The notes under the pieces: model-generated
The model's input: only the letters and a program-made list of their open reading frames with translations
Database searches by the model: none
Told to the model about the DNA's origin: nothing
Shown: one piece after another, positions 1-64,000 of the stretch
Layout of the letters: the number at the start of each line of letters is the position of its first letter
Position numbering within the stretch: position 1 is the stretch's first letter
Position numbers and translations under genes: made by a program
Assembly: GCF_001006305.1 (NCBI RefSeq)
Contig: NZ_LBHJ01000020.1
Coordinates: 1 to 64,000, forward strand
Direction of reading: 5' to 3'
Length of the DNA: 64,000 bases
Source of the DNA: Silvibacterium bohemicum
GTDB lineage: Bacteria > Acidobacteriota > Terriglobia > Terriglobales > Acidobacteriaceae

Positions 1-520
1 CCGTTGGTTGGACCACGTAGGTAAAGCCACTGGCCAGGCTTCCGCTCTGCGAGCCCACGCTATTGGTCACGGTCACTGTCGACGCTCCGGCGCTGCCTGC
101 GGGCGTGGTCGCGGTGATGGTCGTGCTGTTGACCACCACTACGTTCGTTGCGGCCGCTGTGCCGAACTTCACCGCTGCTCCCGTCGCGAAGTTCGTTCCC
201 GTGATGGTCACAGCGGTGCCGCCCGAGTTTGAACCGCTGTTCGGACTCACGCTGCTCACTGTTGGCTGGCCTACATAAGTAAACGCAGCAGGCAGGCTGC
301 CGCTCTGGCCGCCGCTATTGGCCACCGTCACGGTTGCTGTTCCAGCGCTGCCCGCCGGTGTCGTCGCGGTGATGGTCGTGCTGTTCACCACCACCACGTT
401 CGTCGCAGCCGAGCCGCCGAACGTTACAGTTGCTCCCACGGCGAAATCCAGTCCGGTAATCGTCACAGCTGTACCGCCTGCCGATGGACCGGTACTCGGA
501 GTTATGCCGCTCAGAAAGGG
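1..520 (-). repeat. Two tandem TIG/IPT-encoding repeats
   Basis: Two direct repeats of roughly 250 bp encode Ig-like TIG domains containing the phrases GGTAVTITG and NVVVVNSTTITATTPAGSAG. Nucleotide identity is visibly high, so unequal crossover could change the copy number. The array runs towards or past the window edge. Confidence 0.75.
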
Positions 521-2791
521 CACGTTACTAGCAGCTGCGGCCCGGAACGTGACAGTCTGCATAACCCAATTGCCAGATGCATTCAAAGGCGCCCAAGAGT
601 GATAACTGCCAGGCACGTTTACGAGACGATCTGCAGCGAGATCTGAATCCGGGGAGGTGATGGTTCTGATCGTGAAGGGCGCGCCGGCCATGATGGTGGT
701 GTTGCTGCTCACCGTATCGGCCCCCAGAATCAACTCATTCGCGGCATTTGTCGCAACCAAACCGCTGTCAGCAATGTTGCTGTTTCCGCTGGCTCCAGCA
801 GAGACATCCAGCGGGTTCGAAGTAGATACTCCGCTGTATTCAAGAATGCGTACATCGGGCTTCGTTGCCGCTTCATTGAAGGTGACCGTCACCGCATTGG
901 AGCTGCTGCCGACGATGTTCTTGGCGTAGTAGATCGATTGGCTCAGACCTATGCCTGTAACCGGGCCACTCGCCAAGGCATAGGTATTTCCCGCGGAATC
1001 GGTGACGGACTGCACAGCGGCGACAGTATCGTTCCAGCCTACGATTACAACATTCAGATCGTCGGCTGTTTGCGCTGAAGTATAGGCCACGGGGACCGAC
1101 TCCGTGGTGGACTGGGGGGTGGCAGATGCCACCTGAACGAACTGAATGCCCTGGGGGACCGGCGGATTCAGGCCGTAAACCTGTAACTGACCGGAAAATG
1201 AAGCCACGTACACTTTTCCATTCGCAATCGTAGGCGGATTGAACTTAGCGTAACTGCCCACGTTGTCGCGGGTCGCATTTTGTGTGCTGTCCCACAACTC
1301 CGTCGCTAGATTTGTTGCATCGAAGGCTCTTAGTACGCCGGGAACGGGAACGCCGGTGGCTCTTCCCAGGAGCGACGCTGTCGACCACACGATGCCCGAA
1401 CCAGTCTGGCTTTGGTTAGCCGAAAGAGAGAGCGCCGCCGCATTTGAGAATCCCGCAGAGTTCTGGATCGTACTTTCGGAAATGGGAGTTGTATTAAATA
1501 AGGATCCGGTGAACTGGTAAGCTTTCAAAAAATCGTTCGGTCCCCAGATATATATGACAGGTCCGTTGTTAGGGCTATCCCAATAAATTGGGGAGCTGAA
1601 AAAGGGTCCAGTGGTTGCCGTGAACTCCTGAACATCATTGTCAACGCTGGCATTGAAGTGCCCCATGTCAGCGGAGTTAACTACGCGAAGAATCGCATCC
1701 TTTCCAATTCCCACCAGCAGAGAAGTTCCAGGCATCAGCATGGGACCGCCAGCACCCAGATCGGTATTATCCGCATTCAATGTCGCTTGGTTGGACGGAG
1801 TGAAATAATCGGACACAGCTAAAGATGGTCCGCTAAACTTCACAAAGGCGTCGCCGTAGTCGATACCGCCGGCGACATTTGCAGTGAAGTCGCCATTGCC
1901 AGTCATCGTATAGACGTTACCTGCGGCGTCGGCAACCAAGCCCTGCCCGCAAGACCAGATACCTCCGTCATCTCCGTTCGGCGTGACATTAAATATTGCT
2001 TCTTGCTGCAGAGTGGTGGCGTTGTAGCTCATCACCCACCCGTGCCAGACACCAATGTCCCCCACCGAACCGAAGGCAAGATAGAGAACACCATTATCAA
2101 GAAGCAATGACGGCCTCTGATGATGATAGGTCGGATCGAATGTGACCACGCCGCCTTGGTTGGCTGTACCGGTTCCATTTACCTGCCCTACAATCTCGAC
2201 CGGGCCTCCAAGCTCTTCGGTTCCAGTCGTCAGGTCCAATGCATGAATGTAATCGTGATAAGTACCATTATTGGTGTTCTTGGTTCTGGTCACTACATAG
2301 ATAATTCCCGCGACAGGGTCGATCGCAGGAGTGCTGGTAATTCCGATCTCAGGGCTGATGTCGTAGTAAGGGCAATCAGCGGGATTGGTGTCGTTCGTGA
2401 TGATGCAGATATCCTGCATGGGAACGGGCGTGCCTAGGTTCACTTGCCATAAGGGAGCCGGTTCGTTGGGGTTGTCGGCGTCAAATGCATAGACGCTATT
2501 GTGCTCGGTGGCTACAAAGACGACATTGTGGATTGCACCTTGAATGGTGAGTCCTGGAACATATAAAGGCTGGGTATAGATGAAACCATCAACTGTGCGC
2601 CAGAACAGCTTTCCGAAACTATTCTGATTCACATTCGCCGTGTCCAGGATGGTCTCATTCAGATTCTGCCCCGTGCGCGCGTTGTCGTTGTGCTGGGTCA
2701 GGACGGAGACTTGGCCCATGCCCAAAAACACGTGAAATAGCACTGAAAGCAGAAGGCAGATCTTAGCGCAGCCAGTAGCATGATGTTTCAT
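1..2791 (-). CDS. Secreted beta-propeller and TIG/IPT repeat protein, 3' end cut by the window
   Basis: The reading frame opens at an ATG at 2791 and stays open to base 1, so at least 930 residues are present and the C-terminus lies outside. The first ~26 residues form a signal peptide, so the product is exported. Residues ~30-540 read like a PQQ-type beta-propeller (repeated phrases such as VYAFDAD, ALDLTTG, VYVASF). Residues ~545-750 form a module shared with the protein at 46726-48726. The last ~170 visible residues are two near-identical TIG/IPT Ig-like repeats. Family knowledge points to a cell-surface or extracellular protein; no catalytic motif was recognised. A GGATGG stretch just before the ATG supports this start. 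It follows the EPS operon in the same direction after a 164-bp gap. Confidence 0.8.
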   Translation of the reverse strand, partial: MKHHATGCAKICLLLSVLFHVFLGMGQVSVLTQHNDNARTGQNLNETILDTANVNQNSFGKLFWRTVDGFIYTQPLYVPGLTIQGAIHNVVFVATEHNSVYAFDADNPNEPAPLWQVNLGTPVPMQDICIITNDTNPADCPYYDISPEIGITSTPAIDPVAGIIYVVTRTKNTNNGTYHDYIHALDLTTGTEELGGPVEIVGQVNGTGTANQGGVVTFDPTYHHQRPSLLLDNGVLYLAFGSVGDIGVWHGWVMSYNATTLQQEAIFNVTPNGDDGGIWSCGQGLVADAAGNVYTMTGNGDFTANVAGGIDYGDAFVKFSGPSLAVSDYFTPSNQATLNADNTDLGAGGPMLMPGTSLLVGIGKDAILRVVNSADMGHFNASVDNDVQEFTATTGPFFSSPIYWDSPNNGPVIYIWGPNDFLKAYQFTGSLFNTTPISESTIQNSAGFSNAAALSLSANQSQTGSGIVWSTASLLGRATGVPVPGVLRAFDATNLATELWDSTQNATRDNVGSYAKFNPPTIANGKVYVASFSGQLQVYGLNPPVPQGIQFVQVASATPQSTTESVPVAYTSAQTADDLNVVIVGWNDTVAAVQSVTDSAGNTYALASGPVTGIGLSQSIYYAKNIVGSSSNAVTVTFNEAATKPDVRILEYSGVSTSNPLDVSAGASGNSNIADSGLVATNAANELILGADTVSSNTTIMAGAPFTIRTITSPDSDLAADRLVNVPGSYHSWAPLNASGNWVMQTVTFRAAAASNVPFLSGITPSTGPSAGGTAVTITGLDFAVGATVTFGGSAATNVVVVNSTTITATTPAGSAGTATVTVANSGGQSGSLPAAFTYVGQPTVSSVSPNSGSNSGGTAVTITGTNFATGAAVKFGTAAATNVVVVNSTTITATTPAGSAGASTVTVTNSVGSQSGSLASGFTYVVQPT

Positions 2792-2955
2792 TTTTACCAT
2801 CCAAATCCGGCCCAGTGTTTTCCTGGTATCAAACGTTTCTTGCAAGTCCGCTTCAAAGCTGCGATCAGTCGCCCACGACACGAAATCACTGATCAAGGAA
2901 GGTGTGGAATCTAAAAGAAGGTTGAAATCGATTTTTCTTACTTACTGGCGAGACC

Positions 2956-3906
2956 CTAACGGACCGCGACTTCTCGTGCTGAGTCCTGTGCCATTGCGCC
3001 CAGCTGACGGCGATACCAGGCTACTGTGGCCTCAAGACCTTCCTTCAGGGAGGTTTTGGGTTGATACCCTAGCCTGCTCGACAAGAAACTCGTGTCAGCC
3101 GCGCGTTCCTGTTCAAACGGACGATCCGGCAGAATGTCAAATGCCGGCTCAACGCCGTTGTCCACGATCTCCACAATCTGCTCTACGATCCCTCGAACGG
3201 ATGTAAGTATGGTGGTTCCAAGATCGAAAACGTTACCCTCGATACCGGGAATAACTGCTGCTCGCAGCAAACCATCGACGACATCCTCGACATAAATCCA
3301 GTCAGCTCTTCGCCGGCCACTGCCGAGCTTTGGACTCTCACCACACAGGAGCTTGCAAATCACAAATGGCACCAACTTCTGCATGTCCTTCTGGTTGGGA
3401 CCATAAGTCATAAAAATACGAGGCATAACAACCGGAGTTTGAAATAACTGGTAAAACATCCGCCCGTAAATACTGCCTGCCAATTTGGCCGCGGTATAAG
3501 GGGAACAAGGAAAGGTGGTGTCATCGATATACTGCGGCTCTTCCGAGGAATTTGCCAGCACAATGCGCTGACATCCTGCCTCGGTTGCGGCCGTCAGAAG
3601 ATGAACAGTGCTCTCAAGATTGCTGTGGAAGGTGGGTAATACGACATCTAAGTTACGACCCCCGCCAACGTAACTGGCCAGGTGAATTACTATTCGCGGA
3701 CGAGTGGCCTTTATTACCTGGCGCACTGCGGCGGGATCACCCAGATCGACCTGCCACCACTGAAGATTTTTGCTATCTACACGGTGAGCATCTCGAGAAA
3801 CCACATGCACGTTGGCATGGCATGCCACGAGTCGCCGGCAGAGATGAGTACCAATGAAGCCGCTGCCGCCAGTCACCAGCACGGAACTACGGGCAATCCG
3901 ATCCAT
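2956..3906 (-). CDS. NAD-dependent epimerase/dehydratase (SDR), last gene of the EPS run
   Basis: About 316 residues of the extended SDR family acting on nucleotide sugars. A TGGSGFIG dinucleotide-binding loop lies near the N-terminus and a YTAAK (YxxxK) catalytic pair near the middle. The ATG at 3906 shares one base with the TGA of the cupin-CheR gene, which implies coupled translation; an in-frame TTG at 3927 is the alternative. The exact sugar cannot be assigned. By position it belongs to the CDP-sugar/6-deoxyhexose branch at the 3' end of the locus. No terminator hairpin is obvious downstream. Confidence 0.82.
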   Translation of the reverse strand: MDRIARSSVLVTGGSGFIGTHLCRRLVACHANVHVVSRDAHRVDSKNLQWWQVDLGDPAAVRQVIKATRPRIVIHLASYVGGGRNLDVVLPTFHSNLESTVHLLTAATEAGCQRIVLANSSEEPQYIDDTTFPCSPYTAAKLAGSIYGRMFYQLFQTPVVMPRIFMTYGPNQKDMQKLVPFVICKLLCGESPKLGSGRRRADWIYVEDVVDGLLRAAVIPGIEGNVFDLGTTILTSVRGIVEQIVEIVDNGVEPAFDILPDRPFEQERAADTSFLSSRLGYQPKTSLKEGLEATVAWYRRQLGAMAQDSAREVAVR

Positions 3907-5321
3907 CAATTCGAAGGTGTCAGGCAATTTGGCTCCGTGTCATACAGTGTCTCTGTTATCTGCGCATTTTCGTCATTCCTCATTGACTGGGCAGGCGGAA
4001 TGGATCCCACTTGAAACACCGATGCGTATCGGATTTTCCAATCCGCTCTCCTTTTATTCAGAGGCTCCAGGCCGCCATAATGACAGGGCCAGCACACTTT
4101 ACAACTGGAGTCACCATCATGAATCTCCTCGAGCAGCTCCTGTACAGGTTGCCACTTCAAATCGCGCGCGACTTTTACACGAACATCGAGGTCGATTCCG
4201 GAGACAAAAAGATGCCCACCTGGATTTATCATTCGAGCAATGTTGCGTAAACAGTTTTCGGCTTCGAATGGATCCATATGGCAGATAAAATTGTTCGCTA
4301 CGACGATGTCTTGAGGACCGAGAATATCAAGCATTTCCGGCTCCCCGGCATCGCCGACATGCCAGGTGATCCCGTCTTTGATCCACGGTTTGACTGACAC
4401 AACGTCTCCGTTCTGGAGGAATAGTTCATCCATCTCCGCAGCATGGACGCGGTCAAAAATATCCGTATTGGTCAATTCCGGACGCGTTCGTGAGTAGACT
4501 CCCTGTTCCGCAAATTCCACGGCCTGCCTGGAGATATCTACAGCATGCAGGATAAGCTTCAAATCTGGCCGCGCAGACCGTATCGTCCACGCCACGGAAT
4601 AGGCCGCGGCGCCGGTGCTGCAGGCAAGAACAGCGACTCGCAACGTCTCTCCTTTGCCCTTCGTTTCAAGCAGGCGCCGAATCTGTTCTAGCTCTGGCCT
4701 ATTGCGCAGAAAGTAGGTGCTAAGGGCCTGTGCCCGAACCCTATGCATCCGCGCCAAAGTATTCACAAGTGCGCCGTACGAGAGCATCGGCCGCAGTCCG
4801 GCGAGTGACGACGGTAGACGACGCCACAATCGCTCATTCAGCCGAAGAAAAAAACTGGTCGGCGACTTGCCTAGAATTTTGGCCCGCACTAACTTTGTCG
4901 TCCACGAACTGTGATCGACTCCGTAAGGCCCTTCCCGAACAAGTACATCCGGATTCCATCGGGTATGCGTGTCGTTGCCGCTGAACCAGCGCGGCTTGGA
5001 AAGAATAAGCAGTGTCATCTTTCCCGAATAGCAGTATTCAACTTGTGGAGGCACCTCTACAAGCACGCCGGGGATGACGTCATACTTGCGATTGTCGATC
5101 GTGAAATATCCGCTACCGGCGAGAACATAGTAAGTGCGCGCGATCTTTCTGCTCACCATGAAAGTATCGTGACCCTTTTCAACCTCGACGTAATAGATTT
5201 CGAGATCTTTTTGATTCAGTGGGCCGAACGAATACCCCAATAGACCTTTCCCGGTAAATGTGGCTGAAGTTGGACGCGTGTATGTGTACGGCGTTGACTC
5301 GTTGCTCGGTGCGTTTCGCAT
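3906..5321 (-). CDS. Cupin fused to a CheR-like SAM methyltransferase
   Basis: About 471 residues from the ATG at 5321; the longer open frame upstream has no conserved content. Residues ~28-110 form a cupin-like beta-barrel (YYVLAGSGYFTID, VPPQVEYCYSG), as in WxcM/FdtA-like or mannose-isomerase-like sugar proteins. Residues ~200-440 resemble the CheR methyltransferase fold: STYFLRN at ~201, the SAM loop ACSTGAAAYS at ~233-242, then HAVDIS at the acidic ribose-binding position. In CheR the loop is usually ACSTGEEPYS, so this is a divergent member. There is no receptor-binding tail or chemotaxis neighbour. It sits between the flippase and an SDR gene, so a sugar or polymer O-methylation role is inferred. 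The fusion is unusual. Confidence 0.72.
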   Translation of the reverse strand: MRNAPSNESTPYTYTRPTSATFTGKGLLGYSFGPLNQKDLEIYYVEVEKGHDTFMVSRKIARTYYVLAGSGYFTIDNRKYDVIPGVLVEVPPQVEYCYSGKMTLLILSKPRWFSGNDTHTRWNPDVLVREGPYGVDHSSWTTKLVRAKILGKSPTSFFLRLNERLWRRLPSSLAGLRPMLSYGALVNTLARMHRVRAQALSTYFLRNRPELEQIRRLLETKGKGETLRVAVLACSTGAAAYSVAWTIRSARPDLKLILHAVDISRQAVEFAEQGVYSRTRPELTNTDIFDRVHAAEMDELFLQNGDVVSVKPWIKDGITWHVGDAGEPEMLDILGPQDIVVANNFICHMDPFEAENCLRNIARMINPGGHLFVSGIDLDVRVKVARDLKWQPVQELLEEIHDGDSSCKVCWPCHYGGLEPLNKRRADWKIRYASVFQVGSIPPAQSMRNDENAQITETLYDTEPNCLTPSN

Positions 5322-5425
5322 AACATCGCTTTCTTCGGCCGGGTGAATGGGCCTGTATGAAATCAGGACTTGTAGATAGCCGAGCGGTTCTGATTGCTGC
5401 TCTCGCCTGGAAAGTATTTCTCGAA

Positions 5426-6901
5426 CTAGCTGACCAGGCTTCCCTCTTCGACGGGAGAAGACTTTTTCAGCCCGCGGAAAAGATTCCAGTAAAGGGACCT
5501 CTGGCCTGGCACGAATAACAGCATCCCCGCGTAGGTGGCGAGGAGAAGGATGCACTCAAGCACCAATCGCGTCAAAGGAGAGAGTAATTGGCCGATAGCT
5601 AACCGCGCGCCGAAGGAGACGCATCCGGCCACAATGGCGGACGCAAGCGGACCGGTCACCGCAAGCAAAATATCCCGGAGGGTAATGACCGTGCCTCGAA
5701 CGCACCATGCGATGAGTGGGATGGCCCAAAGCGCCATCACACCTGAATATGCGAAGGCCACACCTTTCGGTCCATAGGGTAATCCCATCACGTAGCCTGC
5801 AATCATCACAGGCGCGAAGACCAAAGCAATTCTCAAACCACGCGTGACCATCCCTAATGAAGTGAGCAGCCATCCCAATGGGTTGATCACGGCGAAAATT
5901 ACAATTGTGGGAGCCAGCAGTCGAAAAATTGGAATCGCATCTTTCCATTTTGGCCCAAGAACAACGAGGATCAAGTCGTCGGCAAAGAGAGCGCAAGCCA
6001 TCGTGATCGGCAGGGTCATGCCTACAACCAAAGAGTAACCCTTAAGAAAGTAGCTCTTGAAACGGCCCGGATCATCCTGGACTCGTGACAACGCCGAAAA
6101 CGCGACCTCGCCCACGGCTGAATTTAGATTATCCGTTGGGATGTTGATGAGCTGGTATGCCCTTCCATAGATCCCGATTGCGCCGGCGCCCCAGAAACGT
6201 CCTATGAGTATTTTTTCGGAGTTATAAGCTAGATATGCGACCAAGCCATTCAGCGTGAGTGTGCCACCAAAGCGCAACATGGAGCGAATCCCGGTCTGTT
6301 TGCGGGGAATGCCTGGAAGCCAACCTGTAATTATCCAAAAAAGAATAGTTGCGGTAAGCGGAAGAGAGACTGTCATTGCAACGAGGGACCAATAACCGTA
6401 ACCTGCCTTCGCACCGCCAATACCAATTGCGGTACTCAGAATCAGGGAGACTACGCCGATCACGGCCAAAGCGGTAAAACGCATTTGGCGTTGAAGAAGT
6501 ACGGAATGTTGTATGCCGGCTGCATTGAAAACAAAACCTAGCGCCAGGACAGCCGTTACAGCAAGCAGTCTCGGCTCGTGATAAAAAGCAGCGATCGCCG
6601 GCGCTGCCGCTGCAGTCAAAACTGCAAGAATTGCTCCGACAAGAATGTTGATCCAGAAGAGCGTTGAGATCTGCTCGTCGGTGACGTCTATTCGCTGAAC
6701 TGCGGCCGCGGATAATCCGAAATCACGGAAGAGCGTCAAAATTCCCGTGAAGGCAGTGACCATGCCCACCAAGCCGAAGTCTTTCGGTCCTAAAAGCCGA
6801 GCCAGAATCATGAGCGAGCCCAAGCGAAGAGCAAAATTCGCTGCCTGAGCACTGAGCCTCGCAATACCTCCGCGGATTGTCTTCTCTTTCAGATTTTTCA
6901 T
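5426..6901 (-). CDS. Wzx-like polysaccharide flippase (MOP superfamily)
   Basis: About 491 residues from the ATG at 6901 (a TTG at 6931 is possible). The protein is almost wholly hydrophobic, with some 12-14 membrane segments separated by short basic loops, and the N-terminal RLGSLMILARLLGPKDFGL stretch typical of Wzx/RfbX/WzxC-type exporters. Such proteins flip lipid-linked repeat units across the inner membrane. It is the only flippase candidate in the locus, which together with the Wzy-like protein at 16580-17950 points to a Wzx/Wzy assembly route. Confidence 0.85.
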   Translation of the reverse strand: MKNLKEKTIRGGIARLSAQAANFALRLGSLMILARLLGPKDFGLVGMVTAFTGILTLFRDFGLSAAAVQRIDVTDEQISTLFWINILVGAILAVLTAAAAPAIAAFYHEPRLLAVTAVLALGFVFNAAGIQHSVLLQRQMRFTALAVIGVVSLILSTAIGIGGAKAGYGYWSLVAMTVSLPLTATILFWIITGWLPGIPRKQTGIRSMLRFGGTLTLNGLVAYLAYNSEKILIGRFWGAGAIGIYGRAYQLINIPTDNLNSAVGEVAFSALSRVQDDPGRFKSYFLKGYSLVVGMTLPITMACALFADDLILVVLGPKWKDAIPIFRLLAPTIVIFAVINPLGWLLTSLGMVTRGLRIALVFAPVMIAGYVMGLPYGPKGVAFAYSGVMALWAIPLIAWCVRGTVITLRDILLAVTGPLASAIVAGCVSFGARLAIGQLLSPLTRLVLECILLLATYAGMLLFVPGQRSLYWNLFRGLKKSSPVEEGSLVS

Positions 6902-6955
6902 GGACGTTCTTGAGGTATGGCGGGATTTCAACTGATTGGGTTCTGCTGCTCTTAC

Positions 6956-7609
6956 TCACATCACCAGCTTGCGGCAATAAAACGCCTCTGCATAACCGCT
7001 GGAGGAATTGCACTCCATCCCCCGCAGCCTCATGAGAGAAAGAAATGTCTCCGGCTGAAACCATCGCTTCTGACGCTGTGACTGAAAGGCTTCCATAAGA
7101 AAACTGACTTTTTTATGGCAGGTTTCCATCTCCAAAGGCACAAACACACTCGGTTGTCCCATGTCGCCGTCATATTTTGGAATTTCATACTCCAAAATCA
7201 AATGATCTCGAAATGTGTTCCAAGTCAGTTCCGCGATAAGTCGATGGTCTTGATGCGCATCCTTTCGATTGTGCGTGAAGACGAGACCTGGTGAGATTTT
7301 CTGTTTCAACTCTTCAAACACTGACTTCACTTCGGCGCCCACATACGGCATAAACCCGTCGGGGAAACTTTTCAGCAAAGGACCTTTCAACTGCGCCGTA
7401 GGGACGAACAATTCCGCGGCATGTTTTGCCTCGGATTCACGAGTTCCAAGAGCGCTGAACACCACCCAATGAAACTCACAATCCGGATATTTCTTGGCAA
7501 GGCGAAGAATCGATCCTCCGCAACCAATCTCGATATCATCTGAGTGACATCCCAGACACAATATTTGCAGCGGCCTACTCTTTTCGGCCTCCAGGTTCAA
7601 CTGAATCAT
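6956..7609 (-). CDS. PIG-L family (LmbE-like) deacetylase
   Basis: About 217 residues. The zinc-site signature of the PIG-L family is present as GCHSDDIEIGCGG (family usual: PHPDDE) and as HNRKDAHQDHR further on. Members remove acetyl groups from N-acetyl sugars or related amides. The ATG at 7609 overlaps the TGA of rfbF (ATGA), so the two are translationally coupled. A role in trimming an amino-sugar residue of the EPS is inferred. Confidence 0.83.
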   Translation of the reverse strand: MIQLNLEAEKSRPLQILCLGCHSDDIEIGCGGSILRLAKKYPDCEFHWVVFSALGTRESEAKHAAELFVPTAQLKGPLLKSFPDGFMPYVGAEVKSVFEELKQKISPGLVFTHNRKDAHQDHRLIAELTWNTFRDHLILEYEIPKYDGDMGQPSVFVPLEMETCHKKVSFLMEAFQSQRQKRWFQPETFLSLMRLRGMECNSSSGYAEAFYCRKLVM

Positions 7610-8427
7610 AGGCCGGCCGCTACCAACTCCAAGCGATTTGAGTGACCGTTGGTGTTTCTGTTCCAGACCTTCCACGGCGCAGTACTGACATTTAACTCCT
7701 CAAGACGTTGCTTGTCTTTGAAGGTGTCCATGCATTGCCAGAAGCCGCTGTACTTGTAGGCCAGTAAAGCCTGTTTGTCGATCAGACGCTGAAATGGCTC
7801 GCGCACGAGCTCTTCGCCCTGTTCAATGTGACTGAAAACCTCGTTCCGCATGACAAAAAAACCACCGTTGATCCACATATCGGTGCTGGTAAGCGGACAA
7901 ATTTCTTTCACCATTCCTTCAACACCAGTGTGAACGATGTCGAAGCTTCCGGGCGGCTGCACCAGCAGTAAAGAAGCGATGGCGCCGCTGCGTTCGAAGG
8001 TATCGATCATGGCGGGAAGTTGGACATCACTCAATCCATCCCCATAGTTCGCGAGAAATACTTCCTCGCCCCGAACATAGGGCTCTATTGCCCTGAAACG
8101 TTGGCCTATGTTGGCATTAGCGCCTGTCTCCACAAAGGTGATTGTCCAGTCATCAATATCGCGATTTAAAAACTTTACATTTCTTCCGCCTTGAGACCAG
8201 ACAAAATCGTTGGACACCGACTCGTCGTAATGTAGGAAATAGTCCTTAATAACGTTGCCCTTATATCCGAGGCAGATAATGAAGTCCTTATGGCCAAAGT
8301 GCGCGTAGTACTTCATAAGGTGCCAGAGGATCGGCCGTGTGCCTATCGTCACCATAGGCTTGGGGACATCGTCTGAATATCCGCGGAGCCGCATGCCGGA
8401 TCCGCCGCAAAACAAAACTACTTTCAT
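7606..8427 (-). CDS. rfbF: Glucose-1-phosphate cytidylyltransferase
   Basis: 273 residues, the full family length. It makes CDP-glucose from CTP and glucose 1-phosphate, the entry step for CDP-linked 3,6-dideoxy or branched sugars. The N-terminal FCGGSGMRL nucleotide-binding loop and the DDVPKPM segment fit RfbF, and YGDGLSDV supplies the metal-binding aspartates. The ATG at 8427 is preceded by a good GGAGGG ribosome site. It lies directly after a C-methyltransferase and before PIG-L. A clear CDP-glucose 4,6-dehydratase is not seen next to it. Confidence 0.92.
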   Translation of the reverse strand: MKVVLFCGGSGMRLRGYSDDVPKPMVTIGTRPILWHLMKYYAHFGHKDFIICLGYKGNVIKDYFLHYDESVSNDFVWSQGGRNVKFLNRDIDDWTITFVETGANANIGQRFRAIEPYVRGEEVFLANYGDGLSDVQLPAMIDTFERSGAIASLLLVQPPGSFDIVHTGVEGMVKEICPLTSTDMWINGGFFVMRNEVFSHIEQGEELVREPFQRLIDKQALLAYKYSGFWQCMDTFKDKQRLEELNVSTAPWKVWNRNTNGHSNRLELVAAGL

Positions 8428-8440
8428 AGCAACCCTCCTC

Positions 8441-9715
8441 TCAGCAAATCGTCACTTTGGGAATCGGCACGACAAAGCTGCCTCCCCACTCTCGAATGAA
8501 CTCCAGTTGCTTTATGATTTCGTCCTTTAAATTCCAGGGCAGAATCACTACATACTCAGGCTTGGTCTCACGAATTCGGTCTGGATGGTGGATCGGAATG
8601 TGTGTGCCAGGCAGGAAGCGTCCTTGCTTATAAGGGCTTCGATCAACTGTGTACTCAATTAGATCTCTTCCGATTCCGCAATAATGCAGCAGCGTTGCGC
8701 TCTTGCCCGGCGCCCCGTAGCCTGCCACGGACTTTCCCTCGCGAGCCGCTTTGACTAAGAAATCTACTAACGCCAGCTTGGTATCCTTCACCTCGCGGGC
8801 AAACCTCTCATAACCACCTACCGAATCGAGGCCAGCTTTTTCCTCGTCCTCAATCACGCGCGCCACATTTGGCGCCGTAGGATGGTTATTCGAACCCGCG
8901 CGACACGCGAACACACGCAGGGAGCCACCGTGCGATGGCAGCTCCTCCACGTCAAATACCTTGAGGCCGTGAGCCTCCATGATCCGAACCGTGGTCAGCA
9001 TGGAGAAATAGGAGAAATGTTCGTGATAAATGGTGTCGAACTCGTTCTTCTCGATCAGTTTCAACAGATGGGGAAATTCGAGCGTGAGCACACCTTCCGG
9101 CTTCAGGAGAACCTTCAATCCTTCTACGAAATCATTCAGATCCGGAACCTGTGCGAGAACATTGTTGCCGAGAACCAGGTCGGCGCTCTGCTCCTCTCTC
9201 ACTAACTCTTCAGCCAGGCGCGTCCCAAAAAAACTCACGAGCGTGGGAACACCCTTCTCTACAGCTACTTTGGCCACGTTCGCGGCGGGCTCAATGCCCA
9301 GCACCGGTATGTTATGTTGAACGAAATATTGCAGGAGGTATCCGTCGTTGCTCGCTACCTCGACTACAAAGCTGTCTTCGCCCAAACCGAAGCGAGATCT
9401 CATATTCTCGCAATAGCTCTTTGCATGCCTAAGCCAGGAATCTGAATATGACGAGAAGTATGCGTAATCGCTGAAGATGTTTTCCGCCCGTTCGTATTCC
9501 TCCAACTGTACGAGAAAACACGTATCGCACACATAAACGTGGAGCGGGTAGTAGGTCTCGCCGTGATTCAATTCAGTCCGGGACGGATATGTTTCGCAGA
9601 GGGGAGACATACCCAAATCCACGAATGTGTGTTGTACATTGGCGCCGCAAAAGCGGCAGCGCTTGACGCTGACTGCATCTTGTTTAGTTTCCGCAGGTAA
9701 TGTGATTGTGGCCAT
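8441..9715 (-). CDS. SAM-dependent sugar C-methyltransferase (zinc-binding N-domain)
   Basis: About 424 residues from the ATG at 9715. Three parts match the TylC3/NovU-type sugar C-methyltransferase architecture: an N-terminal zinc-binding region (CRFCG, then CDTCF), a central SAM domain (EVASNDGYLL loop) and a C-terminal part with GYGAPGKSATLLHYCG. These enzymes put a methyl group on a carbon of an NDP-4-keto-6-deoxysugar, giving branched sugars. Next to rfbF, the expected substrate is a CDP-ketosugar; that is inference. Confidence 0.88.
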   Translation of the reverse strand: MATITLPAETKQDAVSVKRCRFCGANVQHTFVDLGMSPLCETYPSRTELNHGETYYPLHVYVCDTCFLVQLEEYERAENIFSDYAYFSSYSDSWLRHAKSYCENMRSRFGLGEDSFVVEVASNDGYLLQYFVQHNIPVLGIEPAANVAKVAVEKGVPTLVSFFGTRLAEELVREEQSADLVLGNNVLAQVPDLNDFVEGLKVLLKPEGVLTLEFPHLLKLIEKNEFDTIYHEHFSYFSMLTTVRIMEAHGLKVFDVEELPSHGGSLRVFACRAGSNNHPTAPNVARVIEDEEKAGLDSVGGYERFAREVKDTKLALVDFLVKAAREGKSVAGYGAPGKSATLLHYCGIGRDLIEYTVDRSPYKQGRFLPGTHIPIHHPDRIRETKPEYVVILPWNLKDEIIKQLEFIREWGGSFVVPIPKVTIC

Positions 9716-9753
9716 AGATAGTGTCCGTTTTCTCGTAAGATGCTGGTGGAAAT

Positions 9754-10806
9754 TTAGGCGACAACTGCTGTCTGAACATGCTCGGTGGTCCACTGCAGCC
9801 AGCTATCCAGCAGATTTTCGCTCATCAATCTCTGTATCTGCGCGATCCGCGTGTAGCGGCCCGTTTTGAGGTCTACAAGAGAGAGCTTCGCGGCGCGATA
9901 TGCTTCATAGAGCTCCTGGGCGCCTTTGAGAGCCGTCCACTGGGGTCGAAACCCAGGCACCATGCGAGCAATCTTGTCAAAGCAAGCCCGGTAGCAACGC
10001 AGATCTGGACTGCCGCCAGGGGCATATTCTACGCGGCAATCCGGAACCACTTTGGCAACAATATCCGCGAGTTCGCTGATGCGAAAGTTCTCTTCATTCC
10101 TGCCGACGTTAAAGGTTTGGTTATGAATCGTCTCGAGTGGTGCATCAAGTACCGCGACAACGGCCGCGCTAATGTCACGGATATGAACTATAGGACGCCA
10201 GGGAGTACCATCGCTTTTGATGTAAATTCGTCCTGTCGTATAAGCCGATGCGACCAGGTCATTCAACACGATATCGAGCCGCAGTCTCGCTGACACGCCG
10301 TACGCAGTAGCGTTACGCAGATAAGTCGGCGAAAAATTGTCGTCAGCGATCGATGCGATGTCCCGCTCGGCAAAGACCTTCGATTCTCCGTACGGAGTGA
10401 CAGGATGCAGGTCGGAGGTTTCATCCAAAAAATCATCGCCTGCGGCCCCATATGTACTGCAAGAGGACGAGAAAACAAAACGCGAGACTCCGGCGTCTTT
10501 CGCGAGTCTGGCCAATTGCACCGAGGCTAGGTGATTGATGTCGTAAGTGAGTTGAGCATTGAGATTTCCCAACGGGTCATTCGACAGCGCAGCCAAATGT
10601 ACGACCGCATCGAAGCCCTCCAGATCAGAGCGCCGCAGATCACGGATATCTTTGCGAACCTCTGGAATCTTTTGTGAGTCGGTCCCAAAATCACAACCGT
10701 CATATAGGTCGGTGTCAAGGCCAACCACCTGATGCCCAGCGGCGAGCAATATGGGCCCGGCGACGGCACCGATATATCCTTTATGGCCAGTCAGTAATAC
10801 TCTCAT
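9754..10806 (-). CDS. NAD-dependent epimerase/dehydratase (SDR) of the C-methyl sugar branch
   Basis: About 350 residues from the ATG at 10806, which has a GAGGAAA ribosome site; an upstream in-frame extension lacks conserved residues. The TGHKGYIG dinucleotide loop and PYGESK catalytic segment mark an extended SDR. The C-terminus carries a helical tail. It resembles the SDR at 28599-29588 (shared LSNDP and WRPI motifs), so the two may be ancient paralogues. Whether it acts as 4,6-dehydratase, epimerase or 4-ketoreductase cannot be told from sequence alone. Confidence 0.83.
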
Positions 10807-11015
10807 AGATTTCCTCTTTAAAATTGGTCGATAGGGCAAACAGATATATTTTCTTGCGAACGTTTCAACACGCATCTAGTCGCGAATAAACGTTCCCGTG
10901 GGAAGAAATGATCGGTAGTGCGATGACAACATGGACTGGGAATGACGGATTGCTTTGCGGCTCTTACCAGCTCTAACGCGCTATTCCAAAAACTGTGATC
11001 TCAACTTATGCCGTT
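10807..11015. other. 209-bp intergenic gap inside the EPS run
   Basis: One of the largest gaps in the locus, separating the DUF4910 gene from the SDR/C-methyltransferase/RfbF group. No credible small gene was found. It could hold an internal promoter, but no convincing -35/-10 pair was recognised. Confidence 0.5.
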
Positions 11016-12326
11016 CTATGGAAGCGGAGACAGCAGGCCGGCTTCACTTAATACCTGTGCGGAGTCACGTATGGCCGAGAATGCAATGCCGGACCGCTCT
11101 GCAATATCCAGCAGTGAATGCTCTCCATCAGACAGATTGAGTGTCCAGAGCTTGGCATTAATCTCTGTACTGATCGAATTTCCACCCGTAGACCTATAAA
11201 GATTTCGCTTTCCGAGCTGCGGTTCGCAGTAGGGATTCTGATTGATGTACCTGCCATTGTTCTCTAGAACATCCACAATCGCCAAGCATGCATGAAGGGA
11301 GCCAGCCAATGATTCTGGCTGAATGAAATCGAGGTTATCAGCAGAGGTGTGATATTCAGGAAAGGTTCCCCAGACGCTTCTCATCAGGCAGCCCACGGGA
11401 AGATTGAAGCCAGGCGAGCAGTACTGCCGCTCGTCATAGCCGTAGGGCGAGAACTCTAGAATCTCGGAAGGCTCAGCACTATCTCTAAGCACGCATGCTA
11501 CAGCGCGATCGATCTCGGCATTTCCTTGACGGCTCTTCTTATAGTGGAATCCACCTGCGTCTCCTACACACGTCAGTACGAGACCATGGCGGATTCGTCT
11601 TACATCCTCACGATTTTGTGCAAGCCAAGTGATGGCCCCGATCGTTCCGGGCAGAAACAGAAATCTGTACGAATAGCGGAGATCGCTTCTCGACAATTGC
11701 CGAGCCAGAAATGTCGCTACCGCCAGCCCTGAAAGATTGTCATTCGCCAAGGATGGGTGACATGCATGACATGAGATCAAGACCTCTTCTGAAGAGCGCC
11801 CGGCCAAATAGCATTCTCCGTATGTCAGATGGCCGTTTTCGAGTGTTGAGTCGATACATACTTCGTAGTCACCATCCCCGAGGGTCAACATCTGATTGTG
11901 GGAGAGACAAAATCCCCAATCTTCCTTGTAGTAGGACGTACGATAGGGGATCAACTCGGGATGCTCAGGTATCGTGAAAAGATGCGGACTGATCTCATTG
12001 AGAGGCAGCGTTGCGTGGATCGGCGTGCTGTAACTCATCACATGCAAATTGCATTTCTGGAAATCGACGATGCGCTCTCCGCTGGGCCCCTTGATATAAG
12101 CATCACGGATGTTCCACTCTTTAGGAACCTGCCAATCGAAGACCGAAATACCTGTGGGCACCTTGTGGATGCATAGAGGAATTCGCTCCTGGATCATTGT
12201 CAGCGTCTGACGGATTCCATCGCCCGTTATGCTGCGACAGATTGGGTAGAGATCCGCAGCGAAACGATGCAATTCTTCACCGATCTTACTAACATTTTTG
12301 CTATCTGGTTGCTTCAGAGCGCTCAC
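11016..12326 (-). CDS. DUF4910 aminopeptidase-like protein
   Basis: About 436 residues starting at a GTG at 12326 that overlaps the upstream TGA (GTGA). The middle has metallopeptidase-like elements: CHACHPSLANDNLSG (His and Asp as candidate zinc ligands), DERQYCSPG and YHTSADN, consistent with an M28-like fold. The last ~80 residues look like a winged helix. This family (DUF2172/DUF4910/HTH_47) is repeatedly found in surface-polysaccharide clusters, but its substrate is not established. Its place among sugar-nucleotide genes suggests processing of an aminoacyl-type substituent or an unrelated maturation role; both are guesses. Confidence 0.82.
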   Translation of the reverse strand: MSALKQPDSKNVSKIGEELHRFAADLYPICRSITGDGIRQTLTMIQERIPLCIHKVPTGISVFDWQVPKEWNIRDAYIKGPSGERIVDFQKCNLHVMSYSTPIHATLPLNEISPHLFTIPEHPELIPYRTSYYKEDWGFCLSHNQMLTLGDGDYEVCIDSTLENGHLTYGECYLAGRSSEEVLISCHACHPSLANDNLSGLAVATFLARQLSRSDLRYSYRFLFLPGTIGAITWLAQNREDVRRIRHGLVLTCVGDAGGFHYKKSRQGNAEIDRAVACVLRDSAEPSEILEFSPYGYDERQYCSPGFNLPVGCLMRSVWGTFPEYHTSADNLDFIQPESLAGSLHACLAIVDVLENNGRYINQNPYCEPQLGKRNLYRSTGGNSISTEINAKLWTLNLSDGEHSLLDIAERSGIAFSAIRDSAQVLSEAGLLSPLP

Positions 12327-12856
12327 ACTGTATAAAAGTTTGGATATGTCTGGTCCCGTTCTGAAATGACTTCGACTGCTTCCGGCCAAGCTATCTGAAA
12401 GGCTGGGTCATTCCACCGCGTTCCCCGGGAAGATTCGGGATTGTAGAATTCTGACATCTGATAAACGACCTCGGTCTGATCTTCTAGAGTCAGAAATCCG
12501 TGTCCGCATCCCTCCGGCACGTAGATCATTCGATGGTTGCGAGCCGATAAGATCACTGCTATCCATTGCCTGAACGTCGGCGATTTTGGGCGCAGATCGA
12601 TCACAACGTCGTAAATCGCTCCACTCGTACAGCGTACGATTTTGCTCTCAGCATATGGCTCCGCCTGGAAATGCATCCCTCGCAGAGTCCCTTTGCGGGA
12701 ATTGAACGAGATGCTGCATTGTACGAGCTTCGGATTGAGGCCGTGAACTTCGATTTCTTTCTCGCACCAGATGCGGGCAAAGAAACCGCGGTCGTCATGG
12801 TGGGGCTCGGGTTCAATTTCAAATACCTTTGGCAACTTAGTTTTGTGAAAGAGCAT
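12323..12856 (-). CDS. RmlC-like NDP-4-keto-6-deoxysugar epimerase
   Basis: 177 residues, cupin fold. GMHFQAEP contains the catalytic His position of RmlC and VVYQMSEFYN the Tyr region, so isomerase activity is plausible. It differs clearly from the second RmlC at 29585-30190, which is the better match to dTDP-rhamnose synthesis. Linked by a 4-nt overlap to the DUF4910 gene and lying in the CDP-sugar branch, it probably epimerises a different ketosugar. Confidence 0.85.
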   Translation of the reverse strand: MLFHKTKLPKVFEIEPEPHHDDRGFFARIWCEKEIEVHGLNPKLVQCSISFNSRKGTLRGMHFQAEPYAESKIVRCTSGAIYDVVIDLRPKSPTFRQWIAVILSARNHRMIYVPEGCGHGFLTLEDQTEVVYQMSEFYNPESSRGTRWNDPAFQIAWPEAVEVISERDQTYPNFYTV

Positions 12857-12898
12857 ATTTGATCGAGCAGGAAGTTGAGGCGTGATCGATTGCAGACC

Positions 12899-14206
12899 TC
12901 ATTGAGGAAGTCTGTTCAGACACTCTGGAACATAACCGTTGATTTCCAATGCCTGAAAAACTAAATCGTATTGCTCATCCAAGTCCCTGCGGCAGGCATC
13001 CGTTCTCTGTCGCATCAATGTCTTTAAGCTTTGTTTGTTCTTTTCGAGCTCGCAGAACATACCAATCAGGCTGTCGACATCCAAGCTGTTAATGCTTTGA
13101 CAGTATTCGGATAATCCCATTTGCCGCATCAACGACACACACTTGTGATGGAACGACATTGATATCACGGGCTTGTTGAGAAGAATCGAAAATAAAATAT
13201 TGTGAAACCGCGTAACGACGGCGACGTCGGCCTTCGCAAGTTGAGTCAGTAGACTTTCAACGGATGTCACCGCGTTATCAACGAGCCGCCTTTCGTCGTA
13301 AGTCTCCGAGCGCTCTCTCAGCAAGGATCGGAGTTCCTGTGTCGCTTGTTCGTCGGCAACATCGCCGATGAGCAATCTAATGTCCCAACCACGGCCGAGC
13401 GACCATTGAATAAAGCTCGCCAGCATCTCTAAATAAGCACGATAGACCGCCGACTCATCAACGCTGTATCGTCCCTCGACCAGCATCACGCCGAGAGCAA
13501 TAACCGGCCGGCCGCCAGTCGGGACTTCGTCCTGTGGCAATAGATCCTCAGGCAGGCCAAACACCAAGTCTGGGTAGACACGGTCACTTCGTCCTGAAAA
13601 GCCGCTTGATTTCAGCTGTTGCATCGATGAATTATCGCGGTAAGAGCGGAAGTCGGCGACGGTGAGCGCTCCTTTAATAAGCCACTTTCCTGCTGCTCCA
13701 AATATCGGTCCCGCTCCGACGCTTACAAAGGACACGTTGCATCCGCGCAGCTTCGCAGCGATCGTCCATTTGAATAAGTTGTAGGGACCCCATCCGAAGA
13801 GGCCATAGGCATCGGTCAGAAGGCCCGTTCCAGGAATAATCAACATATCGGCGCCCCGGAGTGTAGCCATTGCCTTGAACCATCGAAAAGGCTCCCGAGA
13901 GATGCGAAGAGCGTGTCTTATTACAAAGGCAATTGTCGGATTGCGAAATTCTCTTTCTCTCTCTGCGGCGGCAGTGATAGATACAGCCGATATGCCATAG
14001 GTCGCTGCAACTAATTCGGGCATCGTGCATATGCATGTGATTCTCGCGTTCGGCACGATATCACGAATGCGATAGAGAATTGCTTGAAGCGTGCTCTCGT
14101 TCCCAAAGTTGCCTGCGCCAAAATGCCCAAACAAAAAGATCTTTGGCCGTTTGTCTTTGCCTCCGCTTACACTCTGGCTTTCCCAACCTGGATCTTTGCG
14201 CGCCAT
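12899..14206 (-). CDS. Polysaccharide pyruvyl transferase family protein
   Basis: About 435 residues from the ATG at 14206. Family hallmarks are FGHFGAGNFGNE near the N-terminus, the glycine-rich IIPGTGLLTDAYG, a VSVGAGP segment, and near the C-terminus VVTRFHNILFS with KPVISMSFHHK. Members transfer pyruvate ketals from PEP to sugars (CsaB, EpsO, WcaK types). An alternative TTG at 14338 overlaps the upstream TGA but would add about 44 poorly conserved residues. Pyruvate would give the polymer negative charge. Confidence 0.8.
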   Translation of the reverse strand: MARKDPGWESQSVSGGKDKRPKIFLFGHFGAGNFGNESTLQAILYRIRDIVPNARITCICTMPELVAATYGISAVSITAAAEREREFRNPTIAFVIRHALRISREPFRWFKAMATLRGADMLIIPGTGLLTDAYGLFGWGPYNLFKWTIAAKLRGCNVSFVSVGAGPIFGAAGKWLIKGALTVADFRSYRDNSSMQQLKSSGFSGRSDRVYPDLVFGLPEDLLPQDEVPTGGRPVIALGVMLVEGRYSVDESAVYRAYLEMLASFIQWSLGRGWDIRLLIGDVADEQATQELRSLLRERSETYDERRLVDNAVTSVESLLTQLAKADVAVVTRFHNILFSILLNKPVISMSFHHKCVSLMRQMGLSEYCQSINSLDVDSLIGMFCELEKNKQSLKTLMRQRTDACRRDLDEQYDLVFQALEINGYVPECLNRLPQ

Positions 14207-14334
14207 ATGTTCGGCTCGTGTGCCGGAAATGCACCCGATTTCTCCTCGGAGTTGAGAATGTGTCCTGCGGCTCGATAGCGGGTGAGATAGGCCACAAGCT
14301 CGCTGTATTACACGCGACCAGCTCGAATTTGAAA

Positions 14335-15405
14335 TCAAACGCTGCCCGCGCTTTGGCTGCTCAACCTCTGCTCTGGGGCGTTTCTATTTTTCATCAACTT
14401 TTGCATTGTCTCGGGTGGGTTCAGCATGGCTTTGCAGAGTCTTGTGAATATTGCTTTTGCCAAACGAGCCCGACTAAAGCCGACACCTGCGTTTATCAAT
14501 TGACTCCTGTGATAGTCCCAAAATGCCCCATCGCGGCGCCCCCGTAGAAGGCTCACGCCTAGAAAATTGTAGTACTCAGAAATACGAAGCTCTAAACAAG
14601 CTTCAAACTCCTGTTCCGAGAGAAAGCCTCGACCGTGAGCCGCAAGGCAGTGGAGATGGCCGGCGAGCGTGGTATACATGTCGGCCGTGAAGGTGCCTAG
14701 CGACACCGAACGCCACCTCTTAAAAGTCAGGATCTGATGGATAAAGCTAAAATCTGTCGCCTTCAGGAGTTCAACTGCGACCTCCATATCGGCATGAAGA
14801 TTGGCCTCATTGAAGAAGGGATGCCTGCTTCTAACGAGGTCGGAGCGATAAAGGACCGAGGTTGAAGTGCCGAACACGTACAGTTTTTCAAAAAGAAGAC
14901 GGCGGCAAACATCGCGCCCGGAGAGGAGCCGGCTGGGGTATGGCAGTCCGCCCCATACAACTTCATATTCTTTTATGCCGCGCTCTCCTACCTCCTGCAG
15001 ACCGTACGCCCCCACAATTCCGACTGTCGGATGCTCCTCAGCAACCGATACCATTTGCTCTAAGCACTCCGGGAAGATCCAATCGTCGGCGAAAACAAAC
15101 TTGCAATATTTACTGTCGGGCGCGATCTGGAGTAGCGAGTGGTTATGGTTGGCCACAGCCTTTAAAAATTCCTGATTATCAATAACCTTGATTCGCGTAT
15201 CTTTCGCAGCATAGCTGTGCGCGATTTCCCGTGAACCATCCGTACTGCAGTTGTTGATAATCTTATATTCCCAATTCGAGTATGTTTGAGCCAGAACGCT
15301 CTCGATGCATTCAGCGAGATCGCCCGCGTTGTTATATACGGGAGTGATTACGCTAACTAGAGGTTGCGATCTTGATTCCATCGTGGCTCCGTTGTTTCGG
15401 CTCAT
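14335..15405 (-). CDS. Family 2 glycosyltransferase
   Basis: 356 residues, GT-A fold. VSVITPVYNN opens the nucleotide-sugar site, NNCSTDGS follows, and FADDWIFPE carries the DxD-like metal site. There are no clear membrane helices, so it is a cytoplasmic or peripheral enzyme adding one sugar to the lipid-linked repeat unit. Donor and linkage cannot be predicted. Confidence 0.87.
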   Translation of the reverse strand: MSRNNGATMESRSQPLVSVITPVYNNAGDLAECIESVLAQTYSNWEYKIINNCSTDGSREIAHSYAAKDTRIKVIDNQEFLKAVANHNHSLLQIAPDSKYCKFVFADDWIFPECLEQMVSVAEEHPTVGIVGAYGLQEVGERGIKEYEVVWGGLPYPSRLLSGRDVCRRLLFEKLYVFGTSTSVLYRSDLVRSRHPFFNEANLHADMEVAVELLKATDFSFIHQILTFKRWRSVSLGTFTADMYTTLAGHLHCLAAHGRGFLSEQEFEACLELRISEYYNFLGVSLLRGRRDGAFWDYHRSQLINAGVGFSRARLAKAIFTRLCKAMLNPPETMQKLMKNRNAPEQRLSSQSAGSV

Positions 15406-15477
15406 CTATACGATGCGGTGCTGCTCGCCCCGACTGGGGTGGATGGGAACTGGCCATCTAGCAGGGTTCCGCGCTTT

Positions 15478-16506
15478 TTAACCGAGCCCAAAGGCCTTAC
15501 GATTTCTATGGTCCTCGCGCGCGCTAGCTGCTTTTCTGGCTAACTCAGGGGCAAACCTGGTCAGGGCCCACTTCACTGCGAGATTTGGGCTCGGGTATAG
15601 CCGGGCGGCCCGTGATACCGCTGCACGTGCCTTCTCATTTTGATTTTTCTGCAGGAACCAGTTCGCCCATCCGCTATAGACGGCCGCCAGATCCCGGCGA
15701 ACGAGTTTCTGAACGGTGCGCGGCAGACGTTCGCGCATATCGAGTCTTTTTTCCATGCGATGTTGAGCCATTCGAAGACGGAAATCCGCGTCATCCCAGT
15801 TTTTGCTTGCTCCCACATGCCGATCTTCCCGGATCGTCCGGTCGATCAAAACCATGGGTATATTCACAAATGCCAATTTCGTCTCACAGCCTACGCGAAA
15901 AGCAAAATCATCGTCGTCGCCAAAACGAAGCGCCGGATCGAATCCACCTGCGCGACGCGCCAATTCCGTTCGCACCACCAGATTTTGGAGCCACACCGGA
16001 TGGGTGCCCGTTACGGACTTTATGTTCAGCATGTATTCAAGAGGATCCGAAATCAGACCGATGCTCTCGCGATGCTCTTTACCCGAAAGCTGGAAGAGAG
16101 TCATCTTCATGTAAGGGTTGTTCATGAACCAGGCGTCTGTAATGCAGGCACTGCACTCGTTCTTGAATTGTTCCAGCGCACGAAACTGCCATGCCAATTT
16201 CTGTGGAAGCCAGATGTCATCGTTGTCGTTGAAGGCGAGCCATTCCCCCCTCGCGAGTTCAATACCCAGGTTGCGCGCAACGTTCGGTCCTTGATTCTCC
16301 TGACGGAAATACCGCACACGCTCTCGCCATGTTGGGTTTTCATCGATGTAGGCCGGAAGCAGGTGCGAGGTACCGTCAAATGAACCGTCATCTACCAGAA
16401 TGACTTCAGAAACCAGCAACGTCTGGGACAACACGCTCTCGACCGAATACTTCAAGAGGTCGAAGCGGTTATAAACCGGTATCACGACAGAGATAGATGG
16501 TGTCAT
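15478..16506 (-). CDS. Family 2 glycosyltransferase
   Basis: 342 residues. The N-terminus ISVVIPVYNR, VDDGSFDGT and the acidic FNDNDDIWLP match GT-A glycosyltransferases; FGDDDDFAFR supplies the later acidic motif. The C-terminal ~80 residues are basic and helical and may bind the membrane surface. Separated from its upstream neighbour by 73 bp. Confidence 0.87.
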   Translation of the reverse strand: MTPSISVVIPVYNRFDLLKYSVESVLSQTLLVSEVILVDDGSFDGTSHLLPAYIDENPTWRERVRYFRQENQGPNVARNLGIELARGEWLAFNDNDDIWLPQKLAWQFRALEQFKNECSACITDAWFMNNPYMKMTLFQLSGKEHRESIGLISDPLEYMLNIKSVTGTHPVWLQNLVVRTELARRAGGFDPALRFGDDDDFAFRVGCETKLAFVNIPMVLIDRTIREDRHVGASKNWDDADFRLRMAQHRMEKRLDMRERLPRTVQKLVRRDLAAVYSGWANWFLQKNQNEKARAAVSRAARLYPSPNLAVKWALTRFAPELARKAASAREDHRNRKAFGLG

Positions 16507-16579
16507 TTGCGATGTCTTAAAGAGCCGTTCGCATTACGAGTGACATAAGACGGATTGATGGGCCGCGGGTCTGAAAGGG

Positions 16580-17950
16580 TCAGACACTCTGGGCGTAAAC
16601 AGGCGCGGAGAAGGCAGCGGTATCGGCTTCCTCGAACGGAGCGACTTTCGCCGGCGATTTACTCCTGACAGGCCTGTAGACACAGATAATGGCCAGAAGC
16701 GAATACCAGGCCAGTTGCATCTGATCGAAGTATCCGATGCCGAAGTACGCTACCACATGAGAAAGGACCGCGGCGCAGAGGCACCATAGGAACCACTCCT
16801 GTTTTCGACTACCTTCGGCGAACTTCCTGGCGGTCCCCAGTCGTCCAAAGCTTCGCGAAATGACCAAGATGAACGTCACCAAGGTTGCCAGCCCGCCTGT
16901 TACGGCCGCCGCGACATATTGATCCGACAGATCCCACATGTCATTGCCCCAGTTGCTGTAGTCTTTTGCTCCAATGAGCCACCAGTCACTGAAATGCCTT
17001 ATGCAGTTATCGATGAGGAGATAACGCTGATATCCGGACGAAGAACCAGTCAAGTCCACCCGTGCGATCAGCGACCATACTGGAGCTTTCATTGTCAGAT
17101 GCAGAGCGACAAGGACCAATAGAAGCCCCAACCGGAAGGCACGCATTCCCTTACGCAGTGGCCAGAAACAAAGGCTCACAATGCCACCGACATAAGCTAA
17201 AAGGGGGGTGCTGGAGTTGGATGTAAGGGTCATCAAAGTCGCACCGCAAATACCAACCAAGGCAATGGTTCTGGTTTTGGTTTCGGACCACAACGATATA
17301 AAAAGCGGCAGAAGCGTGGCGCCGAAGACACCGGCAGTGATATAGACCTCGAAAGACCCTGTCGAACGCGGCTTACCATCACGTACAACTGCCTCGAACG
17401 GAACGCCGCCTAACAGGCCGAAAATATTCCGGCGAGTAATCCGCTCGTTGACCATGCACAATCCGAGAAACAAGGCAACGACGGCGAGGACCTTGATCAC
17501 TCTCTCCGCATCCTGCTTGTCTCGAACAAGAAATCTCAGAACAAAATATCCGCCCAAAGCGTCGAGAAGATTTCCGGAGCCCTTGATTAGCGCTTGCGTC
17601 TCCATCCACTGCAGAGAAAACGTTGCGAAGGTCGAGACCGCGCAGAGCACGAATGCGGCGTCGATATTGTTGAATCCTCCGGCGATTCGCGCGCTTCTTG
17701 GCAAATTAGTTTTTGCCATTCGGACTAATCCGAAAATGATGAGAATGCGATAGACAGTGAAGTGAACCCCGCCCAACACTACGACCTGCGCGAAGGGGAT
17801 AACGAACGCCGCAGCCAGGAGTGGCACTACTACATGCCTCCGCGGCATGAATAGTATCAGCCCGATCACGACGACTAGCGCGAGTGCTACTAGCGGATGC
17901 AAGATAGTGTGGCTTGCGCCCCCGCCGAATCTGATATTTGCTGGTTCCAC
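16580..17950 (-). CDS. Wzy-like O-antigen/EPS polymerase
   Basis: 456 residues from a GTG at 17950. About ten to twelve hydrophobic segments surround a larger polar loop (roughly residues 280-340, with SSSGYQRY and DNCIRHFSDWWLIG), the layout of O-antigen ligase/polymerase-type (Wzy_C) proteins. Such enzymes join repeat units on the periplasmic face. It is the only polymerase candidate in the window. Sequence conservation in the family is low, so the call rests on topology and context. Confidence 0.8.
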   Translation of the reverse strand: MEPANIRFGGGASHTILHPLVALALVVVIGLILFMPRRHVVVPLLAAAFVIPFAQVVVLGGVHFTVYRILIIFGLVRMAKTNLPRSARIAGGFNNIDAAFVLCAVSTFATFSLQWMETQALIKGSGNLLDALGGYFVLRFLVRDKQDAERVIKVLAVVALFLGLCMVNERITRRNIFGLLGGVPFEAVVRDGKPRSTGSFEVYITAGVFGATLLPLFISLWSETKTRTIALVGICGATLMTLTSNSSTPLLAYVGGIVSLCFWPLRKGMRAFRLGLLLVLVALHLTMKAPVWSLIARVDLTGSSSGYQRYLLIDNCIRHFSDWWLIGAKDYSNWGNDMWDLSDQYVAAAVTGGLATLVTFILVISRSFGRLGTARKFAEGSRKQEWFLWCLCAAVLSHVVAYFGIGYFDQMQLAWYSLLAIICVYRPVRSKSPAKVAPFEEADTAAFSAPVYAQSV

Positions 17951-17953
17951 GAA

Positions 17954-18823
17954 TTAAATGATTGTTTTGTTTCTCAATCCAGCGGGCGGTATGAACACAA
18001 CGGGTGAAACAGTTGCAGGCGACGCCCCTTCGGATGCGTTACCGTACTCTTTAAGAAGCGGCGATGGGTCTTGCACCCGCCGTCCTCCGTATTCAATTCG
18101 CCGAATGTGTCGCAACTTGAGCTCTCTCAGTCGCCGGGTGTAGATCGAGAGATTTAGTTTTGTGATTCTGACGCAGGTGGTTTGAATTGGCAGACAGCTT
18201 TTCCACACTCGTTTGATGTGGCTGCAGCATTCATAAAACTCTTTCGGCAACACCAGATATTGATGTGTGTTGTGAATGCAAAATGTCGAAACAGCGTAAC
18301 TCTTCATGCCCCTCTGGGCAGCTCTCAGGCAAATGTCGGTTCCGTAGAAATGGAAATGAGGGAGTAAATCGTCAAACCGCAAGCCGGAAGACTTCCGCAG
18401 GATGAGCACAATTTCATCAAGAGTCTGAATCTCTATCGGTTGATCGAACGGTTCCCCAATTACACCGCGACCGGAGGAATATACGTGGCCCCAGCCACGT
18501 CCATCCTGAGCCTTTCCGTAGCTTCCCAGCACGCCCCAGTTCGGATCTAAGCTTTCCAACTGGCTCAGAGCATGCTCCAGCTGCGAAAGCCATGCCTCCG
18601 GTAATAAAATGTCCTGATGGCAAAAAACGATGAGATCGTTGGTAGCCTGATCAATTGCGTCGTTATAGGCCTTGGCTGCCGAGCTAAAGTTTTGCTGAGT
18701 GAGAACCTGATAGTCTCTTAATCGGCTCAAGCAGGGCGACGCTAAAAAATTGCGATCGAACAGTTCCCTATCGTTGACCGAAACCACAAATGTGATCGGC
18801 GTTATGGAGGGGTTCGGGCTCAT
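17954..18823 (-). CDS. Glycosyltransferase-like protein (GT2 type)
   Basis: About 289 residues if the ATG at 18823 is used; a TTG at 18904, next to the stop of the beta-helix gene, would add 27. ITFVVSVNDRE, then FCHQDILLPE (with the HQD acidic motif) and HFHFYGTDICLRA fit a GT-A fold group common in EPS clusters. The C-terminus is basic. It is separated from the polymerase gene by 3 bp. Confidence 0.75.
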   Translation of the reverse strand: MSPNPSITPITFVVSVNDRELFDRNFLASPCLSRLRDYQVLTQQNFSSAAKAYNDAIDQATNDLIVFCHQDILLPEAWLSQLEHALSQLESLDPNWGVLGSYGKAQDGRGWGHVYSSGRGVIGEPFDQPIEIQTLDEIVLILRKSSGLRFDDLLPHFHFYGTDICLRAAQRGMKSYAVSTFCIHNTHQYLVLPKEFYECCSHIKRVWKSCLPIQTTCVRITKLNLSIYTRRLRELKLRHIRRIEYGGRRVQDPSPLLKEYGNASEGASPATVSPVVFIPPAGLRNKTII

Positions 18824-18904
18824 TGATCCAATGACTGATGTAGCCTTGACACTCCTGGCGGGCTCTCGAGGAGCCCACCAGGGATTGTCAATACAACATC
18901 CCAA

Positions 18905-20512
18905 CTACTGTGCAGTAACAGTGAGGTTCGTGGGAGGCGCCGGTTGATTGCCGACGAATTGATACGCTCCCACATTCCACGCCCCGCTTGCCGGCCGGGC
19001 ATTGGCGGTAATTCCCGGGCAACTGACAGAGTGATTGCCGGAATTATAGGAGCAGCCGTTGGTGGTTCCGCTCAAGCAGGAACTCTGAGCTGTAGTATTG
19101 GTGAGGCCGCTGCAAAAATTGGCTTGGTTCGATCCCGCGCCAATCGTCGAAACGCCAGCTGACATCGGAGCATAATCATTCGCCGCGGTATAGCCCTGGC
19201 TCGCGGCCACAGTTGGCGTCATATAAACCGCGCCACTCTCTGAGAGTGTGTTCAGATCCCCGAATATTGAAGATGCTGTCCCGGTAGTCACCCAGTGATT
19301 ATTCAGAGACGTTACCTTACCAATACCGCTACTGCTGCAGATAAGGCAGCCGGCATTTCCGACAACCCCCGTGGTGTTATAGACGGACAAGTTTCCGCCA
19401 CCCGGCCCCCCAGCCTCGTTGAGATTGAAATAGTTCGAGCCGCCTGGCTGGTTGTCATGCGCGACGGTATTGAACATGTAATCAGTTTGTCCGCTCGGCG
19501 GGGAGAACAGGATGAGAGCTGAAAGAGCCTGATTGTATTCGGTCCCTATAAAACGGAAAACGTTATTGTAAAAAAGATTGGGATCACTTTGACCGTTGCT
19601 CGCCTCACCATAGCAAAAGTAAACGTCTGTGTGACTCGAACCATCGGTGACGTTATTTATGTACTCAAAGAGGGTGTCGTGAAGGACATGGCATGTATTT
19701 GAAACGCTTGTTCCTCCAACATGTCGGATTACGCTGTATTGAACGATGTAAGTATCTCCGCCCTGACCAAAGGGCTCTAGCGACAGGTCATCGGAGTCAG
19801 AGCCGTCAATGACCGTGTGGTCGATGGTGACACCGTAATTCTGGTTGTAGCCTTGGAGCGCAGTGCCTCCCGCCTGGGTTCCGGCATTAGTGTGTGTCCA
19901 GCCGTGCAGATAGACATTCGAGATGAGAACATCCATTCCATTGCCTGCAGCGGCGCCACCATATTTAAGCATGACGTTGTCGCCAAAGGCCGGCACGCTG
20001 TTCCAGCAGAATCCAGTGACTTCAACGTTGTCGAATTGCACGTGAGCAACACCGTTGAGGACAATCATCTGATCGCCGCCAGCGACGACATATGGACAAC
20101 TTCCGACTGGACTGGTGCTCAGAGGATTGTCAGCAGTCATCACGGGGCGTATCCACGAACTTCCCGTAAACCAGGTCTGATCTACACCAACATAGATTCG
20201 GCTTGATGAAGATGACCCGCTCCACGTCCAGTTCCAGCCGCCTGCTCCGATATAGGGCGATGTCGAACTATTGCCGAAGTGCCAGGTGTCCCCACCTCTA
20301 AAGATGATTGAATCGCCAGCTGCGGGCGTGTAAGCGGCACAGGTATTGGAACAGTTTGGCATTCCAGGGGCGTGCAGCCAAGGTGCGGTTTTACTAATAC
20401 CACTGTTAGAGTCACTGCCGTTAGCTGCGACGTAATATGTACTACCCAGCGCAAAGAAGGCCGGAAATAGAAGCCAGACAAGAATTCCAATCGATACATG
20501 AGATGTGCGCAT
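18905..20512 (-). CDS. Secreted right-handed beta-helix protein
   Basis: About 535 residues from an ATG at 20512 (TTG at 20518 possible). A signal peptide of ~25 residues is followed by STYYVAANGSDSNSG, the opening typical of parallel beta-helix pectate-lyase-like proteins. Many Asn/Gly-rich turns and phrases such as FDNVEVTG, VLISNVYLHG and VTIDHTVIDGS mark helix coils. Cys residues occur in close pairs, suggesting disulfides. Proteins of this type inside EPS operons are often lyases or epimerases that cut or modify the polymer, but no catalytic triad could be assigned. Confidence 0.8.
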   Translation of the reverse strand: MRTSHVSIGILVWLLFPAFFALGSTYYVAANGSDSNSGISKTAPWLHAPGMPNCSNTCAAYTPAAGDSIIFRGGDTWHFGNSSTSPYIGAGGWNWTWSGSSSSSRIYVGVDQTWFTGSSWIRPVMTADNPLSTSPVGSCPYVVAGGDQMIVLNGVAHVQFDNVEVTGFCWNSVPAFGDNVMLKYGGAAAGNGMDVLISNVYLHGWTHTNAGTQAGGTALQGYNQNYGVTIDHTVIDGSDSDDLSLEPFGQGGDTYIVQYSVIRHVGGTSVSNTCHVLHDTLFEYINNVTDGSSHTDVYFCYGEASNGQSDPNLFYNNVFRFIGTEYNQALSALILFSPPSGQTDYMFNTVAHDNQPGGSNYFNLNEAGGPGGGNLSVYNTTGVVGNAGCLICSSSGIGKVTSLNNHWVTTGTASSIFGDLNTLSESGAVYMTPTVAASQGYTAANDYAPMSAGVSTIGAGSNQANFCSGLTNTTAQSSCLSGTTNGCSYNSGNHSVSCPGITANARPASGAWNVGAYQFVGNQPAPPTNLTVTAQ

Positions 20513-20687
20513 GCGCAATTATCGCAACAGGCGAATCACAGGGTCAACGAAGGTCACTCGAACCTCGAATACTTTGGTACACCATGGTAACGATCTAACC
20601 GTGTAAAGTTTGGCTGGCGCCGCGTAAAATCTACATGAGTTACTTTTGCGAGGGAATCTAAACTACTCATTTCTCTCACTTCCCACT
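20513..20687. other. Intergenic gap between deacetylase-like and beta-helix genes
   Basis: About 175 bp, AT-richer than the genes around it. It is a plausible place for an internal promoter for the 3' half of the locus, although no clear promoter motif was recognised. Confidence 0.4.
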
Positions 20688-22292
20688 TTATCGACAATCG
20701 GTATAGATCGGCATATCTGTAACAGTTCCTGAATTGTGAATTCTCACTACAAAAGAAGCTTCTGAATGCCTCGCTGAACTACCGAGTGTCACTTGCGCTC
20801 CATTCTCTTCGAAGCATACCGAGTCGAACGTTAGCTCGCGTCTCTTTCGGAACCATTCGACAATTTCCTGTCCTGTTCCGAACCACACACGATATGTTCG
20901 AATTTCTTTGAGTAGTTCAATGTAGAAATCTCCCCACAGCCTCTCCGGCGACAAGCTTCTGGTATGCCAGTTCACCGTGAGTGTGCCACCTAGCCCCCTC
21001 ATGGTACGAATGATGTCTTTGCATGCACTCAACGCTTCGTCTTCCGTCAGCTTCATCCGGTCCGAGTAGAACAGGGCCGAGTCCTGAATATTCATCGGAA
21101 GCTCGAGTAGATAGTCCGCGACCAAGGGACAGAAGACTTGCGTTGTGCCAGCACGAAAACCAATCGCATTGTTGTAACCAAAACTGGAGTCGTACGTGAA
21201 CCCCGCGTCCTGCAAAGTTTTGGGGGAGCCTTCTTTCCAGTAAAGCCAGTGCATACGGGCTCCCAAGTCTGCCCGCCCTGTCACCTCAAAAAGCCGGCTC
21301 CGCTCCGCTCGAGCGCTTTCAATATCGCGCCAAGCATCAATCCCGTGAAGACCAATTTCACAACCGTCTTGCAGCAGTTTAGTGATCTCTTCTTTTGTCT
21401 CCGCAAGATCATACTTTGCTGCACGACGCTTGGGCGCAGAAGTTTCGCCCAAGGTACCGGCAACATCCTTGAATGGGAGAAAGAAGTATGTCGATCCACA
21501 TTCCCTCTCGATTTCCGAATAACGATCGAATTCCAGCCAGAAATCTTTATTAGTGCCCAAGTGCACCAGCGGCAGAGACAGGGCAGCGAGCCAATTCCGC
21601 AGACATTTTGACCACGACAGCCGGCCGGTCAAAGTCTTTGCCAGCGAACCCATCGTGGAGCGGTAAAGGAACCCCCACATGGTGTGATCAAATTTGTGAT
21701 CCCGCACGCCGACGAAGTCAACATCGTGCGTGAGACATCCCATGAAATCGTAGCCCTGGGGCACGGGCGGAACTTCGATATACGTGACTTCCAGACTGTC
21801 CATAATTGCCTGGAGCAGCGAAATATGAAGATCCAGAGTGGGGATTTGTGCGTTTTCAGCAGGTTGACCCTGGGATAGTAAGAAAGCAACTTCACTGAAT
21901 AGATCAAAGCCGATGCGGACCGTGGGCCGTTCCGATCCTCCGACCATTCCCCCAACGATGTCCGATGTTCGCCTGCGTCGTATGAGAGGTCGACCACTCA
22001 GCTGAAGAATCGAGAAATCTCCATACACCGGGATTTCTATATCCTGCCATTCCAACCAGCCACCTTTTTGGGGTGATGCGACTACGATGCCCATCTGGCC
22101 GTCGGTTTCGATGGCGTGTGACTGATAGATCACCATCGCGTTGGCGTGAATGTCTTCAGGTAATTCGTCCTGCGTCGCAATCAGAAGGTCATATTTCTTG
22201 CGTGGGGTGTAGAACTCCCACGGTGTCTTAAATAACTGAAAAAACTCCTGGACCGTCCGTGCTTCACTGTCCCTTGACAGTACACCGATCAC
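20688..22292 (-). CDS. NodB-like polysaccharide deacetylase-type protein
   Basis: About 534 residues. The start is taken as a GTG at 22292 overlapping the TGA of the asparagine synthase gene (GTGA), the coupling style of this operon; the open frame continues 36 codons further but overlaps the upstream gene. CLTHDVDF fits motif 1 of the NodB fold (HDxD) and GCEIGLHG motif 2; WHTRS may be the later His motif. The N-terminal 200 residues are of no recognised family and the C-terminus adds a small beta domain. A periplasmic signal is not seen, so the site of action is uncertain. Confidence 0.72.
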   Translation of the reverse strand: MIGVLSRDSEARTVQEFFQLFKTPWEFYTPRKKYDLLIATQDELPEDIHANAMVIYQSHAIETDGQMGIVVASPQKGGWLEWQDIEIPVYGDFSILQLSGRPLIRRRRTSDIVGGMVGGSERPTVRIGFDLFSEVAFLLSQGQPAENAQIPTLDLHISLLQAIMDSLEVTYIEVPPVPQGYDFMGCLTHDVDFVGVRDHKFDHTMWGFLYRSTMGSLAKTLTGRLSWSKCLRNWLAALSLPLVHLGTNKDFWLEFDRYSEIERECGSTYFFLPFKDVAGTLGETSAPKRRAAKYDLAETKEEITKLLQDGCEIGLHGIDAWRDIESARAERSRLFEVTGRADLGARMHWLYWKEGSPKTLQDAGFTYDSSFGYNNAIGFRAGTTQVFCPLVADYLLELPMNIQDSALFYSDRMKLTEDEALSACKDIIRTMRGLGGTLTVNWHTRSLSPERLWGDFYIELLKEIRTYRVWFGTGQEIVEWFRKRRELTFDSVCFEENGAQVTLGSSARHSEASFVVRIHNSGTVTDMPIYTDCR

Positions 22293-24259
22293 TGGACACA
22301 ACTCAGATAGCTGGCTTTCACAGCCGGCGCCACGATAGCGGGACCGCAGACTTCCGCCAGAGTTGTAGCGGGGGATTGATCGACGAACGTTCGAAACCAT
22401 AGTTCGAGGACCACAAGTGAAAATATCTCCTTGCTGTAGTCGCTGCCGCTTGAGTTGCGCTGAATAAGCTCTTCTACGGTACGCTGCTGAAAATAACCTC
22501 TGCAGAGGGTCCGAGGATCCATCAATATTTCGTTAACCCAGCCTTGAAGACCACTTCGCAACCACGCTCTATAGGGAACCGGGAAGCCAGCTTTCGGTCT
22601 ATTGAGTATTTCTTCGGGTACGCGGCCTCTCAACGCTTTCTTTGCAAGATACTTCGTTATTCCTCGGCGGACTTTCATATTACGCGGCAATCGCGCAGCA
22701 AACTCCAGTACCTTATGATCTAGCAATGGAACGCGAAGCTCTACAGAGTTCGCCATCGTCATCTTGTCGGCTTTGACTAATAAGTCGTCCGGCAACCATG
22801 AATGGGTGTCGATGTACAGCATTTTATTCAGAACGTTGTAATCGCGTGTCCTCGACATATATTTTCGAGTCGCGCCTAACGAGTGTTCCACATTTATGTG
22901 CCGGAGCATCTCTTCGGAATACAGCCTGGATCGTTCCCGAGGAAAGAATTCAAAGGGCGATGAGGTGCGGCCCAAGTAGTAATCGGCAAATGGAACGCTC
23001 ATTCTGCATCCATATTTAGTGAGCACCCGGGAGTTCGCAGCCTTCCCCAGCGACTCCATGCCCGTCCCAACCGGTCTTTGAAGCGGCCCGAACGCGGCTT
23101 TTATATGCTCGAACCAAAAAATATTGCGATAATTCTCGTATCCACCGAATGCTTCGTCGCCGCCCTCACCGGATATAAGAACTTTCACGTGCTGGCTCGC
23201 TAACTTGGAGATGTAATTGAGGGCAATTGCCGGAGGCTCGCATACCGGTTCCTCCATGTGCCAAACATAGCCCGGGAGGAATGTGGCAAAGTCCTCCTGC
23301 GATATTGACAGTTCGAAGTGCTTTGAACCATATCTCTCAGCTGCCAGCTTCGCGTAGGGGCGTTCGTCTACTACGCCGTCAGACGAAAAACCAATTGTGA
23401 ACGTGCTGATCGGCTTGTCTGTTTTCTGAGCTGCGAAGCTCAGCAGCGCGGTTGAATCCAGACCTCCGCTCAACAAAAACCCTACCGGAACATCGCTAAT
23501 CATATGAAGCTGTACCGTCTCATCCAGTAGACAGAGAAGCTGCTCTTCCATGTCGCGCCCGGACTGCCGATGATCCGATCTGGAGAAATCGAGATCCCAA
23601 TAACGCCGAATTTCAAACTTGCCGTTCTTTGCGAGGAGGGTGTGACCCGGCTCAAGCTTATATAAATTTCTTAGGAGCGTCTCCCCGCCCGGCATGTAGT
23701 AATAAGTCAGAAAACGATCGATTAACTCTGGCGCAACTTCACGAGGTATCGCAGAATCTGCGAGTATTGCCTTGATCTCCGAACCAAACGCGAGAAACCT
23801 CTTGTTCGCATAATAATAAAGCGGTTTGATCCCGACTCTATCTCGCGCCAGAAATAGAGACCGCTCTTGCGCATCCCATATTGCGAATGCAAACATTCCT
23901 CGAAGGTGATGAACACAGTCGGCTCCGTATTCCTCATACAGATGCACAATTACTTCTGTATCCGATTTTGTTTTGAAATCATGGCCTTTGGCCATCAGCT
24001 CGCGACGAAGGGCCAGGTAGTTGTAAATCTCGCCGTTGAAAACGATCCAGATGGTTCCATCTTCATTTGAGAGAGGCTGATGACCGCCGCTCAGATCGAT
24101 GATCGAAAGCCGCCGAAACCCCAGACCAATCTGCCCCAACACATAAAACCCATCGTCGTCCGGGCCGCGGTGGACAAGAGCGTCTGCCATATCCTTAATA
24201 AGGACGTTGGAAACAGACTCCTCGCGATCGAACATAAACTTACCGCAGATGCCACACAT
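22289..24259 (-). CDS. asnB: Asparagine synthase, glutamine-hydrolysing
   Basis: 656 residues. MCGICG exposes the N-terminal Cys nucleophile of the class II glutamine amidotransferase domain (residues ~1-210; HRGPDDDG and FNGEIYN present). The C-terminal synthetase domain has the pyrophosphate loop LSGGLDSTA and GEGGDEAFGGY. In EPS and O-antigen loci such AsnB-like proteins are thought to amidate uronic acids or other acidic groups rather than serve free asparagine synthesis. Its neighbours make that reading likely here. Confidence 0.92.
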   Translation of the reverse strand: MCGICGKFMFDREESVSNVLIKDMADALVHRGPDDDGFYVLGQIGLGFRRLSIIDLSGGHQPLSNEDGTIWIVFNGEIYNYLALRRELMAKGHDFKTKSDTEVIVHLYEEYGADCVHHLRGMFAFAIWDAQERSLFLARDRVGIKPLYYYANKRFLAFGSEIKAILADSAIPREVAPELIDRFLTYYYMPGGETLLRNLYKLEPGHTLLAKNGKFEIRRYWDLDFSRSDHRQSGRDMEEQLLCLLDETVQLHMISDVPVGFLLSGGLDSTALLSFAAQKTDKPISTFTIGFSSDGVVDERPYAKLAAERYGSKHFELSISQEDFATFLPGYVWHMEEPVCEPPAIALNYISKLASQHVKVLISGEGGDEAFGGYENYRNIFWFEHIKAAFGPLQRPVGTGMESLGKAANSRVLTKYGCRMSVPFADYYLGRTSSPFEFFPRERSRLYSEEMLRHINVEHSLGATRKYMSRTRDYNVLNKMLYIDTHSWLPDDLLVKADKMTMANSVELRVPLLDHKVLEFAARLPRNMKVRRGITKYLAKKALRGRVPEEILNRPKAGFPVPYRAWLRSGLQGWVNEILMDPRTLCRGYFQQRTVEELIQRNSSGSDYSKEIFSLVVLELWFRTFVDQSPATTLAEVCGPAIVAPAVKASYLSCVQ

Positions 24260-24397
24260 AGAGTTGACCTGCTTCGTATAACCCGGCTGATATTTAAAAA
24301 AAGTCTCGATAGCTATGCGCTACCTCGGCTGTTCACGCCATCCTTCAGCGGCTGCTTTCGTTAGATTCCAAGATCCTAAAGTAGAAATGCGCCCGTG

Positions 24398-26587
24398 CTA
24401 TTTCCAGCTACCTTCAAGAAAGAGCATTCGTCTGATCTGTTGGTTTCTGATATAGCGAACCAGATCCTTATTCCCGATTCTGACGGCTTTGCCTGCATAA
24501 CCCGAGAGATACCCATAGGCATGAGCGAAGGATCTGACTCCGTATGGCTTTTGCAACAGCCGCTTCGCGCATTTGGCCACGATGAACGCCGGGTGATAGC
24601 CAGATACGTAGTCGGCCCGCCCGTTTTTCACGCTATCGTTCCAAGCCCCAGCGGCGGCACCGTTGGGGCGATTGTGGATCGCCTTCAGGTCCGAGAAACT
24701 CTTTGTGTGCCAGCCCAGCATGTTGGCGTGTATCTCGTCCACGGTGTCCCAGCCGGGGCTCTTGATCAGGCCTCCAATGTTATTCCAGCAGGACCGACGG
24801 TAGAATTTTAGTGCTCCTCGAACATGATTTTCTGGATGCCGGTCCAGCTTTAATTGGCCATCATCTTCGCAATACAAGACACCGCCGCAGAGACCTAGTT
24901 TCGCGTCTTCTGTGAATCGCCGAAGGCATGTCTCGAAATACTCCGGCTCCAAAATCACATCACCATCGAGCTTGCCAATGAACTCCCAGTCCTCGGACCG
25001 AAGACGTTCATAACCGGAATAGAACGCCTCCATTACGCCAGCTCCCGCCAGCCTGTGTCCCCGATCCGTCCGATGGAGCGCAACGATCCACGGATACCGT
25101 AGGGCGTATTCATCAATGATTCTTCCTGTGTCATCGCGTGAACCGTCGTCGATAATGATCCACTCCGCCGGCCGGACCGTCTGGCTGACTACGGAATCAA
25201 TCGTCTTGGCGATGTATGCCTCCTCATCCCGAACTGGCGAGATAAGGACATATTTTTTGACTACACACGGGGACATTGCAGCATCTTCGTATGCAACGGA
25301 ATCGGTTCGAGAGACGGCGGTCGCTGTAGTCGGAGGGGGCGAAACCGTCATGCTACCTCGATGCGAATTGTCCATTGTGTAAACCGCTGAATCATCTTTT
25401 ATACCGTGGTATGCGGCTATCGTTTCGCGGTACACCTGAAGCAGCCTCACGCCGGCCGCGGTCCATGTGATCTCGGGAATCGTCCGGACCGATGCCTCGC
25501 GCAACCTGTGAAGCAGCGCGCGGTCCTCGTGGAGCATGGAGATTTGTTGGCTCAGTGCGTCGACGTCCCCCACCCGATGCACAAGACCGTTATCCATGTG
25601 CCTACAGCTTTCCGTACATGCCTCGGAAGCTAGAGGGACACAACCACTGCCAATTGCCTCCGCAATCACGAGAGCATACCCCTCTTCGAGACTGGGAAGG
25701 ACCAAGATATCGCTCTGCCTCATCAGTTCTGGCACATTATTTCTATGCCCCAGAACATGAACACTGGGATGTGAGAGCATCGATTTAAGCTTCTCGGCAT
25801 ATGCTGGCAAAAATTCTCCTGCGATTAGAAGCGTGCCTGTTTCAGAGGCAGATGATTTCAGCCATGCCTCCAGAGCATAGTGAACGCCTTTTCTCACAGC
25901 GCAAACGCCGACGAAAAGCATCGTCAACCCTTGCCGGGGTTCCCGCGGCTCACTACTGGGGTAATAAACTTTCTCATCGAACCCATACGTGTGGCGGGCT
26001 AACTGACCTGGCGAGAACCCTCGATCGAGGAAGGTTTTAGCCACGAACTCCGAAGGGCAGAGGAGGCGATCGGCGCGCCTAAACTCTTCCTCCTCGACCC
26101 TAAGTACATCTTCATTAAAAGCACTTTCGTGGCCGTTGGGCAGCGAAACACCAAGGCGCTCACATTCCCTCCTTACAACTTCATACGAAAAACGGGTGTG
26201 AGCATTGCATCTCTCGAGTACCGTAGGTATTCCAAAACTCTTCGCTGCCTCAATCGTTCGTAATGCGCCTTGAGGCCATGTATGGACGATGTCAATCTCG
26301 CTTGCCATGGCTTTTATCCGGCGAGATACGATGGAATCATGCAGCGCCATAGCACGTTTTGAGCCTATGAGCTTGTACGGTATCCGAAGTTTCCCTCGCG
26401 CAAGCGTTGTATGTACAGTCACACCATCCGGAACAGGCCTCAACAGACCGCCGGTGAAAACGGTGACTTCAGCGCCCGCGGCAGCCAATCCTATAACCTG
26501 CTGCCACGCGGTATAACAAATTCGCTGAGCGCCCAGCTTGTTTGGGAAGCTGTAAAGAACCCGAATCGTCTTTTTGTTTTTGTCCAC
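24398..26587 (-). CDS. Two-domain glycosyltransferase, GT4 fused to GT2
   Basis: 729 residues from a GTG at 26587. Residues ~1-400 are a GT-B group 1 enzyme (LFVGVCAVRKGVHYAL, then LPSLEEGYALVIAEAIGSG with the ExxxxxxE pair). After a Ser/Thr-rich linker (~410-445), residues ~450-729 are a GT-A family 2 enzyme (LISPVRDEEAYIAKTI, IDDGSRDDTG, KLDGDVILE). Two transferases on one chain could add consecutive sugars. Both halves keep their key motifs, so a bifunctional enzyme is likely. Confidence 0.86.
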   Translation of the reverse strand: MDKNKKTIRVLYSFPNKLGAQRICYTAWQQVIGLAAAGAEVTVFTGGLLRPVPDGVTVHTTLARGKLRIPYKLIGSKRAMALHDSIVSRRIKAMASEIDIVHTWPQGALRTIEAAKSFGIPTVLERCNAHTRFSYEVVRRECERLGVSLPNGHESAFNEDVLRVEEEEFRRADRLLCPSEFVAKTFLDRGFSPGQLARHTYGFDEKVYYPSSEPREPRQGLTMLFVGVCAVRKGVHYALEAWLKSSASETGTLLIAGEFLPAYAEKLKSMLSHPSVHVLGHRNNVPELMRQSDILVLPSLEEGYALVIAEAIGSGCVPLASEACTESCRHMDNGLVHRVGDVDALSQQISMLHEDRALLHRLREASVRTIPEITWTAAGVRLLQVYRETIAAYHGIKDDSAVYTMDNSHRGSMTVSPPPTTATAVSRTDSVAYEDAAMSPCVVKKYVLISPVRDEEAYIAKTIDSVVSQTVRPAEWIIIDDGSRDDTGRIIDEYALRYPWIVALHRTDRGHRLAGAGVMEAFYSGYERLRSEDWEFIGKLDGDVILEPEYFETCLRRFTEDAKLGLCGGVLYCEDDGQLKLDRHPENHVRGALKFYRRSCWNNIGGLIKSPGWDTVDEIHANMLGWHTKSFSDLKAIHNRPNGAAAGAWNDSVKNGRADYVSGYHPAFIVAKCAKRLLQKPYGVRSFAHAYGYLSGYAGKAVRIGNKDLVRYIRNQQIRRMLFLEGSWK

Positions 26588-26663
26588 GATCGAATGACTT
26601 TTTGAATGATGCGTTCGTAGCTCCCAATACCATCGGTGATAGCCACCCTGTGTAAAGTGAGCT

Positions 26664-27665
26664 TTATCTTTCAGCGACGCGACCGACTAACTTTATCTGC
26701 AATCGCGGCTCTTCACCACTTTCAACCAGGCGCATCGGATCCACGCGGCGCTGCCACTCGAATAGGCCGCGAAATACCTCAAGGCGTTTGCGCCCACCCT
26801 CTGTGGGATGCACCGCTTGTTTAACTCCGTAGCCGATCCGCCGGACGAAAGCGGCGACCAGCCCGATCCGCCGCGCCCGATGCAATCCACGCACTCCCGA
26901 ATACTTGTAATGGTACAAATATCGTGTAACTTGGCCGTCGAGTACAAAGGCCAGCGCAGGAGCGCGGGATTTTGTCGACTGTCCCCCGAGGTGCGTAATA
27001 GTCGCGCTGGGGGTGTACAAAATTGAATGGCCTGTTTGCCAGATACGCTTGCACAGATCCTGATCTTCGTAGTAGTAGAAGAACTGTTCATCAAAGCCGT
27101 TGATGGCCTTGAGCAGGCTGCCACGCGCCAGAATAAAACACCCCGATATCCAATCAACTTTGCGCTCGGTTGTGCCATTCCACTCCGAATAATCGTTCGC
27201 TGTGAATGCTTTGCGCAAACGCCCTAGTCCATGCAGATAAAGAGCGGTGATCCATTCGTCTCGAAACGAGGCAAACGCTCGAGCCGACTGTTGATAAGAC
27301 CCATCAGAATTCAAGACTCTGCAACCGAATGCCCCGGCTCCGGGGTGTTGGTCTGCAAATGTGATCATCCTGTCCAACGTACCGTCATGGATGATCGTGT
27401 CCGGATTGAGAATCAGAACATACTCTCCGCCGCTGGCCTGGATCCCGATATTATTGGCCTTCGAAAATCGTAAGTTGCGCCCATTCTCGATCACGCGCAG
27501 CATCGGGTAAGAAGAGCGAATGAATTCTATCGAGCCATCTGTCGAACCGTTGTCGGAAACAATCACTTCGAACTCAGTCGAGTGTGTGTTGGCAAAGATC
27601 GATCGAAGACAATCCTCGATCACACGGCGATCATTCCAACACAAAATGACGATAGATAGTTTCAT
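26664..27665 (-). CDS. Family 2 glycosyltransferase, rhamnosyltransferase-like
   Basis: About 333 residues from the ATG at 27665, 13 bp after rmlD. Motifs are LSIVILCWND, VSDNGSTDGS, LNPDTII (DxD-like), and DWISGCFILARGSLL followed by YYYEDQDLC, the pattern of WbbL-type rhamnosyltransferases. Position directly after rmlC/rmlD supports use of dTDP-L-rhamnose as donor; that is inference. Confidence 0.86.
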   Translation of the reverse strand: MKLSIVILCWNDRRVIEDCLRSIFANTHSTEFEVIVSDNGSTDGSIEFIRSSYPMLRVIENGRNLRFSKANNIGIQASGGEYVLILNPDTIIHDGTLDRMITFADQHPGAGAFGCRVLNSDGSYQQSARAFASFRDEWITALYLHGLGRLRKAFTANDYSEWNGTTERKVDWISGCFILARGSLLKAINGFDEQFFYYYEDQDLCKRIWQTGHSILYTPSATITHLGGQSTKSRAPALAFVLDGQVTRYLYHYKYSGVRGLHRARRIGLVAAFVRRIGYGVKQAVHPTEGGRKRLEVFRGLFEWQRRVDPMRLVESGEEPRLQIKLVGRVAER

Positions 27666-27678
27666 ATCGTGCCTAACT

Positions 27679-28602
27679 TTAACGCGCACTCAGGTGGCGG
27701 TCGCTGAGGTGCGACTCTTCGGGTATCAACCTCACCGGCACACTCGGAGATTCCAAAAGGTAACGACGGAGCCCTTCTTGCCAGGATCCGAAGCAATTAA
27801 TGCCGTGAGCCTTCAGTGCGGCGTTTTTCAAAACAGAGTAGGTTGGACGCGGAACTTTCGCCGGGAATTCTTGCGGGTTGGCAATCTCTACCTGAGCCGG
27901 GAGACGAGCGATGGAAAAGATCTCACGCGCAAAGTCGTACCAAGTGCAGCTGCCCTCAGCAGTGGCATGGAAGAGTCCATAATCGCGCGTTCTACTGAGC
28001 AATACCATCTGCCGGACGAGTTCCGCAGTCGAGGTTGGAGTGACTTCTTCGCTGTTCACGACGTGAACCTTCCCGCGCTCTTTGCCAAGCTTGAGCATCA
28101 AGTCCACAAAATTGAGCCCACCTTTGCCTCTGCAGGGGCTCTTTCCATATAACCCGGAGGTGCGCAGTACAAAGTGTTTGTCGTGGGTCGAACGGACGAA
28201 GTATTCGCCGGCCAACTTTGTATTTCCATAAACGTTCAACGGCCGCGGAGCATCTTGTTCTTCATAGGGCATTCTTTTCTCCCCATCGAAAACATAGTCT
28301 GTGCTCACGTGCATGAGAACCGCATCGAGTTCGCGAGCTACGAAGGCGAGATTTCTGCTTCCCATGGCATTTATTGCGAAGGCCTTCTCCGGCTCTTGCT
28401 CGCAACGCTCGACATGGTGCATCGCCGCGGTATTCACGATGAGGTCCGGTTTCACTTCTTTGAGGCACGTCGATACCGAATCGGGCTCCATTAACTCGAT
28501 GTTCGCATGCGTCAGAGAAGAGACTTCATCGCCCTGCTCAGCAAATGCGGCGACGACGTCACTTCCAAGCTGCCCGTCAGACCCGATGACTGCAACTTTC
28601 AT
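27679..28602 (-). CDS. rfbD: dTDP-4-dehydrorhamnose reductase
   Basis: About 307 residues from the ATG at 28602, which overlaps the upstream stop (ATGA). KVAVIGSDGQLGSDV is the RmlD N-terminal NAD(P) loop, STDYVFDG and NVYGNTKLAGE contain the catalytic Thr/Tyr/Lys set. It carries out the last step of dTDP-L-rhamnose synthesis. RmlA and RmlB were not found in the window, so the first two steps must be encoded elsewhere. Confidence 0.9.
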   Translation of the reverse strand: MKVAVIGSDGQLGSDVVAAFAEQGDEVSSLTHANIELMEPDSVSTCLKEVKPDLIVNTAAMHHVERCEQEPEKAFAINAMGSRNLAFVARELDAVLMHVSTDYVFDGEKRMPYEEQDAPRPLNVYGNTKLAGEYFVRSTHDKHFVLRTSGLYGKSPCRGKGGLNFVDLMLKLGKERGKVHVVNSEEVTPTSTAELVRQMVLLSRTRDYGLFHATAEGSCTWYDFAREIFSIARLPAQVEIANPQEFPAKVPRPTYSVLKNAALKAHGINCFGSWQEGLRRYLLESPSVPVRLIPEESHLSDRHLSAR

Positions 28603-29588
28603 TTTGCGGCTTCCATGGCATAAATCGCGATCCCGCTCTCCAGCGACCTGAAGGCCTGAATATTTGAGTAGAGTGGATCTTCCCAATCCTGAAACTTGTC
28701 CATATTGTCGATTAGGTTGAAGACAATGGACTTTACATCGCAGGCTGGATGGAAACTCAAGACGTTTTTCGCTTTCTCGGTGCTGACCTTATAGTTGCGG
28801 AAGTCTTGAATGTGCTTGATGCATAGATTGATTCGCTTCCCGAGGCGCTCTTCGATCGCATTCTTCACCAGATCGCCAATCTCGCCAACGGTGTAGTTGC
28901 CCGAAGCAATGTTGAATACTCCGGAGATCCTGTAGTTTGTCTCGATCGCACGAATGTACCCGGTAGCAGCGTCGTCGATACTGAGAATAGGCCTCCAGAT
29001 CGACGGGTTATTCACGGTGATGGTATTGTCACGAAGAGCGGTCTTGAACATGGTGTTGATGATGAGGTCAAGTCGCATACGGGGACTGTATCCAGAGATG
29101 GTTCCCTTGCGCAGAGAAATCACCGAGAATTCGTCATCGGCAAGTTGCAGGGCAGCCTGCTCACCCTGAAGCTTGGAGATACCATATGGATAGGTTGAGC
29201 CGACACAACGCGTCTCATCGTAGAGCTCATTCTCCGTGTAGCCATACACGGAACATGAGGAAGCGTAGATATAACGCTTCACCTTTGCGAGCTTTGCCAT
29301 GTATGCCAAGTAAGCCGGCGCGGCAGCGTTGAAGATGAAATTCTTGCTCGGCGAGTACTCGGCCATCGGATCGTTCGAGAGCCCCGCCAGAAACACAACT
29401 TGGTCATAGGGCTCCAAGTCTTCCACGTTAAGCTGGAAGAGATCTATATTTAGAACCCCGACCTGGCGGGGAAGGTGATTGCCGAACCAAAACAGATCCA
29501 CCACATCGACCTTGTACCCGCGGTCGAGCAATCTGGGGATGAGGACGCTGCCTACGTATCCCGCTCCTCCAACGATGAGTATCTTCAC
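28599..29588 (-). CDS. NAD-dependent epimerase/dehydratase (SDR)
   Basis: 329 residues from a GTG at 29588 that overlaps the rmlC stop (GTGA). VGGAGYVGSVL is the dinucleotide loop; YPYGISK contains the YxxxK pair. It lies between rmlC and rmlD but is not a good RmlB: the usual RmlB motifs were not seen. It resembles the SDR at 9754-10806 (LSNDP, SSCSVYG, WRPI). Its substrate is unknown; a second 6-deoxyhexose is likely. Confidence 0.83.
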   Translation of the reverse strand: MKILIVGGAGYVGSVLIPRLLDRGYKVDVVDLFWFGNHLPRQVGVLNIDLFQLNVEDLEPYDQVVFLAGLSNDPMAEYSPSKNFIFNAAAPAYLAYMAKLAKVKRYIYASSCSVYGYTENELYDETRCVGSTYPYGISKLQGEQAALQLADDEFSVISLRKGTISGYSPRMRLDLIINTMFKTALRDNTITVNNPSIWRPILSIDDAATGYIRAIETNYRISGVFNIASGNYTVGEIGDLVKNAIEERLGKRINLCIKHIQDFRNYKVSTEKAKNVLSFHPACDVKSIVFNLIDNMDKFQDWEDPLYSNIQAFRSLESGIAIYAMEAAK

Positions 29589-30190
29589 TGTCTTCCTCCC
29601 AGCAATGCGGGCTCGATGTTTGGCTCAAAGGAAAAATTCGCAGATTCATCCGATGCTAGCCACTGGGCTAATGTTCGAGCTTTTCGATCCTTATCGGAAA
29701 GTTGCACATCGGCTAACGGCCACTCAATGCCAATCTCAGGATCGTTCCACAGAATTCCAGACTCTGCGCGGCTGTTATAGATGCCGGTGCATTTGTACTG
29801 TATTTCCGCTACGTCGGAGAGGGCGCAGAAGCCGCGTGCGAAGCCGGCAGGGGCCCACACTTGACGTCTGTTTTCGTCCGATGCCACCACACCGACCCAT
29901 TCGCCGAGTGTGGGTGAGCCTTTGCGAATGTCGACCGCCACGAGAAAAGCACTGCCTGAAGTGACGCGCATCACCTTTCCCATCGGGGGACCCCACTGAA
30001 AATGTAGACCTCTCACCACTCCTCTTTCAGATCGAGAGTGATTGTCCTGCACGAATTCGGTGGGCAGGCCGAGTGCGCTGAATTGATCAGCGCGGAACGT
30101 CTCAGAGAAAAACCCGCGATTGTCCCTGAAGACCTCAGGCACAATAACAACTACATCCTGTAAATGTCTCGACTCAGCTGCTATCTGCAT
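29585..30190 (-). CDS. rfbC: dTDP-4-dehydrorhamnose 3,5-epimerase
   Basis: 201 residues. RGFFSETFRADQF, VRGLHFQ (catalytic His) and IQYKCTGIYN (Tyr region), with GFARGFCALSD, match RmlC closely. It converts dTDP-4-keto-6-deoxyglucose to the L-lyxo form used by RmlD two genes downstream. A 4-bp gap separates it from the preceding glycosyltransferase gene. Confidence 0.92.
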   Translation of the reverse strand: MQIAAESRHLQDVVVIVPEVFRDNRGFFSETFRADQFSALGLPTEFVQDNHSRSERGVVRGLHFQWGPPMGKVMRVTSGSAFLVAVDIRKGSPTLGEWVGVVASDENRRQVWAPAGFARGFCALSDVAEIQYKCTGIYNSRAESGILWNDPEIGIEWPLADVQLSDKDRKARTLAQWLASDESANFSFEPNIEPALLGGRQ

Positions 30191-30194
30191 GTCT

Positions 30195-31487
30195 TTAGGC
30201 TTGCGCTCCGTTTAATTTACGCTTGGACAGAAGGTTGCTCACGCCGTTCACGACGCCTTGCCGTTCCTTTGACCATGTATGATCCAGATAAACCTGTTGC
30301 CCGCGTTCGGTTGTTGTGACTACCTCTGCAGGATGGGCGACCACATATTCAATCTGCTGGGCAAGCTGCTCCGCGTTGCCGGGTTCAAAGAAGAGAAGAG
30401 AATTTGGCGGAAAGTAATCTTCGATGCCTGGGGTGCAAGGCGCGATGACAGGCTTGCCTAGGGTCAGGTATTCAAAAATGCGGGTGGGAGTATTGATTTC
30501 GGTGAATGCACTTCGATGATTCGGAATAACTCCCACATCGCAATCTTCAATTTCTAATATCAGTTCTTCCAGTTTCTTGGGTCCGAGATAGCAGACCTTC
30601 AGGTTCTTACTTCGCGCCGTCTCCATCATGCGATCAAGGAACGGTGTGGCATGGCCGCAAATCCGGAGCTCGATGTTGGGATTAGTTTTCTGTACCCGCG
30701 CTAGAGCATCCATCGCCAAGTCCAGACCATTTCGTTCCACCAATGATCCGTGATACATGACGACAAAAGACTTGTCCTTCAACTTCGCCGAGGTCCGCGA
30801 GCGTGCCGCGCGGAATGGGAATATTTTCTCATCGGGAGAATTCATCACGACTTCGATCTTTTCGGCATTGCAGCTGCGCGATGAGAAGAGCCGCTTGCAG
30901 GCGATATTGGGTGTGAGCACCAGATTCGCACATGCCTGACTCCACTTCTCGAGCTTTCTCAACATTCGAACGCTGCGGGTTTGAGGACCCGCGTTATAGA
31001 TTGTCATCATAAGCTCGGGCATGGGGTCGTGCATGTCGAGGATGACTTTCGCGCCCAGAGCACGAGGTATCAACGAGCACAGCACTAAGATGTCGGGCAT
31101 GTTGTGAACATAGACCAGATCGTACCCGCGGGTAAATGAGCGCCAGCCAAATACGAGCGACGAGAATGCAATAAACCGAGCATATCGAAATGCGTATTTT
31201 AATTTTCCGCCGCGATCTTCTTTATTGACCCGAACCCGAGTCACGTCAATATTCGCTTGTCGCTCCCTCTTTGGGGTGGCTTTGTTCCCCAGACAAATTA
31301 GATCCACCATCATGCCCTCTGAAACGAGCGCATCAATGGCACGGCGCGGCCTTGGATCAAATGGGTAAGGCGAAAAAGTTACCATTGCCGTTCGCTTCCC
31401 ATCAAACATTCGGCTGCCGATTGCGGCCGGACGTGGAGCCTGGGACGAAGTATTCACTAGCTGCGTCGCTGTACATGAAGTAGTCAT
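30195..31487 (-). CDS. Group 1 (GT4) glycosyltransferase
   Basis: About 430 residues from the ATG at 31487 (a TTG one codon earlier is possible). GT-B fold: N-terminal SPYPFDPRPRR, central VMYHGSLVERNGLDLA, and C-terminal INTPTRIFEYLTLGKPVIA for donor binding. No membrane segments are evident apart from a hydrophobic patch around residues 108-120. Donor unknown. Confidence 0.88.
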   Translation of the reverse strand: MTTSCTATQLVNTSSQAPRPAAIGSRMFDGKRTAMVTFSPYPFDPRPRRAIDALVSEGMMVDLICLGNKATPKRERQANIDVTRVRVNKEDRGGKLKYAFRYARFIAFSSLVFGWRSFTRGYDLVYVHNMPDILVLCSLIPRALGAKVILDMHDPMPELMMTIYNAGPQTRSVRMLRKLEKWSQACANLVLTPNIACKRLFSSRSCNAEKIEVVMNSPDEKIFPFRAARSRTSAKLKDKSFVVMYHGSLVERNGLDLAMDALARVQKTNPNIELRICGHATPFLDRMMETARSKNLKVCYLGPKKLEELILEIEDCDVGVIPNHRSAFTEINTPTRIFEYLTLGKPVIAPCTPGIEDYFPPNSLLFFEPGNAEQLAQQIEYVVAHPAEVVTTTERGQQVYLDHTWSKERQGVVNGVSNLLSKRKLNGAQA

Positions 31488-31511
31488 CAATATCCGTCTC
31501 CCGTCGACGTT

Positions 31512-32339
31512 TTAGGACTTGACTGCCGACATGTCGGCACCGACGGCTTCCGCAATGTCATCACTGGCCGAGCCCGGTGGCCAATCCGACTGAACGCGCA
31601 GCCCTTTGCGAGCCTCACGCTGAATCTTCTTTTGATTCGAATCTTCAATTGCATTGAGGATCACCGAATCATCGAACTTACGCAGAATCTCAATGTTTGG
31701 CCTGACACAGTGACCGCCGATAACTCCTGGGAAGTATTTAATCGGAGGAAAGAATTTGACTTCTTCGTAGAACGAAACAATTTCCTCATAATCCGCGCCG
31801 GATTGATCGCAGTATCTTTCGAGCTCCTGAGCCCAGGCGATCATCAAACCGAAGTATGTTGTCTCAGTGAGCTTTGCGAGTTCGGTTGCTTCGGGAGAAG
31901 ACAGAATCCTCGTTTTCAGACCCAGGGACTCAAAGTGTTCCGCGGCTTGGTGCCCGATCAAAGGTTCACTCGCTCCTATAAACTTGGTGTACTCACCAAG
32001 CTCTTCGAGCATGCGTGCATGTTTTCCCCGCACTGGACTGTTTACAACTGCAGCTCCGGCCTGCTCGGCGATCGATCTTGTTGTACCGACCCCGACAGTG
32101 CTGTTTATGATCGTCACTTTCGGTTTAAACAGCTGCATATAGCGAATGGTCTCGCCGATGAAATCCTTGATCTGAAACGGATAACAAATATGGAGGAAAT
32201 CAACTCTTTCGATCGCTCCAAGTCGAGACGCCACATCCACACCAACGGTGTGGTGGTGTCTGGAAATGAGATCGAAGAGCGGCTTCCCCACTTCTCCGAG
32301 CCCTACAACAACTATGTTGTTTGTTGGCTTTGCGGACAT
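31512..32339 (-). CDS. Short nucleotide-sugar dehydrogenase-like protein (WbpA-like, truncated form)
   Basis: About 275 residues from an ATG at 32339 with AGGGG just upstream. NIVVVGLGEVGKPL is an NAD-binding loop, STVGVGTTR and AELAKLTETTYFGLMIA match UDP-glucose/GDP-mannose dehydrogenases, and GVIGGHCVRPN looks like the loop with the catalytic Cys. Family members are usually ~420-440 residues; this one lacks the C-terminal UDP-binding domain and has a shortened middle. No frameshift is visible, so it is a short form, not an evident pseudogene. With its three upstream neighbours it mimics the WbpA/B/E/D set. Confidence 0.75.
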   Translation of the reverse strand: MSAKPTNNIVVVGLGEVGKPLFDLISRHHHTVGVDVASRLGAIERVDFLHICYPFQIKDFIGETIRYMQLFKPKVTIINSTVGVGTTRSIAEQAGAAVVNSPVRGKHARMLEELGEYTKFIGASEPLIGHQAAEHFESLGLKTRILSSPEATELAKLTETTYFGLMIAWAQELERYCDQSGADYEEIVSFYEEVKFFPPIKYFPGVIGGHCVRPNIEILRKFDDSVILNAIEDSNQKKIQREARKGLRVQSDWPPGSASDDIAEAVGADMSAVKS

Positions 32340-32472
32340 CAAGCCCCCTTGTGATCGCGATTGTCAATGCACAGGTGACACCATCGTGCGGGAAACCAGA
32401 CTGACGGCTCGCGTAGATATTGTTTCGTTCTTGCCGATGCCGCGGACTTTATTCTGCGCCGCCAGATCAGTT
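32340..32472. other. Intergenic gap before the dehydrogenase-like gene
   Basis: 133 bp without a credible gene; contains the ribosome site of the downstream dehydrogenase-like gene. Nothing else recognised. Confidence 0.4.
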
Positions 32473-33732
32473 TTATGGGGCCTGCCCTGCCTGCACCATT
32501 GAGTATTCTTTGTCTTCGGCTTGAATGCCGGCGGTCACGGACGTAAACGCGCATATCTCCTCGACCACTCTCGTCTGCTGCTCGGGCAAAAGCTGTGGGA
32601 ACATCGGCAAAGAGACGATTTCGACAGCTGCTCGCTCGGCCACGGGAAAGTCTCTGAGACGGTAGTGGAGCGAGGCGTAAGCTTTCTGCAAATGCAGGGG
32701 AATTGGATAGTGAATTCCCGTGCCGATGTTCGCCTTCTTCAAGTGGTCCATCATGCCGTCCCGATCATCGGTGCGGATTACATAGAGGTGAAACACAGAA
32801 CGAGACCATGCCGGCTCATACGGAGGAATCACCGACTCATTCCTCGCCAGCAGGCAGTTGTATTCGAGTGCCCTTTCCCGGCGCTGTGTGTTCCACTTCG
32901 CCAGATGAGCCAGCTTCGCATGCAGAAGCCCGGCTTGAATCGCATCTAGCCGACCGTTGTAGCCTTCGACATCATGGTGGTACTTCTTCGCCTGACCGTG
33001 ATCGCGCAGCATTTTGACTCTGTCGGCAATGCATGCATCATTCGTGGTGACTGCCCCGGCTTCGCCGCATGCTCCCAAGTTCTTTCCCGGATAGAAGCTG
33101 AAGGCGGCGGCGCGTCCCATAGTCCCGGCCTTCATCCAGCGATTGAGCCTACCGGAGAAGTACTCGGCGCCGTGTGCTTGACACGCATCCTCAATCACCG
33201 TCAGGCCATACTCGTCAGCAAGCCTCAAAATGGGATCCATGTCTGCCATCTGTCCGTAGAGGTGCACTGGGACCAGACCGGTCACCGGACGCCCACTACG
33301 CAGACTGATGAGCCTACCGGACGGACCCCGCGTGCACTGCTCTTCCAGAAATCGCTGCAGCATCACGACTGACATGTTGTAGGTGTGCTCGTCGATATCT
33401 ACGAATTCTGGCAGGGCCCCTGCTTGCGAGATGGCCTCTGTCGTGGCGATAAAGGTGTGGGGAACGGTCAGCACCACATCGCCGGGCTGAATTCCACAAG
33501 CCATGATGGCAAGGCGTAATGCATCTGTACCGCTACCAACTGCGATACATTCGCTCGCGTCACAGAAAGATGCAAACGCCTTCTCAAACTCTTCCACCAT
33601 TGGACCGCCGATGAAGCCGGCAGTCAGAAGGGCTTTGCGAAACACGCCAGTAAGTTCTTTCTCTAACTCGATGTGTGGAGCAGCCAGATCGAGAAAAGGA
33701 ATGCTGTCAGAGATGTTATTGGGCATGTACAT
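32473..33732 (-). CDS. DegT/DnrJ/EryC1/StrS sugar aminotransferase (WbpE-like)
   Basis: 419 residues from the ATG at 33732 (AAGGT ribosome site). GSGTDALRLA binds the PLP phosphate, EDACQAHGAE gives the PLP-ring Asp (~182), and FSFYPGKNLGACGEAGA contains the Schiff-base Lys (~217). It transfers an amino group from glutamate to a nucleotide-linked ketosugar. Placed after a Gfo/Idh oxidoreductase and an acetyltransferase, it fits the 3-amination step of UDP-diacetamido-uronate synthesis. Confidence 0.9.
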   Translation of the reverse strand: MYMPNNISDSIPFLDLAAPHIELEKELTGVFRKALLTAGFIGGPMVEEFEKAFASFCDASECIAVGSGTDALRLAIMACGIQPGDVVLTVPHTFIATTEAISQAGALPEFVDIDEHTYNMSVVMLQRFLEEQCTRGPSGRLISLRSGRPVTGLVPVHLYGQMADMDPILRLADEYGLTVIEDACQAHGAEYFSGRLNRWMKAGTMGRAAAFSFYPGKNLGACGEAGAVTTNDACIADRVKMLRDHGQAKKYHHDVEGYNGRLDAIQAGLLHAKLAHLAKWNTQRRERALEYNCLLARNESVIPPYEPAWSRSVFHLYVIRTDDRDGMMDHLKKANIGTGIHYPIPLHLQKAYASLHYRLRDFPVAERAAVEIVSLPMFPQLLPEQQTRVVEEICAFTSVTAGIQAEDKEYSMVQAGQAP

Positions 33733-34225
33733 TGTGACCTTCTAAAGTCCGATTTATGTAACGTAGAATCTTAGCCGGATTTCCAGCCACGATAGAGTCA
33801 GCCGGGACATCTTTGGTGACAACGCTACCAGCGCCTACGATCGCATTTTCACCGATGCTGGTATTCGAGAGAATAGTTACTCCAGAGCCGACGGAGGCGC
33901 CTTTCCTTATGAAGGTACGTTCGACTTTCCAGTCAGATTCGGTTTGTAGATCTCCATCGAGAGCGGTCGCGCGGGGATAGCTGTCATTGGTGAACGTCAC
34001 TCCGTGCCCAATGAATACATTGTCTTCTATGACTACACCTTCACAGACAAATGTATGGCTGGATATCTTGCAACATTTTCCGACGCTCGCGTTTTTTTGG
34101 ATCTCGACGAATGCACCTATCTTCGTGCCGTCCCCGATTTCGCATCCATATAAGTTGACAAACTTTGACAGACGGACATTTGCGCCAAGCTTTACGTCGT
34201 CCGAAATGCAGTTATACGAGTTCAT
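33716..34225 (-). CDS. Left-handed beta-helix sugar N-acetyltransferase (WbpD-like)
   Basis: About 169 residues; ATG at 34225 overlaps the preceding stop (ATGA). Hexapeptide repeats (IGDGTKIGAFVEIQ, IEDNVFIGHGVTFTND, VGSGVTILSNTSIGENAIVGAGSVVTKDV) build a trimeric beta-helix. VTFTND and GNPAK are typical of WbpD/WlbB acetyltransferases, which acetylate the 3-amino group of UDP-sugar uronates. It overlaps the aminotransferase gene by 17 bp. Confidence 0.88.
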   Translation of the reverse strand: MNSYNCISDDVKLGANVRLSKFVNLYGCEIGDGTKIGAFVEIQKNASVGKCCKISSHTFVCEGVVIEDNVFIGHGVTFTNDSYPRATALDGDLQTESDWKVERTFIRKGASVGSGVTILSNTSIGENAIVGAGSVVTKDVPADSIVAGNPAKILRYINRTLEGHNVHAQ

Positions 34226-35220
34226 AGATAGACTAACGACCCTCTCTGGTTTAACGATTCGTTCGCCGCCTCCAGCATTTTGACGACGCGCAGTCCAGCA
34301 CACCCGTCGTTAAGCGGATCTTGTCCGCTCGAGATGCAATCCACGAAGTACGACAACTCCTGGCGGAGGGCCTCGATTTGCTCCAGTTGCGGGGCCCACA
34401 TATCTCCGGAGCGATAGTTCACCAGCAGCTCGTAGACTCCTTCGCGGTTGGTGATGTTCACTCCTTTGTCGTATACCTTCACCTTCTCGTCGGCTTCGAG
34501 ATCGTTCCAAACCAACATTCGCTTTTCTCCGCCAATGAGTGTTGTCCGGACCTTGACAGGTGAGAGCCAATTGACATTGATATGCGCGATGACTTTCTCC
34601 GGGAAGTAGAGCGTCATGAACGCCACGTCCTCGTGCCCGTTCAGATGCTTTTGCCCGGTCGCGACAACTGCCTCCGGACTTGCCTTAATGAGGTGATCCA
34701 TGATCGACAGATCGTGCGGGGCGAGATCCCAGAGAACGTTAATGTCGTGTTGAAAAAGGCCTAAATTCACGCGCGTGGAGTCGTAATAATAGAGCTTGCC
34801 GAGAGTGCCTTCTTCGAGCAGTTGGCAGATTTTCTTGACGGCGCCGGTGAACAGGAAAGTATGGTCCACCATGATCTTCAGATTTTTCTGCTGAGCAAGA
34901 GCGATTAGTTCTTCCCCCTGCGCGCCATTGGCAGTGAATGGCTTCTCCACGAAAACATGCTTGCCATTATGCAAAGCAGCTTTTGCTAATTCGTAGTGCG
35001 TCCAAACTGGAGTGACGACCGCGATAGCATCGATCTCGGCAGACGTAATTACATCGGACACGTCTGCGGTGACCTTGATTCCGGGATAAGCCTTCGATGC
35101 GCGCTTACGCGCTGCTGCGCTCATTTCCGCGATAGCGAGGACCTGGGAGCCATCGAGGCTCATAAGGTTTCTTACAACGTTTGGCCCCCAGTAGCCGTAA
35201 CCAATAACGCCGAAATTCAC
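34222..35220 (-). CDS. Gfo/Idh/MocA oxidoreductase (WbpB-like)
   Basis: 332 residues from a GTG at 35220. GVIGYGYWGPNVVRNL is the NAD loop, VFVEKPF holds the family EKP motif (~92-94), and DLAPHDLSI contains the conserved active-site His. In the WbpB role it oxidises the 3-position of a UDP-HexNAc uronate before amination. Coupled to the acetyltransferase and aminotransferase genes. Confidence 0.88.
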   Translation of the reverse strand: MNFGVIGYGYWGPNVVRNLMSLDGSQVLAIAEMSAAARKRASKAYPGIKVTADVSDVITSAEIDAIAVVTPVWTHYELAKAALHNGKHVFVEKPFTANGAQGEELIALAQQKNLKIMVDHTFLFTGAVKKICQLLEEGTLGKLYYYDSTRVNLGLFQHDINVLWDLAPHDLSIMDHLIKASPEAVVATGQKHLNGHEDVAFMTLYFPEKVIAHINVNWLSPVKVRTTLIGGEKRMLVWNDLEADEKVKVYDKGVNITNREGVYELLVNYRSGDMWAPQLEQIEALRQELSYFVDCISSGQDPLNDGCAGLRVVKMLEAANESLNQRGSLVYL

Positions 35221-35344
35221 GATATTTACCGCCCTTTGACGCAGTGCTGATTGCGAAGATTGATTGGATTCGGGGAGTCGGGATTAGCTTAGAGAGAAGA
35301 GAATGTAGTAATCGCAGAGGCGACGAGTTAGAGGCATGCCGGTT

Positions 35345-36547
35345 TCAGCAGGCTCCCGCGCCCCTAAGTACAGCGCGTGGAGTCTGTATGAGGATATTGA
35401 TATCCAGCCATGGAGACCAGGATCGAGCATATTGAAGATCCAGGCGTACCATTTCGTCGAATCTGACCCGGCTGCGGCCGTTAACTTGCCACAACCCGGT
35501 GATACCGGGTTTAACTTCCAATACTCGTCGACGGTGCCACGTCTGATAGGCTGCTACTTCATAGGGAATCGCGGGGCGGGGTCCAACTAGCGACATATCC
35601 CCTTTGAGGACATTCACTAGCTGTGGCAGTTCATCCAAGCTAGTCCTCCGCAGAAATTTCCCTACTTGCGTGATCCGGCGATCGCTGGAGAGCTTATATA
35701 CACCTTCCCCATCCCTACCCGATGCCTGGCGCTCCGCCAAACCAGCAATCAATTTCATTACATATTCTTTGTGGATGCTCGGATCGTTGTCCACCTGCAT
35801 CGATCTGAATTTCAGAAATGTGAAACGCTGGCCAAATTGCCCGACTCGTTGTTGCCGAAAAAATATAGGACCTCTCGAGGAAGCCTTAATTGCAAAGGCG
35901 GCCATGACGAATAATGGAAGGGAAATGAGGATTGCCACAGAACTACCCACTATGTCCATGATCCGCTTTATATCTAACAAAGATCTCTTATTCCTGTTAC
36001 GGCTCGAAAGATCGGGATACAAAACCGGGTTAATGAGGCGGCCAGAAGTATCGTGATCCCAATCGTCAGGGAAAAAATGAAATGAGATGCTGACCTGATT
36101 GAACTGCTCGAATGGCAGGCTGTCGCGCAGTTTGGCGCTCACTCTGGTCAGGATCGTACCCAAAATCGAGTTCTGATCGTCGGGAGCGAGGCCTGTAAAA
36201 ATCTGGCCAACGGTGATCCGCTCCTCGTACCAGCCGATCACGTCAGTCTCTCTGGTGGATGAGAGCAGGGTTGGCACGATGCTATCCAGCGCCTTGCGAT
36301 TCTTCTCCGCATTTTGATGATTGCCAATGTCCAGCAACATCAGTACAAAGGGTTTTCGGGAACGCTCGGTCCTTTTGCGCTCGATGGCTATCATTCGCCG
36401 GAAGGCCTCTTCTTTAAGGACCTCGCGCTCATCGTCCGATATTGACTCGAATATAGGAGTGGTGACGCCTGGACCACCGCCTGAGCTTCGTGAAGTCACA
36501 ACCCCTCCTCCTGTGCCGCTGACCTTTTCCAGAGCAGAGCCAAGCAT
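35345..36547 (-). CDS. Priming sugar-phosphate transferase with degenerate GGDEF-like N-domain
   Basis: 400 residues. Residues ~188-400 are a bacterial sugar transferase: KRIMDIVGS with a re-entrant hydrophobic helix (~198-220), FFRQQRVGQ, FLKFRSM, DELPQLVNVLKGDMSLVGPRPAI and KPGITGLWQVNGRS. It starts synthesis by moving a sugar phosphate onto undecaprenyl phosphate. The N-terminal ~160 residues are not the four-helix membrane part of WbaP/WcaJ. They resemble a diguanylate cyclase fold (ERKRTERSRKPFVLMLLDI, RETDVIGWYEE), but the GGDEF signature is missing. A ligand-sensing or structural role is inferred. Confidence 0.85.
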   Translation of the reverse strand: MLGSALEKVSGTGGGVVTSRSSGGGPGVTTPIFESISDDEREVLKEEAFRRMIAIERKRTERSRKPFVLMLLDIGNHQNAEKNRKALDSIVPTLLSSTRETDVIGWYEERITVGQIFTGLAPDDQNSILGTILTRVSAKLRDSLPFEQFNQVSISFHFFPDDWDHDTSGRLINPVLYPDLSSRNRNKRSLLDIKRIMDIVGSSVAILISLPLFVMAAFAIKASSRGPIFFRQQRVGQFGQRFTFLKFRSMQVDNDPSIHKEYVMKLIAGLAERQASGRDGEGVYKLSSDRRITQVGKFLRRTSLDELPQLVNVLKGDMSLVGPRPAIPYEVAAYQTWHRRRVLEVKPGITGLWQVNGRSRVRFDEMVRLDLQYARSWSPWLDINILIQTPRAVLRGAGAC

Positions 36548-36612
36548 TTAACTGCGTTTTATCTCTGATCAAATGATCGGCGTGACGCCGAGTATTACCC
36601 TTTGGCAGACAA

Positions 36613-37629
36613 CTAACTTGATTGAATCGTTACCTTATCGCGCCCATCCGGCAGTGATGCCGACGGTGAACGGTAATAGTAATAATCATTACGAGCTGCG
36701 CTTTTGGAGACGTTCAACAGAGCACCGATCAGCTTTTTGGGCTCGAGCGCCTCAAGTCCTCTTTGCAATTGCCGCTTCTCGGTGGTTCCCTGACGCGCCA
36801 CTAAGAGAATCCCGTCAGCCACGCGCATCCAGACACTCGTGTCGGCCAAGGGCAATATTGGAGGTGAATCGATGATTACCCAATCGAACAATTCCGCCAC
36901 CTGGCTCATAATTGCAGAGAGAGTTCCTGACTGTAGAAGCTCAAGCGGGTTCTCAGGACTGCTGCCTGCCGGCAGAATCCATAAGTTCGGGTCTTCCAGA
37001 TGGTAAATACTCGAGATTAAATCGCCCTCCCCGAATAACCATTCACAGATTCCTTGCTTCTTTCCGAGTCCGAACATTTGCGACAAAGATGGGCGCCGCA
37101 CATCACCTTCCACCAGCAAGATCTTTTGTTGTGCTTTGCGCGCGAGAGTACAGGCCAGATTCGCTGCGACCGTACTTTTTCCCTCCTGCGGGATTGTGCT
37201 CGTAATGAGCACCTTCTTCAGGGGTCTTTCCTTTCGGAGGTGCTGCAAGCGGACTCCCAAGAAGCGGAAGTTCTCCGCCGCGACGCTATCACTATCCGTA
37301 ATGCACGCAAGTCGATTCTTGACAGGAACCACGACCTGAAGAGACTTGAACTGGGCGAACGGATTCGGGCGTTTGAAAACAGGAGATGTTTCGACTGCTA
37401 CATGAGTCTCATCTGCCGTCGCTGACGACAGCATTGCCCGCTGCGAAGGCAAGGTGTCATGCTCCGCGGACTTCCCGGCGTAGGGCTTCTCGCGTACCGT
37501 AGTTCCCTTTTCCGAAACTGCATAACGCTCTGCAATCTGCAGCACCTCTGTTGCCGTCGCGAGCCCTGACAGACCGGACCCATCGCGTTCTGCTTCCGAT
37601 CTTTGTAGTGCATCAAAAAGATGGCTCAT
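36613..37629 (-). CDS. CpsD/CapB-type tyrosine kinase (BY-kinase)
   Basis: 338 residues. Walker A STIPQEGKST, Walker A' LLVEGDVRRP and Walker B WVIIDSPPILPLAD are in order. A tyrosine cluster (NDYYYYR) sits near the C-terminus, the usual autophosphorylation tail. It partners the Wzz/GumC-like protein and its phosphorylation cycle controls chain length and export. The gene overlaps the ExeA-like ATPase gene by 17 bp. Confidence 0.91.
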   Translation of the reverse strand: MSHLFDALQRSEAERDGSGLSGLATATEVLQIAERYAVSEKGTTVREKPYAGKSAEHDTLPSQRAMLSSATADETHVAVETSPVFKRPNPFAQFKSLQVVVPVKNRLACITDSDSVAAENFRFLGVRLQHLRKERPLKKVLITSTIPQEGKSTVAANLACTLARKAQQKILLVEGDVRRPSLSQMFGLGKKQGICEWLFGEGDLISSIYHLEDPNLWILPAGSSPENPLELLQSGTLSAIMSQVAELFDWVIIDSPPILPLADTSVWMRVADGILLVARQGTTEKRQLQRGLEALEPKKLIGALLNVSKSAARNDYYYYRSPSASLPDGRDKVTIQSS

Positions 37630-38602
37630 GTTTGCTCACGTGAACAGATAGAGGAGCGCCTGGCTCTGATTCGGTCGCGGTAGGTCTCAACAGTGAAGAA
37701 TAGAGATCGGGCAGGACGCTTGTAGCTTGCTGAATGTCTTTTCCATGGCGACCGTCGAACCGTTCGGTCTCCGGCCAAGGGAGCACATTGAGGCGAAACT
37801 CCCTCGCCACATCCTCTATGATGTCCGGAGTTACAATCCGAATTTGTCTTGCGTAAGCGCTAATAAGCGCGTTTTCACAAATGGTGTTGATCAGGCGGGG
37901 AAAACCTCTTGAGTGAAAATGGATATCCGATATAGCTTGCGGAGAAAACAAGGTGTTTGCTCGAGAATTCAAACCCGCGATTTGAAGACGCCGCTCGATA
38001 TATCCTTCGGTCTCATCTTCATCCAGCGGCCCCAGCCTTGCGCGAAGCGCGATTCTCTGCTTCAGCTGCCTCAGACCAATCGAGTCCAATTTCTCATCAA
38101 GTTCTGGCTGGCCGACTAAAACGACCTGGAGCAGCTTGTCTTCGGTCGTCTCGAGATTTGTCAGAAGGCGGATCTCTTCAAGAAGGTCCGCGGACAAGTG
38201 ATGCGCTTCGTCTACAACCAGCACTGTGGTCAAATTCTTCGACCCTTGCGAGATTACGAACTGCCCCAAATCAAGCAAAAGCTCGCCTTTGTTTTTACCG
38301 GACACGGGTCGACCAAAATCGGAGAGTACATATTGCAGAAATTCGGTCGGAGACAGCAGGCTGTTGAACACATAGGCATAGGTGACATCTTTGCTTTGCT
38401 TCAACAGGCGAAGCAGGCATCGAAGCATCAGGGTCTTTCCTGTGCCTACCTCGCCGGTCACTACGACAAATCCCTTATGCCGCCGAACACCATAGTAAAG
38501 TGCAGCGAGGGCCTCGTTGTGGCGCTGGGTCGAGAAGAGAAACTCGGGATCCGGCGTGAGCTCGAATGGGTTACGCGCGAGATTGAAGAAAGCCTTATAC
38601 AT
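37613..38602 (-). CDS. ExeA-like AAA ATPase of EPS loci (XrtA-associated type)
   Basis: 329 residues. Starts MYKAFFNLARNPFELTPDP, a signature of ExeA/GspA-like and PEP-CTERM/EPS-associated ATPases. Walker A GEVGTGKT (~50-57), Walker B VLVVDEAH and a sensor region (LVGQPEL) are intact. Homologues are encoded next to Wzz and BY-kinase genes in EPS loci; the precise task is not established. No exosortase or PEP-CTERM protein was found here. Confidence 0.86.
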   Translation of the reverse strand: MYKAFFNLARNPFELTPDPEFLFSTQRHNEALAALYYGVRRHKGFVVVTGEVGTGKTLMLRCLLRLLKQSKDVTYAYVFNSLLSPTEFLQYVLSDFGRPVSGKNKGELLLDLGQFVISQGSKNLTTVLVVDEAHHLSADLLEEIRLLTNLETTEDKLLQVVLVGQPELDEKLDSIGLRQLKQRIALRARLGPLDEDETEGYIERRLQIAGLNSRANTLFSPQAISDIHFHSRGFPRLINTICENALISAYARQIRIVTPDIIEDVAREFRLNVLPWPETERFDGRHGKDIQQATSVLPDLYSSLLRPTATESEPGAPLSVHVSKHEPSF

Positions 38603-38613
38603 TAGAAAAGGAT

Positions 38614-40224
38614 TTAACTATATCGATAGCTGAGGGCCGAACCCGCCAGGATGATGGCAACCACGACTGCGCTCATCGCCCATCCGAGCAATATTCTCTT
38701 CTTGCTCTTTCGTTCATCCGAAGAATCCACAATCTCGGGAATCTCGGAGATGACTTTCATCGGTAACAGATCTTTGATTTCCTCTTCGCTGTGGATGCGA
38801 TCATCCATGAATTCCAATCCGCCAGCTATGACGACACCCAGCGCGAGCCCGACCCCCAGCCCGATTCCGCAAAACTTCAGCCGGTTGGGAAAGCTCGGCT
38901 TCAATGGCAGACTCGGTGGGTCCAGCATGCGAAAACGCTCACCCTTCTGCATTTGCTCCATGCTGGTTGCCATCTTTGACTCGTTTTCTTTCCTAAGCAG
39001 ATCGTCATAATTTGCCTTGGATTGATCGTAGCCTCGGGTCAAATCTGATAGTTGCTGCTCGCTTACCGGCTCCTCATTCAAACGTGCCTGATAGTCGCCT
39101 ATCTTTCCCTTCAACGCGACGACCGCTCGTTCATGGTTAGAGATTTCTGCCTGGTTAGCCTGCAGTTGGCCCCGCAGCTGTAACATTGCCGGATTTTGGA
39201 GGGAGTCCTCAGCTTCACGAGCGTCGGCATCACTGTCAGGTAAGCTGGCGCTCTGCCTGTTTTTCAGCCCGGCGATGAGATCATCTCTCATCTTTTCTGT
39301 CTTGGCTATCTGAACTTTCAGGTTCCGGATATCCGGATATTGATCGGTGTAATGCGAGCTGAGATCTGCGAGTTGAGCCTTTAGTTTTTCGAGCTCGTGA
39401 TCGATCGCCGGCAGACCTGTCGGAGCACCGTCGGCCGTTCGGGACGAGCCTTGGAGAGTTCGGTATTGATTAATTAACGTCTGCAGGTAAACCCGCTGCT
39501 GCTGCGCCGTCGTGAGGGCATTGTCTTCGCTTTGCAACTGGGACTGCAGGCCGGCCAGAATCTGAAGATTGCTTGCCTGTTGAGTAGGCAGGTCGCCCAC
39601 GTGCCCACCTTTAAACTCGCGGATCTTCGCATCCTGTTCGGCTAGGCTCTGGCGTGCGCTCTCCAACTGTTCTGCGAGAAATCTGGTCGTGTCTTCGGAC
39701 TGCTGTTGACGTACCGCTAGATTCTCGCTAATAAACAGGTTGGTCAGTTCGCCAGTGACCTGTTGGGCGATGTTGGGATCGCGCGCTGAATAATATATGT
39801 TGAATGCGGTAATCGTGTTCTGAGGGTCACGCACGAGCTCGATCTCTATATCTTTGCGCATACGCCCGACTTTTTCGTCCGGCGTCAGAGGGGTGCGACC
39901 GCCGCTATAGAGGTTCAGGCGGTCGATGATGTTAAGGAGGCGCGTGCGGCTAAGAATCTGCTGACTGATGTTTTGCAGCCGGTCTTGCAGATCGTCGTTG
40001 ATATTAGAAATGACATAATCTTTCGGCATGGTGGGCTGTTCCACCAAAATCAGGGTGCTCGATTTATAACTTGACGGCAGGATCCAACTGACTCCCCAAA
40101 CCAGAGACCACCCAACCAGCAACGCCACAAGGAAATATGGGTGACGGCGGCGAACAACGTCCAGATACCGCTGTATATCGAATGGCTTTGAGCCCTGTTC
40201 CTCTAGGTCTTCTGGCATCGTCAT
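38614..40224 (-). CDS. Wzz/GumC-like polysaccharide co-polymerase
   Basis: 536 residues. A membrane helix near residues 32-52 is followed by a Wzz domain, long Gln-rich coiled coils (~150-400), the GNVR-like region with a Pro-rich FRMLDPPSLPLKPSFPNR, and a helix at ~450-470 plus a last hydrophobic C-terminus. It spans the periplasm and sets chain length with the BY-kinase. The ATG at 40224 overlaps the stop of the barrel gene (ATGA). Confidence 0.9.
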   Translation of the reverse strand: MTMPEDLEEQGSKPFDIQRYLDVVRRRHPYFLVALLVGWSLVWGVSWILPSSYKSSTLILVEQPTMPKDYVISNINDDLQDRLQNISQQILSRTRLLNIIDRLNLYSGGRTPLTPDEKVGRMRKDIEIELVRDPQNTITAFNIYYSARDPNIAQQVTGELTNLFISENLAVRQQQSEDTTRFLAEQLESARQSLAEQDAKIREFKGGHVGDLPTQQASNLQILAGLQSQLQSEDNALTTAQQQRVYLQTLINQYRTLQGSSRTADGAPTGLPAIDHELEKLKAQLADLSSHYTDQYPDIRNLKVQIAKTEKMRDDLIAGLKNRQSASLPDSDADAREAEDSLQNPAMLQLRGQLQANQAEISNHERAVVALKGKIGDYQARLNEEPVSEQQLSDLTRGYDQSKANYDDLLRKENESKMATSMEQMQKGERFRMLDPPSLPLKPSFPNRLKFCGIGLGVGLALGVVIAGGLEFMDDRIHSEEEIKDLLPMKVISEIPEIVDSSDERKSKKRILLGWAMSAVVVAIILAGSALSYRYS

Positions 40225-41561
40225 CTACCCAGCGGTCTTGAAAACTGATAAGAAATGGAGATAAATTCGCGGTTGGTGTCAGGAGCATTGGATATCACTT
40301 GAATACCGCTATAACTCTGGCGCAAGAATGTGTACCCGAGCCCGAAGACATAGTGTTCGCCTATTGGATGCTGAACCGATGCCGTTCCACCAATGTTATG
40401 TCCTCCTTCTTGGTTAGATACGAAATAGGATGGAGTCACGTTTTTATTCATTGCATAGCTTGACGCTAATCCGACACTCCACGCACGAGTCGCTTTCCAT
40501 CGCCCATATATACTGACGCCATTCGATTGCAGGGCTCCAGCCAGCCCTCCTCCCGCGGTGACAGTTCGTGAATATCCGAATCCTGCATCCATATGCTGCG
40601 CTTGCCATCCCATGTTTGCTGTTAGGGTCGGTGACCAAGATCCGTACGCCGGCAGAGGAGATTGCATGATTTCGAAATGCTGTGGGCCGCCCGATACGGA
40701 GATGGTCAGAGCAGGCTTCAAATAAATAGTGTCAAAGAAAGAAACTGTGTGCGTCTGGACCGTACTCTGTGCATTTACGGGGTAGGAAAGGATTTGTGCG
40801 TATTGATAAGTCGCGCCAACATAGTGAATCTTAGAGAGACGGTGATTGTAGAAAGCCGACCCTCCCTTTGAATGCGAGTCATACAGACCAGGAACTGCGG
40901 CCAGATCGGGATAATGCAAACTCGTGAATGTTCCGGAGGCGCCGATCATACCATTCATGCTGAATTGATAGGTTATCTGCACGTTTGCCAGATTTGTGAG
41001 CTGGTCAGCGTCTGTGGTGACAACGGCTATCGGCGGATACGGCGAAGAGCCTGCTATCTGCCTTCCCGATAATGAATCTGGCTGGTCGAGTATGGCCGAG
41101 CTCTTTTGAAATGCGTCTTTAAAGATTGCTGTTATATGTGGGCTCAGCCGGTAATTGTAATTCAACGCCGCATTTTGATCTGTTTGATTGAGTGAGCTTG
41201 TGTGTTGATAGACCGTGAAACCTGGGCTGTAATTCAACAGCAAGTGTTGTCTCGAAGTAGTCTGGTCGATTTCGATGGTTGGCCAAAATGAATAGATAGT
41301 GTCGGCGATTGGATTGGCGCTGCCCGACCCGAGTACGTTGTCGCTGTATGAGGTGCTTGCGGTCCATCCGGTACGCAGATAATTCGATCGTGTTCTAGAA
41401 CCCGCCTCCCCCGGATAAGCCCCGCTGCTTACTGAAGGGGGAGTCAGCATCTGGGATTGATCCACCTGACTGGGAGCATCCTCTGGCGGGGTTGCGCCTT
41501 CCTGTGACCACGCGGGTATTGCCGCGAGTAGTGCGAGATTTAAGCAAACTCGTGTAAGCAT
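40221..41561 (-). CDS. Outer-membrane beta-barrel protein of the EPS export complex
   Basis: 446 residues with a signal peptide (cleavage near AWSQ). After a Pro-rich stretch the rest shows alternating aromatic/hydrophobic beta-strands and ends in F/R-rich strands (YVFGLGYTFL, FISISYQFSRPL), consistent with an outer-membrane barrel. The family is widespread in acidobacterial and exosortase-type EPS loci, always near Wza and Wzz. It may form or stabilise the outer-membrane channel. Confidence 0.8.
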   Translation of the reverse strand: MLTRVCLNLALLAAIPAWSQEGATPPEDAPSQVDQSQMLTPPSVSSGAYPGEAGSRTRSNYLRTGWTASTSYSDNVLGSGSANPIADTIYSFWPTIEIDQTTSRQHLLLNYSPGFTVYQHTSSLNQTDQNAALNYNYRLSPHITAIFKDAFQKSSAILDQPDSLSGRQIAGSSPYPPIAVVTTDADQLTNLANVQITYQFSMNGMIGASGTFTSLHYPDLAAVPGLYDSHSKGGSAFYNHRLSKIHYVGATYQYAQILSYPVNAQSTVQTHTVSFFDTIYLKPALTISVSGGPQHFEIMQSPLPAYGSWSPTLTANMGWQAQHMDAGFGYSRTVTAGGGLAGALQSNGVSIYGRWKATRAWSVGLASSYAMNKNVTPSYFVSNQEGGHNIGGTASVQHPIGEHYVFGLGYTFLRQSYSGIQVISNAPDTNREFISISYQFSRPLGR

Positions 41562-41570
41562 AAACGACCA

Positions 41571-42233
41571 TCAGGGCACAATAACGGTATCGCGCGGCTC
41601 GAGCTTGATGTTCTGCTCAGTCTTTTTACCTTTGATTACGTCCTTGTAGTTAAAGGCGATACGGTTTTCCCCACCACCGCCAGGATTCGGGCGGAGAATG
41701 TAGATGGATTTCTGTTTGGCGAAGTCCTTAAATCCGCCGGCAGCCGCAATCGCATCCAAGACCGTCGTCTCACCTACAAGCGAGTAAGATCCCGGCTTTG
41801 CTACTTCGCCCAGGATGTTGAACTTCGCGCTGTTAATCTGCTGAACGATCACCGCGACTTCCGGTTCGGCAATGTAGTTCCGCAGCTTGCCGGCGATTTC
41901 CTGCTCGAGTTGCAGAGGAGTTCGGCCTGCCGCCTGCAGTTCTCCTACTAGAGGCAGCGAAATTCTTCCGTCAGGACGCACCGGTATCGACCGAGAGATG
42001 TCCGGCTCTTTCCACACATTGATTGCTAGAAGATCGTCATTGCCAATGACAAAGCTTCCATCGTGTGGCTTGACGCTCGACGGTACAAGAGTTTTATCGA
42101 GCGAAGCCGTCTCAACAGGAGGCGGAATTTTGTCGTGAGTCTGGGTCGGGGCCAACACTTGCGCTGACAAGGAAGTTGCAAGGACTATCACAACCAGCCC
42201 GAAGTGTATCCGTTGATCGGCTCCGTCTTTCAT
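41571..42233 (-). CDS. Wza-like polysaccharide export protein (Poly_export/SLBB)
   Basis: 220 residues from an ATG with a strong AGGAG site. A signal peptide (~1-24) lacks a lipobox Cys, unlike classical Wza lipoproteins. Residues ~60-140 are the Poly_export domain (YVIGNDDLL-like, VRPDGRISLPLVGEL), followed by one SLBB domain (VAKPGSYSLVGETTVLDAIAAAGG). It is shorter than Wza (~380), having no C-terminal barrel helix; the adjacent barrel protein could supply the outer-membrane pore. Confidence 0.9.
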   Translation of the reverse strand: MKDGADQRIHFGLVVIVLATSLSAQVLAPTQTHDKIPPPVETASLDKTLVPSSVKPHDGSFVIGNDDLLAINVWKEPDISRSIPVRPDGRISLPLVGELQAAGRTPLQLEQEIAGKLRNYIAEPEVAVIVQQINSAKFNILGEVAKPGSYSLVGETTVLDAIAAAGGFKDFAKQKSIYILRPNPGGGGENRIAFNYKDVIKGKKTEQNIKLEPRDTVIVP

Positions 42234-42278
42234 AACAACTCCTGTCGACGGCTTAAAAGGCTGCTCTCCTGATCCGGC

Positions 42279-43817
42279 TCAGTCTACCCGGCCGTCGCGG
42301 AAACCTGTCCTCTTGCCTCTGGACCCATTGGGACTCGGAAAAGAAGAGGAGTCCGTAGATTTCATCTGATACTGCTCGATCTTATAAAGCAAAGTCCGAT
42401 AGCTGACCTTGAGGAGCCGGGCGGCGGCTTTTCGATTCCATCCCGTTTTCTCTAACGCCTCGGCAATCACGTTCCTTTCGGCCTCCAACTTGACACTCTG
42501 CACCAAGGACTTGAGTGAGTCAGAACCGGTGGCGCCACCGCGAGACTGAATTAAGGAGGATGCCGGAGAATTCACACGTCGCGGCGAGGTTGAAACCGCA
42601 TCCTGCGTCGCCTCTTCTTGCCGGCTCGGTTCAAACGACAGTTCCTTGTCGCCAACCATGAGATAACGCTTCACGACACTTGCCAACTCTCGCAGATTCC
42701 CTGGCCAGGAATATGCCTGACAGGCCTCGGTAAAGGCCGGTGAAAAATCCCGAGGAGAGAGGCCGTAGTGTTTAGCAAATTGGTGCATGAAATGGCGCGA
42801 TAGAAGTGGCAATTCCTCTTTACGCTCGCGCAGCGAAGGAACGTGAATTGTATAAGCGCTCAGGCGATGGTAAAGATCCACGCGAAGCCTATTTTTAGAG
42901 ATTGCATGTTCCATATTTATGGTGCTTGTGGCGAGAACGCGAACATCTACTTCGACAGCGGCGGTTGTTCCCGGCCTGATGTAACGCTGGCTCTGCAGAA
43001 CCTGCAGAAGGCTTGCCTGTACGGACATCGGCATCTCAGTAATCTCATCAAGTAGAACTGTGCCCTTGACGCAACACTCCAGCTTGCCTAATTTCGTTCG
43101 CACCGGTGCGGCTGCGTCTTCTCTTTCGTACCCGAAGAGTTCTCTCTCCAGCAGATCCCCAGGTAGTGCAGCACAATTTACCTTCGCAAACTCGAACCCG
43201 GACCGAACGGATAATTTATGGAGTAAACGCGCGATTGTGTCTTTCCCGCTTCCACTCTCACCGAGAATCAATACGGGCACGTTGCTCTCCGCCAACAATG
43301 CCGCTTGAGCCCGGATTTTTCGCATGATGGGACTGATGCCGATGAAAAAGATGTCATCGCTGATCAGTTCGATGTCATCGCTGGCAATATCCGTCTCAAC
43401 AGCTTCACACCCCGTGGAAAGATAGTGGCGGATAGCAGTTTCAAGTTGGAGGCCATCGACGGGCGTGACGAGGTATTCCCGCGCACCCAGGCGAAGCGCT
43501 TCCTGTTCCTTTCCAACATCGTCAGGATGGCAGATTAAAATAATCGGCAATGCCGGGCGAAGGCGCCGAAGCCATCGCAAGATGTGCAGACCGTCCGCAT
43601 CGCCGCGTGGGAGGTCCAGTAAGAGCAGGTCTGGCGATGCGCCGGATTGCACGCGCTCCATTGCATCCCATGCGTTGGGGACACTTTCAAACTGCCAGTG
43701 GTTAGATTCCCCCATCAGCCACAGAGGGCGGAGAACGGCTGAATCGCGGCTGACAGCGAGCAATCTTGCCGTTTCGATTGTATTTCCTATCACGTATTGG
43801 CTCCCGATCAGGGCCAT
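42279..43817 (-). CDS. NtrC-like AAA+ regulator lacking the sigma54-contact loop
   Basis: About 512 residues from the ATG at 43817 (a TTG at 43829, two bases after the nusG-like stop, is possible). Residues ~20-135 are a receiver with Asp at ~68, but the N-terminal acidic pair and the conserved Lys are replaced. The AAA+ part has Walker A GESGSGKD (~186-193) and Walker B VLLDEI (~254-259). Where activators have GAFTGA, this protein has EREDAAAPV. A Fis-type helix-turn-helix (NRKAAARLLKVSYRTLLYKI) closes it. Without GAFTGA it is unlikely to work with sigma54 in the usual way; a TyrR-like mode is possible. Confidence 0.86.
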   Translation of the reverse strand: MALIGSQYVIGNTIETARLLAVSRDSAVLRPLWLMGESNHWQFESVPNAWDAMERVQSGASPDLLLLDLPRGDADGLHILRWLRRLRPALPIILICHPDDVGKEQEALRLGAREYLVTPVDGLQLETAIRHYLSTGCEAVETDIASDDIELISDDIFFIGISPIMRKIRAQAALLAESNVPVLILGESGSGKDTIARLLHKLSVRSGFEFAKVNCAALPGDLLERELFGYEREDAAAPVRTKLGKLECCVKGTVLLDEITEMPMSVQASLLQVLQSQRYIRPGTTAAVEVDVRVLATSTINMEHAISKNRLRVDLYHRLSAYTIHVPSLRERKEELPLLSRHFMHQFAKHYGLSPRDFSPAFTEACQAYSWPGNLRELASVVKRYLMVGDKELSFEPSRQEEATQDAVSTSPRRVNSPASSLIQSRGGATGSDSLKSLVQSVKLEAERNVIAEALEKTGWNRKAAARLLKVSYRTLLYKIEQYQMKSTDSSSFPSPNGSRGKRTGFRDGRVD

Positions 43818-43830
43818 AAGGCAAGACAAT

Positions 43831-44382
43831 CTACACTGGTTCCACGTCGTATCCTTCGATACTGATGGCTAGAGATCTCTGCATTGCTTCAACTGAAATG
43901 ACTAGTTTACGTTCTGCCGAACAAGAAAGAAGTATTCCCTCGATCCCATCCAATGCTCCACCCCGAACTCGCACGCGCTGTCCAGCTTTGAGGAATGGGT
44001 GTGGGGAATAAGGGAGCTGCTCGTCGATCAGAGTGCGAATCGCATCGATCTCCTCGTTCGGAATCGGCGTGCCCAGCCCTTGTGCACCGACGAGCCCCAG
44101 CACGCTGTCGATCCGCAGCACACGCTGGCGATCCTCGTTGCTCGGCATCAACTTCACGAACAAGTAGCAGCTGAATAAAGGCAGATCTATGACTTTTTTC
44201 CGGTCTTTCCAGCGATGCACTTCGCTGACAGTCGGCAAGAAAGTTGTCACGCATCGTTCGCGAAGCCGGTGAGCCACAGCTTGTTCGTGCCGGGCACGGG
44301 TCTGCACTGCATACCAGCTCTCGAGATTCTCCCCGACTGGGGCCGCCGCGTTCGGAAACACTAATGGCTGACTGCTGGTCAT
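43831..44382 (-). CDS. Specialised NusG paralogue (RfaH/UpxY/LoaP type) heading the EPS operon
   Basis: 183 residues. WYAVQTRARHEQ (~23-34) opens the NGN domain, PLFSCYLFVK is the hydrophobic centre that binds RNA polymerase, and a KOW domain (GQRVRVRGGALDGIEGIL) follows. General NusG is encoded with ribosomal genes; one at the head of a polysaccharide locus belongs to the specialised class that suppresses termination over long operons. GGAGG/GGAG lie just before the ATG. Two stem-loops sit in the leader 60-115 bp upstream. Confidence 0.9.
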   Translation of the reverse strand: MTSSQPLVFPNAAAPVGENLESWYAVQTRARHEQAVAHRLRERCVTTFLPTVSEVHRWKDRKKVIDLPLFSCYLFVKLMPSNEDRQRVLRIDSVLGLVGAQGLGTPIPNEEIDAIRTLIDEQLPYSPHPFLKAGQRVRVRGGALDGIEGILLSCSAERKLVISVEAMQRSLAISIEGYDVEPV

Positions 44383-44439
44383 AGCTCCGCCCTCCAGGCA
44401 TTTTGAAGTTGCCCTAGGATTACAAGTTGTTGTCGGGAG

Positions 44440-44456
44440 GTCTCCGGTGGGGAGAC
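44440..44456 (-). promoter_or_regulatory. Leader stem-loop 1 upstream of nusG-like gene
   Basis: Perfect 6-bp arms GTCTCC/GGAGAC around a 5-nt loop, 58 bp before the nusG-like ATG. No T-run follows on the EPS strand, so it is not a classical terminator. Confidence 0.6.
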
Positions 44457-44471
44457 TTGGGCTTAGGCTTT

Positions 44472-44495
44472 CTAAAGATCGGGGGTGATCTTTAG
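44472..44495 (-). promoter_or_regulatory. Leader stem-loop 2, 9-bp perfect arms
   Basis: CTAAAGATC and GATCTTTAG flank a 6-nt G/C-rich loop (ACCCCC on the EPS strand). It lies 15 bp upstream of stem-loop 1. A tandem pair of hairpins ahead of a NusG-paralogue gene recalls RNA elements used by LoaP-type antiterminators; this link is inference. Confidence 0.65.
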
Positions 44496-44831
44496 TAGGT
44501 CAGATAAAATCGTGCAACTCTGTTCACCCGTTAATCATCAGAGTAGTTTGAGTGGTCTGGTTCATTTCAATGGTTGGGCCAGGTACGAGAAATTTTCTTC
44601 ACTGCGCTATGGCGTTTACAGCTTCGCCCTATGAGTCACATCTCTGTGTGACCCTTGGGATAACGATCATCGGTTTCCAGTCGTGCCCGGTTGCACTCTC
44701 AAGTAGCCATGCCGCCGGAAGGGCTGTGCGCGATTCACTTTCCCAAAGTGGAACTGACATTACAACCGGATGCAGGTGGCTGCAAGAGGTAAAGCATCTC
44801 AGCGAATCAGTTCTCCATCCTGAATAGGTAC

Positions 44832-44856
44832 GATAGTCCCTTGCAGGGGGACTATC
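44832..44856. promoter_or_regulatory. Inverted repeat, 9-bp perfect arms
   Basis: GATAGTCCC and GGGACTATC separated by 7 bp. Either a DNA-binding palindrome or an RNA hairpin with a stable G/C-rich stem. Confidence 0.6.
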
Positions 44857-44953
44857 CGCTTAGAGAAGGTATTCTCGTAGTGCGCATAGTTGAAAAGCCT
44901 AGTTGCGTCTGAAGTCGGCCCGCACTGAGCCGCCGGATAATCTCTTGGCGAGA

Positions 44954-44971
44954 GCTGGCTTCATCGCCAGC
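44954..44971. promoter_or_regulatory. Inverted repeat, 6-bp arms
   Basis: GCTGGC and GCCAGC separated by 6 bp. Weak alone; noted because it lies in a cluster of palindromes. Confidence 0.35.
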
Positions 44972-45023
44972 AACGGGTCAGCACAATGGAACTAGATCGT
45001 TTATTTGCCGCAGGATACCCGCA

Positions 45024-45080
45024 CTGATTCCAACAAAATCTATTCATACTCTTTAGTCGCCACAGGTTACTTGGAATCAG
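45024..45080. promoter_or_regulatory. Spaced inverted repeat, 10-bp perfect arms
   Basis: CTGATTCCAA (45024-45033) and TTGGAATCAG (45071-45080) are exact reverse complements 37 bp apart. Spacing near 47 bp start-to-start suits two operator half-sites or a looped RNA. Confidence 0.6.
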
Positions 45081-45183
45081 CGCCAAGAACTTTCGTTGAC
45101 ATGACCGGCGATACTACCTACAATTCTCGCGATCTTTCAGTCGTAGTGCCCGCGACCTCTTAGCATGGCGTTGCGAATCACTT

Positions 45184-45205
45184 AATCTTATTGCCCGATA
45201 AGATT
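45184..45205. promoter_or_regulatory. Inverted repeat, 8-bp perfect arms
   Basis: AATCTTAT and ATAAGATT around TGCCCG. AT-rich arms make a DNA operator more likely than an RNA hairpin. Confidence 0.5.
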
Positions 45206-45212
45206 CATCGAT

Positions 45213-45229
45213 TGATAACGTTGTTATCA
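45213..45229. promoter_or_regulatory. Palindromic operator-like site, 7-bp arms
   Basis: TGATAAC-GTT-GTTATCA, a 17-bp near-perfect palindrome 7 bp from the previous repeat. The size fits a dimeric helix-turn-helix repressor or activator. Confidence 0.55.
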
Positions 45230-45486
45230 GAGCGAGAAGAGTCGCAACTAGCCTGCGCAATCCCCGATTAATTTTGCGCGTATACAAATATTTATCTTGC
45301 AGCGCAAGACGTCTGCCGGATACGACTGCGGGGTCAGCGGCGCCGATGATGAATACATATTTCCCGTCGCGGTCCTCACGCAACTTCACAAACGGGGCAT
45401 CGTCCCCCCAAGATATTTCCGGGGCTATGCTCACTATTAATGAAGGACACACGGGGGAGCAACATGCTCCGATTGGAGTTGGGCCA

Positions 45487-46530
45487 ATGCACGATTGCGA
45501 TATTCTCGACGTAGAGATTCGTGTGCTCGTTGCCGACGACACTCGATTGCATACACAACTGCTTGCAGATGCACTGAAACGTGACGGTGCGATGGATGTG
45601 ATTGGTTCCGATTCACAGGAATTGGCCGCTCGATCGGATCTTCACAACTTCGATGTTCTTGTCCTTAGTTCTGGCCTCAACGAGCAGCCAGCCGGTGGAT
45701 TTGAGGCCTTGCGACAAGTACGCGCATCGCATCAAAATGTCCGCGCCGTGATGCTTCTGGACTCCTCGAAACCTAAATCAGTCCTGGAGGCATTTCGTGC
45801 AGGCGCACGAGGAGTGCTGAGCAGACAAGAGTCTTTTGAGACCTTGAGCAAATGCGTAAGAAGAGTACATCAGGGTCAAATCTGGGCGAACAGTCAACAG
45901 ATGAGCCTGCTGGTCCAGGCATTAATCTCTTCGCACGATTTTAATCCTGCGAACGCCGAGAGCCTGGAACAGCTTTCCAAGCGAGAGATGGAGATAGTCG
46001 ACAGCGTCGCTCAAGGATTGACAAATCGTGAGATTGCCGAGCGTCTGGGCTTAAGCCAGCACACCATCAAAAACTATCTGTTTCGGGTATTCGACAAAGT
46101 TGGAGTTTCAAGCCGGGTTGAGCTTTTGTTCATGACCTTCGGCCGGACTAACCAACCGGAGTCAGCCGGCAATGGCTTGTGGAAGAGCGATACCGACCAT
46201 GGTCTGCCGAGTGATTCAATTCTCGCCGGATGCCAGCGGGCTGCGGAAGAGGGTGCGTCCATCGCGCAACTTGAACTGGCGCGCTTCTACTGGAATCGTA
46301 GAGCTGATTCCAAGGACCTCATTCAAGCGTATAAGTGGTACTTCATCGCGCATCGACAAATATCGCGAACCAGCAAGAGTGTCGGGAAGACGATGACGGG
46401 AGAGCAGATTCTCCAAGCCGAACAAATGGCTACGGAGTGGCTGAAGAAAAAACAAAAACATTCCCCGGCATCTATTCAAGACGCGCCTGACCATCGCCCC
46501 AAAATCGCGCTGCGGGCAGCCTCCGAATAG
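45487..46530 (+). CDS. LuxR-type regulator with degenerate receiver and Sel1-like tail
   Basis: 347 residues from the ATG at 45487, chosen for its GGAG site 8 bp upstream; in-frame ATGs further up (45427) lack one. Residues ~9-125 form a receiver: the acidic pair DD is kept (~17-18), but the phospho-acceptor Asp is Ser (~61, LVLSSGL) and the conserved Lys is Arg (~113). Residues ~163-217 are a LuxR/NarL HTH (LSKREMEIVDSVAQGLTNREIAERL). The last ~130 residues carry a Sel1/TPR-like helix pair (EGASIAQLELARFY, AYKWYFIAH). Divergent from the EPS operon, it is the obvious candidate for its regulator. Confidence 0.87.
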   Translation: MHDCDILDVEIRVLVADDTRLHTQLLADALKRDGAMDVIGSDSQELAARSDLHNFDVLVLSSGLNEQPAGGFEALRQVRASHQNVRAVMLLDSSKPKSVLEAFRAGARGVLSRQESFETLSKCVRRVHQGQIWANSQQMSLLVQALISSHDFNPANAESLEQLSKREMEIVDSVAQGLTNREIAERLGLSQHTIKNYLFRVFDKVGVSSRVELLFMTFGRTNQPESAGNGLWKSDTDHGLPSDSILAGCQRAAEEGASIAQLELARFYWNRRADSKDLIQAYKWYFIAHRQISRTSKSVGKTMTGEQILQAEQMATEWLKKKQKHSPASIQDAPDHRPKIALRAASE

Positions 46531-46652
46531 TTTCTCGGACAGCTCGCTGGCAATCAGTAAGTAGGGCATATCTCCCTGGTTAGCCTTCGCGCCGAGTTAT
46601 TTGCGCTGAACTAGCCTGGGTTTCATGCGGAGACTAGCTTCTGAGTATGTCG

Positions 46653-46706
46653 TTGCGAGTGGGTGGGCAATGGACATCTGACATCCCACTACCCGCCCAC
46701 TCGCAA
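46653..46706 (+). terminator. Long terminator-like hairpin after the LuxR-type gene
   Basis: TTGCGAGTGGGTGGG pairs with CCCGCCCACTCGCAA (15 bp, one G.U pair on the plus strand) around a 24-nt loop. It lies between convergent genes, just past the C-terminus of the Ig protein gene. No clean T-run follows, so termination is probable but not certain. Confidence 0.55.
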
Positions 46707-46725
46707 ACATCTACTAACCGCGCAC

Positions 46726-48726
46726 CTACGGGACCGTTACCGGAACCGTTGCGGACGGCGCGCTCTGCACCCCGGCGGAATCGACACTTTCAACCATGTA
46801 GTCGTATGCCACGCCAGTCTGAACTGTGGTGTCCACATAAGTCGTTCCTGTGGTCACCGACGAGTTCAGTTTTTGGAATGTAGTGCTACCGCCTGGCGCT
46901 CGATATACGTTATAGCCCGTTACCGCGACGGGAGAGCTGCCGGGTGCATCCCAGTTCAACGAGACCTGAGCTGATGCCGAAGTGCCCGCGCCTGTGCCGG
47001 TGCCGCTCAGACTAACCACCGCTGTACCACGGGTCGAGGAGTTGCTCTGGATCGTCAGCGTTCCCGTTTCCGCTCCCGCGGCGGCTGGGTCAAATTGCAC
47101 AGTCAGGGTCAGAACCTGGCCTGCATTCAGAGTTTTGGGAAACGTGCCTCCGGTCACTTTGAAGCCCGTGCCGGCCAACGTTGCCGCATTCACGGTCACC
47201 GCCGACGTTCCCGTTGAACTCAGAGATAACGTCCGCGTCGAGACCGTCGCCACTGGTACACTGCCGAACGCCAAGCTGGTGTTGCCCACAACCAATGTTG
47301 CCGACCCTGTATTCAGCTGCAAAGCGAAGGTCTTGGAAACACCGCCCGCGCTTGCAGTCAGTGTCACCGCTTGTGCGGACGCCACTGCCGACACGTTCGC
47401 CGTAAAGGTGCTGCTTGTCGCATTTGCCGCGATGGTTACTGTTCCCGGTACGCTCACCGCCGCATTGCTGCTTGCCAGAGTCACGCTCTGACCGCCGCTG
47501 GCTGCAGCTCCACTCAAGGTCACGGTGCAGCTATCGGTTCCCGCGCCTGTGATCGACGCAGTGCTGCAGGTCAACCCATTCAACGATGAAGAGGAAGATG
47601 TCGCAGCTTTCAGCTGCAAGGAGAAGCTTTCGGAGACCGAACCCGCACTCGCCGTCAGTTTTACCGTTTGGGCGGAGGTGACTGACGAAACATTCGCTGT
47701 GAAGGTGGCGCTGGTCGCGTTTGCTGGAACCGTCACCGTCGCCGGCACGCTCACCGCCGCACCGCTGCTCGCCAGGCTCACGCTCTGACCGCCGCTGCTT
47801 GCAGGGCCACTTAGAGTCACGGTACAACTATCGCTCGCCGAGCCCGTCACTGACGAGCTGCTGCAGGTCAGCCCGCTCAGCACCGAAGGAGTCGCCGACC
47901 CAGAAGAACCATTCGAGAAGGTCGCCATCTGCATGATCCAGGGTCCGCCGGAAGTCAACGTCGCCTGGGCACTGTTCGCACCCGTTGCCGATACGATCTT
48001 GTCCTCGGCCAGATCGCTGTCAGGAGAGGTAATGATGCGGGCCGTAAATCCACTTCCCGGGGCTTGATTCCCTGTCGCTACCGTGTTTGCTGCAAAGATC
48101 AGCTCGCTTGCACTGGTTGTCGTTGCCGAGCCGCTATTTGCAGTGACACTATTTCCACTGGCTCCGGCCGTCACATCCAGCTTCGTCACTCCGCGATACT
48201 CCAGAATGCGGACATCCGCGTAGGCAGCCGCCTGACTGAAGCTTACGGTCACCTTGTCGGTGCCACTGAGAATATTCGACGCGTAATAGATTGACTGCCG
48301 CAATCCCGATCCGCTGGTCGGTCCGATGGCCAAGTGATAGACATTCCCTGTGCTATCTGTCACCGACTTTATGGTCGACGCCGTGTCGTTCCAGCCCACC
48401 ACCACGATGTTCAGGTCTCCCGCCGTCTCGGCATTGGCGTAGCTCACCGCTACCGAAGCCTCTGCCGTTTGCGGCGTGGCCGCGGCTACTTGTATGAAAC
48501 TGATTGCTCCCGCCTCCGCTGCATTCACTCCGAATCCGCAATCGGAGAGAGTAAGGAAGAGAGCGCAAGCAAACACCAAGATGAGACTGGCGTACCAACG
48601 GTTCAGCCGGCCGACTCGAATAAGATTGCTCGCGCAATCTTGTTCCCGCTGCGAAAGATCGCTCTGTGAAAAAACATTGTCTTTCGCTGATTTTGAGCCC
48701 GATGGACGAGCAAAAAAATTATTCAC
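46726..48726 (-). CDS. Secreted Ig-like/ASH/fibronectin-III repeat protein
   Basis: 666 residues from a GTG at 48726 with AGAGGTGA before it. An unusually long N-terminus precedes a hydrophobic segment at ~45-64 (signal or anchor). Residues ~73-273 are the module shared with the protein at 1-2791. Two ~95-residue Ig-like repeats follow (GLTCSS...SDSCTVTLSG pattern), then a choice-of-anchor D/ASH-like domain (LAFGSVPVATVSTRTLSL) and a C-terminal fibronectin-III domain (GYNVYRAPGGST). Likely an exposed adhesin-like or matrix protein. No enzyme motif. Confidence 0.85.
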   Translation of the reverse strand: MNNFFARPSGSKSAKDNVFSQSDLSQREQDCASNLIRVGRLNRWYASLILVFACALFLTLSDCGFGVNAAEAGAISFIQVAAATPQTAEASVAVSYANAETAGDLNIVVVGWNDTASTIKSVTDSTGNVYHLAIGPTSGSGLRQSIYYASNILSGTDKVTVSFSQAAAYADVRILEYRGVTKLDVTAGASGNSVTANSGSATTTSASELIFAANTVATGNQAPGSGFTARIITSPDSDLAEDKIVSATGANSAQATLTSGGPWIMQMATFSNGSSGSATPSVLSGLTCSSSSVTGSASDSCTVTLSGPASSGGQSVSLASSGAAVSVPATVTVPANATSATFTANVSSVTSAQTVKLTASAGSVSESFSLQLKAATSSSSSLNGLTCSTASITGAGTDSCTVTLSGAAASGGQSVTLASSNAAVSVPGTVTIAANATSSTFTANVSAVASAQAVTLTASAGGVSKTFALQLNTGSATLVVGNTSLAFGSVPVATVSTRTLSLSSTGTSAVTVNAATLAGTGFKVTGGTFPKTLNAGQVLTLTVQFDPAAAGAETGTLTIQSNSSTRGTAVVSLSGTGTGAGTSASAQVSLNWDAPGSSPVAVTGYNVYRAPGGSTTFQKLNSSVTTGTTYVDTTVQTGVAYDYMVESVDSAGVQSAPSATVPVTVP
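47300..47905 (-). repeat. Two tandem ~300-bp Ig-domain repeats
   Basis: Two direct repeats inside the Ig protein gene encode near-identical domains (CTVTLSG, GGQSVxLASS, SATFTANVS). The high Ala/Ser/Thr/Val content and similarity suggest recent duplication. Confidence 0.7.
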
Positions 48727-48904
48727 TACTTCACCTCTTACAAGAAATTCATGCGTTTCAAGGTTCGGGCTGCCAGTTCATCTTGAGCTGAAGAGGAGTC
48801 TCCCTAGTTCAAGGACCGGATCCAATTGGTTATCTTGTTTGTGATTGTGCTACGGGTAGTCAACATCTGGTAGACGCAAATTACGAATTCGCGATGTCTT
48901 CTAG

Positions 48905-48918
48905 TTACTTTCGTAAGA
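48905..48918. repeat. 14-bp repeat copy 1 (TTACTTTCGTAAGA)
   Basis: Contains the dyad TTAC-TTTC-GTAA. The identical sequence recurs exactly 100 bp to the right. Likely a regulator-binding site. Confidence 0.6.
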
Positions 48919-49004
48919 ATACTGAGAGATGTACCTGTCTCCAATACGTATCAATTGTGGGCACGAATTCGCTATTGCTCTATCACGTGGATTACCATTT
49001 CCCC

Positions 49005-49018
49005 TTACTTTCGTAAGA
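49005..49018. repeat. 14-bp repeat copy 2 (TTACTTTCGTAAGA)
   Basis: Identical to the copy at 48905; here the dyad extends to CTTAC-TTTC-GTAAG. Confidence 0.6.
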
Positions 49019-49181
49019 GTAAATGTAAGCCGCTATATATCTTTATTTAGCAGTAAACAGTGGAAGCATCGCTGCTGCTGCTCATCGCTGGCGGAGAGGT
49101 AAGAAATGCTCAGCTGGAGAATATTTTTCCTGATGGCGGGAATGAACTACCATTTTCATTCTATCGTGCAGACCATGATTG

Positions 49182-49195
49182 CCTACAAATGTAGG
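49182..49195. promoter_or_regulatory. Palindrome CCTACA-AA-TGTAGG
   Basis: Perfect 6-bp arms with a 2-bp centre, about 270 bp upstream of the oxidase gene. Operator-like. Confidence 0.45.
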
Positions 49196-49439
49196 TGTGC
49201 GAATGGTATTTCAATGCGAGATGAATTTTACACTTCATTGCATCTGGATTTGAAGCTTGTTTAGTTCTATCAAATGCGATATTCGCTATGGCCGATGCTC
49301 CAAACTGCTCTTTATAGACAATAGTCAGCCCATATCGTTGACCGCAAAGTGGAGATCACGTAAGCTAGGAATTAACGAAGCACATTGAATTGAATTTTGG
49401 CTCTTCCCTCACGCCGACTCTGAAGTTCTGGTAGGAATG

Positions 49440-49456
49440 GTAACTATTACTGTTAC
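49440..49456. promoter_or_regulatory. Short inverted repeat abutting the oxidase start
   Basis: GTAAC and GTTAC flank 7 bp, 8 bp before the ATG at 49465, where a ribosome site would be expected; no good Shine-Dalgarno is present. A repressor or RNA hairpin here would act on initiation. Confidence 0.35.
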
Positions 49457-49464
49457 GACTTCCC

Positions 49465-50694
49465 ATGCCGAAACGATCGAATGCGGTTGCTATTATCGGG
49501 GGCGGGATCGTCGGATTGGCGACGGGACTCGAGTTCACCAGGCGTTGGCCTGGCATTTCTGTTGCTGTCATCGAAAAAGAGTCGTCGCTCGCCGGTCACC
49601 AGACCAGCCACAACAGCGGCGTCATCCACTCTGGGATTTACTATAAGCCGGGAAGCCTCAAAGCTCGTCTTTGCGTCGAGGGCGCAACAGCACTTGTTCG
49701 CTTTTGTAGCGAAAATGGAGTTCCCTACGATATTTGCGGGAAGGTAATTGTCGCAATCACAGAGAGCGAGATCCCCCGGCTCGAAGAGCTGTTTCGGCGC
49801 GGCCAGGGTAATGGACTTGAGGGCCTCCGTATCCTCCAAAGGGAAGAGATTCGCGAGATAGAACCGTATGCCACCGGCGTACGTGGCATTCAAGTCCCAA
49901 GTACGGGCATTGTGGATTACGCTCGGGTCGCAGGAAAATATGCGGAGCTCATAGCTGCCCAGGGCGGATCGATTCATCTGTCGCACGAGGTCATCGGCCT
50001 CAAGCGCTACCCCGGATATACCGTCGTTGAGACCACCCAAGGCCCGGTTGAGGCACGTCTTGTGGTCAACTGCGCCGGTCTGCACAGTGACCGCATCAGC
50101 CGCATGGCGAAGGCCAAACTCGATCTCACAATCGTTCCCTTTCGCGGCGAATACTATGACATCGTTCCGGAGAAGCACCACTATATTAAAGGACTGCTGT
50201 ATCCAGTTCCTGACCCGCGATTTCCCTTCTTAGGCGTTCACTTCACGAGGCGGATCGGAGGCGGAGTAGAGGCGGGTCCGAACGCGGTCCTCGCCCTCAA
50301 ACGAGAGGGATATTCAAGAACATCCTTTCTCGCAAGCGACGTCGCCGGGTATCTGACCTTCCCCGGCTTTTGGATTATGGCCGCGAAAAACTGGCAGATG
50401 TCCGTTGGCGAATACCGTCGTTCGTGGAGTAAAGCGGCGTTCGTGCGAGCGCTGCAGCGGCTCATGCCGGAACTTAGCGCAGAGGATCTGGTGCCAGGCG
50501 GATCCGGAGTTCGGGCACAAGCGCTCGGCATCGACGGCAAGCTGATTGACGACTTTCATTTTGCCTACACCGAAGGCATCGTTCACGTGTGCAATGTTCC
50601 ATCGCCCGCAGCAACGGCATCGCTTGCGATCGGCAAGCACATCGTGGACACTATCGTGCAACGCGGGGGCATTGACTTGGCGGCGGTCAACTAG
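49465..50694 (+). CDS. lhgO: L-2-hydroxyglutarate oxidase
   Basis: 409 residues. The FAD-binding loop AIIGGGIVGLATG is at ~9-21; HQTSHNSGVIHSGIYYKPGSLKA is the LhgO signature region, and the C-terminal GSGVRAQ and HVCNVPSPAATAS segments complete the DAO-like fold. It oxidises L-2-hydroxyglutarate to 2-oxoglutarate, passing electrons to the membrane quinone pool, and salvages a by-product of lysine or central metabolism. It stands alone, with the anti-sigma gene convergent 40 bp downstream. Confidence 0.92.
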   Translation: MPKRSNAVAIIGGGIVGLATGLEFTRRWPGISVAVIEKESSLAGHQTSHNSGVIHSGIYYKPGSLKARLCVEGATALVRFCSENGVPYDICGKVIVAITESEIPRLEELFRRGQGNGLEGLRILQREEIREIEPYATGVRGIQVPSTGIVDYARVAGKYAELIAAQGGSIHLSHEVIGLKRYPGYTVVETTQGPVEARLVVNCAGLHSDRISRMAKAKLDLTIVPFRGEYYDIVPEKHHYIKGLLYPVPDPRFPFLGVHFTRRIGGGVEAGPNAVLALKREGYSRTSFLASDVAGYLTFPGFWIMAAKNWQMSVGEYRRSWSKAAFVRALQRLMPELSAEDLVPGGSGVRAQALGIDGKLIDDFHFAYTEGIVHVCNVPSPAATASLAIGKHIVDTIVQRGGIDLAAVN

Positions 50695-50734
50695 CCAGAC
50701 TCTCGCAGCAACTATCCGAAACGATCGGGCGCGC

Positions 50735-51577
50735 TCACGATCTTCTCTGAAAAGTTAATTTGGCATCTCGATCCTGCGGCGGAGTTGCTGGAACATACTT
50801 TTCGTAGGCAGCAATCCAGTTCGTGGCAATCGCCTCCTGGGCCACAGACAAATCGAGATGATGCGAGCAGACCATCTCGTGAAGGCGTTCTTCCAAAACA
50901 TCCTTCCGATGAGCATTCCACATCTCGGCGTTGTAGGGTTCGGGCCACAGGTTTCGAATGTCATCGTCACCTCCTAACCCTGGAGTGATCAGATAATCCA
51001 CCTCATACCTGTCGGATTGCGCGCTGGGAATGCCATACTCCGCGAAGACTTTCTGGCGTTCTATCGGCGAGACTTTCGTCACCACTTCTTCATGCGATAA
51101 CGTACAGACCTCTGCGAGTGATGCCTGCCGCGCTGCCCCCGGAGTGAACATGTGGTTGGGCAGAACGCCGTAGTCCGGCGACAGCAGCAGGGATGCGCCT
51201 GTCGCGGTGAAATGTCGAACGACCATAACTCCGACGAGAACAATGACTGCCGCGAGGGTAGCTGCGCCAAGCACACCGGGCAGGAGGCCACCGGAAATAC
51301 GACCCCAGGAAAAGAAGCCCGGTCTATCAATCGACAACTCCGCCATCCGGACTCGCAGCATCGCCCGTGCTCCTGCGACCGGGGGCAATTCGGCATCGAG
51401 GCTGCTTCTCTCTGTCTGCGCCAGGTCAATCAAGATGCTTTCCATCTCTGCCGCTCTGGTCCTGCAGCGCGCGCAGGCTTCGAGATGGGCTTGAACCCGT
51501 TGAGCGAGTACTTTCGTCTCGCCATCCGCCGCCAGCAGCAGTTCCTCGTCAGATACGTGTTGTTCGTGATCTTGCAT
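50735..51577 (-). CDS. Zinc-finger anti-sigma factor
   Basis: About 280 residues from an ATG at 51577, 4 bp after the sigma gene stop (GTG at 51598 would overlap it). The HLEACARC motif gives the HxxxCxxC of ZAS/zf-HC2 anti-sigma factors in the first 40 residues. A single membrane helix (LLPGVLGAATLAAVIVLVGV) lies at ~100-122, and the ~150-residue outside part is of no known family. It should hold the partner ECF sigma factor at the membrane until a signal arrives. Confidence 0.85.
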   Translation of the reverse strand: MQDHEQHVSDEELLLAADGETKVLAQRVQAHLEACARCRTRAAEMESILIDLAQTERSSLDAELPPVAGARAMLRVRMAELSIDRPGFFSWGRISGGLLPGVLGAATLAAVIVLVGVMVVRHFTATGASLLLSPDYGVLPNHMFTPGAARQASLAEVCTLSHEEVVTKVSPIERQKVFAEYGIPSAQSDRYEVDYLITPGLGGDDDIRNLWPEPYNAEMWNAHRKDVLEERLHEMVCSHHLDLSVAQEAIATNWIAAYEKYVPATPPQDRDAKLTFQRRS

Positions 51578-51581
51578 CGTG

Positions 51582-52172
51582 CTACCCCTGATCGGCACGG
51601 ATCAATTTGCCCAGCGACCGCGCAATTGACATCGAAACGCTTCCCAGAGAGATTCCCAGAGCTCCTGCAATTTCCCGATAATGGAGGCCCTCCGCCCGCA
51701 TACGGAGACAGCTCTGATCCACATCAGGCAGCGCCCGCACCACCGCGAGCAGCCGCTGTTGCCGTTGCGCGTCGGAGCAGGCGTCCTCCGGGTTAGGCCT
51801 CGGATCGGTCCGCTGCGCTGCGATGTCCGCATCCTCTTGCGTTGCCGCCGGCAGCCGCTTGTTGGCGTAACGCTGCTTCAGCGTGAGATTGTGAGCCACA
51901 CGGAATATCCATCCGCGCAGGTTCTGCCGCGACCGCCCCAACTGTAAATGCCGGAAGAGCGAGAGGAAGACCTCCTGAACAATCTCTTCTCCATCCGGAA
52001 CCGGCACGCCGAACGATACCGAGTAACGCAGAAGAGGATCGCGATATTGATCAAACAAGGCCAGAACCTCCTGCTCGATTTCAATCGCGGCCCCACGAGC
52101 TTCCGAAGAGGAAGCCAGAAGCGGTAAGTCACATGCCAGCTCTGCAGGAGTGAGTCGTCCTGATCTTTCCAT
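51582..52172 (-). CDS. ECF-type RNA polymerase sigma factor
   Basis: About 196 residues from the ATG at 52172; a GTG at 52226 would add 18. Region 2 (LLRYSVSFGVP, EEIVQEVFLSLFRHL, LRGWIFRVAHNL) and region 4 (ALPDVDQSCLRMRAEGLHYREIAGALGISLGSVSMSIARSLGKL) are both complete. It directs polymerase to a small regulon, probably including its own operon and the divergent TonB receptor gene. Confidence 0.88.
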   Translation of the reverse strand: MERSGRLTPAELACDLPLLASSSEARGAAIEIEQEVLALFDQYRDPLLRYSVSFGVPVPDGEEIVQEVFLSLFRHLQLGRSRQNLRGWIFRVAHNLTLKQRYANKRLPAATQEDADIAAQRTDPRPNPEDACSDAQRQQRLLAVVRALPDVDQSCLRMRAEGLHYREIAGALGISLGSVSMSIARSLGKLIRADQG

Positions 52173-52273
52173 CCTGAATATTCGGGTCCCTTTCAATCTG
52201 TTCAGCCTTTTTTCAGGATTCGGCACTCAGTGCGCAAAAACCCTGAACAGAATATAGGCCGTTGGAATATCCA

Positions 52274-52297
52274 GAATGCAAGACGAATCTTGCATTC
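52274..52297. promoter_or_regulatory. Perfect 10-bp inverted repeat in the sigma/TonB divergent region
   Basis: GAATGCAAGA-CGAA-TCTTGCATTC, a stem of 10 bp with a 4-nt loop, 44 bp before the chosen start of the TonB receptor. Could be an operator or a leader hairpin; no T-run follows at once. Confidence 0.6.
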
Positions 52298-52340
52298 CCC
52301 GCACTTTTAAATGTTCGAAACAATTTTTTTAAGGCAATGG

Positions 52341-54674
52341 ATGAGAGTGAGTCTCATGCAAAGATGCGCAATCATTCTGGTTTTATTGGCTGTCGTTCCG
52401 GCTTTTTCCCAGAGCAACAGCGGAGAGGTCCGTCTCCATGTTGCTGACCCTTCAGGCCATGGTATTGAGGTCACGGTCCACATCGATAGCGAAGCAAACC
52501 AATACAGTGAGGATCTCGAGACCGACCGGGAGGGAAACCTGGATGTCGCCAGACTCCCTTATGGGGTTTACCGGCTGCACATCGTCCAGTCAGGATTCGC
52601 CACGATTGCCGAGACGATTACCGTCCGGTCTTCGATCCCGGTGCCGTATCCGGTTGCGCTCAAGCTCGCCTCGGTAGAGCAGACGGTTACGGTTCAATCA
52701 GACAAAACGCTGCTCGACCCGGAGCAGCCCGGCAATGTCGATCAGGTCGGCTCTTCCTTTATTCAGAACCGCCTCAGCTCGATTCCCGGACGGTCCCTGC
52801 AGTACCTGGTCAATTCGCAGCCCGGATGGCTTTATGAAGGGAACGCCGTCCTTCATCCCCGCGGCTCCGAATATCAGACGCAGATCGTGGTCGACGGCAT
52901 TCCCCTCACAGACAACCGCTCACCGAGTTTTGGACCCGAGATTGAAGCCGACGATATCCAGTCGCTCAGCATCTACACCGCCGGAATTCCCGCCGAATAC
53001 GGCCGGAAGATGGGCGGAGTGGTCGAGGTGAACACCATCCAGGACTCCCAGCCGGGATGGCACGGCCAACTCACCTTGGCCGGAGGCAGTTTCAACACCG
53101 GCAGCGCCTTCGCCAAGGCGCAATATACCGCGGGAAAGAACACCGTGGGCGGTAGCGCGAGCGGAAGCATGACCGACCACTACCTCAATCCCGTCGTCCC
53201 ACAGAACTACTCAAACACCGGCACTTTGGGCGACTTCTCGGGCCGCTACGAGCGTGAACTCTCCACCAGCGACCGTCTTAGCCTGTCCGTTCGTCACGAA
53301 TTGTCGCGCTACGACATCCCGAACGAGCAGGTGCAACAGGCTGCGGGTCAGCGGCAGACCGCTAACAATATCGAAACTATGGGCATCGCGGCTTACCAGC
53401 ACACATTTTCGCCGAATACGCTGGCGAGGATCGATGGTATGGTGCGCGACAACGCGAACGATTTCTTTTCGAATCCGAATTCGACGCCTGTGGAGGTCTT
53501 CCAAAATAACCGATTCCGCGAGGGCTATTTCAAGGCGATGGTTGTCGCCAACCGGGGCCGCAACGAGTGGAAAGCCGGCGTCGAATCCGACAATATCTTC
53601 CTTCACGAAAATACGAGTTACATCATCACCGATCCCACCCAGTTCGACGACGGAACGCCTACCACCTTCTCCTTTGCCGCACATCGGCCCGACCTCGAAC
53701 AGTCAGCCTTCGTTGAGGACCTCATCCATTTGGGAAACTGGTCGATCAACGCCGGCCTCCGATGGGATCACTATCAGCTTCTCCTCAACCAGCACGCTGT
53801 AGAGCCGCGATTCGCCATCTCGCGCTTCTTTCCGTCGTCCAACACCATCCTGCATTTTTCCTATGATCGAATCTTTCAGACGCCGTCCTTCGAAAACATC
53901 CTGTTTTCCAGTTCAACCCAAGTCGACTCTCTTGACCCCAGTACGTTTCTCCGGCTGCCCGTTCAACCCTCGGTTGGCGACTACTTTGAAGGCGGGCTGA
54001 CGCAGGCGCTCTTCGGCAAGATGAAGCTCGACGTCAACTACTTCCGGCGAGTCGTCGCCAATTACGCAGACGACGATCAGATCGACAATACGACCATCAG
54101 CTTTCCCATCGCGTTCCGGAAGGCCATCATTTATGGAGCTGAAGGCAAGCTCGATCTCCCAGACTGGCGAAAGTTTTCAGGATTCGTCAGCTACTCCTGG
54201 GAGGTCGGCAATGCCTGGAATCCTGTGACCGGCGGTCTCTTTCTCGGCGATGACGCGACCGCCGCGGAAACCCAGCTCTCCGGGCACTTTCCAGATTCGC
54301 AGGATCAGCGGAATACGGTGCGCGGCCGGCTCCGTTACCAGGCGCATCCCCGGCTCTGGCTGGCTTTCGGGGTCCAGTACGACACCGGACTTCCCTTCGA
54401 ATTCGACGGAGACCCCTCCACCGTGCTCGCCCAGTATGGGCAACAGGTCCTCGACCGCATCAACTTCGACCGAGGGCGCATCGATCCTTCTTTCCAGGTA
54501 AACGCTTCAGCCGGGGCCGACCTCTACAAGTCTGAGCGGGTCAATGTGCGGCTTCAGGCGGACGGGCAAAACCTCAACAACGTTCTCGATGTTATCGACT
54601 TCGGCGGGTTGTTTTCCGGGAACGCGATTGGACCAGCGCGGAGCGGTATGGTTCGCCTCACAACGATATTTTGA
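52341..54674 (+). CDS. TonB-dependent receptor with carboxypeptidase-like N-domain
   Basis: About 777 residues from an ATG at 52341 with AAGG 6 bp upstream; ATGs at 52311 and 52356 are alternatives. A signal peptide (cleavage near AFSQ) is followed by a carboxypeptidase-regulatory-like Ig domain (~20-110), a plug domain (~130-240, VDGIPLTDNRSPSFG) and a beta-barrel to the C-terminal phenylalanine (VRLTTIF). It imports an unknown ligand across the outer membrane using TonB energy. No STN signalling domain was seen, although an ECF sigma/anti-sigma pair is divergent. Confidence 0.88.
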   Translation: MRVSLMQRCAIILVLLAVVPAFSQSNSGEVRLHVADPSGHGIEVTVHIDSEANQYSEDLETDREGNLDVARLPYGVYRLHIVQSGFATIAETITVRSSIPVPYPVALKLASVEQTVTVQSDKTLLDPEQPGNVDQVGSSFIQNRLSSIPGRSLQYLVNSQPGWLYEGNAVLHPRGSEYQTQIVVDGIPLTDNRSPSFGPEIEADDIQSLSIYTAGIPAEYGRKMGGVVEVNTIQDSQPGWHGQLTLAGGSFNTGSAFAKAQYTAGKNTVGGSASGSMTDHYLNPVVPQNYSNTGTLGDFSGRYERELSTSDRLSLSVRHELSRYDIPNEQVQQAAGQRQTANNIETMGIAAYQHTFSPNTLARIDGMVRDNANDFFSNPNSTPVEVFQNNRFREGYFKAMVVANRGRNEWKAGVESDNIFLHENTSYIITDPTQFDDGTPTTFSFAAHRPDLEQSAFVEDLIHLGNWSINAGLRWDHYQLLLNQHAVEPRFAISRFFPSSNTILHFSYDRIFQTPSFENILFSSSTQVDSLDPSTFLRLPVQPSVGDYFEGGLTQALFGKMKLDVNYFRRVVANYADDDQIDNTTISFPIAFRKAIIYGAEGKLDLPDWRKFSGFVSYSWEVGNAWNPVTGGLFLGDDATAAETQLSGHFPDSQDQRNTVRGRLRYQAHPRLWLAFGVQYDTGLPFEFDGDPSTVLAQYGQQVLDRINFDRGRIDPSFQVNASAGADLYKSERVNVRLQADGQNLNNVLDVIDFGGLFSGNAIGPARSGMVRLTTIF

Positions 54675-54701
54675 CCACGCTCTTGTAGACACATAAAGCG
54701 A

Positions 54702-54745
54702 AAGGGCGAGTTCCCTTGCGGGATCTCGCCCTCTCTTTCCGTTTT
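54702..54745 (+). terminator. Rho-independent terminator after the TonB receptor gene
   Basis: GGGCGAG and CTCGCCC (54705-54711 and 54726-54732) form a 7-bp stem with an inner TCCC/GGGA extension and TTGC loop, flanked by A-rich and T-rich runs (AAA ... TCTCTTTCCGTTTT). It begins about 28 bp after the stop. Confidence 0.75.
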
Positions 54746-55215
54746 CGAAGATCCGGTTCGGCTCCGGATCGCAACCATGCGCTACGACAGTTCGAGTCGA
54801 AAGCTGCAGACCTTTCGACCTGTCTCTCCCGCACCTTACCGTCGCTACAAAGGCTGCAAAAGATTCCTCAGCCTCCAGGTCCTCGGCTCTCAGTTGCCTG
54901 ATCGCCTCGATAGTTCCGTTGCCGGAGCTCCTGAATGCCTTGTCCTCTCTCTCCTTCTGGAAGATCTCTCTTCCGTTGAGAAGAAGCATAACTCTCTTTC
55001 GCAGGAATACAAGCGGCTCCGATAGATTTTGCCATGTGGAAATAGCGCACCTTATGTTGAAATATTGCCTTAGGCATGGCGGCTTTAACTTTGGCTCGCC
55101 GTACAAAAATCTGTCCATGATCGTTTGGTGAAATGCCATCGCTGCATCCATTTCACTGCGAGATGATCAAAAGGTGTATGGGCAGTTGAAGTAGAAGGTA
55201 AGTGAGGCAATCAAC
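54746..55215. other. 470-bp stretch without a recognised gene
   Basis: Open frames on both strands lack family likeness; the longest runs antisense into the TonB receptor gene and the terminator and is not supported. A GAGG ribosome site for msrB lies at the right end. Promoter of msrB-msrA is expected here. Confidence 0.5.
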
Positions 55216-55671
55216 ATGTCGAATTACACAAAAGATCCTGAAGCGGTTTCGCGGCTTTCTCCGGAACAGTTTCGAGTGACACAGAAGAACGGCACGGAAC
55301 GCCCGTTTGAGAATGAGTTCTGGGATCACAGCGAACCCGGGCTCTATGTCGATGTGGTCTCTGGAGAACCGCTCTTCTCTTCCCTCGACAAGTTTGACAG
55401 CGACTGCGGCTGGCCGAGCTTCACGAAACCGGTCCAAACGGAAAATGTCGAGGTGCACCCCGACAATACTTTGGGCATGAGCCGGACTGAGGTGCGGTCG
55501 AGCCACGGCGACAGCCATTTGGGCCACGTCTTTGATGACGGGCCTCGAGATGCGGGCGGGTTACGCTACTGTATCAACTCTGCATCGCTACGCTTTATCC
55601 CTCTTGACGAGCTCGAGAGCGAGGGCTACGGCGATTATGTGAAACTGTTTGAAGCCAAGGAGCACAAATAG
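55216..55671 (+). CDS. msrB: Peptide methionine-R-sulfoxide reductase
   Basis: 151 residues. GWPSF (with Cys ~64 just before) and [12 protein letters not shown] with catalytic Cys ~119 are diagnostic. It reduces Met-R-sulfoxide in oxidised proteins. The two CxxC zinc sites present in many MsrBs are absent ([10 protein letters not shown] here), so it is the zinc-free form. A GAGG site precedes the ATG. Two bp separate it from msrA. Confidence 0.94.
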
Positions 55672-55673
55672 GT

Positions 55674-56183
55674 ATGTCCACATCACACGAAACAGCAATA
55701 CTCGCGGGCGGATGTTTCTGGGGTATGCAGGATCTGCTGCGACGCTATCCTGGCGTCTTTTCAACCCGCGTCGGCTATTCGGGCGGCGACGTTGCAAATG
55801 CGACCTATCGCAATCATGGGAGCCACGCTGAAGCGATCGAGATCGTCTTTGACCCGCAGCAGCTGAGTTATCGGAAACTGTTGGAGTTTTTCTTTCAAAT
55901 TCACGATCCAACCACGTTGAATCGTCAAGGAAACGATCTGGGAAGCAGCTATCGCTCCGCCATCTTTTTCACGAACGACGAACAGAAACGGATTGCCGAA
56001 GATACCATCGCCGATGTTGACGCCTCGGGCCTTTGGCCGGGCAAAGTCGTCACTGAAGTGAAGCCGGCCGGGCCTTTTTGGCAAGCCGAACCGGAGCATC
56101 AGGACTACCTGGAGAAGTACCCGAACGGATATACCTGCCACTACATCCGGCCTAATTGGAGTCTTCCGCACCGTGCGGCCTGA
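55674..56183 (+). CDS. msrA: Peptide methionine-S-sulfoxide reductase
   Basis: 169 residues. GGCFWG with catalytic Cys ~14, VGYSGG, and [19 protein letters not shown] are family signatures; a later Cys in the YTCHYI segment is a candidate resolving residue. It repairs Met-S-sulfoxide and pairs with MsrB. AAGGAG lies ~10 bp upstream inside the end of msrB. No signal peptide, so cytoplasmic. Confidence 0.95.
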
Positions 56184-56307
56184 TAATCCCGCTTCATCAT
56201 CGAGAGCTTCTGTCCTCGTGGAGCTGTTTAGGACGGGTAGAAGCATCCGACGCAGGAACAGCAGCATAATTCGAATCGGCAACGCCGTCCATTAATCTAA
56301 TAACTGC

Positions 56308-57330
56308 ATGAAGAAAATAGGCTTTCTCTCTTTCGGCCATTGGACGGCTTCGCCGGGCTCGGAAACGCAATCAGCAGCTGACGTGCTCCTGCAGTCTATC
56401 GATCTCGCCGTTGAAGCCGAGCGCTTAGGCGTAGACGGAGCCTACTTCCGTGTTCACCACTTCGCGCGGCAGCTGGCATCCCCGTTTCCCCTCCTTGCAG
56501 CGGTTGGAGCCAAAACAAAGAAGATCGAGATCGGCACTGCTGTTATCGACATGCGCTATGAAAACCCGCACTACATGCTGGAAGACGCCGGAGCCGCCGA
56601 TCTTATCTCGGGCGGACGCCTGCAGTTAGGAATCAGCCGGGGTTCGCCCGAGCAAGTGATCGAGGGCTGGCGATATTTCGGTTATGAGCCCGCTGAAGGC
56701 GAAACCGATGAAGAGATGGGCCGGCGTCATGCCACAGAGTTTTTTGAGCTTTTGCGCGGCGAGGGCTTCGCTCAACCAAACCCGCGTCCCATGTTTGCCA
56801 ACCCACCGGGGCTCTTGCGTCTGGAGCCATACTCGGAAGGCTTGCGTGAGCGTATCTGGTGGGGAGCAGCTTCCAATGCAACTGCGATATGGGCAGCGAA
56901 ACTCGGAATGAACCTGCAATCTTCAACTCTCAAATTCGACGAGACAGGTGAGCCATTCCATGTTCAGCAGGCCGCTCAAATTCGCGCCTTTCGCTCAGCC
57001 TGGAAGGATGCCGGCCACACCCGCACTCCGCGGGTCTCCGTCAGCCGGAGTATCTTTCCGCTGGTCGACAGCCGGGATTGGGCCTACTTCGGCCGATCAG
57101 GCGAGGAGGCAGACAAGATTGGCTTCATCGAGGCAAACAAACGGGCGATTTTCGGCCGCAGCTACGCTGCCGAACCGGATGTTCTCGTCGAGCAACTCAG
57201 GGAAGACCAAGCTATCGCGGAGGCCGATACGCTTCTGCTAACGGTGCCGAATCAACTTGGTGTCGCCTACAACGCACATGTTATGGAAGCAATTCTGACG
57301 ACTGTTGCTCCCGCGCTCGGTTGGCGTTAG
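56308..57330 (+). CDS. LLM-class flavin-dependent oxidoreductase
   Basis: 340 residues with a luciferase-like TIM barrel: YFRVHHFARQLASPFPLLAAVGAKT, IEIGTAVIDM and GGRLQLGISRGSP are typical of the bacterial luciferase/alkanal monooxygenase family. FMN-dependent, substrate unknown. Follows msrA by 124 bp and may or may not share its transcript. The C-terminal end is 37 bp from the convergent GH31 gene. Confidence 0.88.
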   Translation: MKKIGFLSFGHWTASPGSETQSAADVLLQSIDLAVEAERLGVDGAYFRVHHFARQLASPFPLLAAVGAKTKKIEIGTAVIDMRYENPHYMLEDAGAADLISGGRLQLGISRGSPEQVIEGWRYFGYEPAEGETDEEMGRRHATEFFELLRGEGFAQPNPRPMFANPPGLLRLEPYSEGLRERIWWGAASNATAIWAAKLGMNLQSSTLKFDETGEPFHVQQAAQIRAFRSAWKDAGHTRTPRVSVSRSIFPLVDSRDWAYFGRSGEEADKIGFIEANKRAIFGRSYAAEPDVLVEQLREDQAIAEADTLLLTVPNQLGVAYNAHVMEAILTTVAPALGWR

Positions 57331-57367
57331 TAAACAAAAACGAACGCCAACTCGAAGCGGTTTAGCG

Positions 57368-59890
57368 TCATTGCAAGACGAGATCGGCTCCACTGCCATT
57401 ATCGTCAATCTGAAATGAGAGGGAGCCTGCTGACGAGGCCGGTCTCATGGCGAGGCTCTTTCCATTTATCTGCACGCGACTTAGGTTCGGCTGCCCGCCA
57501 TAAACCTCTACCTGGATCTTTGTCCACCAAGGTTTATATGAGCCTTCGTGAGGACTGATGTTAATGGAGAGCGTATTGCCTTTCTGTTCGCATCCGAAGT
57601 GCATGCGGAGAAACTCTCCACGCTGAAATGCGGTCGTCTTGCCGTCGTCCAGGTAGAGTGAACCCTGGCAATCATCTCCGACATACACACGCAACGTGAG
57701 TGGCCCTTGCGGCGTCTCATTGGTGCTTTCGACCAGAGGAGCCATGGGAAGCATCGCACCTCCTCGAACGAATACTGGCACGGTTTGCGGATCGGGCTGC
57801 AGGGATGCAGTGAGAGGTGCTGCGGGCGTGGATTGTCCCTCATGCAGTGCGCTTGCATGAACATTGAAGAGCTCCTCACCGGTCCAGAAGTTATACCAAT
57901 GATTCGTTGGGAACTCGGCCACGTACCGGTCTAACTCTTCGGGAGATGGCGGCGGCGCGACGATCAGATCGTGTCCAAGGAGAAACTCTCCGGAGGCGGG
58001 TAGATCAAGATCGAGAGGATGGCCGTCCGAGGCCGCATCGGGATACTCAAGGAAAAGCGGACGCTCCATCGGCATGCCGGTGCGTGAAGACTCCTCGGCC
58101 AGCGTATAGAGATAGGGCATGAGCCGGTAGCGAGTCTCGATAAATTTACGGCGAATGTCTTCCTGCTCTTTGCCGCCAACCCAAGGCTCCTGATCTCCTG
58201 TGCCTTCTTCTGTGTGATCGCGATCGATGGGCTGGAACGCTGCGATCTCCATCCACTTGGTCAGTAAATCAGACGCCGGCGTGCCCGCATATCCGCCGGC
58301 ATCGGCGCCCGCGAAGGCGAACCCACTGAGCCCGAGGTTCTTGAGCATGAAGGTGGTCATGCGCAGATGATTCCAGCTGCTGCTGTTGTCGCCAGTCCAA
58401 GTTGCGGCGTAGCGCTGACCTCCGGCGTAAGTAGCCCGCGTCAGGACAAAAGGACGCATCTCTGGATCGAGCGATTTCAATCCCTCGTAAGTAGCGCGAG
58501 AATTCTCCATCCCGTAAACATCATGAATCTCAGCGTGTGTCGCTGTGCGAGTTACAAATCCCAGCTCGTCGATACGATGAACAACGTCCACCGGCATGGT
58601 CTTTGTCGGCGAATCAAAGATTGACGGCTCATTCATGTCGTTCCAGAAGCCTTCGATCCCTTGCTCATGGAAGCCGCGATAAAGCGTGCCCCACCACACG
58701 CGCGTCTGCTGCCGGGTGAAGTCGGGAAAGACGCTGGGGCCCGGCCAGACTTTGCCGGTATAAATCGAGCCGTCAGGATTCTTCACAAAATGGTCGCCTG
58801 CGATGCCGCTGTCATAGGGTAGATAACTCAGATTGGGCAGCTTCGCAATATGCAGATCGGTGATGGCCACGATACGAAAGTTTTCCTGCTTCAGCTGTTT
58901 CAGCATGCCCGTGAAGTCAGGAAAACGCTCACGGTCGACACTGAAAGGCCGGTTCTTTTCCTGAAAGCCGATGTCGAGATAGATTGCGTCAGCGGGAATG
59001 CGGTCTTTGCGCAGGCGCTCCGCTACTTCCAGCACTCGCGCTTGAGGGACATAGCTGAAGCGGGACTGTTGATACCCAAGCGACCAAAGCGGCGGAAGCG
59101 GCGGTTTGCCCGTCAGCCACGCATAAGTCTCGACGACCTGCTTCGGCGCGGGCCCGTAAAGGATGTAGTAGTCGAGCGGGCCATCCTCAGCGCCGAAGGA
59201 ATAGATACCGTCATTGGTTTTTCCAAAGTCGAAACTGGTGCGCCAGGTGTTATCGAGAAACACTCCGAGCGCGATGCCGGCTCTGTAAGTCATAAAGTAA
59301 GGAATGGCTTTATAGAGTGGGTCGGTCGACTCCTGAAAACGATAGGCATCGGTATTCCAGAGTGAAAATGCTTCTTCCCGGCGATCGAGAGGACCGGTCT
59401 TATCGCCGAGCCCGAAGTAATGCTCATCGAGCGGCATCACCTTCGATATCTGGAAACTGTGGCCTTTGAAATTGATGGGAAGAGCATCCCGTTGGAGGAC
59501 TTTTCCTGCAACGTCGCGCACTGTCATCTTCAAATCTGCTTTCGATATTTCGACAGATAGCGACTTTGTTCTGAATCCAACAGAGGTTTCGCTGGAGATG
59601 GGGACCACTGCAACGATGCTCTGGCGTGCCTCTGGCAGCACCGCCCAGGACGCATCTTCCGGCATCGCGCCATTGCGGCCGATCCGCACTCGGACCACAT
59701 CGTCGCGCAGTGCTGTGATCTCTTCGCGAGTGTCGCCGTCTTCGACTGCCATACCATTTGGGAGCGCCGAAAAGGAAGTTCCATGATCGAAGGCGAATAT
59801 GCCTGTTGGAGCCGATGTTTGAGCCGTAAGAGAAAGAGCCGGGAGAAACAAGCAGGACGCCGTCACGAGAAAAGCAATAAAAGATCGCAT
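57368..59890 (-). CDS. Glycoside hydrolase family 31 (alpha-glucosidase/alpha-xylosidase type), secreted
   Basis: 840 residues with a signal peptide (cleavage near SLTAQ). The catalytic nucleophile motif WNDMNEP places Asp at ~418; TWTGDNSSSW supplies the likely acid/base Asp. An N-terminal beta-sandwich precedes the TIM barrel and C-terminal beta-domains follow, the normal GH31 plan. It removes alpha-linked glucosyl or xylosyl units from oligosaccharides in the periplasm or outside. The TPR protein and TonB receptor upstream in the same direction suggest an uptake and degradation unit. Confidence 0.93.
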   Translation of the reverse strand: MRSFIAFLVTASCLFLPALSLTAQTSAPTGIFAFDHGTSFSALPNGMAVEDGDTREEITALRDDVVRVRIGRNGAMPEDASWAVLPEARQSIVAVVPISSETSVGFRTKSLSVEISKADLKMTVRDVAGKVLQRDALPINFKGHSFQISKVMPLDEHYFGLGDKTGPLDRREEAFSLWNTDAYRFQESTDPLYKAIPYFMTYRAGIALGVFLDNTWRTSFDFGKTNDGIYSFGAEDGPLDYYILYGPAPKQVVETYAWLTGKPPLPPLWSLGYQQSRFSYVPQARVLEVAERLRKDRIPADAIYLDIGFQEKNRPFSVDRERFPDFTGMLKQLKQENFRIVAITDLHIAKLPNLSYLPYDSGIAGDHFVKNPDGSIYTGKVWPGPSVFPDFTRQQTRVWWGTLYRGFHEQGIEGFWNDMNEPSIFDSPTKTMPVDVVHRIDELGFVTRTATHAEIHDVYGMENSRATYEGLKSLDPEMRPFVLTRATYAGGQRYAATWTGDNSSSWNHLRMTTFMLKNLGLSGFAFAGADAGGYAGTPASDLLTKWMEIAAFQPIDRDHTEEGTGDQEPWVGGKEQEDIRRKFIETRYRLMPYLYTLAEESSRTGMPMERPLFLEYPDAASDGHPLDLDLPASGEFLLGHDLIVAPPPSPEELDRYVAEFPTNHWYNFWTGEELFNVHASALHEGQSTPAAPLTASLQPDPQTVPVFVRGGAMLPMAPLVESTNETPQGPLTLRVYVGDDCQGSLYLDDGKTTAFQRGEFLRMHFGCEQKGNTLSINISPHEGSYKPWWTKIQVEVYGGQPNLSRVQINGKSLAMRPASSAGSLSFQIDDNGSGADLVLQ

Positions 59891-59944
59891 GAATACCTGT
59901 CGAATTGAAATAGATGTGCGAATGAACTTTGGGACGGCATGTAC

Positions 59945-61843
59945 TTATGGCGCATCATCCAGATTGGACGAGTGGGAATCTTCGACGGCAATTACGGAGG
60001 CCTGCCGCCGCTTCTGTTGAATAGCCTTCATCTGCGCAATCGCAAGTTCGGCTGCGGGTTGGTCGCCTGCCTTGGAGTAGAGCCGTGCAAGCTGATAATG
60101 CAAGCCGCCATCTTCATCGCTTGCAAGACCCAGCGTGAGTTCTCGAATCGCATCCGTCCCCTTCCCATCTGCCGCATACGCCTTGCCGAGCAAGGCGTGG
60201 ACGTGCGGCAGCATCTGCGGCTTGGAATGAAGCCCCTTCAGAAGGTAAGGCTCGGAGGCGGCGAATCGATGCTGCGCGATCAAAGCTTCCCCCATTATGG
60301 TATTGGTCTCGAGATCGTCCGGCGTTTGCGCTAGAGATCTTTCCGCGATCGCAATTGCCTGATCAATCTTAGCGTCACCGAGATAAGCTGAGGCCAGTCC
60401 CATCATCGCGCCAGTATCTCCGGGTGCAATCTCCAAGGCTTTTTGATACTCGTTCTCCGCATCTGCGAAGAGCTGGCGCTGCCGATAGATATCGCCCATG
60501 AGCAAATGACTGCGCGCAGAGTTTGGCTCAAGTTGTTCAAACTGTGCCAGCGAATCCTGTGCGAGTTTTTCGTTTGCCTTAAGTGACCAGTAGAGACCTG
60601 CCGAAGATAGTACCGGGATCTTCGCCAGTTCAGCTCCAGTGTCTGAGGTTAACTTGTAATTGCCGGAGAAGTAGGAGCAGACCGCCAGCAGTCGCAGTGT
60701 CTGCGAACTTCCACTCTTGAGGCCAGCGCGAAGGTGTTCCACGCATTTCGCATCGTTCCCTTCCTGGAACGCTCGTTCCGCGTCGGATAAGGAAAGAGGC
60801 GCAGACGACGAGCCATCGTTAGAATTACCCATTGGTTGATTGCCCTGTGCTGTATGTTTCAAGGCTGTCGCAATCTCTTCCGCTCCGCTTTGCTGTGAGA
60901 GAAATTCTTCGAAGCTATTTCTGTCATGCTGCTTCATCCCAGCGAATAAAGCATCTGAATGCGACGTGATAAATTCCGCATTTCTTGACCAGACCTGTTG
61001 CAGTAGTCTCATCGCTTCATCTGGCGAGCCTCGTTCTACCGCGATGCGTGACTGTCCGAGAAGTGCGATGGTGCACTCCGGATGTGCGGAGCGTTCGGCT
61101 TGAAAATCTCTTGCTGCATCCTCCAGCTTGTTCTGCAGAATTTCGAGAAATCCCTGTTCAGATAGCATGCAGTCGGGCTGATCCTTTGCGGCCAGCACCT
61201 GATGATAGAGGTCCTCGGCCTCCTTGTAGCGGTCTTGCTTCACCAACGCTTCGGCATAAAGGGCTTTGGCATAGGGAGAATCGGGACTACGCGCGGTCAT
61301 GGTTCTCGCTTCATCTTCAACCTGATGCAGGTAGACAATGCCGAGGGCGAACCATGCTGAGCTCTGCTTCGGATCTCTGTGAATGGTGCGCTGCAACTCC
61401 TCGGCCGCGAGACGGTATTCTCCCAGCGAAGAGTAGGCGCGTCCCAGCGTCAACGACGGCAGCGGATCAATGTCGTTCATTCTTTCGGCTTTCAACAGAA
61501 GCGGCACCGCTTCTTTTTGCTTGCCAGTGCGCACATAATCGATGCCGAGAAATAGATTTGGGACATAGAGCGACGGACGAATCCTGTTGGCTTCTCTGAA
61601 GCTCTGAATCGCGCCTTCATAGTCGCCTGACTCATGCTGCATCAATCCGAGATTAGCCCACAGCTCAGGCACATCCTGTCGAATCTTTACAGCTGCTTTG
61701 TAATCGGTTGTGGCGGTGATGTAGTCGTTTGCACTCTGCGCCTTCTGCGCGTCGGCGAGGATCGACTGTAAAGAGGACTCCTGCTGGCCGAAGCTGTTTC
61801 CAGCCAGCAGGAGAAGGAGTGCGAATGTGAAGCGGAGGCTCAA
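59945..61843 (-). CDS. Secreted TPR-repeat protein
   Basis: About 632 residues if it starts at a TTG at 61843, which gives a clean signal peptide (LRFTFALLLLLAGNSFGQQ) 7 bp after the TonB receptor stop; an ATG at 61900, inside the receptor gene, would add 19 residues. At least ten TPR-like helix pairs run through it (ELWANLGLMQHESGDYEGAI, KALEIAPGDTGAMMGLASAYL). Such proteins often partner TonB receptors in Acidobacteriota, perhaps in a SusD-like role; that is inference. Confidence 0.82.
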   Translation of the reverse strand: MSLRFTFALLLLLAGNSFGQQESSLQSILADAQKAQSANDYITATTDYKAAVKIRQDVPELWANLGLMQHESGDYEGAIQSFREANRIRPSLYVPNLFLGIDYVRTGKQKEAVPLLLKAERMNDIDPLPSLTLGRAYSSLGEYRLAAEELQRTIHRDPKQSSAWFALGIVYLHQVEDEARTMTARSPDSPYAKALYAEALVKQDRYKEAEDLYHQVLAAKDQPDCMLSEQGFLEILQNKLEDAARDFQAERSAHPECTIALLGQSRIAVERGSPDEAMRLLQQVWSRNAEFITSHSDALFAGMKQHDRNSFEEFLSQQSGAEEIATALKHTAQGNQPMGNSNDGSSSAPLSLSDAERAFQEGNDAKCVEHLRAGLKSGSSQTLRLLAVCSYFSGNYKLTSDTGAELAKIPVLSSAGLYWSLKANEKLAQDSLAQFEQLEPNSARSHLLMGDIYRQRQLFADAENEYQKALEIAPGDTGAMMGLASAYLGDAKIDQAIAIAERSLAQTPDDLETNTIMGEALIAQHRFAASEPYLLKGLHSKPQMLPHVHALLGKAYAADGKGTDAIRELTLGLASDEDGGLHYQLARLYSKAGDQPAAELAIAQMKAIQQKRRQASVIAVEDSHSSNLDDAP

Positions 61844-61850
61844 GGAAGCA

Positions 61851-64000
61851 TCACCAGTAGAACTTTCCGGCGAATTGGACGGTTCGCGATGGGAATGCAT
61901 TGGTGATCTGCCCAAAGCTGGACGCGCAACTGGAGTCGGTATTCGGATCGCAGCCTGCATATCCAGTGTTCGGGGTGTAAAACTGCGCGTGGTTAAAGGT
62001 GTTGTAGAGCTCGGCGCGGAATTGCAGTCGCATTGCCTCACTGAATTGCCAGTTCTTCATCAGTGCCGTGTCCCAGTTCTGGTAATGCGGCCCACGCAGA
62101 TAGGAGAAGTAGCGAGGAGATGTCCCGAAGGTTCCGTAGGGAGCGAAGGCAAATGCCCCGGTGTTGAACCATTCGTGGATGCTCTGGTTCGGTGTATGCA
62201 CATCCCCGATTACGTCGGGACGAGGATTGCCTCCATAAGAATTGTAGTTTGATCCGCTGATGCTCAGCGGAAGTCCGGATTTGAAGGTGGCGATCTGTGA
62301 GACCTCCCATCCGCCAACCACGGCATCGGCAAGACGGTTCATGTGTCCGCCAACTGCGCGGTTGCGCCCGATCGGCAGTTGATACACATAATTCGCTACC
62401 AGGCTGTGCGGTGTGTCGGACCCATCGACGCTCTTCTCGGCCGCCAGATTGTAGTTATTCGCGGGCCCCTGGTTGCCGGCGTATGACCAGTTTTGGTTTC
62501 CTTCCACGTTGTCGAGGAACTTGGAGTAGGTGTAGGAAACCAGCGCAGTGAGGCCGCGGCTGAAGCGATGGTTGTAGTTCGCCTGCAGCGCGTTGTAGAT
62601 GGAGAACCCAACCGGCGGATCGTTCTCGCTCACGCCGCAATACTGCGGATAAGGGGAAAGAAGATGCGACTGGACGATTGTTGGCTGATCGAGGGCGCAG
62701 CTGCTGGTTCCGGCTGCAATGGCTCCGTAAAAGGGATTTGCAACGAGCGTGTTCAACGTAGCAGCTCCCTGGGCAAGATATTTGGGATCAAGCTGGCTGC
62801 GATTGATCGAGGCATTGATCATATGCGTGCCGTGGTTGCCGACGTAGTTTACATCGAGCAGATCGTTCGATGTCATCGCCCACTGCAGTCCGAAGAGGTA
62901 TTGCTGCACGTAGCTGGACTTGCGGCTGATGAACGCGCTGCCTACGCCGTTGCCTACTTGCTGCAGGCCTCCGAGCGAACTCCCGGTGATGGGTATGTAG
63001 CCATTCGGCCATGGGTTCGCGAGCGAGACGGCCGGATTGGGTGTGATCGAGTCCAGCGTTGCGGGGACATTCGTCTGACTGGCGAAGCCCGCACTTTCTC
63101 CGGGAAAGCAGCAGGTGATGGATGGCGGATAAAAGATGCCATAGCCTCCGCGAAAGACAATCTTCGGGAAGGCGCGGTAACTGAACCCGATGCGAGGAGC
63201 TACGTTTTCGTAGTTCGTGTCGTAGACGCCGCGTTGACTCGATGAGAGGAACTGCAACTCGCCGGGCAGCGTCTCACCCACCGCTGAGCTGATGGGATTG
63301 GTCGCCGCCGGATTGAAGGTCGAGGCGATGTTATGCCGGTAGGTTGGCGCGGTCTGGAATTCATAGCGGATGCCGAGATTCAGCGTCAGCTTCTGCGTCG
63401 GCTTCCAATCATCCTGCAGATACCAGCCGAGATAATGTACGGCGACGGCTGGATTGTAGGTAGTTCCGGTGGAGCCGCCATCGAGGACGCCTAGCAGCAA
63501 CTGCGCAAGGCCATTGCCTGTTGAAAAGGGCACGGGATTGTTAGGATCTGGGCCCGAGGTGAACGTTCCGTTCGAAACCAGTGTTGACTGGAAGTAGTTC
63601 GCCTGGTCGTCTTCGAGCTCCGCGCCCATGAATCCGAAGTTGAGGGTGTGCCTGCCCAGCGACTTGATGAAGTCTGCTGAAAAGCTGCCGATGGGGCCGT
63701 GGTTTGTCACGGTTTCATTGGTCAGCGGCCCGAGGGGCGACTGGCTGCCGATGGTCACGATGGGAAACTCGGGGCTGTTGGCGTCGAGATACGAGGGCAA
63801 TCCAAGCCCAGTGGGCTGGAAGCCGCGCGACTGGTTGGTCGATGTCTCGTGCCATAGCTCCACGCCGGTGAGCAGGTTCATGGTGAAGGTCGGACTGAAC
63901 ACTTGGTTATAGCCGAAGACGAGATTCCAGCGATTGTTCGGCCGCGAGTTTCCGGGGCCGGCGGGATCGCTCGATCCCCAGTAGGCGGGCGTGCCTGTCT
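61851..64000 (-). CDS. TonB-dependent receptor (oligosaccharide type), 5' end outside the window
   Basis: The frame is open from 64000 down to the TGA at 61851, so ~716 C-terminal residues are seen and the signal, Ig-like and plug regions are missing. Strand-rich barrel segments include FNFGFMGAELEDDQANYF, LNLGIRYEFQTAP, VNYVGNHGTHMINASIN, and the ending QFAGKFYW with a terminal aromatic. This is the large acidobacterial Oar/CarbopepD-type receptor group. Gene order with the TPR protein and GH31 enzyme suggests glycan uptake. Confidence 0.88.
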   Translation of the reverse strand, partial: TGTPAYWGSSDPAGPGNSRPNNRWNLVFGYNQVFSPTFTMNLLTGVELWHETSTNQSRGFQPTGLGLPSYLDANSPEFPIVTIGSQSPLGPLTNETVTNHGPIGSFSADFIKSLGRHTLNFGFMGAELEDDQANYFQSTLVSNGTFTSGPDPNNPVPFSTGNGLAQLLLGVLDGGSTGTTYNPAVAVHYLGWYLQDDWKPTQKLTLNLGIRYEFQTAPTYRHNIASTFNPAATNPISSAVGETLPGELQFLSSSQRGVYDTNYENVAPRIGFSYRAFPKIVFRGGYGIFYPPSITCCFPGESAGFASQTNVPATLDSITPNPAVSLANPWPNGYIPITGSSLGGLQQVGNGVGSAFISRKSSYVQQYLFGLQWAMTSNDLLDVNYVGNHGTHMINASINRSQLDPKYLAQGAATLNTLVANPFYGAIAAGTSSCALDQPTIVQSHLLSPYPQYCGVSENDPPVGFSIYNALQANYNHRFSRGLTALVSYTYSKFLDNVEGNQNWSYAGNQGPANNYNLAAEKSVDGSDTPHSLVANYVYQLPIGRNRAVGGHMNRLADAVVGGWEVSQIATFKSGLPLSISGSNYNSYGGNPRPDVIGDVHTPNQSIHEWFNTGAFAFAPYGTFGTSPRYFSYLRGPHYQNWDTALMKNWQFSEAMRLQFRAELYNTFNHAQFYTPNTGYAGCDPNTDSSCASSFGQITNAFPSRTVQFAGKFYW

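Follow-up and report, generated by a model that had tools for sequence, protein, structure and literature searches.

The long exopolysaccharide locus of Silvibacterium bohemicum is likely fronted by a UpxY-type processive antitermination module, a reading to which we give a probability of about 0.8 on the basis of sequence comparisons. The locus lies on contig NZ_LBHJ01000020.1, of which positions 1 to 64,000 were analysed (the window; Table 1). Its first gene encodes a NusG paralogue (NusG*), and a candidate recruitment element, TGTGACTCATAGGGCGAAGCTGTA, stands 234 nt before it. In many related bacteria, signals resembling it are found ahead of further polysaccharide clusters. We also lean towards a broader reading, that NusG paralogues of the UpxY branch control polysaccharide and natural-product genes as a regulon widespread in Acidobacteriota. 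These paralogues would load, in cis and in trans, at a composite signal in which a nascent-RNA hairpin is joined to a pause with a non-template d(GC-GNA-GC) mini-hairpin; this signal would be a second and possibly independently built counterpart of RfaH's ops. In one branch the paralogues would be paired with a GAFTGA-less NtrC-like protein switching the operon's sigma-70-type promoter.

Table 1. Features of the S. bohemicum locus and its leader
Feature	Position	Strand	Basis or remark
Candidate ops-like recruitment element, TGTGACTCATAGGGCGAAGCTGTA	44617..44640	-	Sequence search; conservation in family and phylum
Pause/mini-hairpin core of the element, GGGCGAAGCTGTA	44629-44617	-	Sequence layout
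Predicted nascent-RNA hairpin, GGGTCACA-CAGAGA-TGTGACTC	44633..44654	-	RNA fold; 5' half of the element forms its 3' arm
Promoter-like TTGCAG-N17-TAATGT with tandem TTGCA-type motif; inferred transcription start near 44750	44757..44785	-	Conserved in leaders
Perfect 9-bp inverted repeat, CTAAAGATC-ACCCCC-GATCTTTAG, between element and nusG*	44472..44495	-	Leader sequence
NusG paralogue (NusG*), UpxY family, 183 aa, NGN and KOW	43831..44382	-	PF02357; NF033644
Gene 2, NtrC-like regulator (receiver, AAA+, Fis HTH) without GAFTGA; frequent nusG* neighbour	42279..43829	-	Profile matches
Export/assembly genes: Wza-type export protein, EpsL-like outer-membrane protein (weak match), Wzz, XrtA-type ATPase, tyrosine autokinase	36613..42233	-	Profile matches
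PHPT sugar transferase, glycosyltransferases, nucleotide-sugar genes, pyruvyl transferase, PIG-L, Wzx-like flippase, methyltransferases, others	2956..36547	-	Profile matches
Further leftward ORF, at least 965 aa, IPT/TIG domains	2..2896	-	Runs off the window, which starts at the contig end; candidate operon member

An earlier reading made from the sequence alone had described 35 genes pointing one way, headed by the NusG paralogue and devoted to exopolysaccharide. ORF calls bear this out, with 35 consecutive minus-strand ORFs from 43831-44382 down to 2956-3927 and NusG* at their head (PF02357, E 5e-20), and in profile searches most of the remaining genes match polysaccharide or sugar-nucleotide families. 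The tight joining of the genes held in part: measured from longest-ORF starts, 29 of the 34 junctions overlap, touch or leave less than 80 bp (15 overlapping or touching, 14 with gaps of 1-79 bp), but the other five have gaps above 100 bp (124, 130, 138, 169 and 140 bp). As exact 4-bp overlaps occur at only 3 of 34 junctions, the claim that most genes are joined by ATGA/GTGA overlaps was too strong. The leftward run does not end at 2956 either, since another ORF follows, and by starting at 44382 the interval left out the upstream control region, which carries the most informative signal. The window contains no tRNA or tmRNA, and no known RNA family at Rfam gathering scores.

The five gaps bear on how far one transcript could extend. 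It is conceivable, if somewhat against the odds, that the locus comprises several transcription units and that NusG* serves the first few genes only. Internal starts are possible given these gaps and a 10/12 promoter-like match with an extended -10 at the largest of them (20547-20518, minus strand), the strongest such match on that strand in the locus. Internal promoters with terminators between them had been named as what would speak against a single transcript; promoter- and terminator-like sequences are no commoner in the scanned stretches than in shuffles of them. Moreover, the window holds a single element, and sigma-54 promoters are not in excess (21 found, 31.75 expected).

The assignment of NusG* is consistent with a specialised factor. 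It scores 109.5 bits on NF033644 (NCBIfam UpxY; cut-off 100) and falls short on the models for housekeeping NusG (TIGR00922, 42.4 bits against 135.7), RfaH (TIGR01955 equivalog, 73.7 against 144.5) and LoaP (NF033641, 51.7 against 125). Two further paralogues in the genome reach 121.6 and 116.8 bits, so that all three exceed the UpxY cut-off, while a fourth, separate copy (on C4) scores as NusG (55.2 bits on NF033644, 214.8 on TIGR00922). Phylogenetic placement had been proposed as a check, and in a small midpoint-rooted tree (46 rows, 41 of them in the UpxY branch, long branches flagged) the genome's paralogues cluster with Bacteroidota UpxY (100/98), apart from NusG and from RfaH, the latter represented by plasmid-borne rows only. 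An AlphaFold model (mean pLDDT 81) predicts, at moderate confidence, a beta KOW domain. Together with the leader element described below, which tracks NusG*, the cut-off and the tree give good support to the earlier suggestion of a self-encoded, specialised-NusG antiterminator.

In the 6.46-Mb genome, the element has two matches at up to three mismatches, both just upstream of nusG* genes, against one match for the reversed element; no further copies were found at this threshold, at which forms with insertions would be missed. The third paralogue is preceded by a variant with a 1-nt insertion, so all three paralogues come with an element of their own. Across 200 genomes of the family, 79 matches at up to two mismatches occur in 59 genomes (reversed control, 2). 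Of these 79 elements, 63 stand 6-262 nt upstream, on the same strand, of one of the 150 NusG* matches listed, and 28 of the best-scoring 30 NusG* matches, picked by protein alone and including the window's own, have an element upstream. NusG* is found in 57 of the 59 element genomes versus 123 of 200 overall; conversely, 66 of the 123 NusG*-bearing genomes lack an element match at up to two mismatches.

Sixteen family elements have no listed NusG*, and three of them (L073, L082, L083) look like chance. Six precede polysaccharide or NRPS genes without NusG* alongside; the genes that follow NusG*-less elements include wza/tyrosine-kinase/PHPT, Wzx with glycosyltransferases, GFO/hexapeptide/DegT, sulfotransferase/WecG and NRPS sets. 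The system therefore looks able to act in trans, and the description of NusG* as self-encoded, although right in that the regulator heads its own operon, was too narrow.

A scan of 297 genomes of the phylum with a refined pattern gave 45 matches in 34 genomes (control, 2), and 32 of the 34 encode NusG* versus 109 of 297 overall. Outside the family the figures are 27 of 28 versus 97 of 266, or 21 of 22 after removal of six genomes that the first scan had exposed before the pattern was refined, and shared ancestry inflates these as it does every element-NusG* association here. The first, unrefined scan had yielded 6 out-of-family matches versus 4 in the control. At 25 NusG* loci outside the family, no element was found upstream, and at 11 of 24 out-of-family element loci the genes that follow the element showed no homology to any window gene. 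The element was likewise not seen in three leaders, one each from Bacteroides, Spirosoma and Sphingobium.

Part of the conservation may be translational, because at 57 of the 77 positive loci an ATG or GTG after the GCT of the element is in frame with nusG* and can be its start. The element could on this account be merely a strongly conserved translation start, with AGAGGG as Shine-Dalgarno sequence before the ATG. At the remaining 20 loci, the window included, it is not the nusG* start codon, and where it stands ahead of polysaccharide genes that lack nusG*, ACG or GTA takes the place of ATG; these two groups of loci led us to reject the element as a mere start codon. Since its TGTGACTCA half also lies outside the Shine-Dalgarno sequence and pairs better with the upstream RNA of its own locus than with upstream RNA taken from others, this explanation is highly improbable.

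That pairing points to a hairpin in the leader RNA. At 92 sites, the arms pair with -7.84 kcal/mol in their native combination, against -6.61 when swapped between loci and -5.09 when the 5' arm is shuffled; the corresponding values for 24 out-of-family sites are -6.34, -4.74 and -4.48. Such a hairpin, with a 3' arm conserved in sequence, would also be expected if NusG* read RNA in the manner of LoaP instead of non-template DNA. We consider this unlikely, as the length and sequence of the loop vary between loci, the most invariant part of the element, GGGCGRAGC, falls outside the RNA stem, and the LoaP score is far below its cut-off.

The consensus pause is marked by G-11, G-10 ... Y-1, R+1. 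The 3' half of the element fits this consensus and could form a GC-GNA-GC mini-hairpin, like the GNNA loop of RfaH's ops, and the pause positions are nearly invariant across element sites. Mini-hairpins of that kind form from GNA and GNNA loops with two G-C pairs, and a GCGAAGC DNA fragment is described as melting at 78 C (PMC4686876). Counting against a DNA hairpin, none of the acidobacterial 13-mers folds stably under the DNA parameters of ViennaRNA; an E. coli ops-like oligo folds weakly under the same parameters (-0.9), and generic DNA folding parameters may overlook GNA loops. Covariation offers no guide, because the core stem hardly varies.

On the best reading, then, the loading site would be a composite of RNA hairpin and non-template DNA. 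RNA polymerase would start near 44750, transcribe the leader and pause at 44640-44617, with the Y/R pair near 44618 and the 3' end of the RNA on the T of GCTGTA. The nascent RNA would fold there with the GUGACUC half as 3' arm, and the exposed non-template strand would offer GGGC-GAA-GCTGTA, carrying both the consensus pause and the mini-hairpin. NusG*, encoded first, would load at the element and displace housekeeping NusG, its effect depending on the segment GGGCGAAGC. Polymerase with NusG* would then resist pausing and Rho termination over the following genes, possibly yielding one transcript through all 35. Comparative genomics alone thus specifies the base at which polymerase should pause, as well as the mini-hairpin and the RNA stem that should form, which makes the prediction a sharp one.

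Gene 2 bears on both the promoter and the identity of the factor that binds the element. The GAFTGA loop is the motif of sigma-54 activators; it is replaced in the window's gene 2, and of 30 homologues that span this position, the window's among them, 29 lack it. The idea that gene 2 places the operon under sigma-54 control was rejected on this loss and on the lack of a -24/-12 excess. A tandem TTGCA motif occurs in 30 of 83 leaders, 29 of which have a gene-2 homologue adjoining nusG*, and a strict promoter-like form in 24 of 76; in the S. bohemicum genome, the tandem and promoter-like sequence is single-copy at up to three mismatches. At 38 of 84 loci nusG* is followed by a gene-2 homologue as the first recognised gene, and the element might accordingly bind a DNA regulator of that sort, or an RNA-binding protein, with NusG* linked to it through shared polysaccharide operons. 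This is quite improbable: the motif that the gene-2 homologue goes with is another one, the tandem TTGCA of the promoter; in the 24 leaders with the strict promoter-like sequence, the element is found downstream of that sequence, and it fits a pause consensus; and its presence follows NusG* over the 297 genomes, outside the family too.

Known systems close to this one include the UpxY antiterminators that act on capsule operons in Bacteroides (Chatzidaki-Livanis 2009/2010, cited in PMC7819879 and PMC12691694), and UpxY is stated to contact upstream duplex DNA in a 2025 paper citing Saba 2024 (PMC12691694). NusG* shares with UpxY its NCBIfam family, its place, by gene order, as first gene of a polysaccharide operon and, putatively, leader-based action. 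In contrast, it belongs to another phylum, and the second gene of its operon codes for an NtrC-like protein without GAFTGA; one Bacteroides leader (L097) did not show the element sequence, and elements here also precede genes without NusG* alongside. The UpxZ profile (PF06603) has no match in the genome and was equally silent in all 14 controls. In the Saba 2024 work, UpxY reportedly reads non-template DNA and upstream duplex, with RNA hairpins, which fits the layout of the composite element.

RfaH requires a non-template hairpin in ops with a C3:G8 pair and a G4-A7 loop (PMC5995543). The ops sites of Enterobacteria likewise combine a consensus-pause layout with a very small non-template hairpin (GNNA there, GNA as proposed here) in polysaccharide-operon leaders, with apparent use in trans. 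They differ in loop and element letters, as NusG* does from RfaH in its TIGR01955 score, in sitting in its own operon, and in its predicted beta rather than alpha KOW domain; furthermore, an RNA hairpin arm belongs to the element here. Given the likeness of the two loops, our analysis suggests that the reading of tiny, extra-stable DNA hairpins is a rule for specialised NusG factors in general. The LoaP system of Bacillota also has a leader RNA hairpin and a NusG paralogue near long biosynthetic operons, including PKS/NRPS, but its dfn element is a UNCG-tetraloop hairpin (PMC12691694), whereas loops vary here, a conserved pause-like core is present and the LoaP score is low. TaA of Myxococcus, a NusG paralogue tied to a 40-kb operon (PMC7819879), is, by description, similar in its link to a long operon.

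A 2020 study of NusG paralogues presented RfaH as the sole one known in detail and the recruitment mode of those encoded in their own operons as unknown (PMC7593976). The element described here is a candidate NusG* recruitment signal in Acidobacteriota, a phylum for which the literature searched yielded no description of one, and could be used as a marker when poorly studied soil bacteria are searched for regulated clusters of the polysaccharide and PKS/NRPS kinds. For Bacteroides, a 2024 paper has reportedly since addressed UpxY recruitment.

The leader of S. bohemicum also contains the perfect inverted repeat listed in Table 1, which was set aside as a conserved signal because its sequence was not seen in 29 relatives compared. 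Three of these relatives (L015, L020, L031) have perfect hairpins with 7-base arms of other sequence, located upstream of the element.

The window is the first 64 kb of contig C13 in a genome of 6.46 Mb (see the table). ORF calling returned 35 consecutive minus-strand ORFs from 44382 to 2956, in agreement with the one-direction locus of the sequence-only reading; some of them have no family match. The close packing it described is present at most of the 34 junctions, 15 overlapping or touching and 14 separated by 1-79 bp, and does not extend to five gaps of 124-169 bp. Exact 4-bp overlaps occur at three junctions, fewer than its wording on ATGA/GTGA overlaps suggested. In the scanned stretches of the window, promoter-like and terminator-like matches were no commoner than in shuffles. 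The locus may be read as a single 41-kb transcript.

Features of the window and side loci
Feature	Coordinates	Strand	Remarks
Gene 1, NusG paralogue (NusG*)	43831-44382	-	
Gene 2, NtrC-like regulator	42279-43829	-	receiver, AAA+ and HTH domains; no GAFTGA
Genes 3 and 4		-	Wza-type export protein, EpsL-like outer-membrane protein (weak match)
Next genes		-	Wzz, XrtA-type ATPase, tyrosine autokinase, PHPT sugar transferase
Remaining genes		-	glycosyltransferases, sugar-nucleotide enzymes, pyruvyl transferase, flippase, others
DUF4910/DUF2172/HTH_47 protein	11016-12389	-	within the polysaccharide locus
Large ORF with IPT/TIG domains	2-2896	-	after last named gene, cut by contig end
Candidate element, form TGTGACTCATAGGGCGAAGCTGTA	44640-44617	-	leader comparison
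LuxR-type response regulator	45096-46530	+	divergent from operon; promoter-like TTGACA-17-TACAAT (11/12 match) facing away from operon
C1 paralogue of NusG* and following genes	L006 2380-17717		own genome
Element and following genes	L074 994-6611		family locus
Tandem element pair before one nusG*	G070:C10:105800 and 105936		genome coordinates
Tandem element pair before one nusG*	G190:C61:111078 and 111274		genome coordinates

By family, NusG* is securely assigned as a predicted UpxY-like antiterminator. It passes the UpxY model (109.5 bits, cut-off 100) and falls below the cut-offs of the RfaH (73.7 against 144.5), LoaP (51.7 against 125) and NusG (42.4 against 135.7) models. In a midpoint-rooted tree of 46 rows, several of whose long branches were flagged, including own_C1, the acidobacterial sequences group with Bacteroidota UpxY (100/98), apart from plasmid RfaH and NusG, which bears out the reading of gene 1 as a specialised NusG paralogue. 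An AlphaFold model (60 sequences, pLDDT 81) has an NGN and a beta KOW domain, and Foldseek matched it to NusG and RfaH. PMC5995543 describes contact of RfaH K10 with ops; going by where the phmmer match to RfaH begins and ends (query 20-175, chain 1-154), and provided that the alignment has no gap in between, the nearly invariant R29 of NusG* would occupy that position. Four genes of the genome encode a NusG domain; besides NusG*, two further paralogues also exceed the UpxY cut-off, and the fourth is the housekeeping NusG. The paralogue on contig C11 heads a second polysaccharide cluster. The one on C1 precedes WecG, GT2, Wza-type and BcsQ-like genes as well as a hybrid PKS-NRPS of 2822 aa that includes an aminotransferase domain; such a mixture of export and natural-product genes is unusual. 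A search of a library of open-access papers found no paper on acidobacterial UpxY or on an element such as that described here.

Comparison of leaders (at most 230 bases before the start) from the three own paralogues and from 29 relatives showed that most of them share TGTGACTCAGAGGGCGAAGCTATG. Its role as a putative recruitment element is strongly supported by its distribution. In the own genome the 20-mer at up to 3 mismatches gave 2 matches, both before nusG* genes (reversed control, 1), and the third paralogue carries a variant with a 1-nt insertion. Across 200 genomes of the family, up to 2 mismatches gave 79 matches in 59 genomes (control, 2), and 63 of the 79 lie on the same strand, 6-262 nt upstream of a NusG* among the 150 matches listed of at least 150 found; the element precedes at least 61 distinct NusG* among the matches listed. 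NusG* occurs in 57 of the 59 element genomes, compared with 123 of all 200 (Fisher 7e-13, with no correction for relatedness). When 87 distinct NusG* loci were scored with a weight matrix, 77 had a site; the highest score among 435 Markov shuffles was 0.7, against a threshold of 10. Because its training sites came from 63 of the same loci and many loci were fetched via the element, the protein-chosen figure, 28 of the 30 best-scoring NusG* with the element upstream (window included), is the fairer one. Several of the ten loci below threshold have diverged forms keeping GC-RRA-GC; inspection gave no convincing form in L014, L131, L133, L117 and L129.

A mere start codon was rejected as the explanation of the element: its ATG/GTG serves as an in-frame start at 57 of these 77 loci, but not at the other 20, window included. 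Sixteen of the 79 family matches have no listed NusG* directly downstream. Three of these have a weaker NusG* after all (L072, L075, L081), three resemble chance matches (L073, L082, L083), L085 ends at a contig end, and L078 is short yet has a gene-2-like frame; the element lies 5 kb upstream of NusG* in L084 and 1.4 kb downstream in L087. In L074, L076, L077, L079, L080 and L086 it stands before polysaccharide or NRPS genes without NusG*. The element of L074 is followed by a hexapeptide transferase, a phosphopantetheinyl transferase and an NRPS.

A first scan of the phylum with the 20-mer, which by itself would not have convinced, gave 6 out-of-family matches versus 4 in the control; most of the six precede export- or polysaccharide-looking genes, partly from reading translations. 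The refined pattern TGTRACTSANAGGGCGRAGCTRYR (up to 2 mismatches), shaped partly by those six, gave 45 matches, spread over 34 of the 297 genomes (control 2, both in one genome). NusG* (profile E<=1e-15) is present in 32 of the 34 versus 109 of 297 overall and, outside the family, in 27 of 28 element genomes versus 97 of 266 (Fisher 2e-12), or 21 of 22 once the six pattern-shaping genomes are removed. Outside the family the element was upstream of NusG* in none of 25 protein-chosen loci. Among the 24 of 37 out-of-family matches available as loci, it lies 65-223 nt downstream of NusG* in 4; in 13 a homologue of the export, transferase or NtrC-like genes in the window comes after it, though the NtrC-like ones, at 24-36% identity, might be any regulator of that kind. 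A tblastn search with the window proteins gave no such homologue after the element in 11, one of which offered only 348 bases to search.

GGGC and the closing GC hardly vary across the 63 training sites; 62 of these have a GNA loop, and nearly all end in R-Y-R. The 24 out-of-family sites share this anatomy. The mechanism we infer for the element would include a consensus pause, with G-11, G-10 and Y-1/R+1 placed as in ops. The DNA fragment GCGAAGC folds into a mini-hairpin of unusual stability (Tm 78 C), and the stable classes are those that combine two G-C pairs with a GNA or GNNA loop (PMC4686876). The ops hairpin has loop G4-A7 and closing pair C3:G8 (PMC5995543), which makes it a GNNA loop. 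A non-template mini-hairpin is suggested conditionally for the acidobacterial element, because it is not predicted by generic DNA folding, which does fold an ops-like oligonucleotide weakly.

In many loci the GUGACUC half of the element pairs with upstream arms such as GGGUCAC and GAGUCAC, as a putative RNA hairpin. In this and the following pairing comparisons, none of which models relatedness, the mean duplex energy over 92 sites is -7.84 for native arms, rises to -6.61 when each site receives the arm of another locus (best of 200 rounds, -7.14) and reaches -5.09 for shuffled arms. GTGAC elements (n=57) have upstream GTCA in 34 and GTCC in 4, and GGGAC elements (n=26) GTCA in 5 and GTCC in 6 (Fisher on the four counts 0.0045, with 9 other sites left out). 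At 24 out-of-family sites the native energy is -6.34 versus -4.74 swapped (500 rounds, best -5.92), and in CGATTAC/GTAATCG pairs there both arms differ from the usual ones. L171, L173, L181, L186 and others show weak arm pairing only.

In 24 of 76 leaders the element is preceded by a promoter-like TCTTGCAG-N17-TANNNT-type sequence, and 30 of 83 leaders have a looser tandem TTGCA motif. Gene-2 homologues follow nusG* in 29 of the 30 leaders with tandem TTGCA versus 10 of 53 without; the sole exception, L087, has a gene-2-like match further down. GAFTGA is lost in 29 of 30 gene-2 homologues, window included, being intact only in L017 and near-intact (GAFPGA) in one other. The TTGCA linkage and this loss together suggest that the operon may have a sigma-70-type, self-regulated promoter. 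Runs of at least five C occur in the 200 nt before the element in 42 of 76 leaders, compared with 6 of 72 for the stretch from -700 to -500, and may be Rho loading sites; runs of five G occur there in 0 of 76.
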